A stretch of DNA of 64,000 nt from Marinilabilia salmonicolor. Lineage in GTDB: Bacteria > Bacteroidota > Bacteroidia > Bacteroidales > Marinilabiliaceae. Location of the stretch: NCBI RefSeq assembly GCF_003003035.1, contig NZ_PVTS01000022.1, positions 1 through 64,000 on the forward strand, read 5' to 3'. Each line of letters begins with the position of its first letter. Position 1 is the stretch's first letter. This document shows positions 1 through 64,000 of this stretch, piece by piece. The notes under the pieces are model-generated. The model did no database searches and was not told the DNA's origin. It saw nothing but the letters and a program-made list of their open reading frames with translations. The position numbers were made by a program, and so were the translations under genes.

Positions 1-424
1 ATACAATCGTTATTGTCTTTTTTCTGTGTATATGGTTTTTCTTTACTATGGGCGCTAACGTCCCGGCTATATGCGCCTGGGCGTGGTTTCAGACCAGCTA
101 TGGATTTATCAGCTTGAAAGAATGGTTTTGGGAAATACAAGACCTTCAATATGCTGTGGATGCCACGGCTGGCGTATATAGCTTTGTTGCAGGCTGCCAT
201 ATTTGTCATTCGATTAGATATTTATTGTGATAATCAATTTTTTAGCCGTTTGAACTTTATTTTATCCATCCGTGTATAGGAAAAATCCTATGGTTTCAAT
301 GAAATCTAGATTTTCAGAATGCTAAGGATTTTCGAAAAAACCCCTGCGGAATATTTAACAGTTCGGAATATTTAACAGTTCGGAAAAATGCAGTGCACTA
401 AAAATCTGCTTTGTTACTCAATTC
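1..424. other. Gene-free left end with an inverted repeat and a 17-bp tandem duplication
   Basis: I see no convincing gene here. A 60-codon open frame exists at 48-230 but its composition (many Trp, Cys, Phe) is not protein-like. Two structures stand out: an imperfect inverted repeat, GCTATATGCGCC at 66-77 against GGCGTATATAGC at 171-182 (one mismatch), and a perfect tandem duplication of CGGAATATTTAACAGTT at 347-363 and 364-380. Their role is unknown. Confidence 0.5.
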
Positions 425-967
425 TTATTTTTCATAAATACCCTTTATCAGTTGGTCTTTTGGAGCTAGTTTTTCTATTACTTTATTCCCGTTTATATCA
501 TATGCAATAACTGGAATATTAAAATCATCTCCAATTATACATTCAATCTTCAATTGTCCATTTTTCCAATAATGCTGACATTTTCCGTAAGGAATACCGT
601 TTCGAAATTCAACCTTGCTTTTTATGGTGTCATTTGAATAATATTTTATCCATAAACCAGTTTTTAGGCCATTTTTATATTGACCTGTGCAAGTAATGAT
701 TTCGCTTTTTTCGTCATATATTTTTTTGTCAAAGACAATGTAAACGATTTCTCCATCTTTTTCTGTTTTAAACGTATGATTTATTGATATTTGTGAGGGC
801 AGGAGTTTGTATTCTACCCATTTTCCTTGTCTTTGTCCTAAGGAGTCAACTTTGTTTTTAGCTTGTATTTGAATTAATTCATTTAATTCACTATTTGATT
901 GTGCCAATCCCAGATGATTAGATAATAGGACAAATAAAGAGACGAGAACAATAGTTAAGTTTTTCAT
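425..967 (-). CDS. MORN-repeat-like secreted hypothetical protein
   Basis: A 180-residue protein with a clear N-terminal signal peptide (hydrophobic stretch at about residues 4-22, ending LGLAQ). The middle has MORN-variant motifs of the type G-x-Y-x-N-G-x-K-x-G-x-W (around YKNGLKTGLWIKYY) followed by two more degenerate units (FRNGIPYGKCQHYWKNGQL). Such repeats form beta-hairpins in many exported Bacteroidota proteins and often mediate binding, but no specific function can be given. It has no co-directional neighbour and is AT-richer than most of the window, so it could be an accessory gene. An 18-bp perfect hairpin lies about 130 bp upstream of its start. Confidence 0.75.
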   Translation of the reverse strand: MKNLTIVLVSLFVLLSNHLGLAQSNSELNELIQIQAKNKVDSLGQRQGKWVEYKLLPSQISINHTFKTEKDGEIVYIVFDKKIYDEKSEIITCTGQYKNGLKTGLWIKYYSNDTIKSKVEFRNGIPYGKCQHYWKNGQLKIECIIGDDFNIPVIAYDINGNKVIEKLAPKDQLIKGIYEK

Positions 968-1099
968 AAATATTTATCAGTCTGGCTTAAAGTTTTTGAA
1001 CTGTATTTTAAATTTGAATTGTTTTCTTTAGTTTTTCTTGGTTGCCTGCAACGTCCTTGTATCATCACTTTGGTGCTGTTATATCGCATTTGTCGCAAT

Positions 1100-1146
1100 A
1101 AAAGGTGCACAATACATGCTAATAGAGGATGTATTGTGCACCTTTT
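1100..1146. repeat. Perfect 18-bp inverted repeat, 11-nt loop
   Basis: AAAAGGTGCACAATACAT at 1100-1117 is exactly complementary to ATGTATTGTGCACCTTTT at 1129-1146. Each arm runs from A4 to T4-5, so it could terminate transcription in either direction, but no gene ends next to it on the right; it lies upstream of the 425-967 gene. It may belong to a lost gene or be an element end. Confidence 0.8.
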
Positions 1147-1411
1147 TATGTTAATTGTTGATTTCTGCAAAATTCATTGTTGTTTCATCTTATTAAACAT
1201 TACTCTTAGCAACATTCCAATAAGTGTTTGGGGAGGCGTTGTCCCAGGGACATATTGGAGAGGTAAGAGCTGGTTTTGTTCAAATATATTAAATATTTGG
1301 CGTCTTTTTGCTGGTTGTTCAAAAAAAATGAATGATTAAGGAATTGTTGATGAGATCTGTATGACACATGAATTGCAAATCATTCTCTTCCAAAGAGGAT
1401 TCTTTATGTAT

Positions 1412-1641
1412 TTAGTGCCCGTCTATAAAGTCGGAAAAAATGGTTATTCTATAAACTAAGTAAAGGTTGTTTTTTATTGTGGGTCTGGTCAGAAAGTGCC
1501 AGTTGCAAGGCTTGCGACCGCGTGCCGCCTAAAGCTTTAGCGGTGGCGCAAGCCGCCAAAAGCGGAGTTTACTTGGGTAAATGAGAATCTTGGCGGCAAG
1601 CATAACGACGCAAATGGTACTTTATGGACAGACACTATTTA
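1412..1641 (+). repeat. Dispersed hairpin element, copy 1
   Basis: A nested inverted repeat. The outer left end resembles AGTGCCCGTCTATAAA and the right end is TTTATGGACAGACACT. Inside are GAAAGTGCCAGTTGCAAG on the left and GCAAATGGTACTTTA on the right, around an inner stem of the form CGCCAAAAGCGGAGTTTAC / GTAAATGAGAATCTTGGCG. The same architecture recurs at 27873, 28070, 34764 and 55708 and in a divergent form at 36446 and 37428. There is no coding capacity. It may be a miniature transposon-like element; no cognate transposase is present in the window. Confidence 0.7.
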
Positions 1642-1761
1642 GGTGTTGGGTTATTGCTATTGGAGGATGAGAAGCAAAAAGATCAGGAGGAAGAGTTTTT
1701 GTCTGATGAGTTTTTTAATATCTTTGCCGATAATGAGATAACCAACAACATCGTCGAATGA
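1624..1761 (+). pseudogene. Probable 3' remnant of a gene, fused to repeat end
   Basis: A 45-codon open frame rich in acidic residues, ending with TGA at 1759-1761 that overlaps the ATG of the next gene (ATGA at 1758-1761). That overlap is typical of co-translated genes and is why I take the frame as real. Its first codons (ATGGACAGACAC) lie inside the end of the hairpin element at 1412-1641, and the frame hits a stop (1603) inside that element. The simplest reading is that the 5' part of an efflux-operon gene was replaced by the repeat. It could instead be a genuine 45-residue gene. Confidence 0.4.
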
Positions 1762-2165
1762 AGATAAACGGGAAAAATACAGGATTATTTCTGCTGTGGC
1801 TGGCCGGTCTGGTCATCTTTTCGCATGAAATTATTCCTCATCATCACCATTTTCATTCGGCTTATACTTCATCACATCTCGATCATCAGGGAGGATGTGG
1901 TCACGATCATGAAAATGACTCGTCTTCTGATTCAACAGAGAATCATTGTCATGCTTTTAATGATATTACGGTAGAGCGACAAACTGTTGTGAAAATTTCG
2001 CAACCACAAATCTATTCTTTTCCCGGGTTATTTGTGGCCCCATTTTATTTAACCGATGGACCAGTATCAGATGAAGGTGTCAATTATTACTGCAAAACAG
2101 AATCCTCTGATACAGATGATTTTATTCTTTTTCCGGTTTTTCGCCGCGGACCTCCATTGATTTAA
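1758..2165 (+). CDS. His-rich small exported/membrane protein of the metal efflux operon
   Basis: A 135-residue protein with one hydrophobic N-terminal segment (about residues 9-24) followed by a His-rich stretch (IIPHHHHFHSAY, then HLDHQGGCGHDHEND and ENHCHAF). Small His-rich proteins of this kind commonly precede CzcA/CusA operons in Bacteroidota and are presumed to bind metal in the periplasm; that is family context, not proof. The start overlaps the preceding small open frame by ATGA. A 376-bp gap separates it from czcA, carrying a diverged copy of a leader repeat at 2361-2448 and otherwise nothing I recognise. Confidence 0.75.
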   Translation: MKINGKNTGLFLLWLAGLVIFSHEIIPHHHHFHSAYTSSHLDHQGGCGHDHENDSSSDSTENHCHAFNDITVERQTVVKISQPQIYSFPGLFVAPFYLTDGPVSDEGVNYYCKTESSDTDDFILFPVFRRGPPLI

Positions 2166-2360
2166 TACTTCTTTTATTTTATGGAATTGTGATGCGGTTG
2201 ATTTTGCATGAAATTCTTAATGTAAAACGACCACTCAATTTTCTAAAAAAATCAAATTTTTCAGAAATATCTTGTATTTGATTGCTGGCTTTATAGCGGA
2301 AATCATGATGATTATTCGTTATTAACCTTCAGTAGCTGTAGTTTCCAACGGGTCATTGGA

Positions 2361-2448
2361 ACAGGCATGGCAATGATTGCCTTGAGAGGATGGGCGTAAG
2401 TTTTTGCATATAGGTTTTGTTCGACCAAAATAATTGAATTCTATACAG
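2361..2448 (+). repeat. Leader repeat, copy A (diverged), before czcA
   Basis: Shares blocks with the two 93-nt leader repeats at 9903-9995 and 17305-17397: GCATGGCAATGATTGCC near its start, then TTCGACC followed by AATT and ending CTATACAG. It is directly followed by ATG at 2449, which opens only a 9-codon frame closed at 2478, just before the longest possible start of czcA (2479). Confidence 0.5.
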
Positions 2449-2541
2449 ATGAGGAATGCAGACAGCTACCTGTTCTGAATGTTGCTGAAGTGTCATAAAG
2501 ACGTGCCTGACCGACAATACAAGTATTACAATTTAATTTCT

Positions 2542-5500
2542 ATGATCAATAAAATAATTGCCTTTTCAATAAAGAATAAATTTATTGTGGGGCTTTTCAT
2601 TCTGGCCTGGATTGGGTGGGGACTGTATGCGATGCTTCATTTACCACTCAATACGGTACCCGATCTTACCAACAACCAGGTGAAAGTCACCACTTATGCT
2701 CCCGATCTGGCAACCGAGGAGATTGAACGATTAATCACCTATCCTGTGGAACTGGAGATGGGGAATCTTCCCGGTTTAATTGAGATACGTTCCCGTTCGA
2801 AGTTTGGATTGTCCGATATCACCCTGGTTTTTGAGGACGACATGGGGATGTACAAGCCGAGGCAACTGGTATCCGAAAAGTTAAAAGGAATCTCGGGCAA
2901 ATTGCCGGCAGGGGTTGGAGAGCCCTCCATGGGACCACTTACAAGTGGCCTGGGAGAAATTTATCAGTATGTGATCAGTGCCGAAGATGGTTATGAAGAT
3001 CAATATTCAGCGACTGACCTGCGGGAGATTCAGGACTGGGTTGTGAAGAAGGAGCTGATTAATATTCCCGGTGTGGTGGGCGTCAATACTATGGGAGGTT
3101 ACCTGAAACAGTATGAGGTTGCCGTAAATCCCGATCGTCTGCGTAGTTATGGAATTACCATTGTCGATGTTTTCGAGGCCCTGAAAAAGAACAATGCCAA
3201 TACGGGCGGCAGTTATATCGAGAAAAACCGACGGGCTTACTTTATTCGCGGGGAAGGCTTAACTACTTCGCTGGACGACATTCGTTCAACGGTTATTCAA
3301 CTTCATGGAGATACCCCGCTGCGCATTGGCGATGTGGCCGATGTGCAGTTTGGTCATGCTCCCCGTTTTGGGGCTTTTACCTACAATGGCAAAGGAGAAG
3401 CTGTCGGTGGTAAAATAATGATGTTGCGTGGAGAAAATCCCGCTGAGGTAATCGCCAATGTGAAAGAGCGACTGCCCCGCGTAGAGGAAGCATTGCCTGA
3501 AGGCGTTCAGATTGAGCCTTTTCTTGATCGCTCCACACTGATAAAAGATACCACTGCCACTGTAATTGAAAACCTGGTGCTTGGAGCATTGATTGTTATT
3601 TTTGTGTTGGTTTTTCTGATGGGAAACCTTCGCTCCGGGTTGATTACTGCTTCTGTTATTCCGCTCTCCCTGCTTTTTGCCCTTGGCGTGATGTACTCAT
3701 TCAATTTGTCGGCCAACCTGATCAGTCTGGGAGCGGTTGATTTTGGAATCATTATAGATGGAGCGGTGATTATCGTAGAGTTTGTGGTCTTTCAGATTAG
3801 CAAACGGATGCGGCATTTGCAGCAATTGAGTGGAAGCGGATTGAAGCAGAAGATGAATGAGATTGCAGGATGGGCCTCGGGGCGAATGATGCGAACAGCC
3901 ATTTTCGGGCAGTTGATTATTCTGATTGTGTTTGTTCCTATTCTGACGCTCACAGGGCAGGAAGGCAAGATGTTCCGGCCCATGGCCATTACTTTCGGAA
4001 CGGCCCTGATTGGTGCCATGATATTGTGTCTGACTTATGTGCCCATGATGGCTGCCTGGATTTTGAGGCCCGAAAAGAGCAATAAACCCGGACTGGCTGA
4101 TAAAATCATCGGAAGTACTCGACGTGGTTATCAGAGGATGCTGGGAATGGCTTTGCGATTCAGATATGCGGTCACTGGCGGTATTGTGGCACTTTTTGTG
4201 GTTGCTGTATTGCTCTTTAGCAGTTTGGGAGCTGTCTTTATTCCCCAGCTTGATGAGGGGGATTTTGCCATCCATCCTTTGCTGCAACCCGGCACTTCCC
4301 TTTCGGAAACCGTGGAGATTAATACCAAGCTGGAGAAAGTGCTGATGGAGAATTTCCCCGATGAGGTGGAGCAGGTGGCCACCAAGATTGGAACGGGCGA
4401 GATTCCAACCGATCCCATGTCGCTGGAAATGGCCAAAATGATCATCAATTTGTCGCCAAAAAATCAGTGGGTAAGGGCTGAAACCAAGGATGAACTGGAA
4501 GCCCTGATGAAGAAAGAGATGTCTGCCGAAGTGCCGGGCGTTAGTTTCTTTTTTGCCCAGCCCGTGGAGATGTTGTTCAATCACTTGCTGACCGGTTCTT
4601 CTGCCGATGTGCTGTTAAATATCTATGGTGAAAATCTGGATACTTTGTTTCATTATGGTAATGTGGCCCGCGCAATAATTGAGGATATTCCGGGTGCTGG
4701 AGACCTCAATGTGCAGAAAGTAATAGGCCTACCGCAGATGGTGGTACGCTACGACCGCGATCAGCTGGCGCGTTACGGATTGGATATTGAAACGGTCAAC
4801 CGGACTATCCAGTCTGCTTACTCCGGAGCTAAAGCAGGGATCGTTTACGAGGGAGAGCGCCAGTTTTCGCAAGTGGTGCGATTGGCAGACGATTATCGCA
4901 ACAATCCGGATGCCATTGGGGATTTATACCTGAAAAGACCCAACGGCGAGCAGGTGCGTTTGAGTGAAGTGGCTGATATCAGGATGCAGGCCGGGCCCGC
5001 CGCCATATCCCGTGAAGGAGTAAAGCGAAAACTGGAGGTGGATATCAATATTGATGGCCGGGATACGGAGTCTTTTGTGGAGGAGATTCAGCAAGAACTG
5101 GATAAGCGTCTGAACCTGCCTAAAGGTTACAATGTTTCATACGAGGGTGACTTTAAGAGTTTGCAGAGTGCCAAACAAAGGCTTTCCTGGGTGGTTCCGC
5201 TCGTTTTGGCATTCATTTTCGTGCTGCTTTATTTTACTTTTGGTTCCTCCCGTCAGGCGCTGTTGGTCTTTTCAGCAGTCCCGCTGGCGGCTATTGGTGG
5301 GGTTTTCTCTTTATGGCTTCGCGGAATGCCCTTCAGCATCTCTGCCGGAGTCGGGTTTATTGCCTTGTTTGGAATTGCGGTACTCAATGGAGTGGTGCTG
5401 ATGAGTTTCTTCAATGAACTGAAAGCCGAAGGAATGAGCAATCCTTTTCGGAGAGTTTATCACGGTACCGATATGCGTCTGCGACCGGTAATTCTGACTG

Positions 5501-6906
5501 CGTTGACTGATGCGTTAGGATTTTTACCGATGGCCATATCCACCTCTTCGGGTGCCGAAGTGCAAAGGCCACTGGCCACAGTGGTGGTGGGAGGCTTGAT
5601 TACAGCCACCTTGCTGACTTTGTTTCTTTTGCCGGTGATTTACACTTTTAAAGGACAAAAAATACGCGTGCCTTCGCTACTTGGCAATAATATTTCAAAA
5701 AATCGTAGCCGAATGAGACGTACTTTTTCAATTTTGCTGATTGCTTTGTTGTCACTTCCTGTGATGGGGCAACAAAACTCCACATTATCTTTGGATCAGG
5801 CGATACAAATGGCAATGGAAAACCATCCTGGTATTCATTCCGGACAATTGACGGTAGAAAAAAGCAGGGCAGAGAAATCTGCTGCCTTTGATTTACTGGA
5901 TACTAAACTGGCCTTCGAAAACGAAAATGAGGGGAGTGGACGTAAAACCTGGTCGGTGGAGCAGGAATTTAACAATCCACTGGAATATGTGACCCGCGCG
6001 AAGCTGGCAAATAAAAGAACCGACCGTGCAAGGTCAGCATTATTACAGTTGCAGGCCGCATTGATCCGTGAGGTAAAAACAGCCTATAATGAAGTGCTTT
6101 TTGCCCGGGATAAACTCTCTTTGATGGAGCAACTCCGGGAGCAATTTTCAGATCTGAGCAAAGCCGGGGAATTGAAGTATCAAACCGGAGATATTTCTTA
6201 TCTGGAAAGTGTTTCGGCACGCTCTAAATTCAAAGAGATCGTTCAGCAATTGGAAAAAGCACGGATGGCTTACCAAAACAGTCTGAATCGCTTGCAGGAG
6301 GTGGTCTTTTCGGAGGAACCGGTAATGGTTCGGGACTCTGTTTTGACGGAGTTTGATTTCGACTTGGAATCACTGGATACAATATCCTTTCGTCAACATC
6401 CGGGACTTGATGTTTCGCAGCGAAATACGTTTGTTGCCAAGGCTCAAAGTAAAATGCTGCAATCAGGTTCATGGCCCGATCCTTTTGTGCGTTTCAGTAA
6501 GACAGATGTGAACGGTGGGGATGGGTTCAATGCTTTTGAGGTAGGAGTGAAATTCCCCATTGACATCTGGGGCGAGAGCGGCAAAAACAAGAGTGCACGC
6601 CTTGAGGCTGAAATTGTTTCTGAAGAACATCGCGCCTATGAGCAATCGGTGGAGACAGGGTTCCTGAATTTGCGAAATGATCTGGAGAATCTGCGTAAGC
6701 AACTTCAATTCTTCCGGGAGAGTCGCCTAAAAGAGGCCGGTCTGATCGATAACAATGCCCGTCTTCAGTACGAGGCCGGAAATATTGATTATCTGCAATA
6801 TGTGCAGTACTTCGATCAGGCAACAAATATAAGACTGGAGTATCTGGCAGTTCTCCGCGATTACAATAATGTAGTTGCCCGACTGGAGTACATGACCGGA
6901 GAATAG
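2542..6906 (+). CDS. czcA: CzcA-type heavy-metal efflux RND pump fused to TolC-like outer-membrane factor
   Basis: About 1454 residues. The first ~1050 are a heavy-metal RND proton antiporter with 12 membrane segments and two periplasmic loops. TM4 reads VDFGIIIDGAVIIVE; the D400, D406 and E413 pattern matches CzcA-type zinc/cobalt/cadmium pumps rather than the CusA copper/silver type. The last ~400 residues are an outer-membrane factor (alternating helices such as YNEVLFARDKLSLMEQL and YEAGNIDYLQYVQYFDQA). At the junction lies an internal signal-peptide-like segment starting at an in-frame ATG at 5713 (MRRTFSILLIALLSLPVMGQ). Such fusions are common in Bacteroidota. I chose ATG 2542 (MINKIIAFSIKNK), where the family normally begins, over 2479, which adds a charged non-homologous leader. 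The adaptor gene follows after 20 nt. Confidence 0.93.
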   Translation: MINKIIAFSIKNKFIVGLFILAWIGWGLYAMLHLPLNTVPDLTNNQVKVTTYAPDLATEEIERLITYPVELEMGNLPGLIEIRSRSKFGLSDITLVFEDDMGMYKPRQLVSEKLKGISGKLPAGVGEPSMGPLTSGLGEIYQYVISAEDGYEDQYSATDLREIQDWVVKKELINIPGVVGVNTMGGYLKQYEVAVNPDRLRSYGITIVDVFEALKKNNANTGGSYIEKNRRAYFIRGEGLTTSLDDIRSTVIQLHGDTPLRIGDVADVQFGHAPRFGAFTYNGKGEAVGGKIMMLRGENPAEVIANVKERLPRVEEALPEGVQIEPFLDRSTLIKDTTATVIENLVLGALIVIFVLVFLMGNLRSGLITASVIPLSLLFALGVMYSFNLSANLISLGAVDFGIIIDGAVIIVEFVVFQISKRMRHLQQLSGSGLKQKMNEIAGWASGRMMRTAIFGQLIILIVFVPILTLTGQEGKMFRPMAITFGTALIGAMILCLTYVPMMAAWILRPEKSNKPGLADKIIGSTRRGYQRMLGMALRFRYAVTGGIVALFVVAVLLFSSLGAVFIPQLDEGDFAIHPLLQPGTSLSETVEINTKLEKVLMENFPDEVEQVATKIGTGEIPTDPMSLEMAKMIINLSPKNQWVRAETKDELEALMKKEMSAEVPGVSFFFAQPVEMLFNHLLTGSSADVLLNIYGENLDTLFHYGNVARAIIEDIPGAGDLNVQKVIGLPQMVVRYDRDQLARYGLDIETVNRTIQSAYSGAKAGIVYEGERQFSQVVRLADDYRNNPDAIGDLYLKRPNGEQVRLSEVADIRMQAGPAAISREGVKRKLEVDINIDGRDTESFVEEIQQELDKRLNLPKGYNVSYEGDFKSLQSAKQRLSWVVPLVLAFIFVLLYFTFGSSRQALLVFSAVPLAAIGGVFSLWLRGMPFSISAGVGFIALFGIAVLNGVVLMSFFNELKAEGMSNPFRRVYHGTDMRLRPVILTALTDALGFLPMAISTSSGAEVQRPLATVVVGGLITATLLTLFLLPVIYTFKGQKIRVPSLLGNNISKNRSRMRRTFSILLIALLSLPVMGQQNSTLSLDQAIQMAMENHPGIHSGQLTVEKSRAEKSAAFDLLDTKLAFENENEGSGRKTWSVEQEFNNPLEYVTRAKLANKRTDRARSALLQLQAALIREVKTAYNEVLFARDKLSLMEQLREQFSDLSKAGELKYQTGDISYLESVSARSKFKEIVQQLEKARMAYQNSLNRLQEVVFSEEPVMVRDSVLTEFDFDLESLDTISFRQHPGLDVSQRNTFVAKAQSKMLQSGSWPDPFVRFSKTDVNGGDGFNAFEVGVKFPIDIWGESGKNKSARLEAEIVSEEHRAYEQSVETGFLNLRNDLENLRKQLQFFRESRLKEAGLIDNNARLQYEAGNIDYLQYVQYFDQATNIRLEYLAVLRDYNNVVARLEYMTGE

Positions 6907-6926
6907 AGGTTATTAAGCGAAATGTA

Positions 6927-8336
6927 ATGAACAAGAAATACAGAATCATGAAGATAAGAACATTAAATAAAATAGGTTTACTGCTGATGGCTGGAGTGAT
7001 GGTGCTTTTACCTTCCTGCGGAGAATCAGCACATTCTGATCATAACAATAATTCCGCCCATAGTGCAGAAGCGCATGCTGAAGAAGAAGCGGATGTACAC
7101 GAAGGTCACAATCATGAACCCGGAAGTGTTGAGGCTGTTAAGGAAGAATTGAATGAAAATCAGGTTTTGGTTACGTCTCAGCAAATGAAGAGTGTGAATA
7201 TTACTACCGGACAACCGTCACTGGAAAAGGTTTCGGAAGTGGTTAAGGTTTTTGGAAATATTGCTTTACCACCGGCTTCCGAGGCTTCGGTAAGTCCGTT
7301 TATCGGAGGTGTAGTGACGGATATCCGTGTAATTGAGGGTGCTCAGGTGCAAAAGGGAGAGGTGCTGGCTTATATTGAGCATCCGGATGTGCTTGCCCTT
7401 CAGCAGGATTACCTGAAAGCTGTGAATCAGGACAAATATCTGGAGCAGGAATACAACAGGCAGAGTCGCTTGCTGCGTGACAGTGTTAATGCTGCCAGAA
7501 CTTTTCAGCGCATAGAGGCGGATTATAATAATAACCGTGCGCAGTTGCAAAGTCTGAAACAGCGGCTCGAAATGCTCAATATTTCCGCTAAGGGAGTTAG
7601 CCCTGAGAATCTGACCAGTCGTTATCCTTTGTTCGCGCCTGTTTCAGGATATGTGAATGCCGTAATGGCAAATACCGGAGTGTTTGTGTCTGCTGAAAAA
7701 GAGGTTTTTCATGTGGCTGATTACCGCCAGGTGCATCTCGACCTGAAGGTCTATGAAAAAGATCTTCCTCTTATACAGGAAGGTCAGCAGTTGACTTTCA
7801 GACCGGCCAACAATTCAGGAGCCGGCGTCATGCGTGGAACCGTGCTGAAAAAATCTAAACGATTCGATCAGGAATCCCGGACTGCCCTGGTTCATGCTGA
7901 AATAACCGACCGGAATGATAATTTGCTACCTGGAATGGCTGTGGTGGCTTATATTCAGAATGGCGATGAAGCTGTATGGGCCTTGCCCGAAGAGGCTATT
8001 GTGGCTGCTGAAGGAAAACGTTTTGTCTTTCGGGTGGTGGAAGAACCACAGGAGGATGAACATGCTCATGAATCACATGTGGGGTATGAGCATGCCGAAG
8101 AGACTGGTCATGACCATGGTGAAACACACGATCATGAAGAAGAAGGACAGCATGCCGAATATGTGATCTTTGAGCGCATAGAAGTGATGACTGGTGTCTC
8201 GCAGGCAGGTATGACCGAGGTAGTGCTGGATGATGAACATTTGCAAAAAGCTTCATTTGCTGTGAATAATGCAGAAGCCTTAATGTCGGAGATGAAGAAG
8301 GGTGCGGCCGGAGGCCATCAGGGGCATAATCACTAG
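6927..8336 (+). CDS. RND efflux periplasmic adaptor (CzcB/CusB-like), His-rich lipoprotein
   Basis: A membrane-fusion protein linking the CzcA pump to its outer-membrane channel. The N-terminus is a lipoprotein signal with a lipobox (LLPSC), then a His/Glu-rich linker. The lipoyl/barrel-sandwich half sites are near VSPFIGGVVTDIRVIEGAQVQ and YPLFAPVSGYVNAVMANTG, separated by a coiled-coil hairpin, then a beta-barrel. A second His-rich insert lies near the C-terminus (EHAHESH, GHDHGETHDHEEEGQHAE) and the protein ends GHQGHNH. These clusters suggest capture of Zn, Co or Ni. It is in an operon with czcA. An in-frame ATG at 6948 gives a more compact signal peptide and may be the true start. Confidence 0.92.
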   Translation: MNKKYRIMKIRTLNKIGLLLMAGVMVLLPSCGESAHSDHNNNSAHSAEAHAEEEADVHEGHNHEPGSVEAVKEELNENQVLVTSQQMKSVNITTGQPSLEKVSEVVKVFGNIALPPASEASVSPFIGGVVTDIRVIEGAQVQKGEVLAYIEHPDVLALQQDYLKAVNQDKYLEQEYNRQSRLLRDSVNAARTFQRIEADYNNNRAQLQSLKQRLEMLNISAKGVSPENLTSRYPLFAPVSGYVNAVMANTGVFVSAEKEVFHVADYRQVHLDLKVYEKDLPLIQEGQQLTFRPANNSGAGVMRGTVLKKSKRFDQESRTALVHAEITDRNDNLLPGMAVVAYIQNGDEAVWALPEEAIVAAEGKRFVFRVVEEPQEDEHAHESHVGYEHAEETGHDHGETHDHEEEGQHAEYVIFERIEVMTGVSQAGMTEVVLDDEHLQKASFAVNNAEALMSEMKKGAAGGHQGHNH

Positions 8337-8430
8337 GGGCACAGCGCATGGAGCATGGGGCATGGCGAGCTAAAAGCAGACAAGATTAATGATGAAGCTC
8401 ATTTAGGGGTAACAGAAAAATGTATTTGCA

Positions 8431-9185
8431 GGTGTCACCCCATCCGGGGCTTATATCGTCTATTTTGAACAATCTATCTACCAAACTGCCGCCCCATCCG
8501 GGGCTATCCCATTAAATCAGCAAGAATGGATGTGTTTTGTATTTTCAAGTTGTAAAGAAAGAGCTTGGAGATTTTCGTACTTCCCAATTTGTCTGTTCCA
8601 GCCCCGGCGGGGCGACAGTTTGGTAGCAATGGTGTTGCAATGCATGGAAAAGCCCCGGCAGGGGTGACACCTTGATGAAAAAGAAAATGGAGGACCTATT
8701 GTATAAGGACATTATATCTATTAAACAGCCACTCCATCCGGGGTTGTCCCATTTTACCAACAAAAATGGATGATTTTTACATTTCCCGATGGAAAGAAAG
8801 TGCTAAAATTTAGGTACTCCTCAATCTGTCTGTTCCAGCCCCGGCGGGGCGATAGTTTGGTAGCAATAGCGTTGCAATGAGTGGAAAAGCCCCGGCAGGG
8901 GTGACACCTTAATGAAAAAGAAAATGGAAGACCTATTGTATAAGGACATTATATCTATTAAACAGCCATTCCATCCGGGGTTGTCCCATTTTACCAACAA
9001 AAATGGATGATTTTTACATTTCCCGATGGGAAAAAAGTGCTGAAATTTAGGTACTCCTCAATCTGTTTGTTCCAGCCCCGGCGGGGCGACAGTTTGGTAG
9101 CAATGGTGTTGCAATGCATGGAAAAGCCCCGGTAGGGGTGACACCTTGATGAAAAATCTAATGGAAGGCTTATTATAAAAGGATA
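8431..9185. repeat. 237-bp tandem repeat array with GC-rich palindromes, plus inverted left arm
   Basis: Units start at 8598, 8835 and 9072 (spacing exactly 237 bp, judged by CAGCCCCGGCGGGGC at 8600, 8837 and 9074); the third is cut off near 9185 and a degenerate part unit occupies about 8490-8597. Each unit holds GCCCCGGCGGGGCGACAG, a spacer with GTAGCAATGGTGTTGCAATG, GCCCCGGCAGGGGTGACACC and TCCATCCGGGGTTGTCCCAT. At 8431-8500 the same blocks occur reverse-complemented (GGTGTCACCCC, then TACCAAACTGCCGCCCC), so the array can fold on itself. No protein is encoded. It fills most of the 954-bp gap between two convergent genes. Confidence 0.85.
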
Positions 9186-9243
9186 CGATTAATCAATGAA
9201 AAAGCTGAAAGAAACCTGCTCAGCCGCATGGTACATGGAGCAC

Positions 9244-9279
9244 AGGGCACAGAGCTTTTTTCTCTATGCTCTGTGCCCT
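9244..9279. terminator. Bidirectional hairpin between convergent genes
   Basis: AGGGCACAGAGC at 9244-9255 pairs perfectly with GCTCTGTGCCCT at 9268-9279, with a T-rich loop. It sits 11 bp beyond the stop of the minus-strand gene at 9291. Confidence 0.55.
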
Positions 9280-9290
9280 ATGCGCTCTGC

Positions 9291-9902
9291 CTATTTAACT
9301 TCAAAATCAAAGAAAGCTTTATCCTCAATAAAACCCTGAAGGCGGTCGCCAATTTTAACCGGACCAACGCCGGCGGGGGTTCCTGTGAAGATATAGTCAC
9401 CGATTTTGAGGGTAAAGTATTTCGATAGATGGGCAATCAGCTGGTCGATGCTGAAAATCATATCGGCTGTGTTGCCTTTTTGGCGGGTTTCCTGATTGAT
9501 GTCCAACCTGAAATTAAGGTTGCTCAAATCCGGAAACAGCTCTTTATTCACAAACTTTGAAATCACTGCAGAATGATCAAAGGCTTTGCTTTTTTCCCAG
9601 GGCAGGCCTTTTTTCTTTAGCTGATCCTGCAGATCTCGTGCAGTGAAATCAATACCCAGACCGATTTCCTCATAATACCGATGGGCAAATTTCTCTTCAA
9701 TATTCTTTCCCAGTTTGTTGATGCGAACCACGATTTCCACCTCATGATGAAACTCGTTGGCAAAATCGGGCAGAAAAAACGGGTCGTTGTTGCGCAACAA
9801 CGCCGTGTCAGGTTTTGAAAAAATAACCGGTTCGGCGGGAACAGGGTTGTTTAGTTCGGTGGCGTGATCTACGTAATTACGGCCTATGCAGAGTATTTTC
9901 AT
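9291..9902 (-). CDS. Fumarylacetoacetate hydrolase (FAH) family protein, acylpyruvase-like
   Basis: 203 residues, the size of the minimal FAHD1-type catalytic domain. It opens with MKILCIGRNYVDHATEL, typical of the family. The likely metal ligands are E54 and E56 (FHHEVEIVV) and D85 (GIGIDFTARD-like stretch), with the family lysine in PWEKSKAFD at about 101-109 and the C-terminal TGTPAGVGP loop. Members hydrolyse or isomerise or decarboxylate small oxo-acids (acylpyruvates, oxaloacetate, hydroxyhepta-dienedioate); the exact substrate cannot be read from sequence. It is downstream of the DnaQ-type exonuclease, separated by a 93-nt leader repeat that abuts its start codon. Confidence 0.9.
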   Translation of the reverse strand: MKILCIGRNYVDHATELNNPVPAEPVIFSKPDTALLRNNDPFFLPDFANEFHHEVEIVVRINKLGKNIEEKFAHRYYEEIGLGIDFTARDLQDQLKKKGLPWEKSKAFDHSAVISKFVNKELFPDLSNLNFRLDINQETRQKGNTADMIFSIDQLIAHLSKYFTLKIGDYIFTGTPAGVGPVKIGDRLQGFIEDKAFFDFEVK

Positions 9903-9995
9903 CCGTATAAAATTTGATAATTAAGGTCGAATGGAACTCGCATGTAAGAACTTAAACATATGCTCTTGAGGCAATCCTTGCCATGCTCGTTTCAT
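9903..9995 (-). repeat. 93-nt leader repeat, copy B, before FAH gene
   Basis: On the minus strand it runs from ATGAAACGAGCATGGCAA to the base before the FAH start codon, exactly 93 nt, the same length and placement as copy C before crtB (17305-17397). The 5' 18 nt and the 3' ~45 nt (TTCTTACATGCGAGTTCCAT, then AATCAAATTTTATAC-like end) are nearly identical between the copies; the centre differs. Copy B contains a small hairpin GGCAA/TTGCC. Confidence 0.75.
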
Positions 9996-9998
9996 TTA

Positions 9999-10772
9999 TC
10001 ATCCCTTTCCAAAAGCATTTCTCAACTTAATATTGGTCAGCACCTTCTTGGTAAATAATGGAAAATCACCATTCATCATCCATCCGTAGTAGCCGGGATC
10101 GGTATCCAGTACTTCGGTGACGGGCTTGCCTTTGTATTTTCCGAAGTTGAAAACTTCCACTCCTTTGTCGTTGAAGATGATACGTCCGGCAAAATCGGCA
10201 TTTTTGTTGTGCGCTGAGAACTTGGAGAGCCATTCCATGTCGTTTTTCAGGTCGGAATAGCGATCCAGCTGGGCTTTCAGGACCTCGTAGGTGGCCCGGG
10301 TATCTGCTTCTGCGCTGTGGGCATCGTCCAGGTTTTTATCGCAGTAAAATTTGTAGGCAGCCTCAAGGGTGCGTTTTTCCATTTTGTGAAAAATGGTCTG
10401 TACGTCAATAAACTTGCGCCTGGTCATATCGAAATCTACTTCAGCCCGGATAAATTCCTCGGCCAGGAGTGGAATGTCGAATTTGTTGGAGTTGTATCCG
10501 GCAATATCGCAGCCTTCCATGAAAGTTGCCAGCTGCCGGCCCACTTCTTTGAAGGTGGGAGCATCCTTCACATCCTCGTCATAAATGCCATGAATGGCTG
10601 ATGTTTTGGCGGGAATGGGCACTTCGGGGTTGATACGCATGGTTTTTACCTCTTCGTTGCCGTCAGTGTCTATTTTAAGGATCGAAATTTCTACTATGCG
10701 GTCGTTGGCAATGTTAATGCCGGTGGTTTCCAGATCGAAGAAAACGATTGGATTTTTTAAATTTAATTGCAT
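9999..10772 (-). CDS. DnaQ-family 3'-5' exonuclease with C-terminal accessory domain
   Basis: 257 residues. The DEDDh exonuclease motifs are all visible: ExoI FFDLETTG (D13, E15), ExoII YNSNKFD (D99) and ExoIII HSAEADTRA (H152, D157). The domain resembles the proofreading subunit of DNA polymerase III or RNase T-like nucleases. Residues about 205-250 carry FGKYKGKPVTEVL and PGYYGWMM, a small C-terminal domain found on many Bacteroidota stand-alone exonucleases. As a stand-alone protein it may act in repair or nucleotide turnover rather than as the replicative epsilon subunit. Confidence 0.93.
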   Translation of the reverse strand: MQLNLKNPIVFFDLETTGINIANDRIVEISILKIDTDGNEEVKTMRINPEVPIPAKTSAIHGIYDEDVKDAPTFKEVGRQLATFMEGCDIAGYNSNKFDIPLLAEEFIRAEVDFDMTRRKFIDVQTIFHKMEKRTLEAAYKFYCDKNLDDAHSAEADTRATYEVLKAQLDRYSDLKNDMEWLSKFSAHNKNADFAGRIIFNDKGVEVFNFGKYKGKPVTEVLDTDPGYYGWMMNGDFPLFTKKVLTNIKLRNAFGKG

Positions 10773-10875
10773 GTGTTTTTTCTTATTTCATAAAAATGAG
10801 AAACAAAAATAGTCAATCGAGGCCTTTATACCTAAAAATAGGCGCCAAGTTTTTGGAGGCAGAATTGGGGAATAA

Positions 10876-11631
10876 TCAAAAAGTTCCGTACTTCTCCACG
10901 AATTTTGGCCACACTTCTTCGTTGAACCATTTGAAATTAGGAGCTATGCGCTGGATTTTTTGATAAGTTTTGCGTGCTTCCTTTATATGTTCTGTTGACT
11001 GGTAGGAGTATCCAAGGGTGACCAGTGTATTAAGGTAAAACCAGTGCCTCTGATGATACCTGCTATCCGATATCATGAGTTCTACTGCATGTTTGTAATG
11101 ATGGAGGGCGATCTCTTTGTCTCCTCCCAGCATGGAAGGCATGTAGTACATCTGGTTGCCTTTCTCTACCAGGTAATGTATGTTGGTGCTGTCGATTGAA
11201 GCAGCCGTCTTTAAAGTGGAAACACTTCTGGGGCCCAGAATGAGGGCTTTGTAACGCGCCAGTGCCATTTCAAATCCGTAAAAACCGCTTTTGAGCGCAT
11301 GAGGCGCAGCATTGGTTGGATTCATTTCGATCAGCTCATCCAGAAATTTCCATCCTGTTTCCAGGTATTGTTCGGCTTCCTCTTCCTTGTCATTGCCCAG
11401 GCAATATCCAATATATCCATACCAGGCCAATACAACTTCAAAAAGTTGATTGTAATTGTCTGGGGTTCGTTCTGCTGCCATCTGCTCCATGGTGCTTTTC
11501 CATGGCTCCATATTGGTGGTGGTGTACCACTCAAAAAACAGGGAATCCCTGCTTTCAGCCCTTGATTCCTGAAAGCTGAATGCTAAGAGTATTGCTAAAA
11601 TTGAGAGTATTATATGGTTCTTCCTTTCCAT
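10876..11631 (-). CDS. Exported TPR-like protein at the end of the carotenoid operon
   Basis: 251 residues from ATG at 11631; longer in-frame reading upstream lies inside the glycosyltransferase gene. It has a signal peptide (about 1-26: HIILSILAILLAFSF then ESRA) and helical repeats resembling tetratricopeptide repeats (for example HYKHAVELM, TLVTLGYSYQSTEHIKEARKTYQKI). TPR proteins scaffold other proteins; no enzymatic motif is visible. Its start overlaps the stop of the glycosyltransferase gene by 22 nt, so it is co-transcribed with the carotenoid genes, although a role in pigment production is only inferred. Confidence 0.85.
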   Translation of the reverse strand: MERKNHIILSILAILLAFSFQESRAESRDSLFFEWYTTTNMEPWKSTMEQMAAERTPDNYNQLFEVVLAWYGYIGYCLGNDKEEEAEQYLETGWKFLDELIEMNPTNAAPHALKSGFYGFEMALARYKALILGPRSVSTLKTAASIDSTNIHYLVEKGNQMYYMPSMLGGDKEIALHHYKHAVELMISDSRYHQRHWFYLNTLVTLGYSYQSTEHIKEARKTYQKIQRIAPNFKWFNEEVWPKFVEKYGTF

Positions 11632-12707
11632 GTGGTTCTTTTTTGAATGACCTGCCGGGTGGCGTTGAAAAACAGGTGGATGAGCGTTATTTGTTGCAGG
11701 GGCATCAGAATCAGGTTTTTTAAGATCGATTGGCCGCTCGCTGCGGAGACAAAGATACGCATGGTCACCAATAACAGAAAATATGCCAAAAGCCAGTTGC
11801 CTGACAAGGTCAGCAAAACCGGGAGCCACCCCAGAGATGAAAACACCACGTACAACCAGCCTGCTCCGATGCTTCCGCCAAAAAAGAAACGGGCACTGCG
11901 TGACAATCCTGATAAGGCTTCTTCATAGTTCCGGTACATTCGACATTTGAGACCTTCAGGGGCCAGGGCTGTTCTGACTGTCAGGCCTTCCTGTTTGATA
12001 TACTGTGCGATGGCAATATCCTCAACCGCCTGATGACGTTGGTTCTTATGAAAGTTCTGTTGGCGGTAACGCTCTGCTTCAAAAAGCATAAACTGGCCAT
12101 TGGCAGCACTGAATATTTTCAGTGGGATGAATTGTGCAACAGCCAATGGGAGTACCGAGACGAGGATAATGTTGACTTGAGATACAAGCAGCCACTCTCC
12201 CAGGCTTCTCATTTCCTGACGCGGAAAGAAAGAGAATAAGGCCAGTTGATGACGTTTTAAATATGAAAGGGCTTGATCTATGGCTTCCTGGGTTGCTACA
12301 ACATCGGCATCAAGAAAGAGAAAATAGCTCCCTTTAGCTTGTAGTGCCAATTGATGACAGGCATGGTTTTTCCCTTTCCAGCCTTCAGGTAGGGAACTGC
12401 CTTCAATTAATCGTATCCGGGAGTCATAATGGCTCCAGAGGTTGACTATACTGGAAGTTTCGTCTTCCGACAAATCATTGTAGATGAGGATTTCTCCAAC
12501 GGTGTTGTCGCAATGGAGCAGGCTTTGCAGGAGCCGTGGCAGATTATGCGCTTCGTTGCGTGCCGGGACAAGAATAGAAATCTCCCCTTTTTGTTTGGGT
12601 GATGGCTGAGAGCGTGGAGCGCCTGTGACAAGGTTTAGCAACGATGTCAGCCATCGGATGGTAAGAATGGCAAAGGAGATGTATGCAATAATTCGTAGGA
12701 CTTCCAT
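11610..12707 (-). CDS. Family 2 glycosyltransferase of carotenoid cluster (CruC-like)
   Basis: 365 residues. An N-terminal membrane helix is followed by a GT-A domain: ISILVPARNEAHNLPRLL (about 43-60), the nucleotide/metal-binding DAD in FLDADVV (133-135) and an acceptor-side ED in QAVEDIAIAQY; three or more hydrophobic helices form the C-terminus. GT2 enzymes of this layout glycosylate hydroxylated carotenoids (CruC in green sulfur bacteria, CrtQ-like in staphylococci). Its position between an acyltransferase and cruF supports transfer of a sugar to the tertiary C-1' hydroxyl. The assignment is by context; polyprenyl or lipid acceptors are alternatives. Confidence 0.8.
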   Translation of the reverse strand: MEVLRIIAYISFAILTIRWLTSLLNLVTGAPRSQPSPKQKGEISILVPARNEAHNLPRLLQSLLHCDNTVGEILIYNDLSEDETSSIVNLWSHYDSRIRLIEGSSLPEGWKGKNHACHQLALQAKGSYFLFLDADVVATQEAIDQALSYLKRHQLALFSFFPRQEMRSLGEWLLVSQVNIILVSVLPLAVAQFIPLKIFSAANGQFMLFEAERYRQQNFHKNQRHQAVEDIAIAQYIKQEGLTVRTALAPEGLKCRMYRNYEEALSGLSRSARFFFGGSIGAGWLYVVFSSLGWLPVLLTLSGNWLLAYFLLLVTMRIFVSAASGQSILKNLILMPLQQITLIHLFFNATRQVIQKRTTWKGRTI

Positions 12708-12712
12708 TGTTG

Positions 12713-13327
12713 CTAAAGATCAGTGTTTTTGTTGTGATGATCAATGCATTCGTTCATGAAATCATTAAAAGCTTTTTCTGTTGGAATAGTGCCATCTGAA
12801 TTCAGATTTTTGATGTAGAGCCACAAAGAAGGTTTTGGATTTCCGAAATAGTCGATGAGCGTGACTACCATTTTTACCGTGGGATTGGTCTTTTGTAGCA
12901 GGCGCTCCACGCCCGGTTCAAATTCCAAATAGCGTGTAGCCTGTGCCTGGAGCTTTCCTTGCGGATACATCAGCAATAGATTATTGGAACTGTTCTCAAG
13001 TATTTTTTTGGCGTAGATGAAAGAGGCGGGTGTGCTGGAATGGTTTCGGCGAATAGAAAATGCACCTCCCCGTGCCAGAAATCTTCGTTTTTCCAGTTCC
13101 TCTTCAAGCATCATTACATGAAATTTCTTTTTCCAAAGCTTGTTATTCAGGTAGTTGATGAAAAATCCGTCCCACCAGGAAAAATGGTTGTTGATAACCA
13201 ATAGGGGAGAGTTATCTGCAGCGGTATCACCTTCAATGAATATTTTTTTGAATTTTAGACGAACCAGAAAATTGGTGAAGTGTCTAAAAAACCAGATATA
13301 TACAGGATGGTGTGAAGCTTTTATCAT
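12713..13327 (-). CDS. PlsC-type acyltransferase of carotenoid cluster (CruD-like)
   Basis: 204 residues. It has the acyltransferase HX4D box NNHFSWWDG (H48, D53), a block around RGGAFSIRR, and a third block YPQGKLQ. The family transfers acyl groups from acyl-CoA or acyl-ACP to glycerophosphate or to sugar hydroxyls. Being 5 nt upstream of the glycosyltransferase start and 21 nt downstream of cruF, it probably esterifies the carotenoid glycoside, as CruD does for the glucoside of hydroxychlorobactene. Ordinary phospholipid synthesis remains possible. Confidence 0.82.
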   Translation of the reverse strand: MIKASHHPVYIWFFRHFTNFLVRLKFKKIFIEGDTAADNSPLLVINNHFSWWDGFFINYLNNKLWKKKFHVMMLEEELEKRRFLARGGAFSIRRNHSSTPASFIYAKKILENSSNNLLLMYPQGKLQAQATRYLEFEPGVERLLQKTNPTVKMVVTLIDYFGNPKPSLWLYIKNLNSDGTIPTEKAFNDFMNECIDHHNKNTDL

Positions 13328-13348
13328 AAAGTTGTTAAGATTTCGCGG

Positions 13349-14008
13349 TTAAAGGATGAGGTTGAGAAGAAAGAAAAATGCAATTTGTGCTGCAAGCAAA
13401 CCCGGTGCCACCGGGTTTTTGTAATGGGTGCCGGCCAGCCGGAATACCCCCAGGAAAACGAAGGAGATGACGAACCAGGCCAGGTAGTTTTGATGGGGAA
13501 CTGCATTGTTTCCCCAGCTCCACATATCCGTATCAATGGCCACTGGTTCCAGGAAAAGATCATATCCTACCATCAGGGAAGACCCTATACAGAGTTGACC
13601 TATGACGTGGGTGTTGATCTGTCGCACCAATTGCCATACAATGTAGATCAGCATCACCCAGTTAATGCCAATTAATACCGGGGTGTTCATGATTTTGGGG
13701 CCCAGTGTGGCTCCATATTGATATTCTCCAAAAACGACGCCGCTGTTTACTCCGATGGCCTCAATCAGGATACCTCCCAAAAACACAAATACGCTGGCAC
13801 CCAGAAATCTAAAGTTCCAGGGCTGGTGAAACCAAAACAACAGGACGGTGGATAAGAGAATGGAAAACCCTGTGAGATTTGTGAACAAGTCCCTTGTCTG
13901 GGGTAAAGCAAATCCCGCAATTCCCACAGAGTAGTAGATGATCCAGAACTTATTGATCCTGGAGGGTACCAGGTGGGTTTGTGTTAGCTTTTTGATGGCT
14001 GACTCCAT
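13349..14008 (-). CDS. cruF: CruF-like carotenoid 1',2'-hydratase
   Basis: 219 residues, almost entirely membrane helices (six to seven), of the DUF422/carotenoid-synthesis family. Family hallmarks visible are EAIGVNSGVVFGEYQY and the Asp-rich region YDLFLEPVAIDTDMWSW. CruF adds water across the 1',2' double bond of acyclic psi-ends, producing the hydroxyl that is later glycosylated. The start overlaps the end of the crtD gene by 25 nt, consistent with one transcript. Confidence 0.85.
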   Translation of the reverse strand: MESAIKKLTQTHLVPSRINKFWIIYYSVGIAGFALPQTRDLFTNLTGFSILLSTVLLFWFHQPWNFRFLGASVFVFLGGILIEAIGVNSGVVFGEYQYGATLGPKIMNTPVLIGINWVMLIYIVWQLVRQINTHVIGQLCIGSSLMVGYDLFLEPVAIDTDMWSWGNNAVPHQNYLAWFVISFVFLGVFRLAGTHYKNPVAPGLLAAQIAFFFLLNLIL

Positions 14009-15477
14009 AATTTGTCTATTTCTTTTTTAACTATTTCTGAAGAGGCAAGGCAAAGTGGAATGCCTCCTCCGGGGTGCACACTTCCTCCTGTGAAAAACAA
14101 GTTCTTTATCTCCCTGGAACGATTTCGGTGACGAAGAAATGCCGACCACAAGGAGTTGGAATTGTTTCCGTACAATGCTCCCCGGTATGAGCCTGTTCGC
14201 TCTTCTATGGTGATGGGGGTGGCTTTTTCTTCGAAGAGCAGTTCTTTTTCAGGATCCACCTTCAGGGTTCGTTTAATTTTATTGATGATGTGAGAACGGG
14301 CCTCACTTACCGATACCTGCTGTCCGTTTTCGTTGGTGGGTGGAACATTAATCATTACAAACCAGTTCTCCATACCTTCGGGTGCATCTGATTTTACAGC
14401 TTTTGAGCTGATAAATATATAAACTGTGGGGTCGTTAAAAAGTTGCTGCTTTTCGAAGATGGCACTGAATTCATTTTTGTAATCGTTGGAAAAAAGAATG
14501 TTATGCACGTCCAACTGCGGATGGGAACTTTTCATCCCCCAATAAAAGATCAATGCAGAGGAGGAGAGGGCAGGTTTTCTGACCGCTCGCGGTTTTCTGA
14601 GTTGTTGGGCCTGATTCCTGTAAAAAGTATTGACATCCACGTCAGAGATCACTATGTCAGCACTTAAATGCTCCGAGGTGGTGATTACCTGACGGATGCT
14701 TCGCTTCTCTGTTTCTAGACCGATGACTTTGGATCGGAAACGAAATTCGACACCCAGCTGTAAAGCCTTTTGGTAGATGGCCTCTACAATACTGTAAATT
14801 CCTTTTTCCGGGAAGAAAGCCCCGTCGTTATGTTCCAGGTGTGAAATCATATTCAGCATGCTGGAAGCCTGGTAGGGCGATGATCCGTTGTAGGTGGCAT
14901 AACGATCGAATAGTTGGATAACATGGGGACTACGAAAATACTTTCGGTTTTCTTCATGCATGGTGCGAACAGGATTCACTGCCAGGAGTGGCTGTAATTC
15001 CTTTGGCTGTTTTCTGAGGGCTGACTTAAAAAGACTGTTGATCGGGTTGAAAATGAACAGATCGGCTGCAGCCAGGTAGCGGTTTTGTGCCGTTTTCAAA
15101 TATTTTAATATATGTTTTGCGGGTTCCCCTGTCTTTTCTTCTATCTCACTGGCAAATTCTAAAGGATCATCAGGTACATTTATGATGGTCCCATCCTCAT
15201 AAAAATAGCGACATACATTATGGAGCTTTCTGAAGTTGAAAAGGTCGTGGTCTGGGGTATTGCTAATATTCAAAACATCTGTCACCAGATGTGGTAAGGT
15301 GAACAGGGACGGGCCTGTGTCGAAACGAAAACCATATTTTTGTATCTGCTGTATTTTTCCACCCGGAGTGTCATTTTTTTCCAGCACCAGCACTTCGTAA
15401 TTGGCGGCGGCCATCCGAACAGCTGCTGCAAGCCCCCCAATTCCGGCTCCTATAATGATGCATTTTTTTTGTTTCAT
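13984..15477 (-). CDS. crtD: Carotenoid 3',4'-desaturase (CrtD-like), phytoene-desaturase family
   Basis: 497 residues. The N-terminal FAD-binding dinucleotide fold is IIGAGIGGLAAAVRMA (about 8-23) with EKNDTPGGK after it, and the C-terminus has FFTGGSVHPGGGIP, the family FAD/substrate motif. The region after FDTGPSLFTLP and the stretch VCRYFYEDGT are, to my recollection, characteristic of Bacteroidota CrtD rather than CrtI. Being first in the operon with cruF supports desaturation at C-3',4' of the hydrated end. It is divergent from crtI with a 336-bp gap. Swapped roles of the two desaturases cannot be excluded. Confidence 0.82.
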   Translation of the reverse strand: MKQKKCIIIGAGIGGLAAAVRMAAANYEVLVLEKNDTPGGKIQQIQKYGFRFDTGPSLFTLPHLVTDVLNISNTPDHDLFNFRKLHNVCRYFYEDGTIINVPDDPLEFASEIEEKTGEPAKHILKYLKTAQNRYLAAADLFIFNPINSLFKSALRKQPKELQPLLAVNPVRTMHEENRKYFRSPHVIQLFDRYATYNGSSPYQASSMLNMISHLEHNDGAFFPEKGIYSIVEAIYQKALQLGVEFRFRSKVIGLETEKRSIRQVITTSEHLSADIVISDVDVNTFYRNQAQQLRKPRAVRKPALSSSALIFYWGMKSSHPQLDVHNILFSNDYKNEFSAIFEKQQLFNDPTVYIFISSKAVKSDAPEGMENWFVMINVPPTNENGQQVSVSEARSHIINKIKRTLKVDPEKELLFEEKATPITIEERTGSYRGALYGNNSNSLWSAFLRHRNRSREIKNLFFTGGSVHPGGGIPLCLASSEIVKKEIDKLWSQPSKS

Positions 15478-15813
15478 TTTTTTTGTTTAAAAATAAACAA
15501 AATAATTAGGTTGTATGTTTAAGCCTTGTGATCATTTTCCTTGAAATTAGATTTTTTGAAATTTTTTGAGTTTTAATAGTGTTTCTGTGATATTGATAAA
15601 TGTTGAACGTATTTAGTGAAAAACCTGAAAGAATGTTTGTCACCCTTTCATTAGTAACTAATTGACCTGGTGGAATTCCCATGCATTAACGGATGCAGTG
15701 TCTTTGAGGTAATTATTTCCAGGGTCGTTTCATGAAGATAAGAATTAATCTGCAAAAGTTGAAATTAATAGAAAATTAAGTGAAATTGAAAATGAAATTG
15801 AAATCCACAATCC
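15478..15813. other. Divergent promoter region between crtD and crtI
   Basis: 336 bp without a gene. AT-rich, so it should hold promoters for both carotenoid operons, but I could not identify a convincing TAnnTTTG box with a well-spaced -33 element on either strand. A short purine-rich direct repeat (TGAAATTGAAAATGAAATTG at about 15780) precedes crtI. No clear operator palindrome is seen. Confidence 0.5.
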
Positions 15814-17286
15814 ATGAGTAAAGTTTTAATTGCAGGAACAGGTCTTGGCGGACTCGCCACAGCACTTCGGCTCACCAGTAAAGGCCATGAAGTGGTGATG
15901 GTAGAGAAATTCCATCAGGCAGGAGGTCGCCTCAACAGGCTTGTCAAAGATGGTTTTACCTTTGATATGGGGCCTTCTTTTTTTAGCATGAGTTATGAGT
16001 TTCATGAGCTTGCACGTTCCTGTAACTGGAAATTGCCTTTCGAATTTCATGAATTAGATCCTCTTTATGCTGTTAATTTTAGCGATACAGGGAAGACTTT
16101 CAAAATTTATAAGGATACAAAGAAACTTGCAGAAGAATTTAAGGGTATAGAGCCTGATCTGGAGCAAAAGCTAAACCGGTATTTGCAGACTACCGGTGCG
16201 TTGTTTCACGATACCGAGAATTTGATTATACGTCGGAATTTTAATCACTGGTGGGAATATTTGCAGGCTTTGGTGCAGGTCCCCTTAAAGCATGCCCCCA
16301 AATTAATACGCACCTTCTGGAGTGAGGTGGAACGCCACTTTGAATCCAGAGAGGTGAAAGAAATACTCTCGCTGGTAGCCTTTTTTCTGGGAGGTACGCC
16401 TTTTGACACACCTGCTGTTTTTACTCTTTTATCATACACCGAGCTGAAGCATGATGGCTACTACAATGTCCGTGGTGGGATGTATAAGATTGTGGAAGGC
16501 CTGGTTGATGAGCTGAAAAGACGGGGGGTGGAGATGCACTTCGATACGGAAATTGTTAAGTTGGAGCAGGAAAAAAGCCGGGTAAAGGCACTGATCGATC
16601 AGAAGGGCAGGAGATGGACGGCCGATCAGTATGTGATCAATGCCGATGCGGCGTGGTTTAGAGGAGCTATTCTGAAACGCAGGTCGTTTCGGATAGAGAA
16701 ACTTGATGAAATGCGATGGACGATGGCGCCATTGACCATTTACCTCGGAGTTAAAGGAAAGATCCCCCACATTCATCATCACAATTATTTTCTGGGGACC
16801 AATTTCAGGGATTATGCCAATGGAATTTTTAAAAATCAGGTCTCGTTACAAAAGCCCTATTACTACGTGAATGTACTTTCACGGCACAACCCGGAAAGTG
16901 CGCCGGAAGGTTGTGAGTCATTGTTTATTTTGGTTCCGGTACCTGATTTACGTTTCCGACCCGACTGGTCGGATAAGGATGAGATAACCGAAAGCATCCT
17001 GAAGGACCTGTCCGAACGAGTTGGATATGATCTGATTGCAAACCGGGTTTCTCAGACCATTTATACTCCTGTGGAATGGGAGAAGATGTTTAACCTGCAT
17101 CGCGGAAGCGGGTTGGGACTTGGGCATAACATGGGGCAGATGGCTTACCTGAGACCTTCGAATAAAGATGAGAAATTGAAGAACCTCTTTTATACAGGTG
17201 CATCTACCACGCCGGGGACCGGATTGCCAATGGTTGTGATTGGCTCGAAACTGACTGTTGAGCAGATGGAGGTGGCGGAGTTTTAA
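15814..17286 (+). CDS. crtI: Phytoene desaturase CrtI
   Basis: 490 residues with the FAD-binding fold VLIAGTGLGGLATALRL at the N-terminus, GGRLNRLVKDGFTFDMGPS and a C-terminal FYTGASTTPGTGLPMV motif. CrtI-type enzymes convert phytoene to lycopene in several dehydrogenation steps. The DGFTFDMGPSFF segment fits Bacteroidota CrtI, and crtB follows 111 nt downstream on the same strand, the usual pair. The spacer before crtB is filled by a 93-nt leader repeat. Confidence 0.9.
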   Translation: MSKVLIAGTGLGGLATALRLTSKGHEVVMVEKFHQAGGRLNRLVKDGFTFDMGPSFFSMSYEFHELARSCNWKLPFEFHELDPLYAVNFSDTGKTFKIYKDTKKLAEEFKGIEPDLEQKLNRYLQTTGALFHDTENLIIRRNFNHWWEYLQALVQVPLKHAPKLIRTFWSEVERHFESREVKEILSLVAFFLGGTPFDTPAVFTLLSYTELKHDGYYNVRGGMYKIVEGLVDELKRRGVEMHFDTEIVKLEQEKSRVKALIDQKGRRWTADQYVINADAAWFRGAILKRRSFRIEKLDEMRWTMAPLTIYLGVKGKIPHIHHHNYFLGTNFRDYANGIFKNQVSLQKPYYYVNVLSRHNPESAPEGCESLFILVPVPDLRFRPDWSDKDEITESILKDLSERVGYDLIANRVSQTIYTPVEWEKMFNLHRGSGLGLGHNMGQMAYLRPSNKDEKLKNLFYTGASTTPGTGLPMVVIGSKLTVEQMEVAEF

Positions 17287-17304
17287 CAATTAAATGATTT
17301 TGAG

Positions 17305-17397
17305 ATGAAACGAGCATGGCAATGGAACCACAATAGAATATGCATAATATTCTTACATGCGAGTTCCATTAGACCTTTATAATCAAATTTTATACTA
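17305..17397 (+). repeat. 93-nt leader repeat, copy C, before crtB
   Basis: Runs from ATGAAACGAGCATGGCAATG to the base before the crtB ATG. It matches copy B (9903-9995) at both ends and has the same length and distance to the start codon. AATGGAAC and GTTCCATT within it are complementary, so the RNA could fold into a hairpin that leaves the 3' AATCAAATTTTATAC part single-stranded. Confidence 0.75.
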
Positions 17398-18240
17398 ATG
17401 AACAGCATCGAATTATACAACAGTAACGCAATGGCATGCAGCCGACATACCACCAAGAAATACAGCACCAGCTTTTCTTTGGGCATTCGCTTACTGGCAC
17501 CCGAAATCCGGCACGCTATTTACGGAATCTATGGTTTTGTAAGGTTTGCCGATGAGATTGTGGATACATTTCATAACCATAATAAGGCAGAACTGTTGGA
17601 TCGTTTTCGTAAGGAGACTTTTTCATCGATAGAAGAGGGGATTTCAACCAATCCGATATTGCAGAGTTTTCAGATTGTCGTAAATAACTATGACATCGAT
17701 CGTCATCTCATTGAAGCATTTTTTGATAGTATGGAGATGGATCTGAATCATAAGAAATATGACTCAGATAAATATAAAACTTATATTTATGGTTCAGCAG
17801 AAGTTGTTGGTTTGATGTGCTTGCGGGTGTTTTACAAAGGGGAGACCGAACAATATGAAGCGTTAAAGTATCCTGCCCGGAAACTGGGCGAGGCCTTTCA
17901 GAAGGTTAATTTTTTACGTGATGTTCAGTCAGACCTGGATGAACGCGGGAGGAGCTATTTCCCGAATGTGGACCTTTTAAATTTCACCGAAGTTCAAAAG
18001 CAACAGATTGAGCAAGAGATAGAGGAAGATTTCAGGGAAGCCTATAAGGGTATAATGATGTTGAAAAAGGAAGCCCGCCTCGGGGTTTATATCGCTTATA
18101 TCTATCATCTTAAGTTGTTTAGAAAGATCAAACGAACGCCGTCTAAAACCATTCTGCGTGAGCGCATCAGAGTTAGCAATTGGGTGAAGATGGGGTTGCT
18201 TTTGCAGGGAGTGGTAAGGAATGAATTTGGACAGGTGTAA
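17398..18240 (+). CDS. crtB: Phytoene synthase CrtB
   Basis: 280 residues of the squalene/phytoene synthase family, which condenses two geranylgeranyl diphosphates to phytoene. The two Asp-rich Mg-diphosphate sites are visible: RFADEIVDTF (D52, D56) and NFLRDVQSDLDERGR (D175, D179), with YFPNVDL after the second. The gene for geranylgeranyl diphosphate synthase and a lycopene cyclase are not in the window, so precursor supply and ring formation must come from elsewhere. Confidence 0.95.
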   Translation: MNSIELYNSNAMACSRHTTKKYSTSFSLGIRLLAPEIRHAIYGIYGFVRFADEIVDTFHNHNKAELLDRFRKETFSSIEEGISTNPILQSFQIVVNNYDIDRHLIEAFFDSMEMDLNHKKYDSDKYKTYIYGSAEVVGLMCLRVFYKGETEQYEALKYPARKLGEAFQKVNFLRDVQSDLDERGRSYFPNVDLLNFTEVQKQQIEQEIEEDFREAYKGIMMLKKEARLGVYIAYIYHLKLFRKIKRTPSKTILRERIRVSNWVKMGLLLQGVVRNEFGQV

Positions 18241-18260
18241 TTAAAATATTTTAAAAAAGA

Positions 18261-18303
18261 AAAACCCGTGAACTGATCAGATTATTGAATCAGCACGGGT
18301 TTT
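18261..18303. terminator. Bidirectional terminator between crtB and the S46 peptidase
   Basis: AAAACCCGTG at 18261-18270 pairs perfectly with CACGGGTTTT at 18294-18303; A-run on the left and T-run on the right let it serve both converging genes. Confidence 0.85.
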
Positions 18304-18342
18304 ATATTGTTGGAGTTTCCGACACTTGGCGTGAACTCTCTT

Positions 18343-20508
18343 TTATTCGATGATAGTCATCTCATCCAGTAAGTAGCCTGCTCCTGCAAATTTGTCGATG
18401 ATGAAAAGTGCATATCTGATATCGATGGAGATGTTTCGGCATTGTTCCGGGTTGAACATCAAATCGCTCATGACACCTTCCCAGGCACGGTCGAAATTTA
18501 CCCCAATCAGGTGACCTTCTGCATTGACAACCGGACTGCCGGAGTTTCCTCCTGTGGTGTGGTTGGTGGCAATGAAACATACGGGCACGGTTCCGTTCTC
18601 TTCATATCTTCCGTAATCTTTATTACGATAGAGCTCTTTCAGCCGTTCAGGTACCCTGTAATCATATATTTCAGGGTTGTCTTTTTCCATAATCCCTTCC
18701 AAAGTGGTCTGATGCAGATATTGAACGGCATCACGGGCCTGGTAGCCTTTTACCTTACCATAACCGACCCTCAGGGTAAAGTTGGCATCGGGATACAAAT
18801 TCTTGTCCGACTCATATTCCATTTGCGCTTTCATATAAAGGCGGTTCAGACTGTCTGTTTTATGGTTGAGAGATTTGTAAGCCGGATAAATCTGATCTCC
18901 ATATACATCCATGAAATTTTCGTACAATACCCAGGCCGGATCTTTTTTGAGCTTTTTTACACTGCGGGCTGAGAAGTTCTCAAGAAATTCGATGGATGAT
19001 GCCTCGTCGGCGAAAATGGTTTTCTTAAAAAGCCGGTCGGCATAGGCATTGTAATCTCCTTTGTGTTTACCTGCAATTTCTTCATAAAAGGCCGGTAAAT
19101 AATTGTCGTCAACACTGTTTTTGTAAAGTGACAGTATGTCGGCAGTGATCTCTTTGTCAATTGGTTGATGGTAGTCTTTGAAGATGCTTGTCAGATCTTT
19201 CTTTATGCCGGACTTCATTCTTTCCACCTCTTCGGCATTCGGGCCTTTTTCCTTTTCGTAGAGAGACGCCAGGCCCCTGAACATGGATGCCACATTGGCC
19301 ACCTCTATTCCGTTGCGATAAATAACTTCCAGTAGCATATCACGTCCCAAACGTACCTCTCCCAGTGAGGAATACAACTCTTCATATTCACTCAGAAGTG
19401 TTCCGTATTTTGCTGCACGATTGGAATCCTCTTCAACCCATTCCTGGAAACCTTCCTGATAGTTTTCTTTCTTTTGCTGTGCGTTGAGGATATCCAGCCC
19501 TCTGATTTCTCCGCGCCATCTTTTCCATGAGTTGGAGACTCCCGCATTTTTGGCTGCATATTTGATTCGCACACCACGATCCTGCTCCATATATCTGTCC
19601 ATGATGTTGAGCTTATGTGTGCGGATGTCAATCAGTCCGGGGTAAACTTTTTCGGTTAGCATTTCCAGGTGGAACGATGGAACATATTGGTAAGTGCTTC
19701 CGGGGTATCCGAATACCATGGTGAAATCGCCCTCATCCACTCCTTTGAGCGAAACCGGGAAATGTTTGGCGGGTTTGTAGGGTTTGTTTTCAGCACTGTA
19801 TTCTGCAGGCTCATTGTCTTCATTGGCGTAAATGCGGAAAACAGAGAAATCACCGGTGTGTCTTGGCCACATCCAGTTATCGGTGTCGCCGCCAAACTTA
19901 CCGATGGCCGACGGAGGGGCTCCAACCAGGCGAACGTCTTTAAAGACTTCGTTTACAAACAGGAAGTATTGGTTGCCATGAAAGAAAGGCTTCACTGTGG
20001 CCGTGTAATGTGTGTCTTTGGTGGCCTGTTCCGTGATTTTCTTGATGTTTTCAGAGATGATCTCTTCTCGTTTCTGCATGGTCATGGTTTCATCCACGCC
20101 GGTGAGAACGCTGTCGGTGACATCTTCCATATACTTCAGGAAGGTAACTGTCATGTCGGGGTTAGGCAACTCCTCGTCTTTCCCCATCGCCCAGAAGCCA
20201 TCCGTCAGGTAATCATTCTCTATGGTGCTGTGCGATTGAATGGCAGAATATCCGCAATGATGATTGGTAATGATGAGTCCCTGATCAGAAATCAGTTCGG
20301 CAGTGCAACCACCGTTGAAAATCATTACGGCATCTTTCATACTTGCCTGATTGATGCTGTAGATGTCTTCGGCAGTTAGTTTAAAGCCCATCTCCTGCAT
20401 CTCTTCGATGTTGTATTTTTCCAACAGCAGAGGAATCCACATTCCTTCTTTGGCTGATGCGCTGAAAGCCAGTTGGATGGAAATGATGATGAGTAGTAAC
20501 TTCTTCAT
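18343..20508 (-). CDS. S46-family dipeptidyl peptidase, DPP11-like (Asp/Glu-specific)
   Basis: 721 residues, the full length of S46 peptidases, with a signal peptide (KKLLLIIISIQLAFSASA). The catalytic His is in TNHHCGYSAIQ (H84) and the nucleophile is S656 in TGGNSGSPV. Eighteen residues after the Ser is R674 in VNFDRAWEG. In the Porphyromonas enzymes the equivalent position is Arg in DPP11 (acidic P1 specificity) and Gly in DPP7 (hydrophobic P1), so acidic specificity is predicted here. These exopeptidases act in the periplasm, freeing dipeptides from extracellular protein. Confidence 0.93.
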   Translation of the reverse strand: MKKLLLIIISIQLAFSASAKEGMWIPLLLEKYNIEEMQEMGFKLTAEDIYSINQASMKDAVMIFNGGCTAELISDQGLIITNHHCGYSAIQSHSTIENDYLTDGFWAMGKDEELPNPDMTVTFLKYMEDVTDSVLTGVDETMTMQKREEIISENIKKITEQATKDTHYTATVKPFFHGNQYFLFVNEVFKDVRLVGAPPSAIGKFGGDTDNWMWPRHTGDFSVFRIYANEDNEPAEYSAENKPYKPAKHFPVSLKGVDEGDFTMVFGYPGSTYQYVPSFHLEMLTEKVYPGLIDIRTHKLNIMDRYMEQDRGVRIKYAAKNAGVSNSWKRWRGEIRGLDILNAQQKKENYQEGFQEWVEEDSNRAAKYGTLLSEYEELYSSLGEVRLGRDMLLEVIYRNGIEVANVASMFRGLASLYEKEKGPNAEEVERMKSGIKKDLTSIFKDYHQPIDKEITADILSLYKNSVDDNYLPAFYEEIAGKHKGDYNAYADRLFKKTIFADEASSIEFLENFSARSVKKLKKDPAWVLYENFMDVYGDQIYPAYKSLNHKTDSLNRLYMKAQMEYESDKNLYPDANFTLRVGYGKVKGYQARDAVQYLHQTTLEGIMEKDNPEIYDYRVPERLKELYRNKDYGRYEENGTVPVCFIATNHTTGGNSGSPVVNAEGHLIGVNFDRAWEGVMSDLMFNPEQCRNISIDIRYALFIIDKFAGAGYLLDEMTIIE

Positions 20509-20591
20509 ATTGTGATTGTTTTTACGGTTTTTGTCCTATCAGTTTTTATTTTTTTTCTTTCAGAGCCAGTCTTCTATTTTCTAACTTCTTT

Positions 20592-20640
20592 TCTCTCACC
20601 TCTCATCTCTCACCTCTCATCTCTCATCTCTCACCTCTAT
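20592..20640. repeat. Short pyrimidine-rich repeat
   Basis: Repeated CTCTCACCTCTCAT-like units between the S46 peptidase and maf genes; low-complexity spacer, no gene. Confidence 0.6.
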
Positions 20641-20697
20641 TCTCCATCTCCTGCCTCCTTTTTGGTGTTGACAGTTTAATAAGTATCAGCCTGTCTT

Positions 20698-21285
20698 TCA
20701 AAATTTTTCCAGTTCATCCATCAATCGGGAAACCGGAAGCCCCATTACATTGAAGTAACTTCCGTCAATGCGTTCGATACCTACAATCCCAATCCACTCC
20801 TGAATACCATAAGAGCCGGCTTTGTCAAAAGGTTCAAAACGATCGATGTAGTATTGGATTTGTTCTTCACCGAGGGGTTTAAAATGAACCGTGGTGATAT
20901 CAGAAAATGCTGTTTCTTTCTCTGCAGATCGAACCACTACTCCTGTGATGACCCGGTGAGACCGGCCCGAGAGCGACTCCAGCATTTTTACGGCATGGTT
21001 ACGATCTTCCGGCTTGCCAATAACCCTATTGTCAATGGCAACAATTGTATCGGCAGTAATGACCAATTGGCCGGGTTGCTGCCAGATGTCTCTCCATGCA
21101 TCGGCTTTTAAGCGGGCAAGATAGAGTGCTACTTCATCGATGTGCATTCCGGGAGGAACCTCTTCGGGCACATCTCGTCCCCGGCCTACTTCGAAATTTA
21201 TTCCGGCTTTGTGCAGCAGGTCATGCCTGCGGGGCGATCCCGATGCAAGTGTAATGTGATATTTTTCCAGATTTTGAAGAATCAT
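20698..21285 (-). CDS. maf: Maf-family nucleoside triphosphate pyrophosphatase
   Basis: 195 residues. The N-terminal signature LASGSPRRHDLL (about 14-25), VITADTIVAIDNRVIGKP in the middle and GSYGIQEW near the C-terminus match the Maf/YhdE branch, which hydrolyses dTTP, UTP and modified nucleotides to monophosphates, acting as house-cleaning enzymes in the cytoplasm. It is last in a minus-strand run DUF2520-kdsC-ubiA-maf. Confidence 0.92.
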   Translation of the reverse strand: MILQNLEKYHITLASGSPRRHDLLHKAGINFEVGRGRDVPEEVPPGMHIDEVALYLARLKADAWRDIWQQPGQLVITADTIVAIDNRVIGKPEDRNHAVKMLESLSGRSHRVITGVVVRSAEKETAFSDITTVHFKPLGEEQIQYYIDRFEPFDKAGSYGIQEWIGIVGIERIDGSYFNVMGLPVSRLMDELEKF

Positions 21286-21504
21286 TCAATTGCTGTTTTT
21301 GATGTCAAAACTCCATTCATTTGGGTTGAAGTTTAAATTTATGTGTTTGCTTCGGGCGTACCCCTTGCAATGACCGGGCTTTGAAGGTTGCTGAAGCTGT
21401 TATAGGGTTGTTGGTATATTGTGGAGAATTTGTTTTAATATTTGCTGATAAATGCTTTGCGTCACCGTGTCTGTGTTTATGCTTTTTGTAATATCCGGCA
21501 AAAG

Positions 21505-22449
21505 TTATACAAAAAAAGTCCGGGCTACTATGATGAATAAAATTCCCATCAGCATAATAATTTTGCTGAGACCGCTGATAAAGGCAAAGTCTTTTTTTGT
21601 TTTGGAGGTCAGGGTCTTTAAGGCCAGAACGACATACGGAATGGTTAGGAAAAGTGCGAAATAGCCTATGGTAATCAGGCTGCTTCTAAGTTGAGGAACA
21701 ATTATGAGAATGAGCCAGAGGGCAGCAACCGAAGCAATGGACAGAATGACAACAATAGATCTGGAATAATCGATGCCCATTTCAACCGGGAGAGTGCGAC
21801 ATCCGGCTTCCCGATCTCCTTCCACGTCTTCCATGTCTTTTATAAGTTCGCGCATCAGGGTACTGATAAAGGCAAAGAAAGCAAATCCGGTAGTCCAGAA
21901 CCATGCTGTGGAGCAGGCTTCAGACTGCAGAATGATACTTCCATGAACTCTTGCAAGGGTGGCAAACTCAATGGAAACTACCACAAACGGAACCAGGGCC
22001 GTAAGCAGGGCAATGGTGAGGTTGCCTACAAGCATCTGTTTCTTCAGTGTGGTGGAATAATACCATAAAAGTCCGGGAATGAGGATAAACATCAGGGCGT
22101 AGTTTTCTTTGCGCGTGATGTAAGCCAGAAACAGACCGATAAAAACCCCCGTAAAGGTGAAAATCACATGCAGCAACAACGCGGTGCGTCTCGGAACCTG
22201 TCGTCCCACAACCACATTGTCCGGTTTGTTGATGCGATCAATGCTCACATCGAAATAGTTGTTGATGACATACCCCGATGCTGCCAGAAGTACGGTCGCA
22301 AGCACCAGTAGTCCAAACCGGAGATGACTGAGCTCCGGGCTTACCCCGAAGTGGTTCAGTATCGGTATTAATAACCCATATCGCAACAAAATCTGAAGCA
22401 ATACAATGATGATGAGGTTTTTGTAACGTATGAGATTCAGGTATGCCAT
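21505..22449 (-). CDS. UbiA-family prenyltransferase
   Basis: 314 residues, eight to nine membrane helices. The first Asp-rich motif is VINNYFDVSIDRINKPD (about residues 61-77) and the second is IKDMEDVEGDREAGC. In Bacteroidota this clade is often called geranylgeranylglycerol-phosphate geranylgeranyltransferase-like, but the true acceptor is not established; heme O synthase and MenA also belong to the family. No men gene is adjacent (menF, D and B are 23 kb away). An 8-bp tandem repeat lies directly upstream of its start. Confidence 0.85.
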   Translation of the reverse strand: MAYLNLIRYKNLIIIVLLQILLRYGLLIPILNHFGVSPELSHLRFGLLVLATVLLAASGYVINNYFDVSIDRINKPDNVVVGRQVPRRTALLLHVIFTFTGVFIGLFLAYITRKENYALMFILIPGLLWYYSTTLKKQMLVGNLTIALLTALVPFVVVSIEFATLARVHGSIILQSEACSTAWFWTTGFAFFAFISTLMRELIKDMEDVEGDREAGCRTLPVEMGIDYSRSIVVILSIASVAALWLILIIVPQLRSSLITIGYFALFLTIPYVVLALKTLTSKTKKDFAFISGLSKIIMLMGILFIIVARTFFV

Positions 22450-22462
22450 TGTTTTTAGTTTT

Positions 22463-22609
22463 GAGCTGATGAACTGGTGAGCTGGTGAGCTGGTGAGCTG
22501 ATGAGCTGATGAGCTGATGAGCTGATGAGCTGATGAGCTGATGAGCTGATGAACTGGTGAGCTGATGAGCTGATGAGTTGATGAGTTGATGAGCTGGTGA
22601 GTGATGAGC
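22463..22609. repeat. 8-bp tandem repeat (TGATGAGC), about 18 units
   Basis: Head-to-tail GAGCTGAT units with occasional GAGCTGGT, GAACTGGT or GAGTTGAT variants, 14 nt upstream of the ubiA-type gene and 61 nt downstream of kdsC. On the minus strand the repeat reads through as a Ser-Ala-His-Gln-Leu-Ile-Ser type polypeptide, an artefact of the repeat. It is a possible hypervariable tract. Confidence 0.9.
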
Positions 22610-22670
22610 CGTTGGGGTGGAATAATTTTGCCTAACCCTCATCCCTCAATCTTCAATCCTCATTCCTCTC

Positions 22671-23186
22671 TTACCAGGATAAGTCTGTGCCCCATTTTCC
22701 CTGGGCCCGCAGAACCTGTTCCATTACATCGCGCACACAACCTTCACCTCCTTTAGCGTGACTGATGTACTTGCAAAGTGATTTGATTTCTTCCACCGCG
22801 TCGGAAGGGCATACGGGCACGCCCACCTCTTTCATAACAGGATAGTCGGGAAGATCATCACCCATGTAAAGTACATTTTCAGGTTTTAGATCGTATTTTG
22901 CTATCCACTCATTAAACTGATTGATTTTTTCTGAGGCACCCATATAGACATCCGGAACGCCCAGGTTGAGGTACCGTTGTTTTACAGAATCCGTATTTCC
23001 GCCGGTAATAATAGCTACCGGGTATCCCAGTTTTACTGCAAGCTGCATGGCATAGCCATCTTTGATATTGGCTGTGCGCATGGGCTCCCCGGAAGGATGA
23101 AGGGGGATTACCTGCCACGACAAAACTCCGTCCACATCAAAGGCAAATGCCTTTACTTTCATCAGGTCTTCTTTAAAATTGGTCAT
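22671..23186 (-). CDS. kdsC: KdsC-type HAD phosphatase (KDO-8-phosphate phosphatase)
   Basis: 171 residues, the length of the capless HAD class C0. The nucleophile motif [10 protein letters not shown], the Thr motif [10 protein letters not shown] and the acidic motif [12 protein letters not shown] are present. The enzyme removes phosphate from 3-deoxy-D-manno-octulosonate 8-phosphate for lipopolysaccharide core synthesis. Paralogues acting on related sugar acid phosphates are an alternative. Confidence 0.9.
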
Positions 23187-23272
23187 ATATCGGTTTGTTT
23201 TAAACGATTATCAATCTTTATTTTCCGGTTGTGTTATGCCCCGGCTCTGCAACGTCATGCGAAAATAACAAT

Positions 23273-24052
23273 TTATTCCTGTTTGTGGTATTTTAATATG
23301 TCATCACTTATTAAACGATAGATCTCTCTGAGTGACGGATTGTTTTCCAGTCGTTTCAGATGCTTTTCCATAACTTCCCTGTCGTTTCTGATGGCGGGTC
23401 CTGTTTGCGCTTCCCGGGGTGACATATACAATATTTTCTGTGTGGTCTCTTTGATGAGTGGGGTAAGGTATTTGAATGAAAGGCCACCGCTTTCCAGCAG
23501 GTCGGCCGACAAACTGTAAAGATGGTTTACAAAGTTGCAGGAAAGAACAGCTGCGATATGCAGGGTGGCACGGAGTGCGGAATCGGCCCTGCTGACTTTT
23601 GCAGACAGAATACCGGCCAGTCGCAGCAGCTTTTGTGTGGTTTCCTCGTCACTTCCTTCGATAAGGAAAGGAACATCATTGTAATCTATCTTTCTTTCTT
23701 TACTTAATGTTTGAAAAGGATAGAAAACCCCGCTTTTTTTGAACCTGGAGAGTACTTCCAGAGGTATGCTCCCGGCAGTGTGCGCCACAATACCATCGAA
23801 ATCCGGAAGAGAACCTGTAATTTCGGGAATGGCATCATCAGAGACCGATATCAGCCACAAATCGGCGGAGGTGTCAGCTTCCTTAAAATCGGAAATGGCC
23901 TGAATGTTTTTGGGCAGCGCCACTTCTTCTGCATTTTCTTGTGACCGGCTGTAAATTTGCCGGATTTCTATTCCGGATTCGGTAAGTGCTTTTGCGAGAT
24001 GGGTTCCTACATTTCCCGTGCCCAGCAGTACCACAGATGTAATATTGGTCAT
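23273..24052 (-). CDS. Rossmann-fold protein with DUF2520 domain
   Basis: 259 residues. The N-terminus has a dinucleotide-binding VVLLGTGNVGTHLAKAL and resembles F420/NADP oxidoreductase or ketopantoate-reductase folds; the C-terminal half (from about LRATLHIAAVLSCNFVNHLY) is the helical DUF2520 domain. The fold suggests NAD(P)-dependent reduction of a small substrate, but no reaction is known to me. In Bacteroidota it regularly precedes kdsC and maf, as here (86-bp gap). Confidence 0.88.
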   Translation of the reverse strand: MTNITSVVLLGTGNVGTHLAKALTESGIEIRQIYSRSQENAEEVALPKNIQAISDFKEADTSADLWLISVSDDAIPEITGSLPDFDGIVAHTAGSIPLEVLSRFKKSGVFYPFQTLSKERKIDYNDVPFLIEGSDEETTQKLLRLAGILSAKVSRADSALRATLHIAAVLSCNFVNHLYSLSADLLESGGLSFKYLTPLIKETTQKILYMSPREAQTGPAIRNDREVMEKHLKRLENNPSLREIYRLISDDILKYHKQE

Positions 24053-24120
24053 AAATAAATCAGCATTTTTTTGAAATACTAATTTAGGGGAAATTTTTGT
24101 GATGTTTTAGAAAAAAGAAA

Positions 24121-24143
24121 AAAGGCCACCCGAAGGTGACCTT
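24121..24143 (-). terminator. Rho-independent terminator of the small acidic-protein gene
   Basis: On the minus strand AAAGGTCACC-TTCG-GGTGGCCTTT followed by T-run; UUCG tetraloop and one G-U pair. It is 30 nt beyond the stop of the 24173-24394 gene. Confidence 0.75.
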
Positions 24144-24172
24144 TATTATTTTAATGGTTCAACATTGCCTCT

Positions 24173-24394
24173 TTAATACAGGGCATCATCATCATCACTA
24201 TAGAGGTCGTCGAAACCCCTGTACTCTCTGTCGCTTAGCACAAAATCATCCATTTCTTCCAATTCGTCTAATTCATCATAAATGGATGGCTTTTTCGACC
24301 TTTTACTTTTTGATACTTTAGCTCCCGATTTTTTTGGTTTTTCGAAAGCATCGAAATCGTCATTGTGCTTTTTGGGCAGCTTCCTGGATTTCAT
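24173..24394 (-). CDS. Small highly charged hypothetical protein
   Basis: 73 residues: a Lys-rich first half (KSGAKVSKSKRSKK) and an Asp/Glu-rich second half (YDELDELEEMDDF ... YSDDDDALY). No domain is recognised and it is probably disordered. It is credible as a gene because it is followed by a good terminator, begins with ATG after an AT-rich leader, and has strong codon-position charge segregation. Function unknown. Confidence 0.6.
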   Translation of the reverse strand: MKSRKLPKKHNDDFDAFEKPKKSGAKVSKSKRSKKPSIYDELDELEEMDDFVLSDREYRGFDDLYSDDDDALY

Positions 24395-24560
24395 GATTCA
24401 ATTCTCAATTAATAAATTAATAAAATTAAAGATTTTTTTAAGTGCCTTAATTAGTGGCATTTGTGAGAACGTTGAAACGTGTGGAGAACATTTTTTGCTC
24501 CTCTGTTTCATTAACTAAAATAGTGATTTTTGATATGGTAATACATCCCTGTCAAAAAAA

Positions 24561-24587
24561 ACGACCAAAAAATGAAGTTTTGGTCGT
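24561..24587. terminator. Bidirectional terminator downstream of nfeD-like gene
   Basis: ACGACCAAAA at 24561-24570 pairs perfectly with TTTTGGTCGT at 24578-24587, with A8 on the left and T7 on the right. Confidence 0.8.
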
Positions 24588-24692
24588 TTTTTTACCTGGC
24601 TGAAGTTTAGTGTTTTAGCCTTGTGTTTTGTCGGGGTATTCTATCTGAGTTGGCAAAAATAATTACAAATTGTAATGTTTAAATGGCAAATT

Positions 24693-26096
24693 TTATTCCT
24701 CTACCTGCCTGACCACCAGTTGACCGGACCAGAATGCAGAAATTTCTACCGTTTCATCTTTTTCAATGAATCCTTCTGAAGCGCGGGCATCATAAATTTT
24801 CCCTTCAACTTCTACCCGTCCGGATGGTCGCAGAACTGTAAATGCCTTGCCTGTTTTGCCGACCAGTTTTTTCATCTCGGCATCAATGCTTACATATCCT
24901 TCTTCCAGTGGTTGGCTGGTATTAAGTGCCAGTTTTGAGAAAGGACCGGAAGTGGTTGTCAAAATCTTTTGGCTGAGCCAGATACTTACGATGAATCCAC
25001 CGAAAATACCCAGGAAAACGGTGAGCAGGGCCGTGAAAAATGCTGTGGTGTCAACCGGGGAAAAGTCAAATGCGGTATTTTCCAGAAGGCTGAGCGTCAG
25101 CCCTGTCAGTGCAAGGATAATTCCCGATATTCCGGCAATTCCAAAACCGGGAATGGCAAAAATCTCAACCGCAATGAGGGCAATACCGATGATGAAGATC
25201 AGAATCTCCCAATTGGCTGCCAGGCCATCGATGTAAAGTGGTGCAAAATATAAAATGGCTGCTGCTATGGATACGATAAGTGGAAATCCGATGCCTGGCG
25301 ATTGTAACTCAAAGTAGAGACCTCCTATGATGAGTAATACCAGAATGCCCTGCAGTACCGGACTGGTAAGGAATCCTTTCAGTCCATCGTAGAAAGAGGG
25401 CTCGTAGGTCTTCAGTTCATAGGGTTTTAATTCCAATTTCTCAATCACTTCATCAACGGAGTTGGCGGTGCCTTCACAAAAATCCAGATCGATGGCCTCC
25501 AGAGCAGTCAGGGTGAGTACTTTTCCCGTATCAATAACCCCGGGAATGTAAACCCTGTCATCTACCATGGCTTCTGCTATTTGAGGGTCGCGAACCCATT
25601 TTATAATGGTGTCGGTAGGGGTAATGATGGTGTCTTTTCCGTGTGATTCGGCGGTGGCGCGAATGGTGGAGCGCATATAAGACTGGTATTTGTCAGGCAT
25701 TTGTTCGCCGGTCTGGTTTACAACGGTAGCTGCTCCGATGTTGGCTCCCGGCCGCATGTAAATACTGTCACAGGCGATGGATATCAAGGCTCCTGCGCTT
25801 GCCGCATTGTTATCGATGAACACGTGCACCGGTATTTTACTGTTGAGAATACGGGTTCTGATGGAGTCGGCAAAAAGCACCTGGCCTCCATAAGTATTGA
25901 GGTGAAGCAGGATGGCATCGGCCTTCATCTCTTCTGCCTCTTCAAAGGCATTTTGGGTATGCACCCAGCTGGTGCTGTTGATCTCGCTGAAGATCCGGAG
26001 ACGGTAAATCAGGTTTTCAGTTTCGTTGCTGGTTTGGGCGGGTAAAGCGGAGCCAAACAGAACCAGGGTTATGAACAAAGAGAATAGCTTTCGCAT
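24693..26096 (-). CDS. NfeD-family membrane protease-like protein
   Basis: 467 residues from ATG 26096 (MRKLFSLFITLVLFG, a signal peptide ending LPAQ); the open frame upstream adds a non-homologous leader. A ClpP-like domain follows: DAILLHLNTYGGQV, then NNAASAGALISIACDS with the candidate nucleophile Ser. Four to five membrane helices come next (about 270-390) and a C-terminal OB-fold NfeDC domain (GKTGKAFTVLRPSGRVEVEG). NfeD proteins usually pair with a stomatin/SPFH partner; none is adjacent here. They are thought to act in membrane protein quality control. Confidence 0.9.
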   Translation of the reverse strand: MRKLFSLFITLVLFGSALPAQTSNETENLIYRLRIFSEINSTSWVHTQNAFEEAEEMKADAILLHLNTYGGQVLFADSIRTRILNSKIPVHVFIDNNAASAGALISIACDSIYMRPGANIGAATVVNQTGEQMPDKYQSYMRSTIRATAESHGKDTIITPTDTIIKWVRDPQIAEAMVDDRVYIPGVIDTGKVLTLTALEAIDLDFCEGTANSVDEVIEKLELKPYELKTYEPSFYDGLKGFLTSPVLQGILVLLIIGGLYFELQSPGIGFPLIVSIAAAILYFAPLYIDGLAANWEILIFIIGIALIAVEIFAIPGFGIAGISGIILALTGLTLSLLENTAFDFSPVDTTAFFTALLTVFLGIFGGFIVSIWLSQKILTTTSGPFSKLALNTSQPLEEGYVSIDAEMKKLVGKTGKAFTVLRPSGRVEVEGKIYDARASEGFIEKDETVEISAFWSGQLVVRQVEE

Positions 26097-26403
26097 AGTT
26101 TTATGAGTAATTGTCTGTAAATATATATCGAAATTAGAGTTTACTAAGTTAAAAAAAAGGTTCTCACTTGGCTTGAATAATTCATGGATTTTCGTGATGG
26201 GATGCTTAAGTTCCGGGAAATTCAAGGGATTTCGGGTGAATTAGAGGAGGGAAACGGTTTTTTATCAGACCGTCGCCCTTTTCTGTGTCCCAGGTTAATA
26301 GAAAGTGGGGGAGAGTTGTTTCAATTTCTCCGGGGCGTTGCTTAAGAACCTTTGGCCTTCTAAAAACTACAGATTACAAACTACAAACTAAAAACTATTT
26401 TAC
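26097..26403. other. Gene-free spacer
   Basis: 307 bp upstream of the nfeD-like gene and downstream of the CNNM gene. It contains short ACTACAAACT-type direct repeats near 26365-26400 and otherwise nothing I recognise; the nfeD promoter should lie near its left end. Confidence 0.5.
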
Positions 26404-27456
26404 TCACCTGCGCCAGAACCGGGGATAGATTTTTTTCATCTTTCCATGCCACCTCTCTCGCGCCAGTTCCTGCATGTCGGCGTATGTGTCGGTTTCGTCC
26501 ACTATTTCGCGCCCTATGAGGGTTTCAATGATGTCTTCGAGGGTTACTATTCCTTCCATGGCTCCATATTCGTTGACCACGAGCGCGGTATGTTCGTTTT
26601 CGGAAATCATCTCCTCAAAGAGTTGTCTGAGATTCATTGCTTCCGGAACCATTTTTATATTTCTTTCGATATGCCGGAGCGGGTTGTTGCCATTTCCTCT
26701 GGCTACAGATTCCAAAACATCTGCCTTGAGCACATAGTTTTCTGTATCATCGATGTTTTTCTTAAATACCGGAATTCTGCTGTATTCCAGATATTCCTTA
26801 TGGTCGATGAATTCTGCAGAGGTCATATTTCTCGGGCAGGCAACTACCACTGTTCTCGGTGTCATAATTTCTTTAACGCGCATCATATCCAGACGCATGG
26901 CATTGAGTATTATATTTCCTTCATCCTTGTTCAGGATCCCCTCTTTGGCACCGATTGACGACATGGCTTCAATCTCTTCGCGGCTAACTGTAGAAGGATG
27001 CTTGCTTTTGGGCATGAGTTTGGTGATCAGTTCCGAAAAAATTACCAGCGGATAGGCGATAATCATTAGGACTCGTATGGTGTATCCGGCCGGAATAGCC
27101 AGATTGCGCCAAAAAGTGGCTCCAATGGTTTTGGGAATTATCTCCGAAACAATGAGGATCAATAGCGTAAGAACAGCCGAGATTACTCCAAACCAGGTTT
27201 CTCCAAATACGTAAACTGCCTGGGCGCCTACCCCGGCAGCTCCCACTGTGTGTGCTATGGTGTTAATCGACAGGATGGCGGATATGGGCCGGTCGATGTT
27301 GGTTTTTAAATTGGCAAATAATTGTGCGCCTGTCACATTCTGCATCTTCTTTATTTCGATGTAGGAGGCTGTTGTAGAGAATAACACCGCTTCCAGAATG
27401 GAACAGAGAAAAGATACGCCAAGTGCCAGGATTAAATATAAAATCAGTAAAGTCAT
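26404..27456 (-). CDS. CNNM/CorC-family transporter with CBS pair
   Basis: 350 residues. The N-terminal CNNM (DUF21) domain has about four membrane segments with the acidic half-helix CSILEAVLFS and NTIAHTVGAAGVGAQ; two CBS domains follow (IMTPRTVVVACPRN ... SRIPVFKK; and HTALVVNEYGAMEGIVTLEDIIE). The C-terminal FAD-like CorC_HlyC domain of longer homologues is absent, as in short MgtE-independent CNNM proteins. The family exports or senses Mg2+ or other divalent ions. A good promoter lies 36-65 bp upstream. Confidence 0.9.
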   Translation of the reverse strand: MTLLILYLILALGVSFLCSILEAVLFSTTASYIEIKKMQNVTGAQLFANLKTNIDRPISAILSINTIAHTVGAAGVGAQAVYVFGETWFGVISAVLTLLILIVSEIIPKTIGATFWRNLAIPAGYTIRVLMIIAYPLVIFSELITKLMPKSKHPSTVSREEIEAMSSIGAKEGILNKDEGNIILNAMRLDMMRVKEIMTPRTVVVACPRNMTSAEFIDHKEYLEYSRIPVFKKNIDDTENYVLKADVLESVARGNGNNPLRHIERNIKMVPEAMNLRQLFEEMISENEHTALVVNEYGAMEGIVTLEDIIETLIGREIVDETDTYADMQELARERWHGKMKKIYPRFWRR

Positions 27457-27491
27457 TTCTGCTTTTATTTGTCAGTATTTTTGCTGATAAA

Positions 27492-27521
27492 CAAATATAA
27501 GCAAATCGTGGATTGGGGCAA
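27492..27521 (-). promoter_or_regulatory. Bacteroidota-type promoter for the CNNM gene
   Basis: On the minus strand TTG (27521-27519), 19 nt, then TATATTTG (27499-27492), matching the -33/-7 consensus (TTTG-N19-21-TAnnTTTG). The predicted transcript start is about 30 nt before the ATG at 27456. Confidence 0.6.
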
Positions 27522-27567
27522 GAGGGAGCGGGTGTGGTTGACTTAGGCTGTATTACTAAGTCTGTAA

Positions 27568-27807
27568 TCAGCCATTAAGCATAGATTTTGATTGTTTTAG
27601 AATTTCTTCTTTGCTGTCGTTTGTGAAGCCGCTATTTTCAGATTTTTCCAGCTTTGCTCTGACCCAGTCAATCAGGGCTTGCTGCTTTCAGGCTTGTCTG
27701 ATCAAATCGTTGACCAATTCACTCTTGCTGGAATATTCCTCGCTAGCGATTTGAGCTTTTAACCATGCATCATTTCGTTTGGAAAAGGATATACTTTGTC
27801 GTGTCAT
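27568..27807 (-). pseudogene. ParD/RHH-type antitoxin with an internal stop codon, toxin absent
   Basis: From ATG 27807 the frame reads MTRQSISFSKRNDAWLKAQ and a ribbon-helix-helix protein ending NDLIRQA, then meets TGA at 27690-27688. Reading through, the same frame continues with KQQALIDWVRAKLEKSE and GFTNDSKEEILKQSK for 39 more codons to TGA at 27568, which is exactly the normal C-terminal helix of such antitoxins. One C-to-T change (CGA Arg to TGA) would explain the break. No ParE-type toxin follows in the next 110 bp before the CNNM gene. A perfect operator-like palindrome lies just upstream. The truncated product might still bind DNA. Confidence 0.8.
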
Positions 27808-27818
27808 AGTTTTATCTT

Positions 27819-27838
27819 TTGGTGTAAAATTACACCAA
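27819..27838. promoter_or_regulatory. Palindromic operator upstream of the ParD-like gene
   Basis: TTGGTGTAA-AA-TTACACCAA, a perfect 9+9 dyad 12-31 nt upstream of the start codon. RHH antitoxins autoregulate through such sites; the link is inferred from position. Confidence 0.6.
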
Positions 27839-27872
27839 TCAGGAATCACTTCCATTTTTTTTGCATTCTCGA

Positions 27873-28077
27873 CAAACACTAAGTATCGTCCGTCTATAAA
27901 CTAAGCAAAATTTGGTTCTGGTCATGTTTTTGTCAAGAAAGTGCCAGTTACAAAGCCTGCCCCGATTTTTCTTCGGGGGCTTGCTAAGCCCGAAAATACG
28001 CAGTTTACTTGAGTAAATGGGTAATTCTCGGGCAAGCGTAACGCAGTAAATGGTACTTTATGGACACACACTAAGTA
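27873..28077 (+). repeat. Dispersed hairpin element, copy 2
   Basis: Begins ACACTAAGTATCGTCCGTCT and ends TTTATGGACACACACTAAG. Inside are GAAAGTGCCAGTTACAAAG, then an inner stem CCCGAAAATACGCAGTTTAC / GTAAATGGGTAATTCTCGGG and GCGTAACGCAGTAAATGGTA. An extra hairpin CCCCGATTTTTCTTCGGGG is present left of the main stem. Adjacent to copy 3, sharing ACTAAGTAG at the junction. Confidence 0.75.
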
Positions 28078-28234
28078 GTGCCTGTCCATAAACTAAGCGT
28101 TTTTCACGTGTTTGAACTAGAAAGTTCAAATTCAAGGCGTGTGAAAAATCTAAACCGCAGAATACTAGTGTATTTGAGGATTTAGATTTTGAGCAACAAC
28201 GCAGAAGTTGGACTTTATAGACAAACACTAAGTA
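28070..28234 (-). repeat. Dispersed hairpin element, copy 3 (divergent stems)
   Basis: Ends are AGTGCCTGTCCATAAACTAA and CTTTATAGACAAACACT, flanked on both sides by ACTAAGTAG. Two inner stems are TTTTTCACGTG/CGTGTGAAAAA and AAATCTAAA/TTTAGATTT. Read on the minus strand it shares the CTTCTGCGTTG ... GCCTTGAATTTGAACTTTC frame of the other copies, with wholly different stem sequence. Confidence 0.7.
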
Positions 28235-28235
28235 G

Positions 28236-29306
28236 CTAAATCACCCGCTTATCGATATACCTTGAATTAAGTAATCTGAGGGCGCCCATATAGTCGGTTT
28301 TAAATTCCAGCAGGTCGCCAACTTTCAGGTTTCGTTCGTTGTCTCCAAGGTTAACTACAATCATATCCGAACTGGCACCGGCAAGGTCGAATGAGTCATC
28401 AGCAGGAATGAGTCGTTTTTCCTCAATGTCGAGTAGGCCCAGGTCTATGAGTGCCCGGCAGGAGCGTTCATTGGACTTGTCCTGATCGAATTCAAAGGTT
28501 TCGCCTTCCAGATTGGATCCCATATCGCCTTGCGGAACGGTTGGTTTCTCAAACAATTCAATGATTTCCGCATAAATCTTGATGACATCATTATGCATGA
28601 ACTCAAATTGTGAGCCGTCGTAAACGTTAGTACCCAGAAAAAGAGTTTCTCCCACCCGGAAGTGATTGATGGTTTCGGGCAGTAACCCCTGATGAATCAG
28701 TGGAATGGTTACCGAACTGCCACCGGAGACATACGGAATCTTCTTGTTGAATTTATTTTCTATCAGCTGTTTGTAAAGACTCAGTTGAATGAGTTTATCC
28801 TGATTGGGCAATACGCCGTAAAGACAACTGAGATTGGTGCCGATTCCGATGACTTCAATGTTGGGCATCTCAAAGACTCTGGAGTAAAAATCCACTACAT
28901 CATCACGCATAACGCCTTCACGCAATTCGCCCATCTCCACCATGATGATGATTTTGTGTGTCTTTCCTTGTCGTCTGGCCTCTTCCGAAAGCAATTGCAC
29001 TGTTTCAAAAGTGGTGTTCATACTTACATCAGCATATCGCACAATGCTTGGAATGGAACGCTTCGGTGGCGGCTTGATGTAAATGGTTTCCATCTCCGGA
29101 TTCACTGCTTTGATGGCTTTCAGGTTGGAAACCCGGGAGTCGCAAACCTGCTTGATGCCCAGGTCGAATACCTCTTTCAGGTAAGCTTTGTTGCCACAAA
29201 GCATCTTGGTCACGATGGCCCAGTCGATGCTGTGTTCTCCAAAAAGATTATCGAGGTAATTATAGTTTTCTTTGAGTTTTTTTCTGTCGAGAGTGATAAA
29301 TGCCAT
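28236..29306 (-). CDS. Alanine/ornithine-racemase-family PLP enzyme
   Basis: 356 residues from ATG 29306. An alanine-racemase-type barrel: the PLP lysine is K34 in WAIVTKMLCGNKAYL, followed by VCDSRVSNLKAIK and the phosphate-binding SGGSSVTIPLI region. It belongs to the branch containing clostridial ornithine racemase, which forms D-ornithine or other D-amino acids; whether Orn, Lys or Ala is used cannot be told. It is 7 nt downstream of a GNAT acetyltransferase, and both follow a GNAT-nitrilase fusion, suggesting a three-gene operon. Confidence 0.88.
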   Translation of the reverse strand: MAFITLDRKKLKENYNYLDNLFGEHSIDWAIVTKMLCGNKAYLKEVFDLGIKQVCDSRVSNLKAIKAVNPEMETIYIKPPPKRSIPSIVRYADVSMNTTFETVQLLSEEARRQGKTHKIIIMVEMGELREGVMRDDVVDFYSRVFEMPNIEVIGIGTNLSCLYGVLPNQDKLIQLSLYKQLIENKFNKKIPYVSGGSSVTIPLIHQGLLPETINHFRVGETLFLGTNVYDGSQFEFMHNDVIKIYAEIIELFEKPTVPQGDMGSNLEGETFEFDQDKSNERSCRALIDLGLLDIEEKRLIPADDSFDLAGASSDMIVVNLGDNERNLKVGDLLEFKTDYMGALRLLNSRYIDKRVI

Positions 29307-29313
29307 GGTCTGG

Positions 29314-29757
29314 TTATTCTGGTTTGTAACGCATTTCGAGATACTTATTGGTAAAGCCCAGTCTTTCGTAAAGCTTCTTCGCCGGATTGTCGGGCTCCAC
29401 ATGTAGTGCCACGTCTCCTGCTGCTTCGTTCAGGGCTTTCTCCATCAAGTCCTTGCCCAAGCCTTTGCCGCGGTAATCGGCGTGAATAGCGATGTAAACC
29501 AGGATGTTGCCGGGGATGTATCCGTCCATACCGGTTTTGTTGATGACTACTGCACCAATGATCCGGTTGTCGTCTCGGAGTTCCATGACGAAGCCACCAA
29601 AGGATTCTGAAATCTTTAACGAGTAGTCAATGGCTTTGGAGATGTCTTCTTTGGGGTCACCAAAGCGATCGAGGTGGGTATAGAGAAAATCAACAATTTC
29701 CTGTTTCTGGGTTTCAGTGGGCCGGTTTTCCGGATTGAAAATATTGGTTTTGTACAT
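29314..29757 (-). CDS. GNAT-family N-acetyltransferase
   Basis: 147 residues. The acetyl-CoA pyrophosphate-binding motif A is IHADYRGKGLGKDLMEKAL (Q/RxxGxG/A), and motif B is around DNPAKKLYERLGF. The acceptor is unknown; the neighbouring racemase and amidase suggest a free amino acid or small amine. Co-directional and tightly spaced with both neighbours (7 and 76 nt). Confidence 0.88.
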   Translation of the reverse strand: MYKTNIFNPENRPTETQKQEIVDFLYTHLDRFGDPKEDISKAIDYSLKISESFGGFVMELRDDNRIIGAVVINKTGMDGYIPGNILVYIAIHADYRGKGLGKDLMEKALNEAAGDVALHVEPDNPAKKLYERLGFTNKYLEMRYKPE

Positions 29758-29833
29758 AGTGATTGTTTTGTTGTTGTCGTAAAATAAACTGACTTCCGGG
29801 AAAAATGTTCAACAGAACACATTTGTTCTGACA

Positions 29834-31372
29834 TTATTCAATAAGTCCGCTTTTCAATCTCAGATCAAATACGTCGGTGCGGCGGTCGCGCAGGTTCCTT
29901 ACACTTCCGTAGGCATGCAGTTCCGAGAGCAGATCCAGATCCACGTCAGCTACCAGAATCATCTCTGTGTTGGGAGTAGCTTCGGTTTTGATACCGTTGG
30001 TGGGGAAGGCAAAGTCGCACGGGGTAAATACAGCACTTTGCGCGTACTGGATGTTCATATTCGATACCTTTGGCAGGTTACCCACCGATCCGGCCATGGC
30101 TACGAAACACTCATTTTCGATGGCACGGGCTCTGGCACAATACCTTACGCGACTGTAGCCATTCTGGGTGTCGGTGAGGAAAGGGACAAACAGTATTTTC
30201 ATATCCTGCTCGGCCAGTAGGCGCGAAAGCTCCGGAAATTCCACGTCGTAGCAAATCAAAACCCCGATTTTTCCACAGTCGGTCTCAAATACCTTGAGTT
30301 TGTCACTGCCTGAAAGGCCCCAGGATTTAACCTCATCGGGGGTAACATGAATTTTTTCGTACATGTCGTAAGTCCCGTTGCGACGACATACATATCCCAC
30401 ATTGTAAAGCTTATCATCCCTGATCAGGGGCATGCTTCCTGTTATGATATTGACATTGTAACTGATGGCCAGCTGGACAAACCGGTCGCGGCATTCTTCG
30501 GTGTATTGCGCCAGTTGGCGGATGGCCTCCGGTTCCGACATTTGGTTGTAACGTGCCATCATCGGGGCGTTGAAGAATTCCGGAAACAGGATGAAATCGC
30601 TTTTGTAGGCAGATACAGCATCCACAAAATATTCCACCTGTTCAAACACATCGTCCACAGTGGGGTAGTGACGCATTTGCCACTGCACCAGTCCAAGACG
30701 GACAATGGACTTGGTCTGAGACAGCTCTTTTCCCCGTTTTGTGTAGTAAATATTGTCCCAACCCAGCAATACCGCATACTCCTTAGATTCATGATCATCA
30801 GGAAGATACCCTTTCAGTACTTTTTTGACGTGAAAGTCGTTGGCCAGCTGGAAGGTCAGCGTGGGATCGTACAGCTCTTTGAATTTAACTTTCTGGATGT
30901 ATTCTTTGGGGGTCATCTCTTCCGATACCTTGTGGTAGTGGGGGATGCGACCGCCAAAAACAATTCCTTTCAGGTTCAGGTGTTCGCAAAGCTCTTTGCG
31001 GGCGTCGTAGAGCCTTCGCCCCAAACGCAAGCCACGGTATTCGGGGCGAATGAAAATATCAATCCCGTATAATATATCGCCACGCGGGTTGTGCGTGCTG
31101 AATGTCATATTGCCGGTAATTTCATTGTAGGAGTGTTCGTCGCCAAACCGCTCGTAGTTGACGATGAGAGAAAGTGCGCATCCCACAACCTTGTCATTTA
31201 CCAATACGGCCAACTGTCCTTCCGGGAAGATATCCAGGAGTGTGCGGATGTTTTGCTCATCCCAGGCGGGACCTTCCCAGTTGCGGTAAGCCTCTTCCTC
31301 TGTGGTACGCAATTCCTGGTAATCGTCGATATTTAGTTGTCGCAGCTCTACTTTTTCAATCTCTTCACTCAT
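29834..31372 (-). CDS. GNAT acetyltransferase fused to carbon-nitrogen hydrolase
   Basis: 512 residues. The N-terminal ~220 are a GNAT domain (IRPEYRGLRLGRRLYDARKE). From about 225 is a nitrilase-superfamily amidase whose Glu-Lys-Cys triad is visible: E in FILFPEFFNAP, K in MYEKIHVTP and C in GVLICYDVEFPE. This fusion is widespread in bacteria, but its substrate is not established. First gene of the operon with the GNAT and racemase genes, which suggests acylation, deacylation and epimerisation of one amino-acid-like compound. Confidence 0.92.
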   Translation of the reverse strand: MSEEIEKVELRQLNIDDYQELRTTEEEAYRNWEGPAWDEQNIRTLLDIFPEGQLAVLVNDKVVGCALSLIVNYERFGDEHSYNEITGNMTFSTHNPRGDILYGIDIFIRPEYRGLRLGRRLYDARKELCEHLNLKGIVFGGRIPHYHKVSEEMTPKEYIQKVKFKELYDPTLTFQLANDFHVKKVLKGYLPDDHESKEYAVLLGWDNIYYTKRGKELSQTKSIVRLGLVQWQMRHYPTVDDVFEQVEYFVDAVSAYKSDFILFPEFFNAPMMARYNQMSEPEAIRQLAQYTEECRDRFVQLAISYNVNIITGSMPLIRDDKLYNVGYVCRRNGTYDMYEKIHVTPDEVKSWGLSGSDKLKVFETDCGKIGVLICYDVEFPELSRLLAEQDMKILFVPFLTDTQNGYSRVRYCARARAIENECFVAMAGSVGNLPKVSNMNIQYAQSAVFTPCDFAFPTNGIKTEATPNTEMILVADVDLDLLSELHAYGSVRNLRDRRTDVFDLRLKSGLIE

Positions 31373-31521
31373 ACTTTTTATTTTTAGGATGTCTCGAAAA
31401 TATACAAATTTTCTTCGAATGTATATTTTTTTGTTGCTGGGAAATATTTTTATCTGTAGAAGATGATTTCTCCCTGACCTGTTAGCCTGAATTTTGAAGT
31501 CATCAGTTCTTTATTTTAGCG

Positions 31522-31568
31522 AATGGAGGGGTTGATTTTTGGCCTTGCCGAAAATCAACCCCTCCATT
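31522..31568. terminator. 18-bp perfect hairpin after the SprB-repeat gene
   Basis: AATGGAGGGGTTGATTTT at 31522-31539 pairs exactly with AAAATCAACCCCTCCATT at 31551-31568. It lies 75 nt beyond the stop of the minus-strand gene at 31643. The T-run is weak, so it may act as an RNA-stabilising stem. Confidence 0.65.
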
Positions 31569-31642
31569 TCTTATATCTCTCTACTGGTCTGTTGTTGGTA
31601 TGAAAGTGAAGCAATCTCCACCTTTTTCTGAAAACCAATGTT

Positions 31643-34552
31643 CTAATACCTCAAAATCTTCCCGCTTTTCTGCTCATCTCCTGCATTCATCCTATAGTAA
31701 AACAGTCTTTCCGGGCTTCTGTTCAGTTGCACAGGTATTTCGTACCTGATGTCCTCCAGGGCTTCTCCATCAAAAACGGTTTCCACTTTATTGCCTGCAA
31801 CATCGTACAGATCGATGGTAACTGCTGTCGGCCCTGGTACCGTAAATGAAAATGTTACGTTTGAAGGCGAGGGATTGGGATATACCTTGAGGTCGATTTC
31901 TCCTTTGTTATCAGATGATGGTGATTGGAGATTGTCATGTTTAAAACTGACAATATCGAGACATTGTCCTGCCTTGAAGGCCAGTCTGGTTTCCTCCATT
32001 GGTTGAGAGGCATTGCAGACTTCAAAACTTACCTCCATTTCGGTGTTTGTCTGACCAAATCCCTTTATTTCATCCACTTTGATGCCATAAATGCCTGATT
32101 TTGGATCTGTGGCATTGATCTCCAGTGGAAAATAGAGCGAATTGAAAACATTGGAGGCGATCTGACCTTCCGGTAATTCAATGATGAGGTGTGATAAATC
32201 GTAACGGCACGATCCATCAGTTGTAATGGTATAGCTGTAGGCCAAGCAACCCTGACCGCTTGATGTCACCGGTTCTGCCGATATTTCGTAGCATCCTCCG
32301 CTGCAGGGGGTATCAACCGGATCTTCTATGTTGTCATCATCAGGGTCGTTATCTCCGTTGGAATCATCAGAAGAACCGTCATCAGGCAGTTCATTGTCAT
32401 TCCCGTTATCAATAGAGTCTGTTGGTTGGGAGGTGCCGCTGCATTCAAGCAGTATGTAATCCGAAGCTACACATCCGCTGCTGCTGGTTGCATGGATAAA
32501 TGCCGTTGCACTCCCGGTACCGGCGGTATAGGTGGCTGTTTCTTCACTTGTAGAGGTAAAGAACCATGAGCTGTCAGCACTTTCAAATTCCCATTCAATG
32601 GTTTCGGCATTGGAGGTGACGGCTGTCAGATTATTGTTGTTGCTTTCGCAATCCACAGTAGTGGTGGTAGTCAGAATTTCTGCTGTGGGAATTACTACAT
32701 CACTTATGGAAAATGTTTTGGTGGTTTCACATCCTTCTTCATCTGTCACAGTGACTTCATGAGTGCCAGCCTGAAGCCCGCTTTTGTAGGTCGATCCCTG
32801 GATGCCGTCCCAGTAAACGGGCAATGTTGTGGCGTTTTCCAATACTACGGAGGCCGCACCTTCAGGGTTGGTACAGCTGGCATCTATGACGCTCAGACGG
32901 AATTCCGGACCCGGGGCAGCTGGTGAAACGGTCACCGCCTCGGTGGTGGCACAACCATTATTCCCGGTCACAGTAACCATCAGATCTCCGGCTTCGCTGA
33001 GGTAAAATTCAGAAGCAGAAGGCTGGTCGTTGACCACCCATTCGTATGGTTCCTGACCGTCCGTGGCATTCAGATTCACTTTTATCGAATCATCGGGGGT
33101 GCAGCCGGTCCATTCTGCAGACACATTGATTTGAGGCCCTTCTTCCCGGCCGATGGTCACATCTTCGGTGATTTGGCAGCCGTTGGCATCAGTAATATGA
33201 ACGGTGTGGTTGCCTGCCGGCAGATTTTCAGCCGTAAGGGTGGTGTCGCCTGTGCTCCAGTTGATAGCGTAAGGGGCCGTCCCATTGATGTTTGTTATAG
33301 TGGCACTGCCATTATTTTCCAGACATCCGGTGTTGGTGGATGCAATTTCCGCACTTAACTGCTCCCGGTTTACGGATATTTGTCTTGACTGTGTGCATCC
33401 CATGGCATCAGTGACCCACAGGAAGTAGGTGCCTTCTGAAAGTCCGGTAAGATTTGGAATGGTGTCGCCGGTTGACCAGAGCAAAGCGTAGGGCTCAGTA
33501 CCTCCGGAAATAGTTGTTTCTATGCTGCCCGTAGCGCTTTCGTGACATTGAATGTTGGTTCGAACGACATCAATTTCAATGGAAGAAGTTTCTCTGATGG
33601 TAAAGGATTTCTGCTGTTGACAACCATTGGTGTCGGTAACGATAACGTTGTAATCGCCTCCGGACAGGTCGCTAAGGTCTTCATTAACAGAGCCGTTGTT
33701 CCACTGGAAAGTGTAGGGAGCTGTCCCACCTGTAACTGTCAGGTCGATTGCTCCGGAGCTTTGTCCACATCCGGTATTGGTTTGCGAAGCGGTAATGCTT
33801 ATGGGAGCCGGGCTGTTCACCTGTGCTGAAAGTGTAAGAGTGCTGTCTGCTGCATCCGTGATGGTCAGGTTGTAAACTCCTGAAGGAATATTTTCCAGGT
33901 TTTGGGTAGTGTCACCATTGGACCATTGAAACTGATAGGGAGGAACACCTCCATTTACGGTAACGTCAATGCTGCCGTTGGTGTCTCCGGAGCAGTCGAG
34001 GTGCGTCACTTCGTAATCTGCACTCAGTGGCTGAAGAGCCGAAGGAATGGTTTCGGAGGTAATGCAGGTGCCTGCTTTGTAGGCTACCTCAAGACTATTT
34101 TCTGTAAGCATCTCCAGACAGGAATTGTCTGTGGCACAGACGGTGAAGGTCAGTCGGAATGATTCGTTGCCATTTTCGCCAAAGCCTTCAATGTCATCCA
34201 CCTTTATTCCTGAGAAACCAGTGGTGGGGTCGTTGACCGGATATTCCATTTTCCACCCGCTTGAATTGGAGGCATCGGAGATATTGCCACAGGGAATGGC
34301 AGCAACAAAATGGGAAAGTGCAAATTTGGATTCTCCTGTAGCTTCTACCAGGAGGTCGTAAACGATGCATTCATCCTGAATTTCCACAGACTCAATGGTT
34401 GTGGTAAAGCCTTCAATGCACTCCTTATCGTTGGCAACAGCTGTTGTAGTAAAAAAACCGGACAAAAACAGTCCGATAATAATCAGCGCCGGAATCCTGC
34501 GTAGAAAGGCGGGATTGGCTGGAAATAAACGGTAAAATGGCCCCATGTTCAA
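31643..34552 (-). CDS. SprB-repeat surface protein with type IX secretion sorting domain
   Basis: 969 residues. A signal peptide (ALIIIGLFLSGFFTTTAVA) is followed by a module at about 44-165, then at least six SprB-type repeats (GGTAPYTFQWNNG, DLSGGDYNVIVTDTNGC and relatives), a Ser/Asp/Asn-rich linker near 715-745, a second copy of the first module at about 750-868 (both contain GIKVDxIxGFG and a C-terminal xxKAGxC), and a T9SS type A sorting domain at about 885-969 (VYPNPSPSNVTF ... ILRY). SprB proteins are cell-surface adhesins of gliding Bacteroidota. No gliding genes are nearby. The paired flanking modules are unusual. Confidence 0.92.
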   Translation of the reverse strand: MNMGPFYRLFPANPAFLRRIPALIIIGLFLSGFFTTTAVANDKECIEGFTTTIESVEIQDECIVYDLLVEATGESKFALSHFVAAIPCGNISDASNSSGWKMEYPVNDPTTGFSGIKVDDIEGFGENGNESFRLTFTVCATDNSCLEMLTENSLEVAYKAGTCITSETIPSALQPLSADYEVTHLDCSGDTNGSIDVTVNGGVPPYQFQWSNGDTTQNLENIPSGVYNLTITDAADSTLTLSAQVNSPAPISITASQTNTGCGQSSGAIDLTVTGGTAPYTFQWNNGSVNEDLSDLSGGDYNVIVTDTNGCQQQKSFTIRETSSIEIDVVRTNIQCHESATGSIETTISGGTEPYALLWSTGDTIPNLTGLSEGTYFLWVTDAMGCTQSRQISVNREQLSAEIASTNTGCLENNGSATITNINGTAPYAINWSTGDTTLTAENLPAGNHTVHITDANGCQITEDVTIGREEGPQINVSAEWTGCTPDDSIKVNLNATDGQEPYEWVVNDQPSASEFYLSEAGDLMVTVTGNNGCATTEAVTVSPAAPGPEFRLSVIDASCTNPEGAASVVLENATTLPVYWDGIQGSTYKSGLQAGTHEVTVTDEEGCETTKTFSISDVVIPTAEILTTTTTVDCESNNNNLTAVTSNAETIEWEFESADSSWFFTSTSEETATYTAGTGSATAFIHATSSSGCVASDYILLECSGTSQPTDSIDNGNDNELPDDGSSDDSNGDNDPDDDNIEDPVDTPCSGGCYEISAEPVTSSGQGCLAYSYTITTDGSCRYDLSHLIIELPEGQIASNVFNSLYFPLEINATDPKSGIYGIKVDEIKGFGQTNTEMEVSFEVCNASQPMEETRLAFKAGQCLDIVSFKHDNLQSPSSDNKGEIDLKVYPNPSPSNVTFSFTVPGPTAVTIDLYDVAGNKVETVFDGEALEDIRYEIPVQLNRSPERLFYYRMNAGDEQKSGKILRY

Positions 34553-34763
34553 AATGATTTTGTAATTAATTACATACTAAAAAATCGCCAAAAAGTTACA
34601 TTAATCAAAGGAAATAATGTGTTGGTGTAAGTAAATTAAACATTTATCCTTTTGAGATGTCATTATTGAGACGAAAAAAAAGTTCAGGGGTTGGAAAACA
34701 TCTGTCAGTTTGGATGTAACGATATTTTTATATTTTCGGGCCGGAAAAGTTTGTTTTTAGTCA

Positions 34764-34889
34764 TATGTCTGGTCAGAAAGTGCCAATTGCAAGGCTTGCG
34801 AAGTCCGAAAATACGGAGTTTACTCTTCGTAAATGAGTAATTTTCGGACGAGCGTAACGCAGCAATTGGTACTTTATGGACTGACACTA
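34764..34889 (+). repeat. Dispersed hairpin element, copy 4
   Basis: Starts near TGTCTGGTCAGAAAGTGCC and ends GGTACTTTATGGACTGACAC. The inner stem is GTCCGAAAAT / ATTTTCGGAC around GGAGTTTACTCTTCGTAAAT. It occupies the 362-bp gap between the SprB-repeat gene and the AbgT gene; the rest of the gap is AT-rich promoter-type sequence. Confidence 0.8.
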
Positions 34890-34914
34890 TCTATACATAT
34901 TTAAAGCATTACAC

Positions 34915-36447
34915 ATGAGTGAAAAAGTAAGGAAGAAAAGTTTTTTTGACAGGTTTCTGAATCTCCTGGAAAAGGGCGGAAATGCCTTGCCACACCCGGC
35001 GACGTTGTTTGGGATATTTGCGTTGGCAGCTCTTATTTTATCAGCTGTTGGCGCCTGGTTGGGGTGGACGGTTCAGCATCCAGGGACAGGCGAAACCATC
35101 CAGGTGGTGAATCTTTTCAGTAAAGAGGGCATTGCCATGATTATGGATCGGATGGTGGAGAATTACACCGGGTTTGCACCGTTGGGGATTGTGATGGTGG
35201 CGATGCTGGGAATTGGCATTGCTGAGTCAAGTGGTCTGATTGCGGCTTTTATTCGCCTGTTGGTGCTTTCATCGCCCAAGCGCCTGCTCACTTTTGTGCT
35301 GGTGTTTTCCGGGATTCTCTCCAACTTTGCCAGTGACATCGGTTATGTCCTTCTGATACCTTTGGGCGGAATTATCTTTCAGTCGGTTGGGCGACATCCT
35401 ATTGTGGGTATGGCAGCTGCCTTTGCCGGTGTTTCCGGAGGCTTTAGTGCCAACCTCATATTGGGAACCGTAGATCCCCTCCTTGCGGGACTCTCGCAGG
35501 AAGCTGCCCGCATTATTGACCCTACCTATGAGGTCAATCCTACGGCCAATTATTATTTTATGATTGTATCCACTTTTCTTATTGCTACAGTGGGTACCTG
35601 GGTTACCGAGAAAGTCATTGCCCCTCGTTTTGGGAAGTATGACGGCCCAGAAGGAGAAGAAAAACTGGAACGACTGTCATCGAAAGAGAAAAAAGGCCTG
35701 ATGTGGAGTTTGTTGGTTTTTGTGGGTTGGGTGGCCATAATACTCATTGGCATCATTCCTGAAGATGGTCTTTTGAGAGGTGACGACGGAGGTATTCTTT
35801 CTTCCCCAATCATTCGCGGAGTGATTGCACTCTTATTCCTGATTGCCGGTACTATGGGAATCGTTTATGGTGCTGTGATGGGGAAATACAAAAACGACTC
35901 AGATGTGGCTAAGAGCATGGCTGACAGTATGCGTACGCTGACCACCTATTTTGTGCTGGTGTTCTTTGCAGCTCAGTTTGTGGCCTACTTTAAATGGAGT
36001 AACCTGGGGGTAATTATGGCCGTCAACGGCGCTGAAGCCCTGATGGCCGCCGATCTGGGCGTGATTCCGCTGATGCTGTTGTTTGTATTGCTTTCGGCAT
36101 CAATCAATATGCTGATGGGAAGTGCCTCCGCCAAGTGGGCGATTATGGCACCTATATTTGTGCCCATGTTTATGTTGCTGGGATATTCACCCGAGCTCTC
36201 TCAGGCGGTTTACCGCATCGGAGATTCGGTGACCAACATCATTTCACCCATGATGAGTTTCTTTGCACTGATCATTGCCTATTTTAACAAATACGATGAA
36301 AAGGCCGGACTTGGAACCGTTATGGCCACTATGATTCCTTATAGCATCGCGTTCTTTATCGGATGGAGTATTCTGCTGGTTATCTGGCTGACTTTTGGTT
36401 TCCCGTTGGGGCCCGGAGCAGGACTGGACTATGTAATGCCCAACTAA
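34915..36447 (+). CDS. AbgT-family transporter (paralogue 1)
   Basis: 510 residues, about a dozen membrane helices. AbgT hallmarks are visible: GIAESSGLI, SDIGYVLLIPLGGIIF, GRHPIVGMAAAFAGVSGGFSANL and the C-terminal MGSASAKWAIMAPIFVPM with YRIGDSVTNIISPMM. Members import p-aminobenzoyl-glutamate or export p-aminobenzoate analogues. A second, clearly related copy is at 49038-50555. A hairpin repeat starts on its stop codon. Confidence 0.92.
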   Translation: MSEKVRKKSFFDRFLNLLEKGGNALPHPATLFGIFALAALILSAVGAWLGWTVQHPGTGETIQVVNLFSKEGIAMIMDRMVENYTGFAPLGIVMVAMLGIGIAESSGLIAAFIRLLVLSSPKRLLTFVLVFSGILSNFASDIGYVLLIPLGGIIFQSVGRHPIVGMAAAFAGVSGGFSANLILGTVDPLLAGLSQEAARIIDPTYEVNPTANYYFMIVSTFLIATVGTWVTEKVIAPRFGKYDGPEGEEKLERLSSKEKKGLMWSLLVFVGWVAIILIGIIPEDGLLRGDDGGILSSPIIRGVIALLFLIAGTMGIVYGAVMGKYKNDSDVAKSMADSMRTLTTYFVLVFFAAQFVAYFKWSNLGVIMAVNGAEALMAADLGVIPLMLLFVLLSASINMLMGSASAKWAIMAPIFVPMFMLLGYSPELSQAVYRIGDSVTNIISPMMSFFALIIAYFNKYDEKAGLGTVMATMIPYSIAFFIGWSILLVIWLTFGFPLGPGAGLDYVMPN

Positions 36448-36572
36448 TCTTTGCAAGAAAACACCAACTACTGCGTTATTCTCGTTTTTGAATCATTCAT
36501 TTACGAAAAAGTAAACTCATTGGATTCAAAAACTTCGAAAGCCTTGTATTTGGTGCTTTCTTATCAAAGATT
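36446..36572 (+). repeat. Hairpin element, variant family, copy 6
   Basis: Outer arms AATCTTTGCAAGAAAACACC and GGTGCTTTCTTATCAAAGATT-type end; inner stem GTTTTTGAATC (36484-36494) / GATTCAAAAAC (36523-36533) around CATTTACGAAAAAGTAAACT. The fixed parts (TGCGTTA, CATTTACGAA, AGTAAACTC, CTTCG, AAGCCTTG) match copies 1, 4 and 5, although the ends differ. A stem-less relative lies in opposite orientation at 37428-37492, so the pair brackets the YkgJ-type gene. Confidence 0.7.
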
Positions 36573-36662
36573 GAAAACCCTTAGGTTCCTTTTTATACTA
36601 TGGCTTATGTAAGAATTTTGATGATAGAACGAGGGCTTCTTTTTCTATCATAGTTAGCTAAG

Positions 36663-37385
36663 CTAATCTTCAGCAATTTCATCAAAGGGAAAACTATCAT
36701 GAATGGTTGCTCCGTGCAGCCATTCATTTTTTTTATCCGGAGACTCCAACAATTTAATAAGAATGTGTTCAATGCGGTGTTCCTCAACGGAGAGGCCTTC
36801 TTCCTTCAGAGCCGCAGCAAACCCTTCGTTGAGTTGTCGTCCGGTTTTCAGCGTGAAATCAAAAAGAGCAGGCACAGCCTTGGGATCTTTGGGATTCAGG
36901 AATTTTGCATGACAGCTTTTCTCATCCGAGGAGAGATAAATGCGGCATCCCAATGGCCGCACAGGGTAAACCATGCAACTGCCTTTCCTCAGAAAAGGGC
37001 AGGGGTGGCTGGTGTTTAATGCCTCTTTGGGTGACAGTTTGGAAAATTTTTCTTCTTTTGCCTCAGCTTTTTGTTTTATTTCCTCAATTACTTTAGCCGA
37101 AAATCTCTTTTCCAGGTAATCCACCAGCACAATCATCTCGTTGGTAGTGGCAAAAACGGCCTGATGGCAACACCATTGACATCCCATGTGGCAGGCCACC
37201 GGTACATTTTCACTCTCGCAGCGTTGTGAGAAGGCATCAGTCAGCAAATCAACATTGTGATAAAGCTGTCGCTGGGCAATCTTTAATTTCGAGAGATCCT
37301 GCTTTACTGGATAAGCCTTGCCCAGGTTGTTGCCATCGGCAAAGAAAATTTGCTCAAAACCTTCGGGACGTATTTGTAGAGTCAT
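36663..37385 (-). CDS. YkgJ-family cysteine-cluster protein
   Basis: 240 residues from ATG 37385 (MTLQIRPEGFEQIFF); a start at 37409 adds eight residues. Cysteines are arranged as CHMGCQWCC and then CPFLRKGSCMVYPVRPLGCR with a later SCHAKF, the metal-chelating pattern of YkgJ proteins, which bind Zn or an Fe-S cluster. The biochemical role is unknown. The gene is bracketed by an inverted pair of related hairpin elements, which may indicate that it moved or inverted as a unit. Confidence 0.85.
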   Translation of the reverse strand: MTLQIRPEGFEQIFFADGNNLGKAYPVKQDLSKLKIAQRQLYHNVDLLTDAFSQRCESENVPVACHMGCQWCCHQAVFATTNEMIVLVDYLEKRFSAKVIEEIKQKAEAKEEKFSKLSPKEALNTSHPCPFLRKGSCMVYPVRPLGCRIYLSSDEKSCHAKFLNPKDPKAVPALFDFTLKTGRQLNEGFAAALKEEGLSVEEHRIEHILIKLLESPDKKNEWLHGATIHDSFPFDEIAED

Positions 37386-37427
37386 ATCTTTTGTAAATAA
37401 TGCTTGCAAAAAAATTTAAGTTTGTTC

Positions 37428-37492
37428 AGTCTTTGATAAGAAAGCGCCAAACACGAGAATGACGAAGTAGTTGATGTTTTCTTGCAAAGACT
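37428..37492 (-). repeat. Hairpin element, variant family, copy 7 without inner stem
   Basis: AGTCTTTGATAAGAAAGCGCC at one end and GATGTTTTCTTGCAAAGACT at the other, with only ACGAGAATGACGAAGTAG between. It equals copy 6 in reverse orientation minus the central hairpin. Confidence 0.65.
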
Positions 37493-37545
37493 AACTTTCA
37501 AAAATTTGATCGAACAAGATACGAAAGATATGAATAAGATGGTTG

Positions 37546-38964
37546 TTAGTCTGAAGTTGAATGAACAACGATCCGGCGGTAACTGGTTAGATTCGGCTTC
37601 CCGTTGTCAGTGACTTCGAATATCACGTGAAAAGTCTGACCATCAGATTCCCCGGGTATGCTTAATTTTATTGAACTTGAATGGTTGTCAGAGATTGTTA
37701 TCCTCTCACTGCAGTTTCCTGCTTCAGGCATGATCCACCACTTGAAACTGAGTTGATCTCCATCGGGATCAAAAGATTTTGAGGCATCAAGTTTTATTTT
37801 TTTTCCGGGTTTTTGGCTAATATGTAACGGGGAGATGTTTTTGTCTCCGTTCAGAATTATTTTGGGGTTCCGGTTTCCTTCACCCTGGTCGGCCCAGTCC
37901 ATTCTTGCGACAAAATCATTGAAAGTGGCCGGATAAAAGCGATCTTCATATTTGGTGCAAATCTCAAAAGCTTTCCCTTTATGATTGGTATATGCACTGG
38001 AGATGCTGTCAGGTCCGATGCCCCATTCAAAATAGCCACCCCATCCGGCCTGATTCGGGTCAAGCGGGTTATTCAGTCCATTGGGAATGACGTGAAGAAA
38101 AGAGGGGGTATCCCCTTCGACTCCGTATTTATATTTGGGATATTGCTTTCCCAGGTTTCCTTTACTTTGAATGTGATGTGCATACGCTTCCCAGTTTTTT
38201 CGACCGGTTCCATTCTGGAATTTCCAGGCGCATTCATCCCAGAGATACATCAGATCTTTTTCAAACTCCAGGCGTATCCACTGCTGTGAGCTAATGTCGT
38301 AAGGTGTACCGTCTTTGTAAGATCTGTCTTGGTCGGTAATTGCATAGGTTGGGATTTTATGCAGGAAGGCTCTGAGGGCATTCTCATCTTTTTGCTCCTG
38401 AACCTGCCAGATGGCTTGTGCAAGGGTATTGCCACCACCCCAAAGTAAAATCCATAAAGGACGGTCGTCATTCTCGTCCGCCTGATTAATAATCAGGTTG
38501 CTTCCGTTAGAAATATTCTCTGAGCCAATATGTTCCATGCCCCTTTTCTGGCTGCCTGTCATCGTGCGGGCTCTTAAATAATCAGGGCTGGGCCAGTAGC
38601 CGATTTCCTGTTTAGATTCATCCTTTTTGAAACTTGTTTGTGCTGATCTTTTCATAAGATTCGGAAGATCCTTTTCGTAGGCATCAATCCTGTCGTGGAT
38701 AAGTTGGAGAAAGTCGTCACGGGTTTCCTCAAGGCTCCATCCTGTGGTGTAAATGAGTCCTTCAATCTCGAAAAGATCAGCGTTGACCAGGAGTCTGACC
38801 AGGGACTCACTGTCATCTGGTTCCCAGGTAGAGATATCTGTGAGTACCACGATTCGTGGTTTCAGTTCGGTGGAATTAATTTGCAAAGACTTATTATTCT
38901 GGGATACGGCTCCCTGCATTACAGAAATAAGCAGAATAATAAAAAATAGCCAGTTCTTTTTCAT
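37546..38964 (-). CDS. DUF1593 protein (nucleoside-hydrolase-like), secreted
   Basis: 472 residues with a signal peptide (NWLFFIILLISVMQGAVS). The N-terminal domain starts RIVVLTDISTWEPDDSESLVRLL, which resembles the Asp-rich ribose/metal-binding start of inosine-uridine nucleoside hydrolases, followed by LWILLWGGGNTLAQAI. The C-terminal ~90 residues (LDASKSFDPDGDQLSFKWW) form an Ig/PKD-like domain. Proteins of this layout occur in polysaccharide-degrading bacteria, but the substrate is unproven. It is divergent from an AraC regulator. Confidence 0.88.
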   Translation of the reverse strand: MKKNWLFFIILLISVMQGAVSQNNKSLQINSTELKPRIVVLTDISTWEPDDSESLVRLLVNADLFEIEGLIYTTGWSLEETRDDFLQLIHDRIDAYEKDLPNLMKRSAQTSFKKDESKQEIGYWPSPDYLRARTMTGSQKRGMEHIGSENISNGSNLIINQADENDDRPLWILLWGGGNTLAQAIWQVQEQKDENALRAFLHKIPTYAITDQDRSYKDGTPYDISSQQWIRLEFEKDLMYLWDECAWKFQNGTGRKNWEAYAHHIQSKGNLGKQYPKYKYGVEGDTPSFLHVIPNGLNNPLDPNQAGWGGYFEWGIGPDSISSAYTNHKGKAFEICTKYEDRFYPATFNDFVARMDWADQGEGNRNPKIILNGDKNISPLHISQKPGKKIKLDASKSFDPDGDQLSFKWWIMPEAGNCSERITISDNHSSSIKLSIPGESDGQTFHVIFEVTDNGKPNLTSYRRIVVHSTSD

Positions 38965-39042
38965 ACTTAGTGCGGTTTAGCATTTAAAAGTGTAAATTTA
39001 GTCTCGTAATTCGATTAAAACTAATCTGATTTTGAAATATAT

Positions 39043-39900
39043 ATGCCGAATTCCGAGATTTTGCACAGATTTAATGAAAATCGGGACAGATTTAAGCCGT
39101 ATGGGCTGACCTTTGAAGTTTGGATTCCCGATGTAATGAGAAAACCTGACAGACATAATGAAATTGAAATTAATTTTTTTCCTGAAGGGAACATTACATA
39201 TCTCTTTCAAGGTGCCAGAGTAACCATTCCACCAAAGAGTTTTGCATTGTTTTGGGGACTTGTGCCGCACCAAATTGTTGATTTCTCTGAGTCAGCTCCT
39301 TATTTTGTAGGAACCATTCCTCTTTCACGGTTTCTGGAGTGGAGGTTCCCGGTTGCATTTGTTGACAGAGTGCTAAAGGGAGAGGTTTTGATTGATGAAT
39401 CGGGAAAATATTTCCATTATGATAAGTTTTTATTTCAGCAATGGATTGATGATTATGCTGAAAACAGAGGGGTAGATGCTTCATTGCTGGAAGTGCGTGC
39501 TCGCTTACTACGAATGGCCGATCGGGTATCAAATACAAAAGCTTCCGGTACGATAAAGATATCTGATGGAGAAATCAGCCAGATAGAAAGAATTGCATTA
39601 TTTATTGCCCGAAATTTTAATCATCCTATAAAAATGGCTGATATTGGTCATGAAGCAGGTTTGCATCCTGATTATGCAAATTCTGTTTTTAAAAAAACAT
39701 TTGGACTGACGTTGACTGAATACATTACGCAGGAACGAGTCAGTCAGGCTCAGCGGAAACTGATATCGACAGATTTGAGTATTTCGGATATCTGTTTTGA
39801 ATGTGGTTTTAATTCAATAAACAGGTTTAATGCTGCTTTTAAGAGAATAAACAATTGTACTCCCAGCGAGTACAGGAAAAGTTTTTCCGGGTTTATTTGA
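39043..39900 (+). CDS. AraC-family transcriptional regulator
   Basis: 285 residues. An N-terminal cupin-like sensing region (about 1-130) is followed by a C-terminal pair of helix-turn-helices: HPIKMADIGHEAGLHPDYANSVFKK and LSISDICFECGFNSINRFNAAFKR ending CTPSEYRKSF. The divergent DUF1593 gene, only 78 bp away, is the obvious target; sugars or glycosides are common effectors of this family. Confidence 0.9.
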   Translation: MPNSEILHRFNENRDRFKPYGLTFEVWIPDVMRKPDRHNEIEINFFPEGNITYLFQGARVTIPPKSFALFWGLVPHQIVDFSESAPYFVGTIPLSRFLEWRFPVAFVDRVLKGEVLIDESGKYFHYDKFLFQQWIDDYAENRGVDASLLEVRARLLRMADRVSNTKASGTIKISDGEISQIERIALFIARNFNHPIKMADIGHEAGLHPDYANSVFKKTFGLTLTEYITQERVSQAQRKLISTDLSISDICFECGFNSINRFNAAFKRINNCTPSEYRKSFSGFI

Positions 39901-39908
39901 TTCTTTTA

Positions 39909-39939
39909 TTGACCAATTAGAATCTGTTGTATATATTTG
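39909..39939 (+). promoter_or_regulatory. Promoter for the S24/LexA-like regulator
   Basis: TTG at 39909-39911, 20 nt, then TATATTTG at 39932-39939. Downstream, TTAATAATTAA (39941-39951) and TTAAAAATTAA (39965-39975) could form an AT-rich dyad between the promoter and the start codon, a plausible self-operator. Confidence 0.55.
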
Positions 39940-39977
39940 CTTAATAATTAATCCTGTTTTACGATTAAAAATTAAGC

Positions 39978-40796
39978 ATGTATTTCGCATCCAATCTTCG
40001 ACTGTTACGCAAACGCAAGGGCCTAACCCAGGGCGACCTGGCTGCAGCCCTTGGTATTAAACGTCCCACACTTAATAATTATGAGAATAAAGTCTCCGGG
40101 CCTCCGTTAGATGTGCTTACTTCTCTGGCCGATTATTTTGGCTTGTCAATGGACACACTCGTTAGGGTGGATTTATCCAAACTGACCAACTTTCAGTTAA
40201 AAGACCTGGAGGGCGGAAACGATGTTTATGTGCGCGGTTCCAGGTTGCGCGTGTTGACCTCCACGGTGGGGCCCGATAATGAGGAAAACATCGAATTGGT
40301 ACCTGAAAAAGCTAAGGCCGGCTATCTTACTGGTTTCTCAGATCCTGAATACATCAGTTCGCTGCCGGTTTTTCGTTTGCCTTTCCTTGACCGGGAAAAG
40401 AAATACCGGACCTTTCAGATTAGTGGAGATTCCATGTTGCCGGTTCCCAGTGGAGCATGGATCACCGGAGAGTTTATTCTAGACTGGCATACCATAAAAG
40501 ACGGGGATGCTTGTGTGGTGCTTACCCGCGATGACGGTATTTCATTTAAGATTATTCAAAATGAAATAAAGGAAAAGGGGAGTGTGAAATGTGTCAGCCT
40601 TAATCCCCTTTACGAACCTTATGATCTGGCAGTGGAAGAAATCCGGGAAATCTGGCGGTTTGTTCATTACATTAGTCCCGAACTGCCGCAGGGAAAAGTT
40701 GAGGTGGAACACTTGATGCGGTCAATCAGTCACATTCAGAGTGATGTGGGAGAGTTGAAAGAACATTTGCTGAAAGGCGGGGGAACTGGGGGGTAG
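39978..40796 (+). CDS. XRE-type HTH with S24 (LexA/CI-like) peptidase domain
   Basis: 272 residues. An XRE helix-turn-helix lies at about 5-60 (RKGLTQGDLAAALGIKRPTL). The C-terminal half is a LexA-like autoprotease: the nucleophile Ser is in QISGDSMLPVPSG and the general-base Lys in DDGISFKII. A likely Ala-Gly cleavage bond is in EKAKAGYLTG, before the peptidase domain. Such repressors self-cleave when RecA is activated by DNA damage. The following two genes encode a putative DNA-repair pair, so it is a good candidate for their regulator, but the operator has not been shown. Confidence 0.88.
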   Translation: MYFASNLRLLRKRKGLTQGDLAAALGIKRPTLNNYENKVSGPPLDVLTSLADYFGLSMDTLVRVDLSKLTNFQLKDLEGGNDVYVRGSRLRVLTSTVGPDNEENIELVPEKAKAGYLTGFSDPEYISSLPVFRLPFLDREKKYRTFQISGDSMLPVPSGAWITGEFILDWHTIKDGDACVVLTRDDGISFKIIQNEIKEKGSVKCVSLNPLYEPYDLAVEEIREIWRFVHYISPELPQGKVEVEHLMRSISHIQSDVGELKEHLLKGGGTGG

Positions 40797-41014
40797 TGCA
40801 GAGAGCATGGATCGGAGAACCGGTCACACATCCCGGGAGGTCCGGGCAAGTTCTGGGATTTCCCCGGTTAATACGGTCATTTGCATCCCTTAGATTTTGG
40901 TAAAGACGCACGGTCGTAGGTTTCCACATCCCCCGTAAATCGCGTCTTGCACTCAGCCCCATGCACTCAGCTCCATTCACCCAGCCTCTTGCCCCACGCC
41001 TTCTTTTCACAGCT

Positions 41015-42262
41015 ATGGATAAATTAGAAAAACTAAAAATACTGGCATCCGCAGCGAAATATGATGTTTCCTGTGCCACCAGTGGCAGTCAGCGGGAAAA
41101 TACCGGCGGACTGGGATCAGCAGTATCTGCCGGGATCTGTCACAGTTTTGCAGATGATGGTCGTTGCATTTCTCTGCTCAAGGTCTTATTTACCAATCAC
41201 TGCATCTATGATTGTGCCTACTGTGCCAACCGCAGAAACAATGATATTCCAAGGGCAGCCTTCACGCCCGAAGAGTTGGTGGATATCACCATCAATTTTT
41301 ACCGGCGTAATTACATCGAAGGATTGTTTCTGAGTAGCGGAGTGATGCGTAATCCCGATTATACCATGGCCCGGTTGACCAAAGTGATAAAAGATTTGCG
41401 CCTGGTACACCGTTTCAACGGATATATTCACCTCAAGGCTATCCCCGGGGCTGATGATGCTTTAATTCGGGAGGCCGGTCTTTATGCGGATCGTATGAGT
41501 GTGAACATTGAAATACCCTCCGAGGAAAATTTGAAATACCTGGCTCCGGAGAAAGATTATGGCAGTGTGTTGCATCCGATGCATCTGATAAATGAAACTC
41601 AGCAGGAATATCTGCCGGTCAGACGCTATTCAAAACCTGCACCGAAATTTGTTCCTGCCGGACAAAGTACTCAGCTTATTATTGGAGCTACGCCCGATTC
41701 AGACAATCAGGTGCTGCGACTGGCCAGTAATCTCTACAATGAAAACAGGCTGAAGCGGGTTTATTATTCCGGTTATATCCATACCAATACATCGGACAGC
41801 CGGCTGCCTGCTCTTGTTGCCCCTCCGCTAAAGCGCGAGAACCGGCTTTATCAGGCCGACTGGCTTATGCGGTTTTATGAGTTTAAGGTTGATGAAATTG
41901 TGGATGATGCTCATCCTGATCTGGATTTGGAACTGGATCCCAAGCTGGCTTACGCACTGCGCCATCCGGAGCTATTTCCGGTGGATATTCAGCAGGCCGA
42001 TTTGCATACCCTTCTCAGGGTGCCGGGGATTGGTCCTAAGAGTGCAAGGCTGATTCTTTCTGCCCGTCGTTATGGACATGTTTCTTCGTATCTGTTGAAG
42101 AAAATGGGAGTTGTAATGAAACGTGCCCGGTTTTTTATTACCTGCCGTGCACTCGCAGGTCGCAAGGCTCCGGATTATCAGCCGGATCATTTGAGAATGA
42201 TGTTTCTGGATAAATCAGCCCGCAAATTGACTCCGGATGCTGTGCAACTCAAATTGTTTTAG
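41015..42262 (+). CDS. Putative DNA modification/repair radical SAM protein
   Basis: 415 residues from ATG 41015. The radical SAM 4Fe-4S motif is CIYDCAYC (C63, C67, C70), with two more conserved-looking Cys nearby. The middle is a TIM-barrel of the radical SAM kind, and the C-terminus (about 325-375) holds a helix-hairpin-helix, LLRVPGIGPKSARLILSARR, which points to nucleic-acid binding. I recognise it as the TIGR03916-type family, which always travels with a TIGR03915-type partner, present here 220 nt downstream. The chemistry is unknown; repair of a base lesion has been proposed from context only. Confidence 0.9.
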   Translation: MDKLEKLKILASAAKYDVSCATSGSQRENTGGLGSAVSAGICHSFADDGRCISLLKVLFTNHCIYDCAYCANRRNNDIPRAAFTPEELVDITINFYRRNYIEGLFLSSGVMRNPDYTMARLTKVIKDLRLVHRFNGYIHLKAIPGADDALIREAGLYADRMSVNIEIPSEENLKYLAPEKDYGSVLHPMHLINETQQEYLPVRRYSKPAPKFVPAGQSTQLIIGATPDSDNQVLRLASNLYNENRLKRVYYSGYIHTNTSDSRLPALVAPPLKRENRLYQADWLMRFYEFKVDEIVDDAHPDLDLELDPKLAYALRHPELFPVDIQQADLHTLLRVPGIGPKSARLILSARRYGHVSSYLLKKMGVVMKRARFFITCRALAGRKAPDYQPDHLRMMFLDKSARKLTPDAVQLKLF

Positions 42263-42302
42263 CCGTTTTATAGATGAATTTTGTTCATAAAAAGTTACAT
42301 TG

Positions 42303-42386
42303 GTGTCCGGTTAAAAAATTGAGATTGCTTCACTACGTTCGCAATGAGAAGCAATCTCCTTTCAAAAAATATGTTTCTCCGGACAC
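42303..42386. repeat. Nested inverted repeat with GAGATTGCTTC core
   Basis: Outer arms GTGTCCGG (42303-42310) and CCGGACAC (42379-42386); inner arms GAGATTGCTTC (42321-42331) and GAAGCAATCTC (42348-42358). Half of the same element, reverse-complemented, is at 47955-47993. REP-like, between the radical SAM gene and its partner. Confidence 0.8.
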
Positions 42387-42482
42387 TAATGAAAAAGTCC
42401 TGGAGAAAAGTATTTAACTGATTCTTCTGCCTTCTGCCTTGCTAACTTATACCTAAAGGAATCTTTAACTTAATCTGCAACC

Positions 42483-43244
42483 ATGATCAACTACCAATAC
42501 GACGGAACATTTCCCGGTTTTCTTTCCGCTGTTTTTGAGGTATGGGACAGAGACCGTTTCCCTGCCAGAATTGTGCCTCCCGAAGTTGCACCGGGGCTGT
42601 TCGAGGAAACCCTGGAGGTGAAAACTGCAGATGATCATGCCGACCGGGTCTGGAAAGGGATAGCCAAAGCAGGTGGTAAGCAGTTGTGTCAGCGTTTTAT
42701 GCATGTGTTTTTGTCCAGAGCGCCCGAAGCAGAAGATTTGATGTTGTTTATTCTGAAGCAACTGTTCGATAGTAAAAAGAACATCGCAGGAGACTTGTCG
42801 GTAGAAGCGGTATTGAAGTTTACTCAGCTGGAGCGTAAAGTCTTGAGAGAAGTACATCGCTTGTATATGTTTCTCCGATTTGAACAAACCGCCGATGGAA
42901 TCTGGTTTGCCCCGGTATCGCCCAAATACGATGTGTTGCCCATGACCTTGAATCATTTCAAATCCCGGTTTTCAGATCAGGCCTGGCTCATTTATGATAC
43001 GGTAAGGAAGTACGGTTATTACTATGATATTAAAGTTGTGGAGGAAATTACCATTGATAATCCTGCTTTCGAAAAAGAAACCGGCAGTCTTCCCACGGAA
43101 GCCCAAAGTGAGGATGAACAGCAATGGCAGGAAATGTGGCGCAGTTACTTTAAGCACATTGCCATCAGGGAGCGGGCTAATCCCCGACTTCAACGCCAGT
43201 TCATGCCGAAACGGTTCTGGAAGCATCTGACGGAGAAGCGTTGA
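42483..43244 (+). CDS. TIGR03915-type partner of the DNA-repair radical SAM protein
   Basis: 253 residues. It starts INYQYDGTFPGFLSAVFEVW, the typical opening of the family, and ends FMPKRFWKHLTE with an Arg/Lys-rich region. No catalytic motif is evident. In many genomes the homologue is fused to a uracil-DNA-glycosylase-like domain; here that domain is absent and no such gene is adjacent. It probably delivers the radical SAM enzyme to a nucleic-acid substrate, which is inference. Confidence 0.88.
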   Translation: MINYQYDGTFPGFLSAVFEVWDRDRFPARIVPPEVAPGLFEETLEVKTADDHADRVWKGIAKAGGKQLCQRFMHVFLSRAPEAEDLMLFILKQLFDSKKNIAGDLSVEAVLKFTQLERKVLREVHRLYMFLRFEQTADGIWFAPVSPKYDVLPMTLNHFKSRFSDQAWLIYDTVRKYGYYYDIKVVEEITIDNPAFEKETGSLPTEAQSEDEQQWQEMWRSYFKHIAIRERANPRLQRQFMPKRFWKHLTEKR

Positions 43245-43317
43245 GGGGGTGATTGATTGATGAAGCTTTTAACAGAGCATGAAGATAATCTTTTTGATTT
43301 TATGGGTGCAACTAAAT

Positions 43318-43369
43318 GCACTATATGTGCTGAAAAACATGGTTGGGTAATTCAAATACTTCACGAAGT
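43318..43369. promoter_or_regulatory. Two palindromes upstream of hipBST
   Basis: GCAC-TATAT-GTGC at 43318-43330 and ACTTC-AC-GAAGT at 43358-43369. HipB-type antitoxins repress their operons through dyads of this size; the assignment rests on position only, 19 nt before the -33 element. Confidence 0.4.
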
Positions 43370-43387
43370 GCATTTTATTGCTCTTTT

Positions 43388-43418
43388 TTGTGTTTACTTG
43401 AAATATTTTCTATTTTTG
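43388..43418 (+). promoter_or_regulatory. Promoter of hipBST
   Basis: TTG at 43388-43390, 20 nt, then TATTTTTG at 43411-43418, a close match to the Bacteroidota -33/-7 pair; the ATG is 16 nt further, so the leader is very short. Confidence 0.6.
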
Positions 43419-43434
43419 ATGCAAATAGTATAGT

Positions 43435-43656
43435 ATGTTGCACTTTTCAGAATTAATAAAAACCATAAAGACCCGTAGAGAGATGCTACAGGTCAATCAG
43501 GTAATGTTGGCTGAACTATCGGGTGTAAGCTTAAGAACCATAAAACAGTTTGAAAGGGGGAAGGGCAACCTGACATTGAAGACGATGAGTAAAGTGGCTG
43601 ATGCACTTGGCTTAGAATTAACATTAAAAGTAAAATCTCTATATCCTGATGAATGA
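43435..43656 (+). CDS. hipB: HipB-like XRE antitoxin/repressor
   Basis: 73 residues, one helix-turn-helix: VNQVMLAELSGVSLRTIKQFE followed by GNLTLKTMSKVADALGLEL. It is the DNA-binding component of a HipBST system, expected to bind the operon promoter and augment neutralisation of the kinase. Its stop overlaps the start of hipS by ATGA (43653-43656), so translation is coupled. Confidence 0.88.
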   Translation: MLHFSELIKTIKTRREMLQVNQVMLAELSGVSLRTIKQFERGKGNLTLKTMSKVADALGLELTLKVKSLYPDE

Positions 43657-43982
43657 GACAAGCAAAGGTTTTTTATAAAAATGAGGAGGCAGGTTTGCTT
43701 ACTCAATCAGATAGTGGAGAATTCGTGTTTCGATACCATGATTCCTGGTTAAATGCCACGGATAAACCTCCTGTAAGTCTTACTTTACCTAAAAATCAGC
43801 AGGAATACCATTCTGAGTATTTGTTCCCGTTTTTCTTTAATATGTTGCCGGAAGGGGCTAACAAACAGGTTGTTTGTCATTCAATGCGTATCGATAAAGA
43901 TGATCATTTTGGCTTATTGCTATATACGGCAACTTGTGACACTATTGGTGCAGTCAGAATTATTAAAACAAACAATGTATGA
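43653..43982 (+). CDS. hipS: HipS-like small antitoxin (HipA N-terminal-domain homologue)
   Basis: 109 residues, equivalent to the N-subdomain-1 of HipA (RQAKVFYKNEEAGLLTQSD; LPKNQQEYHSEYLFPFFFNMLPEG; ending HFGLLLYTATCDTIGAVRI). As a separate protein between hipB and a shortened kinase, it matches HipS, which is the kinase-blocking antitoxin in the E. coli O127 HipBST system. ATGA overlap with hipB and a 4-nt overlap with hipT (43979-43982). Confidence 0.87.
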   Translation: MRQAKVFYKNEEAGLLTQSDSGEFVFRYHDSWLNATDKPPVSLTLPKNQQEYHSEYLFPFFFNMLPEGANKQVVCHSMRIDKDDHFGLLLYTATCDTIGAVRIIKTNNV

Positions 43983-44965
43983 GTTTACCTGAAATCCTGT
44001 TTTGCCCTGGTACTTTGAGAGAGGGAAATAGTACCTACTCAAGCTCAGCTTTAAAGCGTCTTTTTAATGGGAAAAAGGTAAGTCATATTCTTCCATATGA
44101 ATCTCCGGCAACAAACGAAATAACAGATGCACTGTTTGAGGAAAATCAAAAGATGATGTCCATTTCCGGAGTACAAGAAAAATTCTCCGTTTTGTTGGAC
44201 AAAAACAAATTACGTCTCATTAAAGAAGGAGAGCAAGGGCAATACATTCTTAAACCTAAACCTGGTGCAGGTAAGCATCCTGAAATGATGCCGGCCAATG
44301 AGCATTTAACGATGCAAATAGCAAGGCAGGTTTTCAATATAGAAACTGCTGAGAATGCCCTCATTTTTTTTCATAACGGAGATCCGGCATATATTACTAA
44401 GCGGTTTGATGTTAAAGATGACAACACCAAGCGGGCACAAGAAGATTTTGCTGCTTTAGCACTCAGAACTCCTCAAACACATGGAACAAACTATAAATAC
44501 CTGGGTAACTATTATGAATTATTTGAGATAATGAAAAAGTTTGTCCCGGCCTACAGTGTTGAGGCTCCGAAGCTTTTAAGACTTTTGCTGTTTAATTATT
44601 TGTTTTCCAATGGGGATGCACATTTAAAAAACTTTTCACTCATACAAACTGAGTTTGGAGATTATATATTGAGTCCGGCTTATGACTTATTTAATAGCCG
44701 CATTCATATTGAAGATAAAGACTTCGCACTTGATGATGGTTTATTGCCTCCGGCCCAGGCAAAAGGAAAAGTGAAAGAACAGTTTTATAAACTTGGTGAG
44801 CTTGCAGGGATTAATATCAAAGTGATTGATGGTATTTTTTCTAAGCTAACTTCACGAAAGGAAGAGGTCCTAAGATTAATTAGTCATTCATATTTGTCCG
44901 AGAAGCTGAAACATAACTATGAACAGGCTTATTTCTCCAGATTAAAAAAATTTAACAGGGAATAA
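43979..44965 (+). CDS. hipT: HipT-like serine/threonine kinase toxin
   Basis: 328 residues lacking the HipA N-terminal subdomain. The Gly-rich loop is MMSISGVQEKFSV; its two serines (S61, S63) form the Ser-x-Ser motif whose autophosphorylation controls HipT in the characterised system. The catalytic loop is FSNGDAHLKNFSL and the metal-binding Asp is in SPAYDLFN. HipT of E. coli phosphorylates tryptophanyl-tRNA synthetase; HipA targets glutamyl-tRNA synthetase. The target here is unknown. All catalytic residues look intact, so an active toxin is expected. Confidence 0.9.
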   Translation: MSLPEILFCPGTLREGNSTYSSSALKRLFNGKKVSHILPYESPATNEITDALFEENQKMMSISGVQEKFSVLLDKNKLRLIKEGEQGQYILKPKPGAGKHPEMMPANEHLTMQIARQVFNIETAENALIFFHNGDPAYITKRFDVKDDNTKRAQEDFAALALRTPQTHGTNYKYLGNYYELFEIMKKFVPAYSVEAPKLLRLLLFNYLFSNGDAHLKNFSLIQTEFGDYILSPAYDLFNSRIHIEDKDFALDDGLLPPAQAKGKVKEQFYKLGELAGINIKVIDGIFSKLTSRKEEVLRLISHSYLSEKLKHNYEQAYFSRLKKFNRE

Positions 44966-45082
44966 TTGCGTTAGCGTCCTTTTGTTCAAAATGCTATTTC
45001 GCTTTTTTCCGGTAATTGGTTGGGGGTTACAAACGAATCTAAAAACCCAAAAACCCCGATCCAAAAAATCAACCTTTTTGGC

Positions 45083-45090
45083 TATCTTTG
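45083..45090 (+). promoter_or_regulatory. -7 box upstream of menF
   Basis: TATCTTTG, a perfect TAnnTTTG match, 60 nt before ATG 45150; no clear -33 element. It places the transcript start near 45096, which rules out the longer open frame beginning at 44982 as the menF start. Confidence 0.5.
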
Positions 45091-45149
45091 TGTTTCTTTT
45101 CAAAAAGCAGGAATTGAGAGAAACAGATCATATAAAAAGTGCCCGGAAG

Positions 45150-46244
45150 ATGTTGGAGGATTACCTGACATCAGGAAATTCTTTTGTCGCTTACAGATTG
45201 CCCGGAGAGAAACAGGCTTATAGCTTTCAGGTGGGTAAGGTGCAGCCTTTCAATATTTCAGAATTTACACCAGAGGCGTTTGAAGATGCATTTATCGTAG
45301 CCCCTTTTCAGGTGTTCAAAAGTGCTTTTGCGCTTTGGCCGGTATCCGGGATATCCCTGTTAGAGACAGAGACGTATGACAGGGAGATTCGGGAAAATAA
45401 ATCTTTTCGATTGCCACAGGAGCGTGATGAGGTTTGCCAGGACTATGCCCGGTCTTTTTCAGTCATCAGGGAAGCGTTGAATGCTCATGCTGCCGACAAA
45501 GTGGTTTTGGCACGACGACTTGAAGTTACAGATGTTCCGGAACATATATTGCCTCAGGTATATAGTCAGCTCTGCCGGTCTTATCCCAACGCCTTTGTTT
45601 ATTTCTTCGACCACCCTCAGGTGGGGCGATGGATGGGGGCCAGTCCGGAAACTTTTCTTGAGAAAGAGAACGATACATTGAAAACTGTGGCATTGGCGGC
45701 TACGCGCAGGAGTGAGCTACAAAGGGAAGACTGGAACATGAAAGAGCTGGAAGAGCAAGGCCTGGTTTCGGTTTTTGTTGATGAGGTGCTCAAAGAATAC
45801 GGCATTTCTACCTATCAGAAAAATGGACCCGAGCCGGTAAGAGCCGGTTCCATGATTCATCTGAAGACTTCTTATGAATTTGAATCTTGTAAACTGAAAG
45901 ATTCTGTCGGTCTATTTTTGCAATCGTTGCATCCTACTCCTGCGGTAGGCGGGTACCCCAAAGATGTGGCCATGAGGTTGATCGGAGAGGCCGAAAAGTT
46001 TGACCGGGGTTTTTACAGCGGTTTTCTGGGGCCGGTCAACAAAGGGGAATTCAGGTTTTTTGTAAACATTCGGTCCATGAAATTGGGCGAAGAGAAAGCT
46101 GTTTTGTACCTTGGAGGTGGAATTACAAGGGATTCGAAAGAAGCCAATGAATGGGAAGAGACCAGGTTAAAGGCCCGCACACTTCTGTCGGTGCTTCATT
46201 CAGTAAAACAAAATTATAGTAATGAGTCAATCCATCTCCGATAA
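45150..46244 (+). CDS. menF: Isochorismate synthase MenF
   Basis: 364 residues from ATG 45150. The open frame reaches back to 44982, but that part is Lys/Phe-rich low-complexity and contains a promoter box, so the shorter start is preferred. Chorismate-binding signatures are visible: KVVLARRLEV, FDHPQVGRWMGASPETF, LHPTPAVGGYP and GFLGPVNKGEFRFFVNIRS. It converts chorismate to isochorismate, the first committed step to menaquinone. It overlaps menD by 23 nt. Confidence 0.9.
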   Translation: MLEDYLTSGNSFVAYRLPGEKQAYSFQVGKVQPFNISEFTPEAFEDAFIVAPFQVFKSAFALWPVSGISLLETETYDREIRENKSFRLPQERDEVCQDYARSFSVIREALNAHAADKVVLARRLEVTDVPEHILPQVYSQLCRSYPNAFVYFFDHPQVGRWMGASPETFLEKENDTLKTVALAATRRSELQREDWNMKELEEQGLVSVFVDEVLKEYGISTYQKNGPEPVRAGSMIHLKTSYEFESCKLKDSVGLFLQSLHPTPAVGGYPKDVAMRLIGEAEKFDRGFYSGFLGPVNKGEFRFFVNIRSMKLGEEKAVLYLGGGITRDSKEANEWEETRLKARTLLSVLHSVKQNYSNESIHLR

Positions 46245-47910
46245 AACGGTGGTTCATCATATTATCGAGCATTGCTACAGTCATGGTGTCCGGCATGTTA
46301 TTATTTCTCCGGGTTCGCGCAATGCTCCGTTGATTATATCTTTTCCTGCCAGTAAAAAATTTACCTGTCTTACCATTGTTGATGAGCGCTCAGCAGCCTA
46401 TTTTGCATTGGGCCTGGCCCGCGAAACCAACCAGCCGGTGGCATTGATCTGTACCAGTGGAACGGCAGCACTGAATTATACTCCGGCCATTTCTGAAGCG
46501 TATTATCAGCAAATTCCGCTCATTGCCATCACGGCCGACCGGCCTCCGGAGTATGTCGATCAGGCCGATGGTCAGACCATTCGTCAGCAGGGGATTTTTA
46601 GCAATTTTGTGCGTTATGAATGTCAAATGCCGGTGGGGGATTTGGCATCGGATGATCGATGGCTGGTAGATCGCAGACTTAATGAGGTTTTCAAAAATGC
46701 GCTGGGAGCGGTGAGAGGACCGGTACACATCAATGTTCCATTTCGTGAACCGCTTTATGAAACCATCGATGCCGGCACTTTGCCTCAGCCATCTATTGTC
46801 CCTGTGACACAGGGAGCTTCTGTGAATGAAGTATTGTTGGATGATCTGCATTTTGAGTTGTCACAATACCGAAAAGTCATGTTACTGGTGGGGGCCACCG
46901 TTCCCGATGCTGATTTAAAGAGATTGGTTGCCGGCCTGGTAGCAAAAGGTGTTGTGGTGATCACAGAAAACCTCTCCAATTTGGCGGAGGAAGGAACTTT
47001 TGGAAATACCGATCGCCTTCTTGAAGGTTTTGATGCGGAAGATCCGGCTTTTACCCCCGATTTGTTGATTACCCTTGATATTCCGGTGCTTTCCAAGAAA
47101 TTGAAGCAAAGGCTGAGGAAATATCCTCCAAGCGCTCATTGGCACTTCTCCAATCAGGAGATTTTAATAGATACCTATCAATGTCTGACCCGTCAGATTG
47201 GCGGTGATGCTGTTGAGATCCTTGGTAAATTGGTTCCCCGGATGAAACAGCTGTCATCAGATTATGCTGAAATCATTGAAAATGCTGAACAAAAGGTGAG
47301 GCGAAGGCATTATGAATATCTGGAAGGTCTCGGATGGTGCGATTTGAAGGTGTTCGAGCAGATCTCCCGAAAAATACCGGGCCTTCAACAGATACATTTG
47401 GCCAATAGTACGCCTGTTCGTTACGGTCAGTTATTTGATTGGGATGAGACCTGCGCTTTCTTCAGCAATCGGGGAACCAGTGGTATTGACGGATGTGTAA
47501 GTACCGCTGCGGGAGCTGCATATAAAGCAGATCAGTCGGTGACGCTTATTTCGGGCGATCTGGGTTTCATGTACGATACCAATGGCTTGTGGCACCGGTA
47601 TCTGCCATCAACCTTCAGAGTGATTGTAATCAACAACGGAGGTGGTGGCATTTTTCGCTTTATTCCCGGTCCTTCAAAAACAGAAGAACTGGAACCATAT
47701 TTTGAAGCCCGCGGCAACCATCAATGTCGTGGCATAGCAGAAACTTTCGGGTTGCAGTATTATGCTGCCGGCAACAGTGATGAATTGGATCAAATTCTGG
47801 AGCACTTTTGGAGCGATAAAGGCCGGCCGGCCTTGTTGGAGATCTTTACGCCGGGGCAGGAAAATGGGGAGATATTGAGGGAGTATTTCAGTTATCTGAG
47901 GGGGAGGTGA
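46222..47910 (+). CDS. menD: MenD, SEPHCHC synthase
   Basis: 562 residues, full length. A thiamine-diphosphate enzyme: HVIISPGSRNAPLI at the N-terminus, the cofactor-activating Glu in TIVDERSAAYFALG, TADRPPE, and the ThDP/Mg site SGDLGFMYDTNGLW near 455. It couples 2-oxoglutarate to isochorismate. Co-transcribed with menF; menB follows after 113 nt containing half of a REP-like repeat. Confidence 0.95.
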   Translation: MSQSISDKTVVHHIIEHCYSHGVRHVIISPGSRNAPLIISFPASKKFTCLTIVDERSAAYFALGLARETNQPVALICTSGTAALNYTPAISEAYYQQIPLIAITADRPPEYVDQADGQTIRQQGIFSNFVRYECQMPVGDLASDDRWLVDRRLNEVFKNALGAVRGPVHINVPFREPLYETIDAGTLPQPSIVPVTQGASVNEVLLDDLHFELSQYRKVMLLVGATVPDADLKRLVAGLVAKGVVVITENLSNLAEEGTFGNTDRLLEGFDAEDPAFTPDLLITLDIPVLSKKLKQRLRKYPPSAHWHFSNQEILIDTYQCLTRQIGGDAVEILGKLVPRMKQLSSDYAEIIENAEQKVRRRHYEYLEGLGWCDLKVFEQISRKIPGLQQIHLANSTPVRYGQLFDWDETCAFFSNRGTSGIDGCVSTAAGAAYKADQSVTLISGDLGFMYDTNGLWHRYLPSTFRVIVINNGGGGIFRFIPGPSKTEELEPYFEARGNHQCRGIAETFGLQYYAAGNSDELDQILEHFWSDKGRPALLEIFTPGQENGEILREYFSYLRGR

Positions 47911-47954
47911 TTTGGTAAGGCAGAAGAATCTGCCGCACTTAATCTGTCATTGGT

Positions 47955-47993
47955 AACGTAGTGAAGCAATCTCAGTTTTTTAACTGGACACCA
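47955..47993 (-). repeat. Half copy of the GAGATTGCTTC element
   Basis: On the minus strand TGGTGTCCAGTTAAAAAACT then GAGATTGCTTCACTACGTT, matching the left half of the element at 42303-42386. The right half is missing. Confidence 0.7.
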
Positions 47994-48023
47994 ATTAAAA
48001 TATAACAATCTAACAATAGTACC

Positions 48024-48842
48024 ATGAAGTATAACTGGACAACCATTAAAGAATACGAAGACATTAAGTTTGAGTTTTGCGAAGAAGTGGGAAAGGTGAC
48101 CATCAACCGTCCCCGTGTTTACAACGCGTTTCGTCCGCAGACCGTAAAGGAGATGATTGATGCCTTTGATATTTGCCGTGAGCGGCAGGATATTGGCGTG
48201 GTGGTGCTTACCGGTGAAGGAGACAAGGCTTTTTGTTCCGGGGGTGACCAAAACGTAAAAGGACATGGCGGATACATGGATGAGGACGGGGTTCCACGTC
48301 TGAACGTGTTGGATCTTCATAAACGTATTCGCTCTCTGCCCAAGCCGGTAGTTGCCATGGTCAACGGTTATGCCATTGGTGGTGGCCATGTTTTGCACGT
48401 AGTTTGCGACCTGACAGTTGCGAGTGATAAGGCCATTTTTGGACAGAGCGGGCCCAAGGTGGGAAGTTTTGATGCCGGTTTTGGTTCCTCTTACCTTGCC
48501 CGTCATGTGGGACAAAAGAAAGCACGTGAGATTTGGTTCCTGTGTAAACAGTATTCTGCCGAAGAGGCTGAGAAAATGGGCCTTGTAAATAAAGTGGTTT
48601 CACACGAATGGCTGGAAGATGAGACCATGGAATGGTGCAAAATAATGCTCCAACGCAGTCCCATGGCATTGCGGATGATCAAAAGAGGACTGAATGCCGA
48701 GCTTGACGGACAGACTGGCATTATGGAGATGGCCGGAGATGCTACACTGATGTTCTACCTCATGGAGGAAGCTCAGGAGGGACGTAAAGCGTTCTTGGAA
48801 AAGCGGGATCCTGATTTTAAGCAGTTTCCTAAGTTCCCCTAA
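48024..48842 (+). CDS. menB: MenB, 1,4-dihydroxy-2-naphthoyl-CoA synthase
   Basis: 272 residues of the crotonase fold. MenB marks are [15 protein letters not shown], the oxyanion-hole stretch [15 protein letters not shown], and [16 protein letters not shown]. It closes the naphthoate ring of o-succinylbenzoyl-CoA. menC, menE and menH are not next to it; the following gene is an AbgT transporter. The organism therefore has the remaining steps elsewhere. Confidence 0.95.
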
Positions 48843-48924
48843 GACAATAAACGAAATTTTGATGACCATATAAGGCATATTTAATATATTACAAATCATC
48901 ATTGAATGGGTTTTATCAACCTGG

Positions 48925-48939
48925 ACGCTTTCGAAGCGT
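48925..48939 (+). terminator. Possible terminator after menB
   Basis: ACGCTT-TCG-AAGCGT followed by TTTTG; short stem and T-run, so weak. Confidence 0.35.
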
Positions 48940-49037
48940 TTTGTTACAGGTGGATTATAAACCACTGTAAGCCTTAATACTCCTGATATGTCTGATATGG
49001 TTTAAATATTTTTTCATTATCCAATCAACTAAAAACT

Positions 49038-50555
49038 ATGTCAGAAAAGAAAAAAGAAGGTTTCTTCAAAAGACTACTCGATAAGGTTGAAGTTGCCGGA
49101 AACAAACTACCTCAACCCGTTACTTTGTTTGCGATGCTCATGGGAATAGTGCTCTTGCTCTCGTGGATTTTTGGTTCTTTGGGGGTAAGTGCTACCCATC
49201 CGGCCAGCGGAGAGGAAGTAAAAGCAGTGAACCTCCTGAGTGCTGACGGGGTAAGGCGGATTATGACATCTATGGTGGATGTGTTTGCTGAGTTTCCGCC
49301 ATTGGGACTGGTTCTGGTGGTAATGTTGGGAATTGGCGTTGCCGAGCGCAGCGGATTAATATCTGTCGGACTCCGGATGTTTGTGAGTAAGGTACCCAAA
49401 TCGCTCATCACTTTCTCCATTGTGGTGGCCGGTATGATCAGTTCCATTGCTGCAGATGCCGGTTACGTGGTATTGATTCCTTTGGGAGCAGCCATATTTC
49501 ACAGTATGGGGCGTCATCCGATTGCAGGGTTGGCTGCTGCGTTTGCAGGTGTCTCCGGAGGGTTTGGTGCCAATTTTCTACCCACAGGACTTGATCCTTT
49601 GATTGCATCTTTTACCCAGCCTGCCGCTCAGATTATTGAATCGGGTTATACCGTCAACCCGCTGTCCAATTACTTCCTGATGGCTGCATCTGTTCCTTTT
49701 GTGGGACTGGCCGGAACATGGGTGACCGAGCGCATTATCATACCTCGTTTGGGGAAATACACCGAAGATACCGATGAGGTGGTGAACAATGAAATATCAC
49801 CCATAGAAAGGAAAGGTCTGAAGTGGACTTTACTTACAATCGTGGTATTTCTGGGACTTTTGGTTTGGGGTATTGTTCCTGAGAATGCACTGTTTCGTGC
49901 CGAGGATGGTGGTTTGGAACCGTTTTACAACTCCATTGTGCCACTGATGTTTATCCTTTTCTTTATTGCCGGATTGGTTTATGGTTTGATTACCAAATCA
50001 ATTAAGGGCGATAAGGATGTGGCCAATATGACCGCCGAATCTATGTCCACCATGGGAGGCTATATAGTTCTTGCCTTTGTGGCTGCCCAGTTTGTGGCAT
50101 TCTTCAACTGGTCAAATCTGGGACTGATAGTAGCCATTACCGGAGCTGATGGCTTGCAGGATATCGGTTTTACGGGAACACCACTTCTGGTGGCGTTTAT
50201 TCTGGTTTCCTCTTTGGTCAATCTGATGATTGGCAGTGCCTCAGCCAAGTGGGCTATTCTGGCACCTATTTTTGTGCCTATGCTGATGCTGATGGGGTAC
50301 AGTCCTGAGACCACTCAGGCAGCCTACCGTATTGGAGACTCTTATTCCAATATTCTAACCCCCTTACTTCCTTACTTCCCTCTGGTTATTACGTTTGCAC
50401 AGAAATATGTGAAGAACATCGGACTGGGAACCATTATTTCCACGATGCTTCCTTTTGCAATTGTTTTTGCCGTTGTTAGGATTGTAACTTTTATAATATG
50501 GATTTGGCTCGATATTCCTTTGGGTATTGAAGGCCCCATTTATTATGGTGGATAA
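49038..50555 (+). CDS. AbgT-family transporter (paralogue 2)
   Basis: 505 residues, sharing motif order and wording with the protein at 34915: GVAERSGLI, ADAGYVVLIPLGAAIF, GRHPIAGLAAAFAGVSGGFGANF and IGSASAKWAILAPIFVPM. It differs at the cytoplasmic loop and in FLPTGLDPL versus ILGTVDPL. It probably moves p-aminobenzoyl-glutamate or an analogue. A strong terminator follows 43 nt after its stop. Confidence 0.92.
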   Translation: MSEKKKEGFFKRLLDKVEVAGNKLPQPVTLFAMLMGIVLLLSWIFGSLGVSATHPASGEEVKAVNLLSADGVRRIMTSMVDVFAEFPPLGLVLVVMLGIGVAERSGLISVGLRMFVSKVPKSLITFSIVVAGMISSIAADAGYVVLIPLGAAIFHSMGRHPIAGLAAAFAGVSGGFGANFLPTGLDPLIASFTQPAAQIIESGYTVNPLSNYFLMAASVPFVGLAGTWVTERIIIPRLGKYTEDTDEVVNNEISPIERKGLKWTLLTIVVFLGLLVWGIVPENALFRAEDGGLEPFYNSIVPLMFILFFIAGLVYGLITKSIKGDKDVANMTAESMSTMGGYIVLAFVAAQFVAFFNWSNLGLIVAITGADGLQDIGFTGTPLLVAFILVSSLVNLMIGSASAKWAILAPIFVPMLMLMGYSPETTQAAYRIGDSYSNILTPLLPYFPLVITFAQKYVKNIGLGTIISTMLPFAIVFAVVRIVTFIIWIWLDIPLGIEGPIYYGG

Positions 50556-50597
50556 GTTTTGTAATTGAACCATAAAATAAAGAAGCTGGCAAAAAAG

Positions 50598-50625
50598 AAC
50601 CCCGGGCAACTATCGCTCCGGGGTT
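50598..50625 (+). terminator. Rho-independent terminator
   Basis: AACCCCGG / CCGGGGTT perfect 8-bp stem, 12-nt loop, then TCTGTTTTTTG. It ends the AbgT transcript; the AAAAAAG on the left suggests it also serves the minus-strand gene at 50647. Confidence 0.85.
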
Positions 50626-50646
50626 TCTGTTTTTTGTGATTAACCT

Positions 50647-50847
50647 TTAGTTCTTCTTATCTTCTGATTTGTTAGCAGCCGACCGAATTGAACGAACTAT
50701 AGAAACTAACGTTGCGGTCATCGCAATAAAAATAAGATAATTGAGCCAGTTTTCGGATGAACGAAGGTTGTTGAAGTTGATTGAGGCCACATCTGCAATC
50801 AGAATAACCATTCCGAAAATCAATAATGAATAACGGACTTTTTGCAT
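50647..50847 (-). CDS. Small two-helix membrane protein, hypothetical
   Basis: 66 residues with two hydrophobic helices (YSLLIFGMVILIADVASI and WLNYLIFIAMTATLVSIV) and a Lys/Glu-rich tail. No family is recognised. Its stop is 22 nt from the shared terminator and its sequence is protein-like, so it is probably real. Confidence 0.6.
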   Translation of the reverse strand: MQKVRYSLLIFGMVILIADVASINFNNLRSSENWLNYLIFIAMTATLVSIVRSIRSAANKSEDKKN

Positions 50848-50934
50848 CTCTTTCTCAAATTAATGGATGATTGCCGGTTAATAGTTTTACTTCTGCCTCT
50901 CAATCTTCTGCCTTTCCAACTTCTGTCAGAGAAA

Positions 50935-51726
50935 TCACAATAGTTTCTTAAATAATTCTGCAACTTCATCCACGTCTTTCAGTGTATAAGATGCGTGTGT
51001 CGGATTGCCATTGTGCTCCACCATTATGCCAATTCCAATCCCATCAGTTTCCAGTGCTTCGAAAGCATCCTCATCGGTGTCATCATCTCCTATGTAAACC
51101 GGAATTACCGAATCATCGGTGGCCAATCCGAGTTCCTGAAGAATCCACAGCACTGCTTTTCCTTTGTGCCAGTCAAGATCGGGCTTTATTTCCACTATTT
51201 TTTTGCCGGTTCCTTTCTTGTAACCGGGGTTTTTGGCCAATACCTCTTCAAAATCAGCCAGAATGTCATCAATCTCTTCGTCTTTGGCATTGCGGTAATG
51301 CACCCCAATGGCATAACGTTTACGGTCAATCTGAACCCCCTTGTATTTTTTCTGGAGCTCCATCAGTTCCTTCTCTATGATGTTCAGCTCGGGAAGCAGC
51401 ACAGAAGTCTTTTCATGTTCTTTGTAAAGTCCGTCGGGACCGGAAATCCTGAATCCGTGACTTCCTGCATATAACAGGTTGTCTAAACCAACGAGTTTTT
51501 TTACATCATCCATATCGCGGCCGGTAATAACGGCCACAGTATATTTCTCTGCCAGTTGTGCCAGCAGATCTTTCATTTCCTGGCTGATTTGGGCATCTTC
51601 CGGGCGACTGACAATTGGGGTCAGTGTTCCGTCATAGTCTAAAAACAGGGCAGGTTTTCTACCTTTCACTTCCTCAAAAAAATCATTTTGGCCGTCAAAA
51701 ACCGGCTTCGGATTTGATTTTGTCAT
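50935..51726 (-). CDS. otsB: Trehalose-6-phosphate phosphatase
   Basis: 263 residues, HAD superfamily with the type-IIB cap. The nucleophile motif is ALFLDYDGTLTPIV, then VITGRDMDDVKK, the cap-domain GSHGFRISGPDG, and the acidic motif YIGDDDTDEDAFEAL. It dephosphorylates trehalose 6-phosphate; no otsA-type synthase is in the window. Trehalose is a common osmoprotectant in marine bacteria. Confidence 0.93.
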   Translation of the reverse strand: MTKSNPKPVFDGQNDFFEEVKGRKPALFLDYDGTLTPIVSRPEDAQISQEMKDLLAQLAEKYTVAVITGRDMDDVKKLVGLDNLLYAGSHGFRISGPDGLYKEHEKTSVLLPELNIIEKELMELQKKYKGVQIDRKRYAIGVHYRNAKDEEIDDILADFEEVLAKNPGYKKGTGKKIVEIKPDLDWHKGKAVLWILQELGLATDDSVIPVYIGDDDTDEDAFEALETDGIGIGIMVEHNGNPTHASYTLKDVDEVAELFKKLL

Positions 51727-51913
51727 GGTATCTTATATATCGGTTTATCGTTCAATTGCCCCTTGACCTTTTTCAAAGTTTTGGAGATAAAGCTTAATAT
51801 TAAAAAATAATATTTTTGATAAAATCCAGAAATTCAGCATTATACGATTTTTCTAATCTCTAACCTCTAATTTCTAACAATCTAATTTTATGGTTTACTC
51901 AAATATAAAAAAA

Positions 51914-52930
51914 TTATGCAAAAAACAACCAAAGGTTGCCGGTCAGATAAAATACAATTATTAGAAGGCTTTCCCAGCCTATTTTCCCGATTCCCTGCTT
52001 TTCCCGATGAAGTAATCCCAGTATTAATGTCGCCGTCAGTAGCATTGTCAATGCAATAATAAATATCTGATTTTGGGAGATGGCATGTAGAATGCTGCCA
52101 TCGTTGTAGGCTATATCGGCAAATGCCACAAAGAGAATATCAAAGCTGTTGCCACCAATGATATTACCCACTGCCAGGGTAAGGGCTTTCTGCCGGACGG
52201 CAGCAATGGATACCACCAGCTCGGGCAATGATGTGGCAACGGCAGTAAGTAACATACCCACAAACCCTTCGGACAGATTGGTTTTATCGGCAATTACCAT
52301 TCCTGTGCGGGCTACAAAATATCCCGCAACGGCCACGATTGCTGCCAAGACAATAAACTTAATGTAGATGAGATAAGGGTATCTGGGTTGTAAATTTTCT
52401 TTGTCGGGAACGTCCTCAACTGTCTGTCTGGTCATCCTTGGAAGCCACATCGGATAGTCTTTGGCTCTGCTAATCATTTTTGTTCCCAGAATATAAAAGA
52501 GAATTAATATAAAAGAGATGGGATGGATGTGAAAAAATGTGGTCTCAGGACCGGATATTCCTAACAGGATAAGTGCAAGTAGTCCCAGCAGTAAAACGCC
52601 CTGCATGAGATTGGCAAATGAGGCGGCAGCATGTTCCAGGTTTATTTTTCGATAAGAGATGTCTGCAATTGACAGAAACAGGGTTTGAGCAGCAATTCCT
52701 CCTATGGCATTGCTGATGGCGAGCTGTGGATGCCCGTTGTATGCTGCAACAACCGAAGTTATGATTCCTGGTAAAGAGGTTGTACCGCCCAGAAAAACAG
52801 CTCCAAATAAGGCTTCTCCCAATCCTGTGATATCTGCCAGACGGTCTGCCTCTTTTGCAAGCATCGTTCCTGCTATTGCAATGATGATGGTGGAAATAAT
52901 AAAGAGGACAATGGAAGTTTGTAATTCCAT
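51914..52930 (-). CDS. Calcium/sodium antiporter family (CaCA) protein
   Basis: 338 residues, ten membrane helices in two inverted halves. The alpha-1 repeat is GGTTSLPGIITSVVAAY with AISNAIGGIAAQT, and alpha-2 is AVATSLPELVVSIAAVR with AVGNIIGGNSFDILF. The second half has the canonical Glu of TSLPELV and Asn/Asp of GGNSFD; the first half has TSLPG in place of TSLPE and GGIAAQT in place of GNxFD, so ion binding is asymmetric. Exchange of Ca2+ or another cation for Na+ or H+ is expected. Confidence 0.87.
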   Translation of the reverse strand: MELQTSIVLFIISTIIIAIAGTMLAKEADRLADITGLGEALFGAVFLGGTTSLPGIITSVVAAYNGHPQLAISNAIGGIAAQTLFLSIADISYRKINLEHAAASFANLMQGVLLLGLLALILLGISGPETTFFHIHPISFILILFYILGTKMISRAKDYPMWLPRMTRQTVEDVPDKENLQPRYPYLIYIKFIVLAAIVAVAGYFVARTGMVIADKTNLSEGFVGMLLTAVATSLPELVVSIAAVRQKALTLAVGNIIGGNSFDILFVAFADIAYNDGSILHAISQNQIFIIALTMLLTATLILGLLHREKQGIGKIGWESLLIIVFYLTGNLWLFFA

Positions 52931-52960
52931 GGAACAAGTAGTTTTAGGCGCTTAAAAATT

Positions 52961-53884
52961 TTAAGTTTTTACAAAGAAGTGATTCTCCTGGTGGTTGTAG
53001 ATAATATTGATTGCCGAGGGGAGTACTTCTACTTCCAGCTGTTTGAGTTCCCCTACCGGTTCCCCATCTACCTGAAGATCCTGGGCTGGTTGCATTTTTA
53101 TCTTTGCATGTCGGCACGAAAGCGTTCGGATGTGTCTGAGTCGGTGAATATTGCCTGTAAAAAATGCAAAAACCATATGAAAAAGATAATACCACGGATA
53201 TGGCTTAATAACAACCATTTCAAATTTTCCGTCGTCAATCTTTCCTGTGGGGTTTACCACCGCTCCGGTTCCAAAGAAGTGAGTGTTGGTCATGACCAGC
53301 ATTACAGCTTTGTATTTTCTTCTCTTTTTTCCTTCGCAATCAACGATGCACTTAAAATGAGACGGAGATTTTAGCTCCTTAAAAAACTGTCGTGCATATC
53401 CGTAAAATCCTCTTATTTTCTCCTGATCAAAACGCTTGATGATCCGCGCGTTCATGCCCAGATCACTTAAATGAATTGCCAAATGCTTTTTGTTGATTTT
53501 TAAGAGATCAATGACCCGCGATGCATTCCGTTCAATGACAGATAAAGCCTGTTCGAAATTGGTTGGGATATTCAATTCAAAAGCCATTCCATTGGCAGAA
53601 CCGGTGGGGATGATTCCCAATTTTGTTTTGGTATTTATCAGAACTGAGGCCACCAGATTCACGGTTCCGTCTCCTCCTACTGCAACAACTGTATCCGGGG
53701 AATTATTGTTGATGGTTTCGGTTATTCGTTCCTCATCATTCTCTCCTGTTGTTTCCAAAAAGGAGGCCGGGAGCGAATGGGTTTTACAAAACCGGGTAAT
53801 TTCCCCTTGTACATCAATTTTTTGATTGCTTCCCGAAATCGGATTGATGATGAATAGAATATTTCTATTTTCAGAACTGCTCAT
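52961..53884 (-). CDS. Diacylglycerol/lipid kinase (DgkB/YegS family)
   Basis: 307 residues. The catalytic nucleotide-binding motif is VVAVGGDGTVNLVAS (about 68-82), preceded by FIINPISGSNQK and followed by IIPTGSANGMAFEL; residue pattern PTGKIDDGKFEMVV is the conserved second domain. It phosphorylates diacylglycerol or a related lipid. It is divergent, 83 bp away, from a predicted phosphatidate phosphatase. Confidence 0.92.
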   Translation of the reverse strand: MSSSENRNILFIINPISGSNQKIDVQGEITRFCKTHSLPASFLETTGENDEERITETINNNSPDTVVAVGGDGTVNLVASVLINTKTKLGIIPTGSANGMAFELNIPTNFEQALSVIERNASRVIDLLKINKKHLAIHLSDLGMNARIIKRFDQEKIRGFYGYARQFFKELKSPSHFKCIVDCEGKKRRKYKAVMLVMTNTHFFGTGAVVNPTGKIDDGKFEMVVIKPYPWYYLFHMVFAFFTGNIHRLRHIRTLSCRHAKIKMQPAQDLQVDGEPVGELKQLEVEVLPSAINIIYNHQENHFFVKT

Positions 53885-53907
53885 GTCGTTTGATTCAAGG
53901 TAATAGC

Positions 53908-53915
53908 TAACTTTG
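53908..53915 (+). promoter_or_regulatory. -7 box upstream of the App1-like gene
   Basis: TAACTTTG at 53908-53915 with TTTG at 53889-53892 only 15 nt upstream, a shorter spacing than the consensus. The predicted leader is about 45 nt. Confidence 0.4.
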
Positions 53916-53967
53916 AGTAAACAATTATCACTTACGATTCTTTAAATATAAAAAAACAAATCTTCAG

Positions 53968-55158
53968 ATGCCCATAATAACCAAAACTTTCCGTTACATT
54001 CTTCGAAAAGCCGGTAGTCCGTTCCGACGTGCCCGTCTGTGGCTCAAAAAGCGTCTTGGCTGGTTAGGTATTCCCACCATTGAACCCTATCTGGGGTTCT
54101 GTAACGGTCAGGATGTTTATATTTCCGGCAATGTGATGGAGGATAAAGGACTTGAAAAGCCCAGGCCGGGACAATCGTTGGGGAGCAATATGCTGGCCAT
54201 GTTTAAGCGTTATGTGAGTGATGAAATTGGCGGGGTGCGGGTTAAAGTGATTTTTCATGAAAGATCTCAGATAGTGGAGACCAACGAACTGGGAATCTTT
54301 CATTGTTCTTTCAGGTTTGATGAGCCGGTTTCTCCGGATAACCATTTTGAGCCGGTTTATTATGAATTGTTGGATGAGGTGGTTGAAAATCAGGGGGAAA
54401 TCAGGGCGACCGGTGAGGTGTTGGTAGTGTCGGAGAAACTCTCCTTTGGCGTTGTGTCTGACATTGATGATACGGTTATGGTGTCTCACTCTACAAAAAC
54501 ATTGAAAAAGCTGAAGCTGATGCTTTTTAAGAATGCCCGGACACGTGTTCCATTTGAAGGTGTGGGAGCTTTTTACCGAGCCCTTCGTAAAGGGGGGGAG
54601 GATCAGCAGCATTTTAATCCGGTTTTTTATGTGTCCAGTAGTGAATGGAATTTATATGATTTGCTCGTAGATTTTTTTGAATTCCGGAATATTCCCGCGG
54701 GGCCTTTAATGCTGCAGGAACTGGAACACAGTATCTTTCAGTTTTGGAAATCAGGTGGTGGAAATCATGAACACAAACTGGAGAAAATACGTTTCTTATT
54801 TTCCTTTTTTCCTAAGTTGGACTTTGTCCTGATTGGTGACAGCGGTCAGAGGGATCCTTCGCTTTATCTGCAAGCTGCCAGAGAATGCCCGGGAAGGGTA
54901 AAAGCGGTCTATATCCGTTGCATCGGGAAAGCCCATAAAAACAGGCAAACATTAGAAATCGCCCGTCAGATGGAGCAACTGAATGTTCCCATGTTGTTGA
55001 TTGATAGCACGGAGGAGGCTGCCCGCCATGCTTTGATGAACGGGTTTATAGCACCGTCATCCATGCCCGATATCGCCCGACAGTTAGAGGAAGACCACAA
55101 TTTTTCTTTTACCGATTCTTTTTACAGTGAGAATGAACAGCTGATTGCTGATAATTAA
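53968..55158 (+). CDS. App1-family phosphatidate phosphatase (DUF2183)
   Basis: 396 residues. The catalytic DxDxT signature is VVSDIDDTVMVSHS, followed by ARTRVPFEGVGAFYRAL and the acidic LIGDSGQRDPSLY motif, as in the conserved App1 catalytic domain; App1 of yeast dephosphorylates phosphatidate and diacylglycerol pyrophosphate. The N-terminal half has a beta-rich domain typical of bacterial members. Paired divergently with a lipid kinase, it could form a kinase/phosphatase switch on the same lipid, which is inference. Confidence 0.9.
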   Translation: MPIITKTFRYILRKAGSPFRRARLWLKKRLGWLGIPTIEPYLGFCNGQDVYISGNVMEDKGLEKPRPGQSLGSNMLAMFKRYVSDEIGGVRVKVIFHERSQIVETNELGIFHCSFRFDEPVSPDNHFEPVYYELLDEVVENQGEIRATGEVLVVSEKLSFGVVSDIDDTVMVSHSTKTLKKLKLMLFKNARTRVPFEGVGAFYRALRKGGEDQQHFNPVFYVSSSEWNLYDLLVDFFEFRNIPAGPLMLQELEHSIFQFWKSGGGNHEHKLEKIRFLFSFFPKLDFVLIGDSGQRDPSLYLQAARECPGRVKAVYIRCIGKAHKNRQTLEIARQMEQLNVPMLLIDSTEEAARHALMNGFIAPSSMPDIARQLEEDHNFSFTDSFYSENEQLIADN

Positions 55159-55239
55159 TCAATTATATGAACCTTTTGCTTGCGGGCTGGTTAGTATGAG
55201 GATAGTATATATTACATTTTAACCTTAAAAACTAACGTT

Positions 55240-55689
55240 ATGAGTAAGAAAATGTTCCTTTTTGCCATTGTTGCAACAATGGGGCTGGGATTCCTGGCAT
55301 GTAATTCAACCCAAAAGAAACAGGATGAGAAGAAGGTATCCGATGCCGTTGAAGAGAATTATGAAGACCTCAAAGAGGAGTTAAACGAAGTGGGTGTTGC
55401 CATTTCAGATTTGTTTAAAGCTGAAAAGGGCGACTTTAAATCTTCGGCCAACGAGGTGTTGGATGACATAAACCGGAAAGCCGAGGATCTCAAACAAAAA
55501 ATTGCAGGAAATGAGGATGAGAATACGCTGAAAAACAAACTGCATAAGCTCGAGCAGGAAGCCGATAATCTGGAAAAAGAACTGCAGGAACTGGATGATA
55601 AAACCGAAGAAGAATGGAAAAAAGCCAGAGCAAAAATTGAAGAGAATTTTAAAGCGGTTCAGAAGGAAATCGAGACTTTCTTTGAATAG
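55240..55689 (+). CDS. Coiled-coil lipoprotein
   Basis: 149 residues: a lipoprotein signal (MFLFAIVATMGLGFLAC, Cys at the cleavage site) and then a long charged coiled coil (LKNKLHKLEQEADNLEKEL and similar heptads). Related to small sll1863-like stress lipoproteins by general look only. Likely in the periplasm attached to a membrane; function unknown. Confidence 0.8.
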   Translation: MSKKMFLFAIVATMGLGFLACNSTQKKQDEKKVSDAVEENYEDLKEELNEVGVAISDLFKAEKGDFKSSANEVLDDINRKAEDLKQKIAGNEDENTLKNKLHKLEQEADNLEKELQELDDKTEEEWKKARAKIEENFKAVQKEIETFFE

Positions 55690-55707
55690 TTTATTTGTGA
55701 ATTAATC

Positions 55708-55847
55708 AGTTTCTGTCCATAAAGTACCACTTGCGTTCCCGAAGGATCGGGGCAGGCTGTTAAGCTTGTCGCCAAAAACGGAGTTTACGATTAGTAAACT
55801 CCGTTTTTGGCGGCTTCGCAAGCCTTGCAATTGGCACTTTCTGACTA
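55708..55847 (-). repeat. Dispersed hairpin element, copy 5
   Basis: Begins AGTTTCTGTCCATAAAGTAC and ends GCAATTGGCACTTTCTGACT. It holds the best inner stem of the family: CGCCAAAAACGGAGTTTAC (55770-55788) perfectly complementary to GTAAACTCCGTTTTTGGCG (55794-55812), five-base loop. It sits in the 328-bp gap after the lipoprotein gene; the rest of the gap (55848-56017) has short palindromic pieces (GAAAGGCCGAAGGTCTTT) and no gene. Confidence 0.8.
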
Positions 55848-56017
55848 CAAATAGGACTAACAACAAACTCTGCTTTGTTTAAAGAATGGCAAATCAGTCC
55901 TCCTAAAAAGCGAGACTTTTTCCTTTTTAAGGAATGCATCATGTTATGGTGTTCTGAAAGGCCGAAGGTCTTTAAACAATAGCCTGTGGCAAAGCCCCAG
56001 AAAAATTTGTGAGTGAA

Positions 56018-56617
56018 TTATTCCTGCAACGATTCCACAAAAGACATGGCTTCTCTCAGTTTTTTGTTTGGAAAAAGACGGAGCAAAATCACCAATACCA
56101 CCGCAATAACTATGCTTCCCATAAAAAAGCCCATCATCCAGTCAGTACCGTATTGATAAAGATTCCAGTTGGCAAGACCTTTTGCCAGGACGATAATCAT
56201 TGGTAATGAAAATACCGGAATGATGGCCAGCAGACTGTAAATGTCAAATATCTCCAGCTTTTTCAGGCGTGTCAGTTTCTTTTGTGTCTCAAGCAAAGGC
56301 AGGTCATTGCGAATGCTGTAATATAGATGTAAACGGTAAGATTCAAATACCAGGTTGAAAATCATGAGACCGAAAATCATGGCTGCCGGAAAAAAAAAGG
56401 CAGGCTCTGCGAGGTGGTTTACATAAAAACCGACAAGAAAGAAGGAAAAGATCAATTCAATCAGTATCTCGGTTACCGATGTCCACTTGATTTCTCCCAG
56501 ATTGGATCTGATTTTTCTGAAGCCGACTTCCCGGATGAGCTGATGATTGATTTGTATGGCATTGTCTTGTTGGGTGTCGGCATTTTGCCATATCTGACTG
56601 AGTTCTTTGAATTCCAT
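56018..56617 (-). CDS. Membrane protein coupled to ECF sigma factor (possible anti-sigma)
   Basis: 199 residues from ATG 56617. A soluble N-terminal ~55 residues (MEFKELSQIWQNADTQQD) precede four hydrophobic helices (two near residues 60-95, two near 130-180). It starts one base after the stop of the sigma-factor gene (TAAaATG), a layout typical of sigma/anti-sigma pairs. No known anti-sigma domain or zinc-binding motif is seen, so that role is only inferred. Confidence 0.75.
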   Translation of the reverse strand: MEFKELSQIWQNADTQQDNAIQINHQLIREVGFRKIRSNLGEIKWTSVTEILIELIFSFFLVGFYVNHLAEPAFFFPAAMIFGLMIFNLVFESYRLHLYYSIRNDLPLLETQKKLTRLKKLEIFDIYSLLAIIPVFSLPMIIVLAKGLANWNLYQYGTDWMMGFFMGSIVIAVVLVILLRLFPNKKLREAMSFVESLQE

Positions 56618-56618
56618 T

Positions 56619-57128
56619 TTAGTGCGTTTTTTCGTTTTCAAAATAGGTTCTGAGTGTCTCTTTAATTCTCAGTTTGCGTGTGGAAATGTTGCTGACAGAA
56701 AGCCCGGTTATTTGGGCGATTTCCTTGTTGGAGTGTTCTTCCAGGTAAAGCATGATGATTGCTTTATCCAGGGGTTTCAGCAGATCGATGAAATGGTAGA
56801 GTTTTTCCAGTCTTTCATCATGGGGAGGCGGATCAAAATCGAGCCATTCCATCTCGTTTTTGTAAGCTTCCCGAACTCTGCTTTGCGAGGTTCTTTTTCT
56901 TAAATAAGAGATACTCACATTGAAGGCAATGCGATAGGTCCAGGTAGCCGGAGAGAATTTTTTATCATATTTGGGATATGCCCTCCACAGTTGAATAATA
57001 ATCTCCTGAATCAGGTCTTTACATTCCTCCGGATTGTGGCAATATATCCCTGATACTTTTGATATCAGCCCTTTGTAGTTTTCCAGAAAGGTAGCAAATT
57101 CGTTCTCCTGTCTTTGTGTTGTTTTCAA
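56619..57128 (-). CDS. ECF-type RNA polymerase sigma factor
   Basis: 169 residues. Region 2 is at about 10-80 (YCHNPEECKDLIQEIIIQLWR and WTYRIAFNVSISYLRKR); region 4 is at about 115-160 (PLDKAIIMLYLEEHSNKEIA, then GLSVSNISTRKLRIKETL). It directs transcription of a stress or envelope regulon; the downstream membrane protein is its likely controller. Regulated genes cannot be inferred from the window. Confidence 0.92.
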   Translation of the reverse strand: MKTTQRQENEFATFLENYKGLISKVSGIYCHNPEECKDLIQEIIIQLWRAYPKYDKKFSPATWTYRIAFNVSISYLRKRTSQSRVREAYKNEMEWLDFDPPPHDERLEKLYHFIDLLKPLDKAIIMLYLEEHSNKEIAQITGLSVSNISTRKLRIKETLRTYFENEKTH

Positions 57129-57217
57129 GGTGACAATGTTTTTTGTTTACCTATATATTCGCAAGTAAAACAAAAATGTCACATCAGGGAATATTTTTTT
57201 TTCAAAGGTCACAGGGG

Positions 57218-58243
57218 TTACAAATAAATAATTCCCTGAATATCTGCCAGGTAAACCAAAAGTAAAGAGATGAAAAAAGCGATTAACGGAGCAATCAGCC
57301 ACATGATGAAGAAACGGTTCACTTCAGTTTTGCGGAAGATGTTTTTAAAACCAAGTTTGGCTACCCCGATGCCCAGAATAGCTCCCACGTTCAGTTGCAC
57401 CAAAGAGGTGGGGATGCCTTTGACCACTGATGCCAAAAGAAGCAATGTGGCAGAAATGAATGCAATGACAACTGCCTCAATGCGACCGAACAGCACAATC
57501 TCTTTGCCTGTATTGCGCAGTATTTTATGGCCGAAAACAGAGCTTCCTATTCCAAAACTGGGTGCAATTATGAGCGTGGCCAGAATCAGTACCTGTAAAA
57601 AGTGAGCATCACTGATGTTTAGTTCGTTGACCGACATGATGGCAATGGGGCCTGCCGCGTTTGCTACGTTGTTGGTCCCGATGGAGAAAGCTACATACAT
57701 CGACATGAATACGATGAGCCCTTTTAGGAGAAAATTATCATTTACCTTTTTTGAAATGGTGTAACCCTTCCGGCGAATGGGTCTGTAGATGTATTTTCCG
57801 ATCAATAAAGCCAGGAAGAATGCAATAAAGGGCATGATGAGCCAGGTGGGAATGATTTCAAAAAACAGTTTGTTGGTGTTGAGGGAGTCAAAATAGACGG
57901 CAGGGGCCACCACGGCAAGCACGGTGGCCTGACTGGTGGATTGTGGAATGCCGAAAAGGTTGGCGATGAGCAGGGCGATGGCTACTGATGCCAGGATGAT
58001 GGATACGATAGTAAAGGTCATCATTTCTTCATTCAAAAGCCCTTTACCCATGGTCTTTGCAGTTTCCTGGCCGCCAATGATTGCTCCCAGAAAAACCATG
58101 ATCCCAAACAAGCCGGGAACTGCAGCTCTGCGGATGAGGTTAGCGCCATAAGCGGCAGAAAATGCGGGAGCAGTGCCACTGCCGCCCATATTGATGGCCA
58201 GAAACATGGCAATGACGAACGGAATCAAAAAGGGAATAAGCAT
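57218..58243 (-). CDS. PiT-family inorganic anion transporter
   Basis: 341 residues from ATG 58243 (MLIPFLIPFVIAMFLAINMG). Ten or so membrane helices in two halves. PiT signatures are AAYGANLIRRAAVPGLFGIMV with GAIIGGQETAKT, and IGTNNVANAAGPIAI in the second half. PiT proteins carry phosphate with H+ or Na+; the CysP branch carries sulfate. It is last in an operon with an Fe-S protein, GTPase and ABC ATPase, so the substrate could be another oxyanion. Confidence 0.88.
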   Translation of the reverse strand: MLIPFLIPFVIAMFLAINMGGSGTAPAFSAAYGANLIRRAAVPGLFGIMVFLGAIIGGQETAKTMGKGLLNEEMMTFTIVSIILASVAIALLIANLFGIPQSTSQATVLAVVAPAVYFDSLNTNKLFFEIIPTWLIMPFIAFFLALLIGKYIYRPIRRKGYTISKKVNDNFLLKGLIVFMSMYVAFSIGTNNVANAAGPIAIMSVNELNISDAHFLQVLILATLIIAPSFGIGSSVFGHKILRNTGKEIVLFGRIEAVVIAFISATLLLLASVVKGIPTSLVQLNVGAILGIGVAKLGFKNIFRKTEVNRFFIMWLIAPLIAFFISLLLVYLADIQGIIYL

Positions 58244-58254
58244 ACTATTGGTGT

Positions 58255-58965
58255 TTAGTTGTGTCTGTTCAGTGAACCGCTCTTTTCCGGTGGGCTCCAA
58301 ACTTTTAGGTCTATGATTTCAATGCGCACATTTCCATGTTCGAGATTTACCACAACACCGCTATGTATTTTCTGCATCATGCAGTGATGAGGCAGAAATC
58401 GAATGGTTTCTCCCACTCTCAGCGATTTTCCTTCATACGTTCCCTGAAAAGCCAGTACCATACAAATCCCCAGATCTAAAATGCTTGTTACATCTGTATT
58501 TCGGGTGGTTTCCGGGCCAATGATTACGATGGTAATCAGGTTGTGGTCTGTTTCGACTACTCTGGCTATGTGTGTGATGGGGCATCCCAGAGGTCGATAT
58601 CGAATCACATCGTCAGGTTCTGTTTGGATGTTTGAGAACGGAAGAAGGGTTTCGCGACAGCTTTTCTCATTCTTCAGCGGATGTAGGATGATGTCTGCCC
58701 GGTAGTGATCAATAACACCGGAAATTATTTTCTCCGGATGAAATCCCGGCTCCAATCTTAGGAGCTCCTCTATGGATTTTTTGTCTGCAGCAAAGCTGGG
58801 TCGTATCAGAACCGGGCATTTCGATGGCTTCTCTTTTCTGTTGATAAGAGATTTGGCAAAATCATCGCATCGATTGTAGCCACAATTCCCGCAATTGAAT
58901 CCGGGGAGCAGTTTTTTGATTTTCTCCAACATGGCATCTGGTTTATTCTCCAACATATTGTTCAC
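58255..58965 (-). CDS. (4Fe-4S)-binding protein
   Basis: 236 residues. Residues about 20-50 hold a four-Cys cluster domain ([13 protein letters not shown] ... SKC: C25, C28, C33, C50), as in RnfB and the acetyl-CoA synthase corrinoid subunit. The remainder ([34 protein letters not shown]) matches no family I recognise. It overlaps the GTPase gene by 23 nt and is 11 nt before the PiT gene. It may carry or insert a cluster for an unknown partner. Confidence 0.82.
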
Positions 58966-59671
58966 ATCCGCTCATGGTTCTCAATAGTCCACGGTGGTAC
59001 TTTTTATCTATTCGTTTTTCTCCGACACAGAGGGTGCAAACCGAGAAAGGCGCATTGTGCCGAAGCTTGTCTTCTACGGAAGAACCTGCTTTAAAAGACT
59101 GGAATTGCTGAGCCAGTTCGGCAGCTCCCTGTCCATTGAGTCCATTCACATCAACGATGTTGCAGCCGGGATTGGCTTCCAGTATTCTTTCGCGGAAGAT
59201 TTCTCGTTCGGCCTGCGAAATCATATCGCCTTTGGTGACTACTACAATATCGGCGCAACTGAGGAACGGACCTGCTTTACCCGGATTATTGGGGCCGCTG
59301 GTGGAGTCTATAACACACACTCCGAGGCAGTTTTCGGTGTAGGGTGCACATCGGTGACACAAGCCGGCGGTTTCCATAATCAGAGCGTCTGCTTGGTTTT
59401 TTTGTGCGAATGCTTTCATCTCATCCAGGTTATAAATCGAGTAATGGTCGGGACACATATCACGCGACAAACCTACCAGAACCGGTAGATCCAGTTTGGC
59501 AAAGCGTTTGTCGTCGTCCGTGGCAAGACAGTCGATTTTAACCAGTGCCGGACGTCTGTTGGCCGATTTTAATATCCTGATGGTATGCACCAAAACAGAA
59601 GTTTTGCCTGCTCCGGGAGTTCCGGCGATGATTATCAGTGGTAGTTTATTGATGGTTTTATTATCAGTCAT
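58943..59671 (-). CDS. SIMIBI-class GTPase (HypB/UreG/CobW-like) with Cys motifs
   Basis: 242 residues from ATG 59671; the open frame extends to 59722 but would overlap the upstream gene. P-loop [14 protein letters not shown], switch region [12 protein letters not shown], and VVTKGDM as the guanine-specificity motif. Two Cys groups, [15 protein letters not shown] and CTLCVGEK, resemble metal sites of nickel or cobalt GTPase chaperones. This suggests nucleotide-driven metal or cluster delivery; the client is unknown. Confidence 0.82.
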
Positions 59672-59688
59672 TTTTTGCTGGTCAGTGG

Positions 59689-60510
59689 CTACAAGGTGAG
59701 GGATGCATTTTCTTCTTTGCACAACAGGCTTTCCGGAATGAAGTTGAGGTCGTTTTCTTCGATGTACAGGCCATTACGAAGTAGTTCCCGCAGATGAAGG
59801 ATGGTCGCATCAATACCGGAGAGCTGTTCTGAAACTATCTTCTCTTCCGGAGTTGCTTCCAAAAGGGTGCTCATACCTCCGTTTTTCATAATGATCCGTT
59901 TTTTTGCGCTGAGGGCCATCACCGGATCATGGGTTACAATCATTATGAGTTTGTTGTGCCCGGAGAGTAATTCCAGTGCCTCATGTTTTTTTATTCCGGC
60001 GTTTTCTATCTCATCGATGAGTACAATGGGAGATTCACTAATCACAGCTACATCAGCCACCATCAGTGCACGCGTTTGACCGCCACTGAGGATTGTCAGG
60101 TTGTCATTTGGTTTGATAGGCTCTCCGGTGAGCTGGTTGGCTTTGTAGATAATCTCATCTGTAGAAATCTGGTCTTTTCCTCTGCATCGGGCATGAAGGC
60201 GCAAAAAATCCCGGACTTCCATATCTGCAAGAAAATTCATGTTTTGCGACAACTGGGCCACCATTTTTTGCCGGGGATCGTTTCGCAGGGCAGGTGAGGG
60301 TACTTTCCCGTTAACCAGAACCTGGCGGCGTGTAGAACTATCTTTTTGAGATAATTGCTCAATGTCCGAGATCAACTGACTTTTGCCACTCCCTGTTGGA
60401 CCAACGATGCCAATGATTTCACCCTCTCGGATGTCCAGAGATGTGATGTTTTCCGGTTTTCCGGATTTGTCAATGCCACCGATAATGGAGATGCACTCAA
60501 TTTTGACCAT
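59689..60510 (-). CDS. Stand-alone ABC-type ATPase
   Basis: 273 residues. Walker [13 protein letters not shown]-loop region [11 protein letters not shown], signature [10 protein letters not shown], Walker [13 protein letters not shown] and H-loop IVTHDP are all intact. No permease gene is beside it; the only membrane partner in the operon is the PiT protein. The signature and the 'IENAG' Walker B are more like non-transport or metal-cofactor ABC ATPases (for example methanogen AtwA) than import ATPases. First gene of the operon, 108 bp after the response regulator gene. Confidence 0.85.
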
Positions 60511-60618
60511 AATTTTTTTGAATAAAATTTACAGTACAAAATTGCGGCCTTTGAAGAGGTTGTAAAACAGTCCTAAGTCGTAATTTCAGATACGTCTTTT
60601 AGCGTAGTGATGGGGGAG

Positions 60619-61251
60619 TCAGATTTCAAAAAGCTTGTTTTTTATGGCATAAACAACCATTTGGGCGGTATTTCCCGACTGAGTTTTCAGCAAAATATTT
60701 TCACGGTGCTTGTCAACCGTTCGTTTGCTGAGGTTCAGGTTGTTTGCAATTTCCTGATTCGACAGCCCCTTGCAGATGTTGTATAATACTTCAATCTCGC
60801 GCGCTGTGAGTTCACTGTTGTCGGGACTGGTCTTCTTTTTGCTGAGATTGCGCACGATGCCATTGAGTATTTCGGGCGAGAAATAGTTGTTGCCGTTGAT
60901 TACTTCTGTGATGGCCCGTTGCACATCTTCGAAACGGGAGTTTTTAAGCAAAAAGCCTTTGGCTCCGGCATCAATCATTCCGGTGTAATAGTTCTCATTG
61001 CCATACATCGAAAGAGCAATTACTTTAATGTCAGGATATCTTTCGAGACAGGCGATTGTGGTATCAATACCATTGGTTCCCGGCATTTCAATGTCCATTA
61101 ATACAACGTCGGGTAGCATGGATTCAATATTTTTCAGGAATTCATCCCCATTTTCAGAGACGAAAACGTCATCAATAAAATCCCATCCCGAAAGCAGAAA
61201 TTTCAGTCCATCCCTAAACAGTTGGTGGTCGTCAACAATAGAAATCCTCAT
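60619..61251 (-). CDS. NarL/FixJ-type response regulator
   Basis: 210 residues. Receiver domain with D7/D8, the phospho-acceptor D53 in DVVLMDIEMPG and the Lys in GFLLKN. The C-terminal LuxR-type helix-turn-helix is LTAREIEVLYNICKGLSNQEIA with LNLSKRTVDKHRENI. It overlaps the kinase gene by ATGA (61248-61251) and probably acts with it. Confidence 0.93.
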   Translation of the reverse strand: MRISIVDDHQLFRDGLKFLLSGWDFIDDVFVSENGDEFLKNIESMLPDVVLMDIEMPGTNGIDTTIACLERYPDIKVIALSMYGNENYYTGMIDAGAKGFLLKNSRFEDVQRAITEVINGNNYFSPEILNGIVRNLSKKKTSPDNSELTAREIEVLYNICKGLSNQEIANNLNLSKRTVDKHRENILLKTQSGNTAQMVVYAIKNKLFEI

Positions 61252-62189
61252 AGCTGAATATTGGTTTTGAGGAAAAATCCCCGGTTTCTTTTAGTGTGAA
61301 TCTCCACTTTGCCTCCAAGTGATTTGATTCTTGAGTGGATATTGGACAAGCCGGTGCCTTTTTTATCCTGAATGGCAGATGGCTCATAACCTTTTCCGTC
61401 ATCAGAATAATGTAAATCCAGTTGTCCGGAAGAGATGATAAGGGATATTTCAATGTTGGCGGCGCTTGCATGCTTCAGGGTATTGTTGATAAGTTCACTG
61501 ATGATGCGGTAGAGGATGACTTCAATATTGTAAGGGATTTCTAACCGGTCGGGGTGTGAAAAGAATTTTAATCCGGGTTTTTCAGGCCGGGAGATGCCTT
61601 CATAAAAGGTATGAATGGCTTTTTTCAGGCCAAATTTTGCGAGCAGGTGAGGACTCAGATGATTGGATATCTCCCTGACTGTAAGGATGGCATGATCAAC
61701 CGAGGATTCAGTTTTTTCAATAATCCTCCGGTTTTTTTCTCCGGTGGCTTTGAGGTCAATAGCCGAGAATGCCATCTTTACGGACGATAATACAGGGCCC
61801 AGTCCGTCGTGCATTTCCCTGGCAAATGACTGGCGTTCTTTCTCTTCGGTTTCGATGATGGCCGACAATACACGGGCTTCATTTTCTTTGCGCATATTGT
61901 CTATTTGCGATTGCAGGTTGAAAATGCGACGAATGTAAAAGGAAGCCACAAACATCAGCAGAGAGATGAGAACTGCCATCCAGCTGTTGAAGTAATCTGT
62001 AGCAGCGGGAGAGTCGCTGTTGGCGAACGTTGCAAACTCACTCAATCGCCTGATGGCCATCAGAAAAAATGCGATAGAGATGGTAATCCAGGATATGTTG
62101 AATTTGGTGCGTCGAATCAACTTCAGCGTATTGAAGAATGCGCCAAATTGAAGGATGACAGAGGATAAAAGGGCTATCTGGATAATCAT
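61248..62189 (-). CDS. NarX/DesK-like sensor histidine kinase
   Basis: 313 residues. Three N-terminal membrane segments (about 1-20, 35-50, 70-88), a short coiled coil, the HisKA_3 dimerisation box FAREMHDGLGPVLSSVK (phospho-His in REMHDG), and a HATPase domain with ISELINNTLKHA and DDGKGYEP motifs. No large periplasmic sensor; the signal may be membrane-derived. The partner is the adjacent regulator. Divergent from the phosphatase gene and upstream of the ABC/PiT operon, so either may be its target. Confidence 0.92.
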   Translation of the reverse strand: MIIQIALLSSVILQFGAFFNTLKLIRRTKFNISWITISIAFFLMAIRRLSEFATFANSDSPAATDYFNSWMAVLISLLMFVASFYIRRIFNLQSQIDNMRKENEARVLSAIIETEEKERQSFAREMHDGLGPVLSSVKMAFSAIDLKATGEKNRRIIEKTESSVDHAILTVREISNHLSPHLLAKFGLKKAIHTFYEGISRPEKPGLKFFSHPDRLEIPYNIEVILYRIISELINNTLKHASAANIEISLIISSGQLDLHYSDDGKGYEPSAIQDKKGTGLSNIHSRIKSLGGKVEIHTKRNRGFFLKTNIQL

Positions 62190-62351
62190 AACATTGCGTT
62201 TTCAATGCAATATTATGGATTTTTCCGGATTATCTCTGTGGATTATTCATTCTTAGGCATGTTAATATTATTATTTAGACCAGTTATTATTATAAACATT
62301 TTGGTAATCATAAGATAAATTCAGGGTATAATTCTCTTTTCATCTCTGCTC

Positions 62352-62359
62352 TACTTTTG
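62352..62359 (+). promoter_or_regulatory. -7 box of alkaline phosphatase gene
   Basis: TACTTTTG, a perfect TAnnTTTG match, 44 nt before the ATG; no convincing -33 box. Confidence 0.45.
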
Positions 62360-62403
62360 GAGTGTTTTAAGTTCATTCACAAAAAACTTCAAAAATCGAA
62401 AAA

Positions 62404-63945
62404 ATGAAAGTAAAGAATTTTTTTAAACTGTTTGTCCTAATGCTGGCTTTGTCTGTTTCTTTTTATTCATGTGACGATGATGATAATGAACAGGAAATAG
62501 AAGAGGTGGTAAATGATGACACCAAAGGTACAAATGAAGAAGAGGTGGTTGTTGAATCGGCACCTAAGTATGTATTTTTTTTTATTGGTGACGGAATGTC
62601 AAGCCCTCAAATTAATGTGACAGAGGCTGCTCTGAATGATCCTGATTTTCAGTTGAAATCAGTAGGGATTGGAAAGCTTAATCTCAGGCAGCTTCCGGTA
62701 ACGGGGATGCAAACAACACATGCTGAAGATCGCTATATTACCGGTTCTGCAGCTGCTGCAACAGCTTTAGCTACCGGAAAAAAAACAACCATTGGTACTA
62801 TTTCTATGAACGGAGATCATTCGGGAAATATAAAGACAATGGCAGAAATGGCTCGCGATAAAGGCATGAAGGTGGGGATTATCTCTTCAGTTAGTATTGA
62901 TCATGCTACTCCCGCCTGCTTTTATGCTCATAATGAATCCAGAAATAATTATCAGGAAATAGGGCAGGATCTTATCAATAGTGGGTTTGATTATTTTGCT
63001 GGCGGTAATGTGCGGTTTAACAAATATAAAGACTACTCCTTAGCAGATTTTAAGTCCGATGCTCAGGGGAAAGGGTATAGCTATGTGAGCTCAAAAACTG
63101 ATTTTGATGAATTGAATGAAGGTTCGGGAAAGGTTATTGCCACCCTTAAAAGTCTTGAATCTTTTACAGGAGACGGATCTGCAATGCCTTATGCAATTGA
63201 TTTGGACGAGCAAGCCAATGATGATAAAATTTCTTTGGCTGATTTTACAAAAAAAGGCATTGAAGTGCTGGATAATGAAAATGGTTTCTTTATGATGGTA
63301 GAAGGCGGAAAAATTGACTGGGCCTGCCATGCCAACGATGTGGTTTCTGCTGCAATGGATATGATGGCTTTTGATGATGCGCTGGGAGTGGCTCTTGAGT
63401 TTTACAATCAACATCCCGATGAAACACTTATTGTAGTTACGGGTGACCATGAATGTGGCGGACTTACACTGGGGTTTGCAGCTACCGGTTATGAAACTGC
63501 ATTTGATTTGCTTAAATACCAAAGTCGTTCGTTCTGGTCTTTTACTAATGACGTGATTGGTTGGGCCCAAACGGGAGAAAAGACTTTTCAGGAGGCATTG
63601 TCAGACGTTCAGAAAGTTTTTGGACTTGGCGACGCTGGCAAAGGATTGGCTTTGTCTGATTATGAAAAAGGATTGCTGGAGGATGCATTTAACCGAAGTA
63701 TGACCGGAGAATCGGCACACGCCAATGAAGAACTTGCGGTTATTTATGGTTATTACGATCCCTTTACTGTAACTGTAACGCATATTCTCAATAACAAAGC
63801 GGGAATAGACTGGACATCCTATTCGCATACCGGAACCCCTGTGCCTGTTTTTGCCTTAGGTATAGGGCAAGAGGCTTTCGGCGGTTATTATGACAATACT
63901 GATATTGGGAATAAAATCATCGATATTGCACTGCTTAATCAGTAA
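62404..63945 (+). CDS. Alkaline phosphatase, surface-type lipoprotein
   Basis: 513 residues. A lipoprotein signal ends at Cys23 and is followed at once by four Asp (C-DDDD), the acidic pattern linked to surface export of lipoproteins in Bacteroidota. The alkaline-phosphatase superfamily sites are visible: D63 in IGDGMSS, nucleophile S115 in TGSAAAATALATG (Gly, rather than the usual Asp, precedes it), SIDHATPACFYAH, the Glu in VEGGKIDWACHAND, VTGDHECGG and the final SHTGTP His. It releases phosphate from organic esters outside the cell, and fits with the PiT transporter and sensor system next to it. Confidence 0.94.
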   Translation: MKVKNFFKLFVLMLALSVSFYSCDDDDNEQEIEEVVNDDTKGTNEEEVVVESAPKYVFFFIGDGMSSPQINVTEAALNDPDFQLKSVGIGKLNLRQLPVTGMQTTHAEDRYITGSAAAATALATGKKTTIGTISMNGDHSGNIKTMAEMARDKGMKVGIISSVSIDHATPACFYAHNESRNNYQEIGQDLINSGFDYFAGGNVRFNKYKDYSLADFKSDAQGKGYSYVSSKTDFDELNEGSGKVIATLKSLESFTGDGSAMPYAIDLDEQANDDKISLADFTKKGIEVLDNENGFFMMVEGGKIDWACHANDVVSAAMDMMAFDDALGVALEFYNQHPDETLIVVTGDHECGGLTLGFAATGYETAFDLLKYQSRSFWSFTNDVIGWAQTGEKTFQEALSDVQKVFGLGDAGKGLALSDYEKGLLEDAFNRSMTGESAHANEELAVIYGYYDPFTVTVTHILNNKAGIDWTSYSHTGTPVPVFALGIGQEAFGGYYDNTDIGNKIIDIALLNQ

Positions 63946-63974
63946 ATCCAAATTAATAGCCCAAAATTAATTTA

Positions 63975-64000
63975 CCTGCTGGCCGTTTCAGGTCAGCAGG
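63975..64000 (+). terminator. Terminator stem after alkaline phosphatase, at window edge
   Basis: CCTGCTGGCC / GGTCAGCAGG with one G-U pair and a six-base loop, 30 nt after the stop. A T-run would lie outside the window. Confidence 0.6.

Follow-up and report, generated by a model that had tools for sequence, protein, structure and literature searches.

The window analysed here, a stretch of 64,000 nucleotides of Marinilabilia salmonicolor (contig NZ_PVTS01000022.1, positions 1 to 64,000), contains five copies of a small dispersed repeat, a related variant and the remnant of a further element:

1414-1636, plus strand: copy 1, a complete element whose core has an additional hairpin at its base; ATTT flanks on both sides (1410-1413 and 1637-1640), read directly; core 1530-1618 by covariance model
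27871-27880, plus strand: what is left of the right end (GACAAACACT) of another element, adjoining copy 2 upstream; by eye
27885-28072, plus strand: copy 2, with an extra hairpin and a diverged outer left end; AAGT flanks (27881-27884 and 28073-28076) by eye; core 27967-28054 by covariance model
28077-28229, plus strand: copy 3, with a variant core whose tip stem is AATAC/GTATT; AAGT flanks (28073-28076 and 28230-28233) by eye; core 28125-28212 by covariance model
34764-34888, plus strand: copy 4, without the outer left end; core 34782-34870 by covariance model; site compared among congeners
36446-36572, minus strand: the 36446 variant, a family B element that has lost its outer left end; core 36463-36554 by covariance model
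55708-55850, minus strand: copy 5, without the outer left end; one core arm is the perfect complement of the other; core 55751-55835 by covariance model

All five copies, together with the variant at 36446, have a structured core in common, as an earlier note on this DNA had recognised by inspection, and they match a covariance model of it with E = 6.7e-32 to 3.2e-12 in the window. The model was derived from 27 Bacteroidota cores, three of its rows coming from the window, and the cores at 27967, 28125 and 55751 were absent from its training rows. The next-best matches (E = 1.4e-4, 0.0074, 0.17 and 0.28) fall on the complementary strand of these very copies, and unrelated places in the window reach only E = 0.75 and weaker. 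A full unit of about 164 bp has two left ends, one outer and one inner, and a single right end. Outer ends had been ascribed to all five copies; an outer left end is kept in copies 1-3, but it is lost in the copies at 34764 and 55708, and also in the 36446 variant; complete copies of family B have the ends AGTGCCAGCAAGAAAAC / AGTCTTTGCAAGAAAAC. Copy 5 and the variant are read on the minus strand, while copies 2 and 3 stand head to tail with the 4-bp duplication AAGT in common. The site of copy 4 is empty in the congeners G002 and G003 and occupied in G004; the empty site is not clean, because copy 4 lacks its left end.

These repeats are tiny gene-less transposons (MITEs) with inverted ends and 4-bp target duplications, and the suspicion that they are miniature mobile elements is thereby borne out. 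The 16-bp inverted ends AGTGYCYGTCYATAAA occur at 430 sites genome-wide, against 32 for the reversed pattern. The target duplications proposed as a check are also present: of 134 end pairs, 83 have identical 4-bp flanks, against a mean of 18.9 and a maximum of 31 in 2000 shuffles. Ninety-seven elements with identical 4-bp flanks were collected (ATTT 28, AAAT 24, AATT 22, ACTT 10, others 13), and 73 of them are 163-168 bp long. Apparent long elements were seen at three collected loci (L020, L162 and L175); L162 is composed of adjacent copies and L175 has host genes inside its span. In an integron attC site, R and L boxes would be expected next to a cassette array or an integrase; the present copies are dispersed and bear 4-bp duplications.

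In sequence, the MITE ends correspond to those of DDE transposons of the ISNCY type. A 1.6-kb insertion sequence of the ISNCY family in Mariniphaga (L081:2-1625) has terminal inverted repeats, AGTGTCTGTCCATAAA / AGTGTCTGTCAATAAA, that are the same as those of the MITEs, and its 443-aa protein matches NCBIfam transpos_ISNCY_1 (378 bits; cut-off 325); its one full copy lies at a contig edge. The ISRm17-type elements of Sinorhizobium/Rhizobium possess nearly the same ends, AGTGCCC(A/G)TCCATAAAC and AG(T)GTCCGTCCACAAACGG-like, the likeness being clear for L264 and L266 and less so for L265. Unlike the MITEs, ISNCY-family elements are autonomous, about 1.6 kb long and devoid of the core hairpin, of which 65 kb of ISNCY loci gave 0 matches. 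It is the end sequence alone that the two have in common.

An insertion sequence with matching ends, which the earlier note had proposed to look for, is found in Mariniphaga, but the partner ISNCY transposase occurs in 0 of 5 host-genus genomes (the own genome and four congeners). Homologues are present in 5 of 71 family genomes and are mostly distant. The earlier statement that the window holds no transposase is supported for the families searched: among the matches listed for DDE_Tnp_1, DDE_Tnp_1_6, DUF772, Y1_Tnp and the ISNCY transposase, none lies on the contig of the window. Of the loci examined in the host genus and its relatives, none with PF01609 (n = 26; L045-L049 and L184-L204), PF05598 (6 of 8 examined) or PF01797 (n = 30) carries these ends on both sides, and PF13751 has no match in the own genome. 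Single end-like sites are seen near a few transposase loci, e.g. L186, L201 and L202. A link to a Y1 transposase, as in a REP/RAYT system, is not supported: the core tip lies near just one of 30 Y1 loci, several of which are cut by contig ends.

The core is built of the fixed blocks AAGGC, GGAG-nnTAC/GTAnn-TGA and AACGCAG around variable stems. Its base is fixed (AAGGC..GCGAAG facing AAGCGTAACGCAG), and beyond it come a variable stem, a likewise fixed internal loop in which GGAG faces TGAG, and a short stem at the tip. It recurs under different ends in other Bacteroidota and in Gammaproteobacteria. For instance, of 11 loci from Gammaproteobacteria or viral contigs, all but L251 match the Bacteroidota-only model R1, with E-values of 1.3e-4 or better. 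MITE-like elements of Pseudomonas and Halomonas (L246-L253; compare MITEPsy1, PMC3189936) have the core of the Marinilabilia MITEs but ends of CAGGCCGTTGAAAAAC and GGCTTTGTACGAAAA types, with TTAA flanks visible by eye at L250. The Bacteroidota form has no match in plasmid and phage collections, one gammaproteobacterial form has none in the phage collection, and the Halomonas form has none in E. coli (BLAST).

ERIC, in use for strain typing for decades, resembles the present MITEs in being intergenic, multi-copy and MITE-like, and its central hairpin GGAG-CTTAC/GTAAG-TGA is flanked by AAGGC and AACGCAG in the block order of the core; it differs in its ends (compared with AGTGYCYGTCYATAAA), its length of 127 bp and its CCCC/GGGG stem. 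The ERIC of E. coli is the best match of R1, at a modest ~20 bits and with rough E-values (0.0006 in 40 kb and 0.0012 in 73 kb) from a comparison made after the likeness had been noticed. It is also the best match of model R2 (E = 0.005-0.008, likewise rough), both models having been built without ERIC, and the next matches reach only E = 0.15 and 0.74. If the likeness were due to chance or convergence, the core would be common to Bacteroidota and gammaproteobacterial elements only; this would fit the low, post hoc score, the fewer stem pairs of ERIC and the poor alignment of its outer parts to the model. We nevertheless consider it unlikely, as ERIC tops both models, three fixed blocks agree in order (AAGGC; GGAG-CTTAC-n4-GTAAG-TGA; GAGCG-AACGCAG against GAGCGTAACGCAG) and the CTTAC/GTAAG tip is also present in the Bacteroidota copy L185. 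The core is common to elements of other bacterial groups, probably with ERIC among them. We know of no partner transposase of ERIC; to our knowledge, what moves ERIC and why it has a hairpin are not settled. No literature linking ERIC to Bacteroidota elements came up in searches by keyword and by sequence string; subscription journals were thinly covered, so that absence is unproven. The repeats form a new family of MITEs, of a kind already known, on an apparently unrecognised core that ERIC probably shares. Correia/NEMIS repeats of Neisseria also have AAGGCGACGAAG and AACGC blocks around a hairpin, but with a fixed tip of their own (CAGACAGTAC-n5-GTACGGCAAGG); their match (15.4 bits, E = 0.003 in 1.7 kb) is weak, and kinship is not claimed.

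The core could instead work as a structured signal in RNA: it would be transcribed along with adjacent genes and alter RNA processing or stability, with selection acting on the RNA after insertion. Such a role would accord with a constant internal loop among variable stems, and with reports that ERIC and Correia repeats affect mRNA by way of RNase E and RNase III (PMC10969869, PMC2229807). The RNA-role tests are negative or mixed. G-U exceeds A-C pairing in the wider Bacteroidota set (36 to 19, p = 0.03), but the own genome gives 7/4, the well-paired stems of the wider set 23/16 and family f43 5/12. Orientation relative to codirectional neighbour genes shows no bias (27 same, 24 opposite), the convergent, codirectional and divergent counts are 9/51/11 against a background of 74/315/93, and Rfam 15 gives 0 matches in the window at the gathering score. 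An RNA signal thus seems decidedly unlikely, and the discrete structured RNA that the earlier note had also considered is not upheld.

Differing stems that stay self-complementary, as had been described for the window copies, are confirmed in a wider sample. Paired cells amount to 85.8%, against 74.9% in shuffled and 37-42% in slid alignments, and double-change cells to 96 against 36 in shuffles (matched by 0 of 500), the cells counted being sequences and not independent events. Alignment A1 comprises 27 of the 61 representatives of clusters of 243 core-like hits (227 of them distinct), with chimeras kept and with rows lacking one anchor block, gammaproteobacterial or viral rows and non-cores left out. 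Alignment A2 is a selection of 39 rows from which chimeras and doubtful rows are excluded; only its outer and tip helices were counted, as the middle stem shifts register from group to group. One control set leaves out the known cores L185 and L232 as well as L238-L242. That the paired differences reflect a few inherited subfamilies spread by transposition, without selection on pairing, is very improbable: two stem types do dominate (among 206 distinct contexts, 78 are of GCCGCC type and 41 of GTCCG type), chimeras occur and sequences were counted, but other genera and groups have different yet paired stems, six tip stems are fully paired (TTTAC, CTTAC, TGTAC, CGTAC, TTAAC and AATAC), and the signal is lost in slid controls, which preserve relatedness. 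Two chimeric copies have unpaired arms, and one of them (L040:829-992) has identical 4-bp flanks; pairing may therefore be dispensable for transposition. The perfect stem noted in copy 5 is real and exceptional, being the only clear case of a perfected tip beside 162 distinct standard tips at the loci examined; a process that rewrites one arm from the other thus occurs, with no other clear instance. L161, a candidate for a second rewritten arm, is explained by an 8-nt deletion.

We suggest, with a probability of about 0.72, that these MITEs were moved in trans by an ISNCY-type transposase and carry an ERIC-type core hairpin between their ends. An ISNCY-family transposase would recognise AGTGYCYGTCYATAAA at both ends and move the non-autonomous DDE MITEs of about 164 bp, and insertion would yield the 4-bp duplications of AT-rich targets. 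The Marinilabilia copies are probably stranded at present, because no such transposase gene was found in the genome. Pairing would be kept by selection on the fold while the stems turn over and, in at least one copy, by copying one arm from the other. The core may serve the spread of the element itself, as folded DNA, and not the host as an RNA signal. A definite family of insertion sequences would thus be assigned to a large group of orphan MITEs in Marinilabilia and Anaerophaga.

A broader reading, to which we give even odds, is that one hairpin module underlies the MITEs of Bacteroidales, of f43 (a second lineage of the Bacteroidota phylum), of Pseudomonas and of Halomonas, together with ERIC, all of them so far regarded as unrelated repeats, and was kept while the ends were exchanged. 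Since its internal loops are fixed and its stems turn over, the module would have a job in the mobile element, where it is read in the form of a folded strand, and would not be a relic of an insertion sequence. If so, the mobiliser of ERIC might be a DDE transposase of the IS5/ISNCY kind. The role of the core is testable, as the genomes concerned have about 200 copies each and a transposase is at hand as a candidate. Both the ISNCY-type ends and the recurrence of the core in other bacterial groups had escaped the earlier note.

The hairpin core of the Marinilabilia repeats, with its fixed AAGGC, GGAG-nnTAC/GTAnn-TGA and AACGCAG blocks around variable stems, is common to elements with exchanged ends and seems to reach ERIC; we found no account of such a shared core in the literature searched. 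Direct reading of the window confirms five dispersed copies (1412, 27873, 28070, 34764 and 55708; copies 1-5) and a variant at 36446. In the whole genome (4.79 Mb in 60 contigs), copy 4 as a DNA query gave at least 57 matches (40 of 193 candidates scored), and the end pattern AGTGYCYGTCYATAAA with up to two mismatches occurs at 430 sites versus 32 for the reversed control, therefore suggesting roughly 200 elements. Alignment of 30 loci and pairing of the ends gave this anatomy:

Outer left end: AGTGCCYGTCYATAAA, then a spacer of about 28 nt
Inner left end: like TGTGTCTGGTCAGAAAGTGCCA, 3' of the spacer and 5' of the core
Right end: TGGTACTTTATGGACAGACACT, beyond the core

The long hairpin is formed by the inner left end paired with the right end, and some copies have small extra hairpins at the core base. 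A 4-bp duplication adjoins the outer left end, not the inner one: the 184 loci contain 97 elements whose 4-bp flanks are identical, of which 73 measure 163-168 bp and none comes near the 125 bp that use of the inner end would give. In a stricter test, identical 4-mers were found at 83 of 134 end pairs spaced 140-240 bp (2000 shuffles: mean 18.9, maximum 31). All but one of 87 duplication-bearing elements overlap any ORF of at least 100 aa by no more than 60 bp, and the copy 4 site lacks the element in two congeners (G002 and G003) and carries it in a third (G004). The earlier reading as miniature elements is thus upheld, as a MITE family with inverted ends and 4-bp duplications; this kind is already known, and the Marinilabilia family is new to it. 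At 27871-28233 of the window, elements have inserted beside each other's ends with a 4-bp target in common, three AAGT copies setting apart a remnant end, copy 2 and copy 3.

A second family, B, includes the 36446 variant; nine of its copies, taken from congeners and from a single genome of the Anaerophaga group, were compared. Its complete left end is AGTGCCAGCAAGAAAAC, followed by a spacer and an inner end, and the 4-mer 3' of the right end also lies directly 5' of the outer left end in 8/9 copies (at -33 in six; in L330, whose spacer is shorter by one base; in L327 by eye; not in L325). The two families have plan and core in common and differ in their ends.

The earlier note had also claimed that the stems change yet stay paired, and this is borne out. 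When 27 Bacteroidota cores are scored against a prescribed 31-pair fold, pairing holds in 85.8% of cells (74.9% shuffled, 37-42% slid), 19 pairs are changed on both sides (12.1 shuffled), double-change cells number 96 (36.1) and the covariation score is 0.314 (0.133); in 500 shuffles not one of these four values was attained, and RNAalifold gives the stem and tip of that fold. A larger set of 39 rows that took in further groups, counted over the outer and tip helices alone, gave 89.1% pairing versus 72.2% shuffled and 92 double-change cells versus 28 (0/500 shuffles); of 500 shuffles, 14 reached the pair-count measure and 17 the pair-type measure. Because kinship among rows raises counts of this sort, the case is carried by the slid control and by the range of genera. 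Tip stems are various and fully paired (TTTAC, CTTAC, TGTAC, CGTAC, TTAAC, AATAC). Copy 5, with one arm rewritten as the other's complement, is the only clear case of its kind. Two chimeric elements (L040:829-992, flanked by identical AATT, and L041:217-381) combine arms from two subfamilies and have lost pairing, a warning that pairing is not always needed. In L033:481-679, L041:2404-2602 and L097, an AT-rich hairpin with TCCCGA/TCGGGA-like arms is inserted at the core tip.

Among relatives, 20 of 61 genomes match, at full length in all five of the host genus and in group g13 (2), and with a longer partial match in group g18 (L057). Elsewhere it is in most cases chiefly the core that matches, and the loci that were read carry different ends; L065 is the exception and retains the right end of the Marinilabilia elements. 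In L065 (G048, about 1410-1574), a core is interrupted by a GCCTGCCTGCCGGCAAGGCAGG-type palindrome, a palindrome within a palindrome. A phylum scan of 395 genomes, strictly filtered and with 11 candidates per genome scored, matched at least 43 at E 1e-5. Besides the own genome these are 39 from family f43, two from f49 and one from f31; the f31 match lacks the AACGC block and is for that reason doubtful. The matching f43 genomes are 1.6-3.0 Mb, ends like GGGCACCTCTAAAAAGTG are seen on several of their elements, and we suspect this family to be Chlorobia. Plasmid matches comprise 16 records (14 Pseudomonas, one Halomonas, one Candidatus Fukatsuia), and the tip pattern occurs in viral contigs at eight sites in seven stretches, with the AAGGC block at 8/8 and the AACGC block at 7/8. 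A covariance model built from the 27 Bacteroidota cores recovered 10 of 11 gammaproteobacterial or viral-contig loci at E 1.3e-4 or better (best 57 bits, E 1.5e-15); L251, with an insert within its core, fails. In 166 kb of transposase loci with known cores removed, the control gave one hit, a partial core.

ERIC has been placed in Enterobacteriaceae and Vibrionaceae (PMC10969869, a 2024 review whose main text contains neither 'Bacteroid' nor 'ISNCY'). Its centre, searched for with a query based on ERIC primers, is present in 5375 of 5426 E. coli genomes. The two cores read:

Full ERIC copies: GAAGGCGACAAG-AGAGTGAAT-CCCC-AGGAG-CTTAC-ATAA-GTAAG-TGACT-GGGG-TGAGCGAACGCAG
Bacteroidota core: CAAGGCTTGCGAAG-stem-CGGAG-TTTAC-nnnn-GTAAA-TGAG-stem-GAGCGTAACGCAG

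The Bacteroidota-only model ranked ERIC first in 40 kb (20.3 bits, E 0.0006; next 0.15) and gave it E 0.0012-0.0014 in 73 kb, and a second model, from which ERIC was likewise left out, gave E 0.005-0.008 (next 0.74); the comparison is post hoc, prompted by the noticed likeness, with approximate E-values and a modest score of 20 bits. That the two cores are related is likely rather than proven.

As for mobilisation, no transposase locus that we examined from the host genus is bounded left and right by these ends. A right-end scan of named genomes gave at least 114 stretches; the matches listed include Anaerophaga, Marinilabilia, Salinivirgaceae, a Bacteroidales bin, a Lentisphaerae-labelled bin and Mariniphaga sp. 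LH_M28. The Lentisphaerae label is the bin's own (uncultured Lentisphaerae, L079, CAJXKU010000040.1), and this metagenome bin holds a full element. In Mariniphaga, the right end lies on seven contigs as part of another repeated element:

L081:2-1625, at a contig edge: 1,624 bp, ends AGTGTCTGTCCATAAA and AGTGTCTGTCAATAAA, one 443-aa gene

Its protein is ISNCY by NCBIfam (378 bits, cut-off 325), with no match in five genomes of the host genus, matches in 5/71 family genomes, mostly distant, and rhizobial relatives in 193 plasmid records. Of three rhizobial ISNCY elements fetched, L264 and L266 clearly have nearly identical ends and L265 less so; both flanks read AGCT at L266 and AGCCT at L264. 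Ends of this type thus appear to characterise the ISNCY group concerned, across two phyla, and its transposase is the proposed mobiliser. The core gave no hits in 65 kb of ISNCY loci.

The alternative suggested earlier, a structured RNA, was tested on base pairs and on gene context. G-U versus A-C counts are 7/4 in the own genome, 36/19 in wider Bacteroidota (p 0.03; 23/16 in well-paired stems), 2/0 in gammaproteobacterial elements, 2/0 in ERIC and 5/12 in f43; orientation to codirectional genes is 27 same and 24 opposite, and placement relative to genes resembles background. As these tests are negative or mixed, by inference we favour a role in which the core acts as a folded strand of DNA during the life of the element itself.

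The Correia tip of Neisseria (CAGACAGTAC-n5-GTACGGCAAGG) turns up again in elements of Burkholderiales whose ends are very different, so that here, for a second time, a single hairpin core is combined with exchanged ends. The loci compared, from Burkholderiales and from Neisseria, are:

L321: Cupriavidus metallidurans
L322, L324: Eleftheria terrae
L323: Neisseria gonorrhoeae
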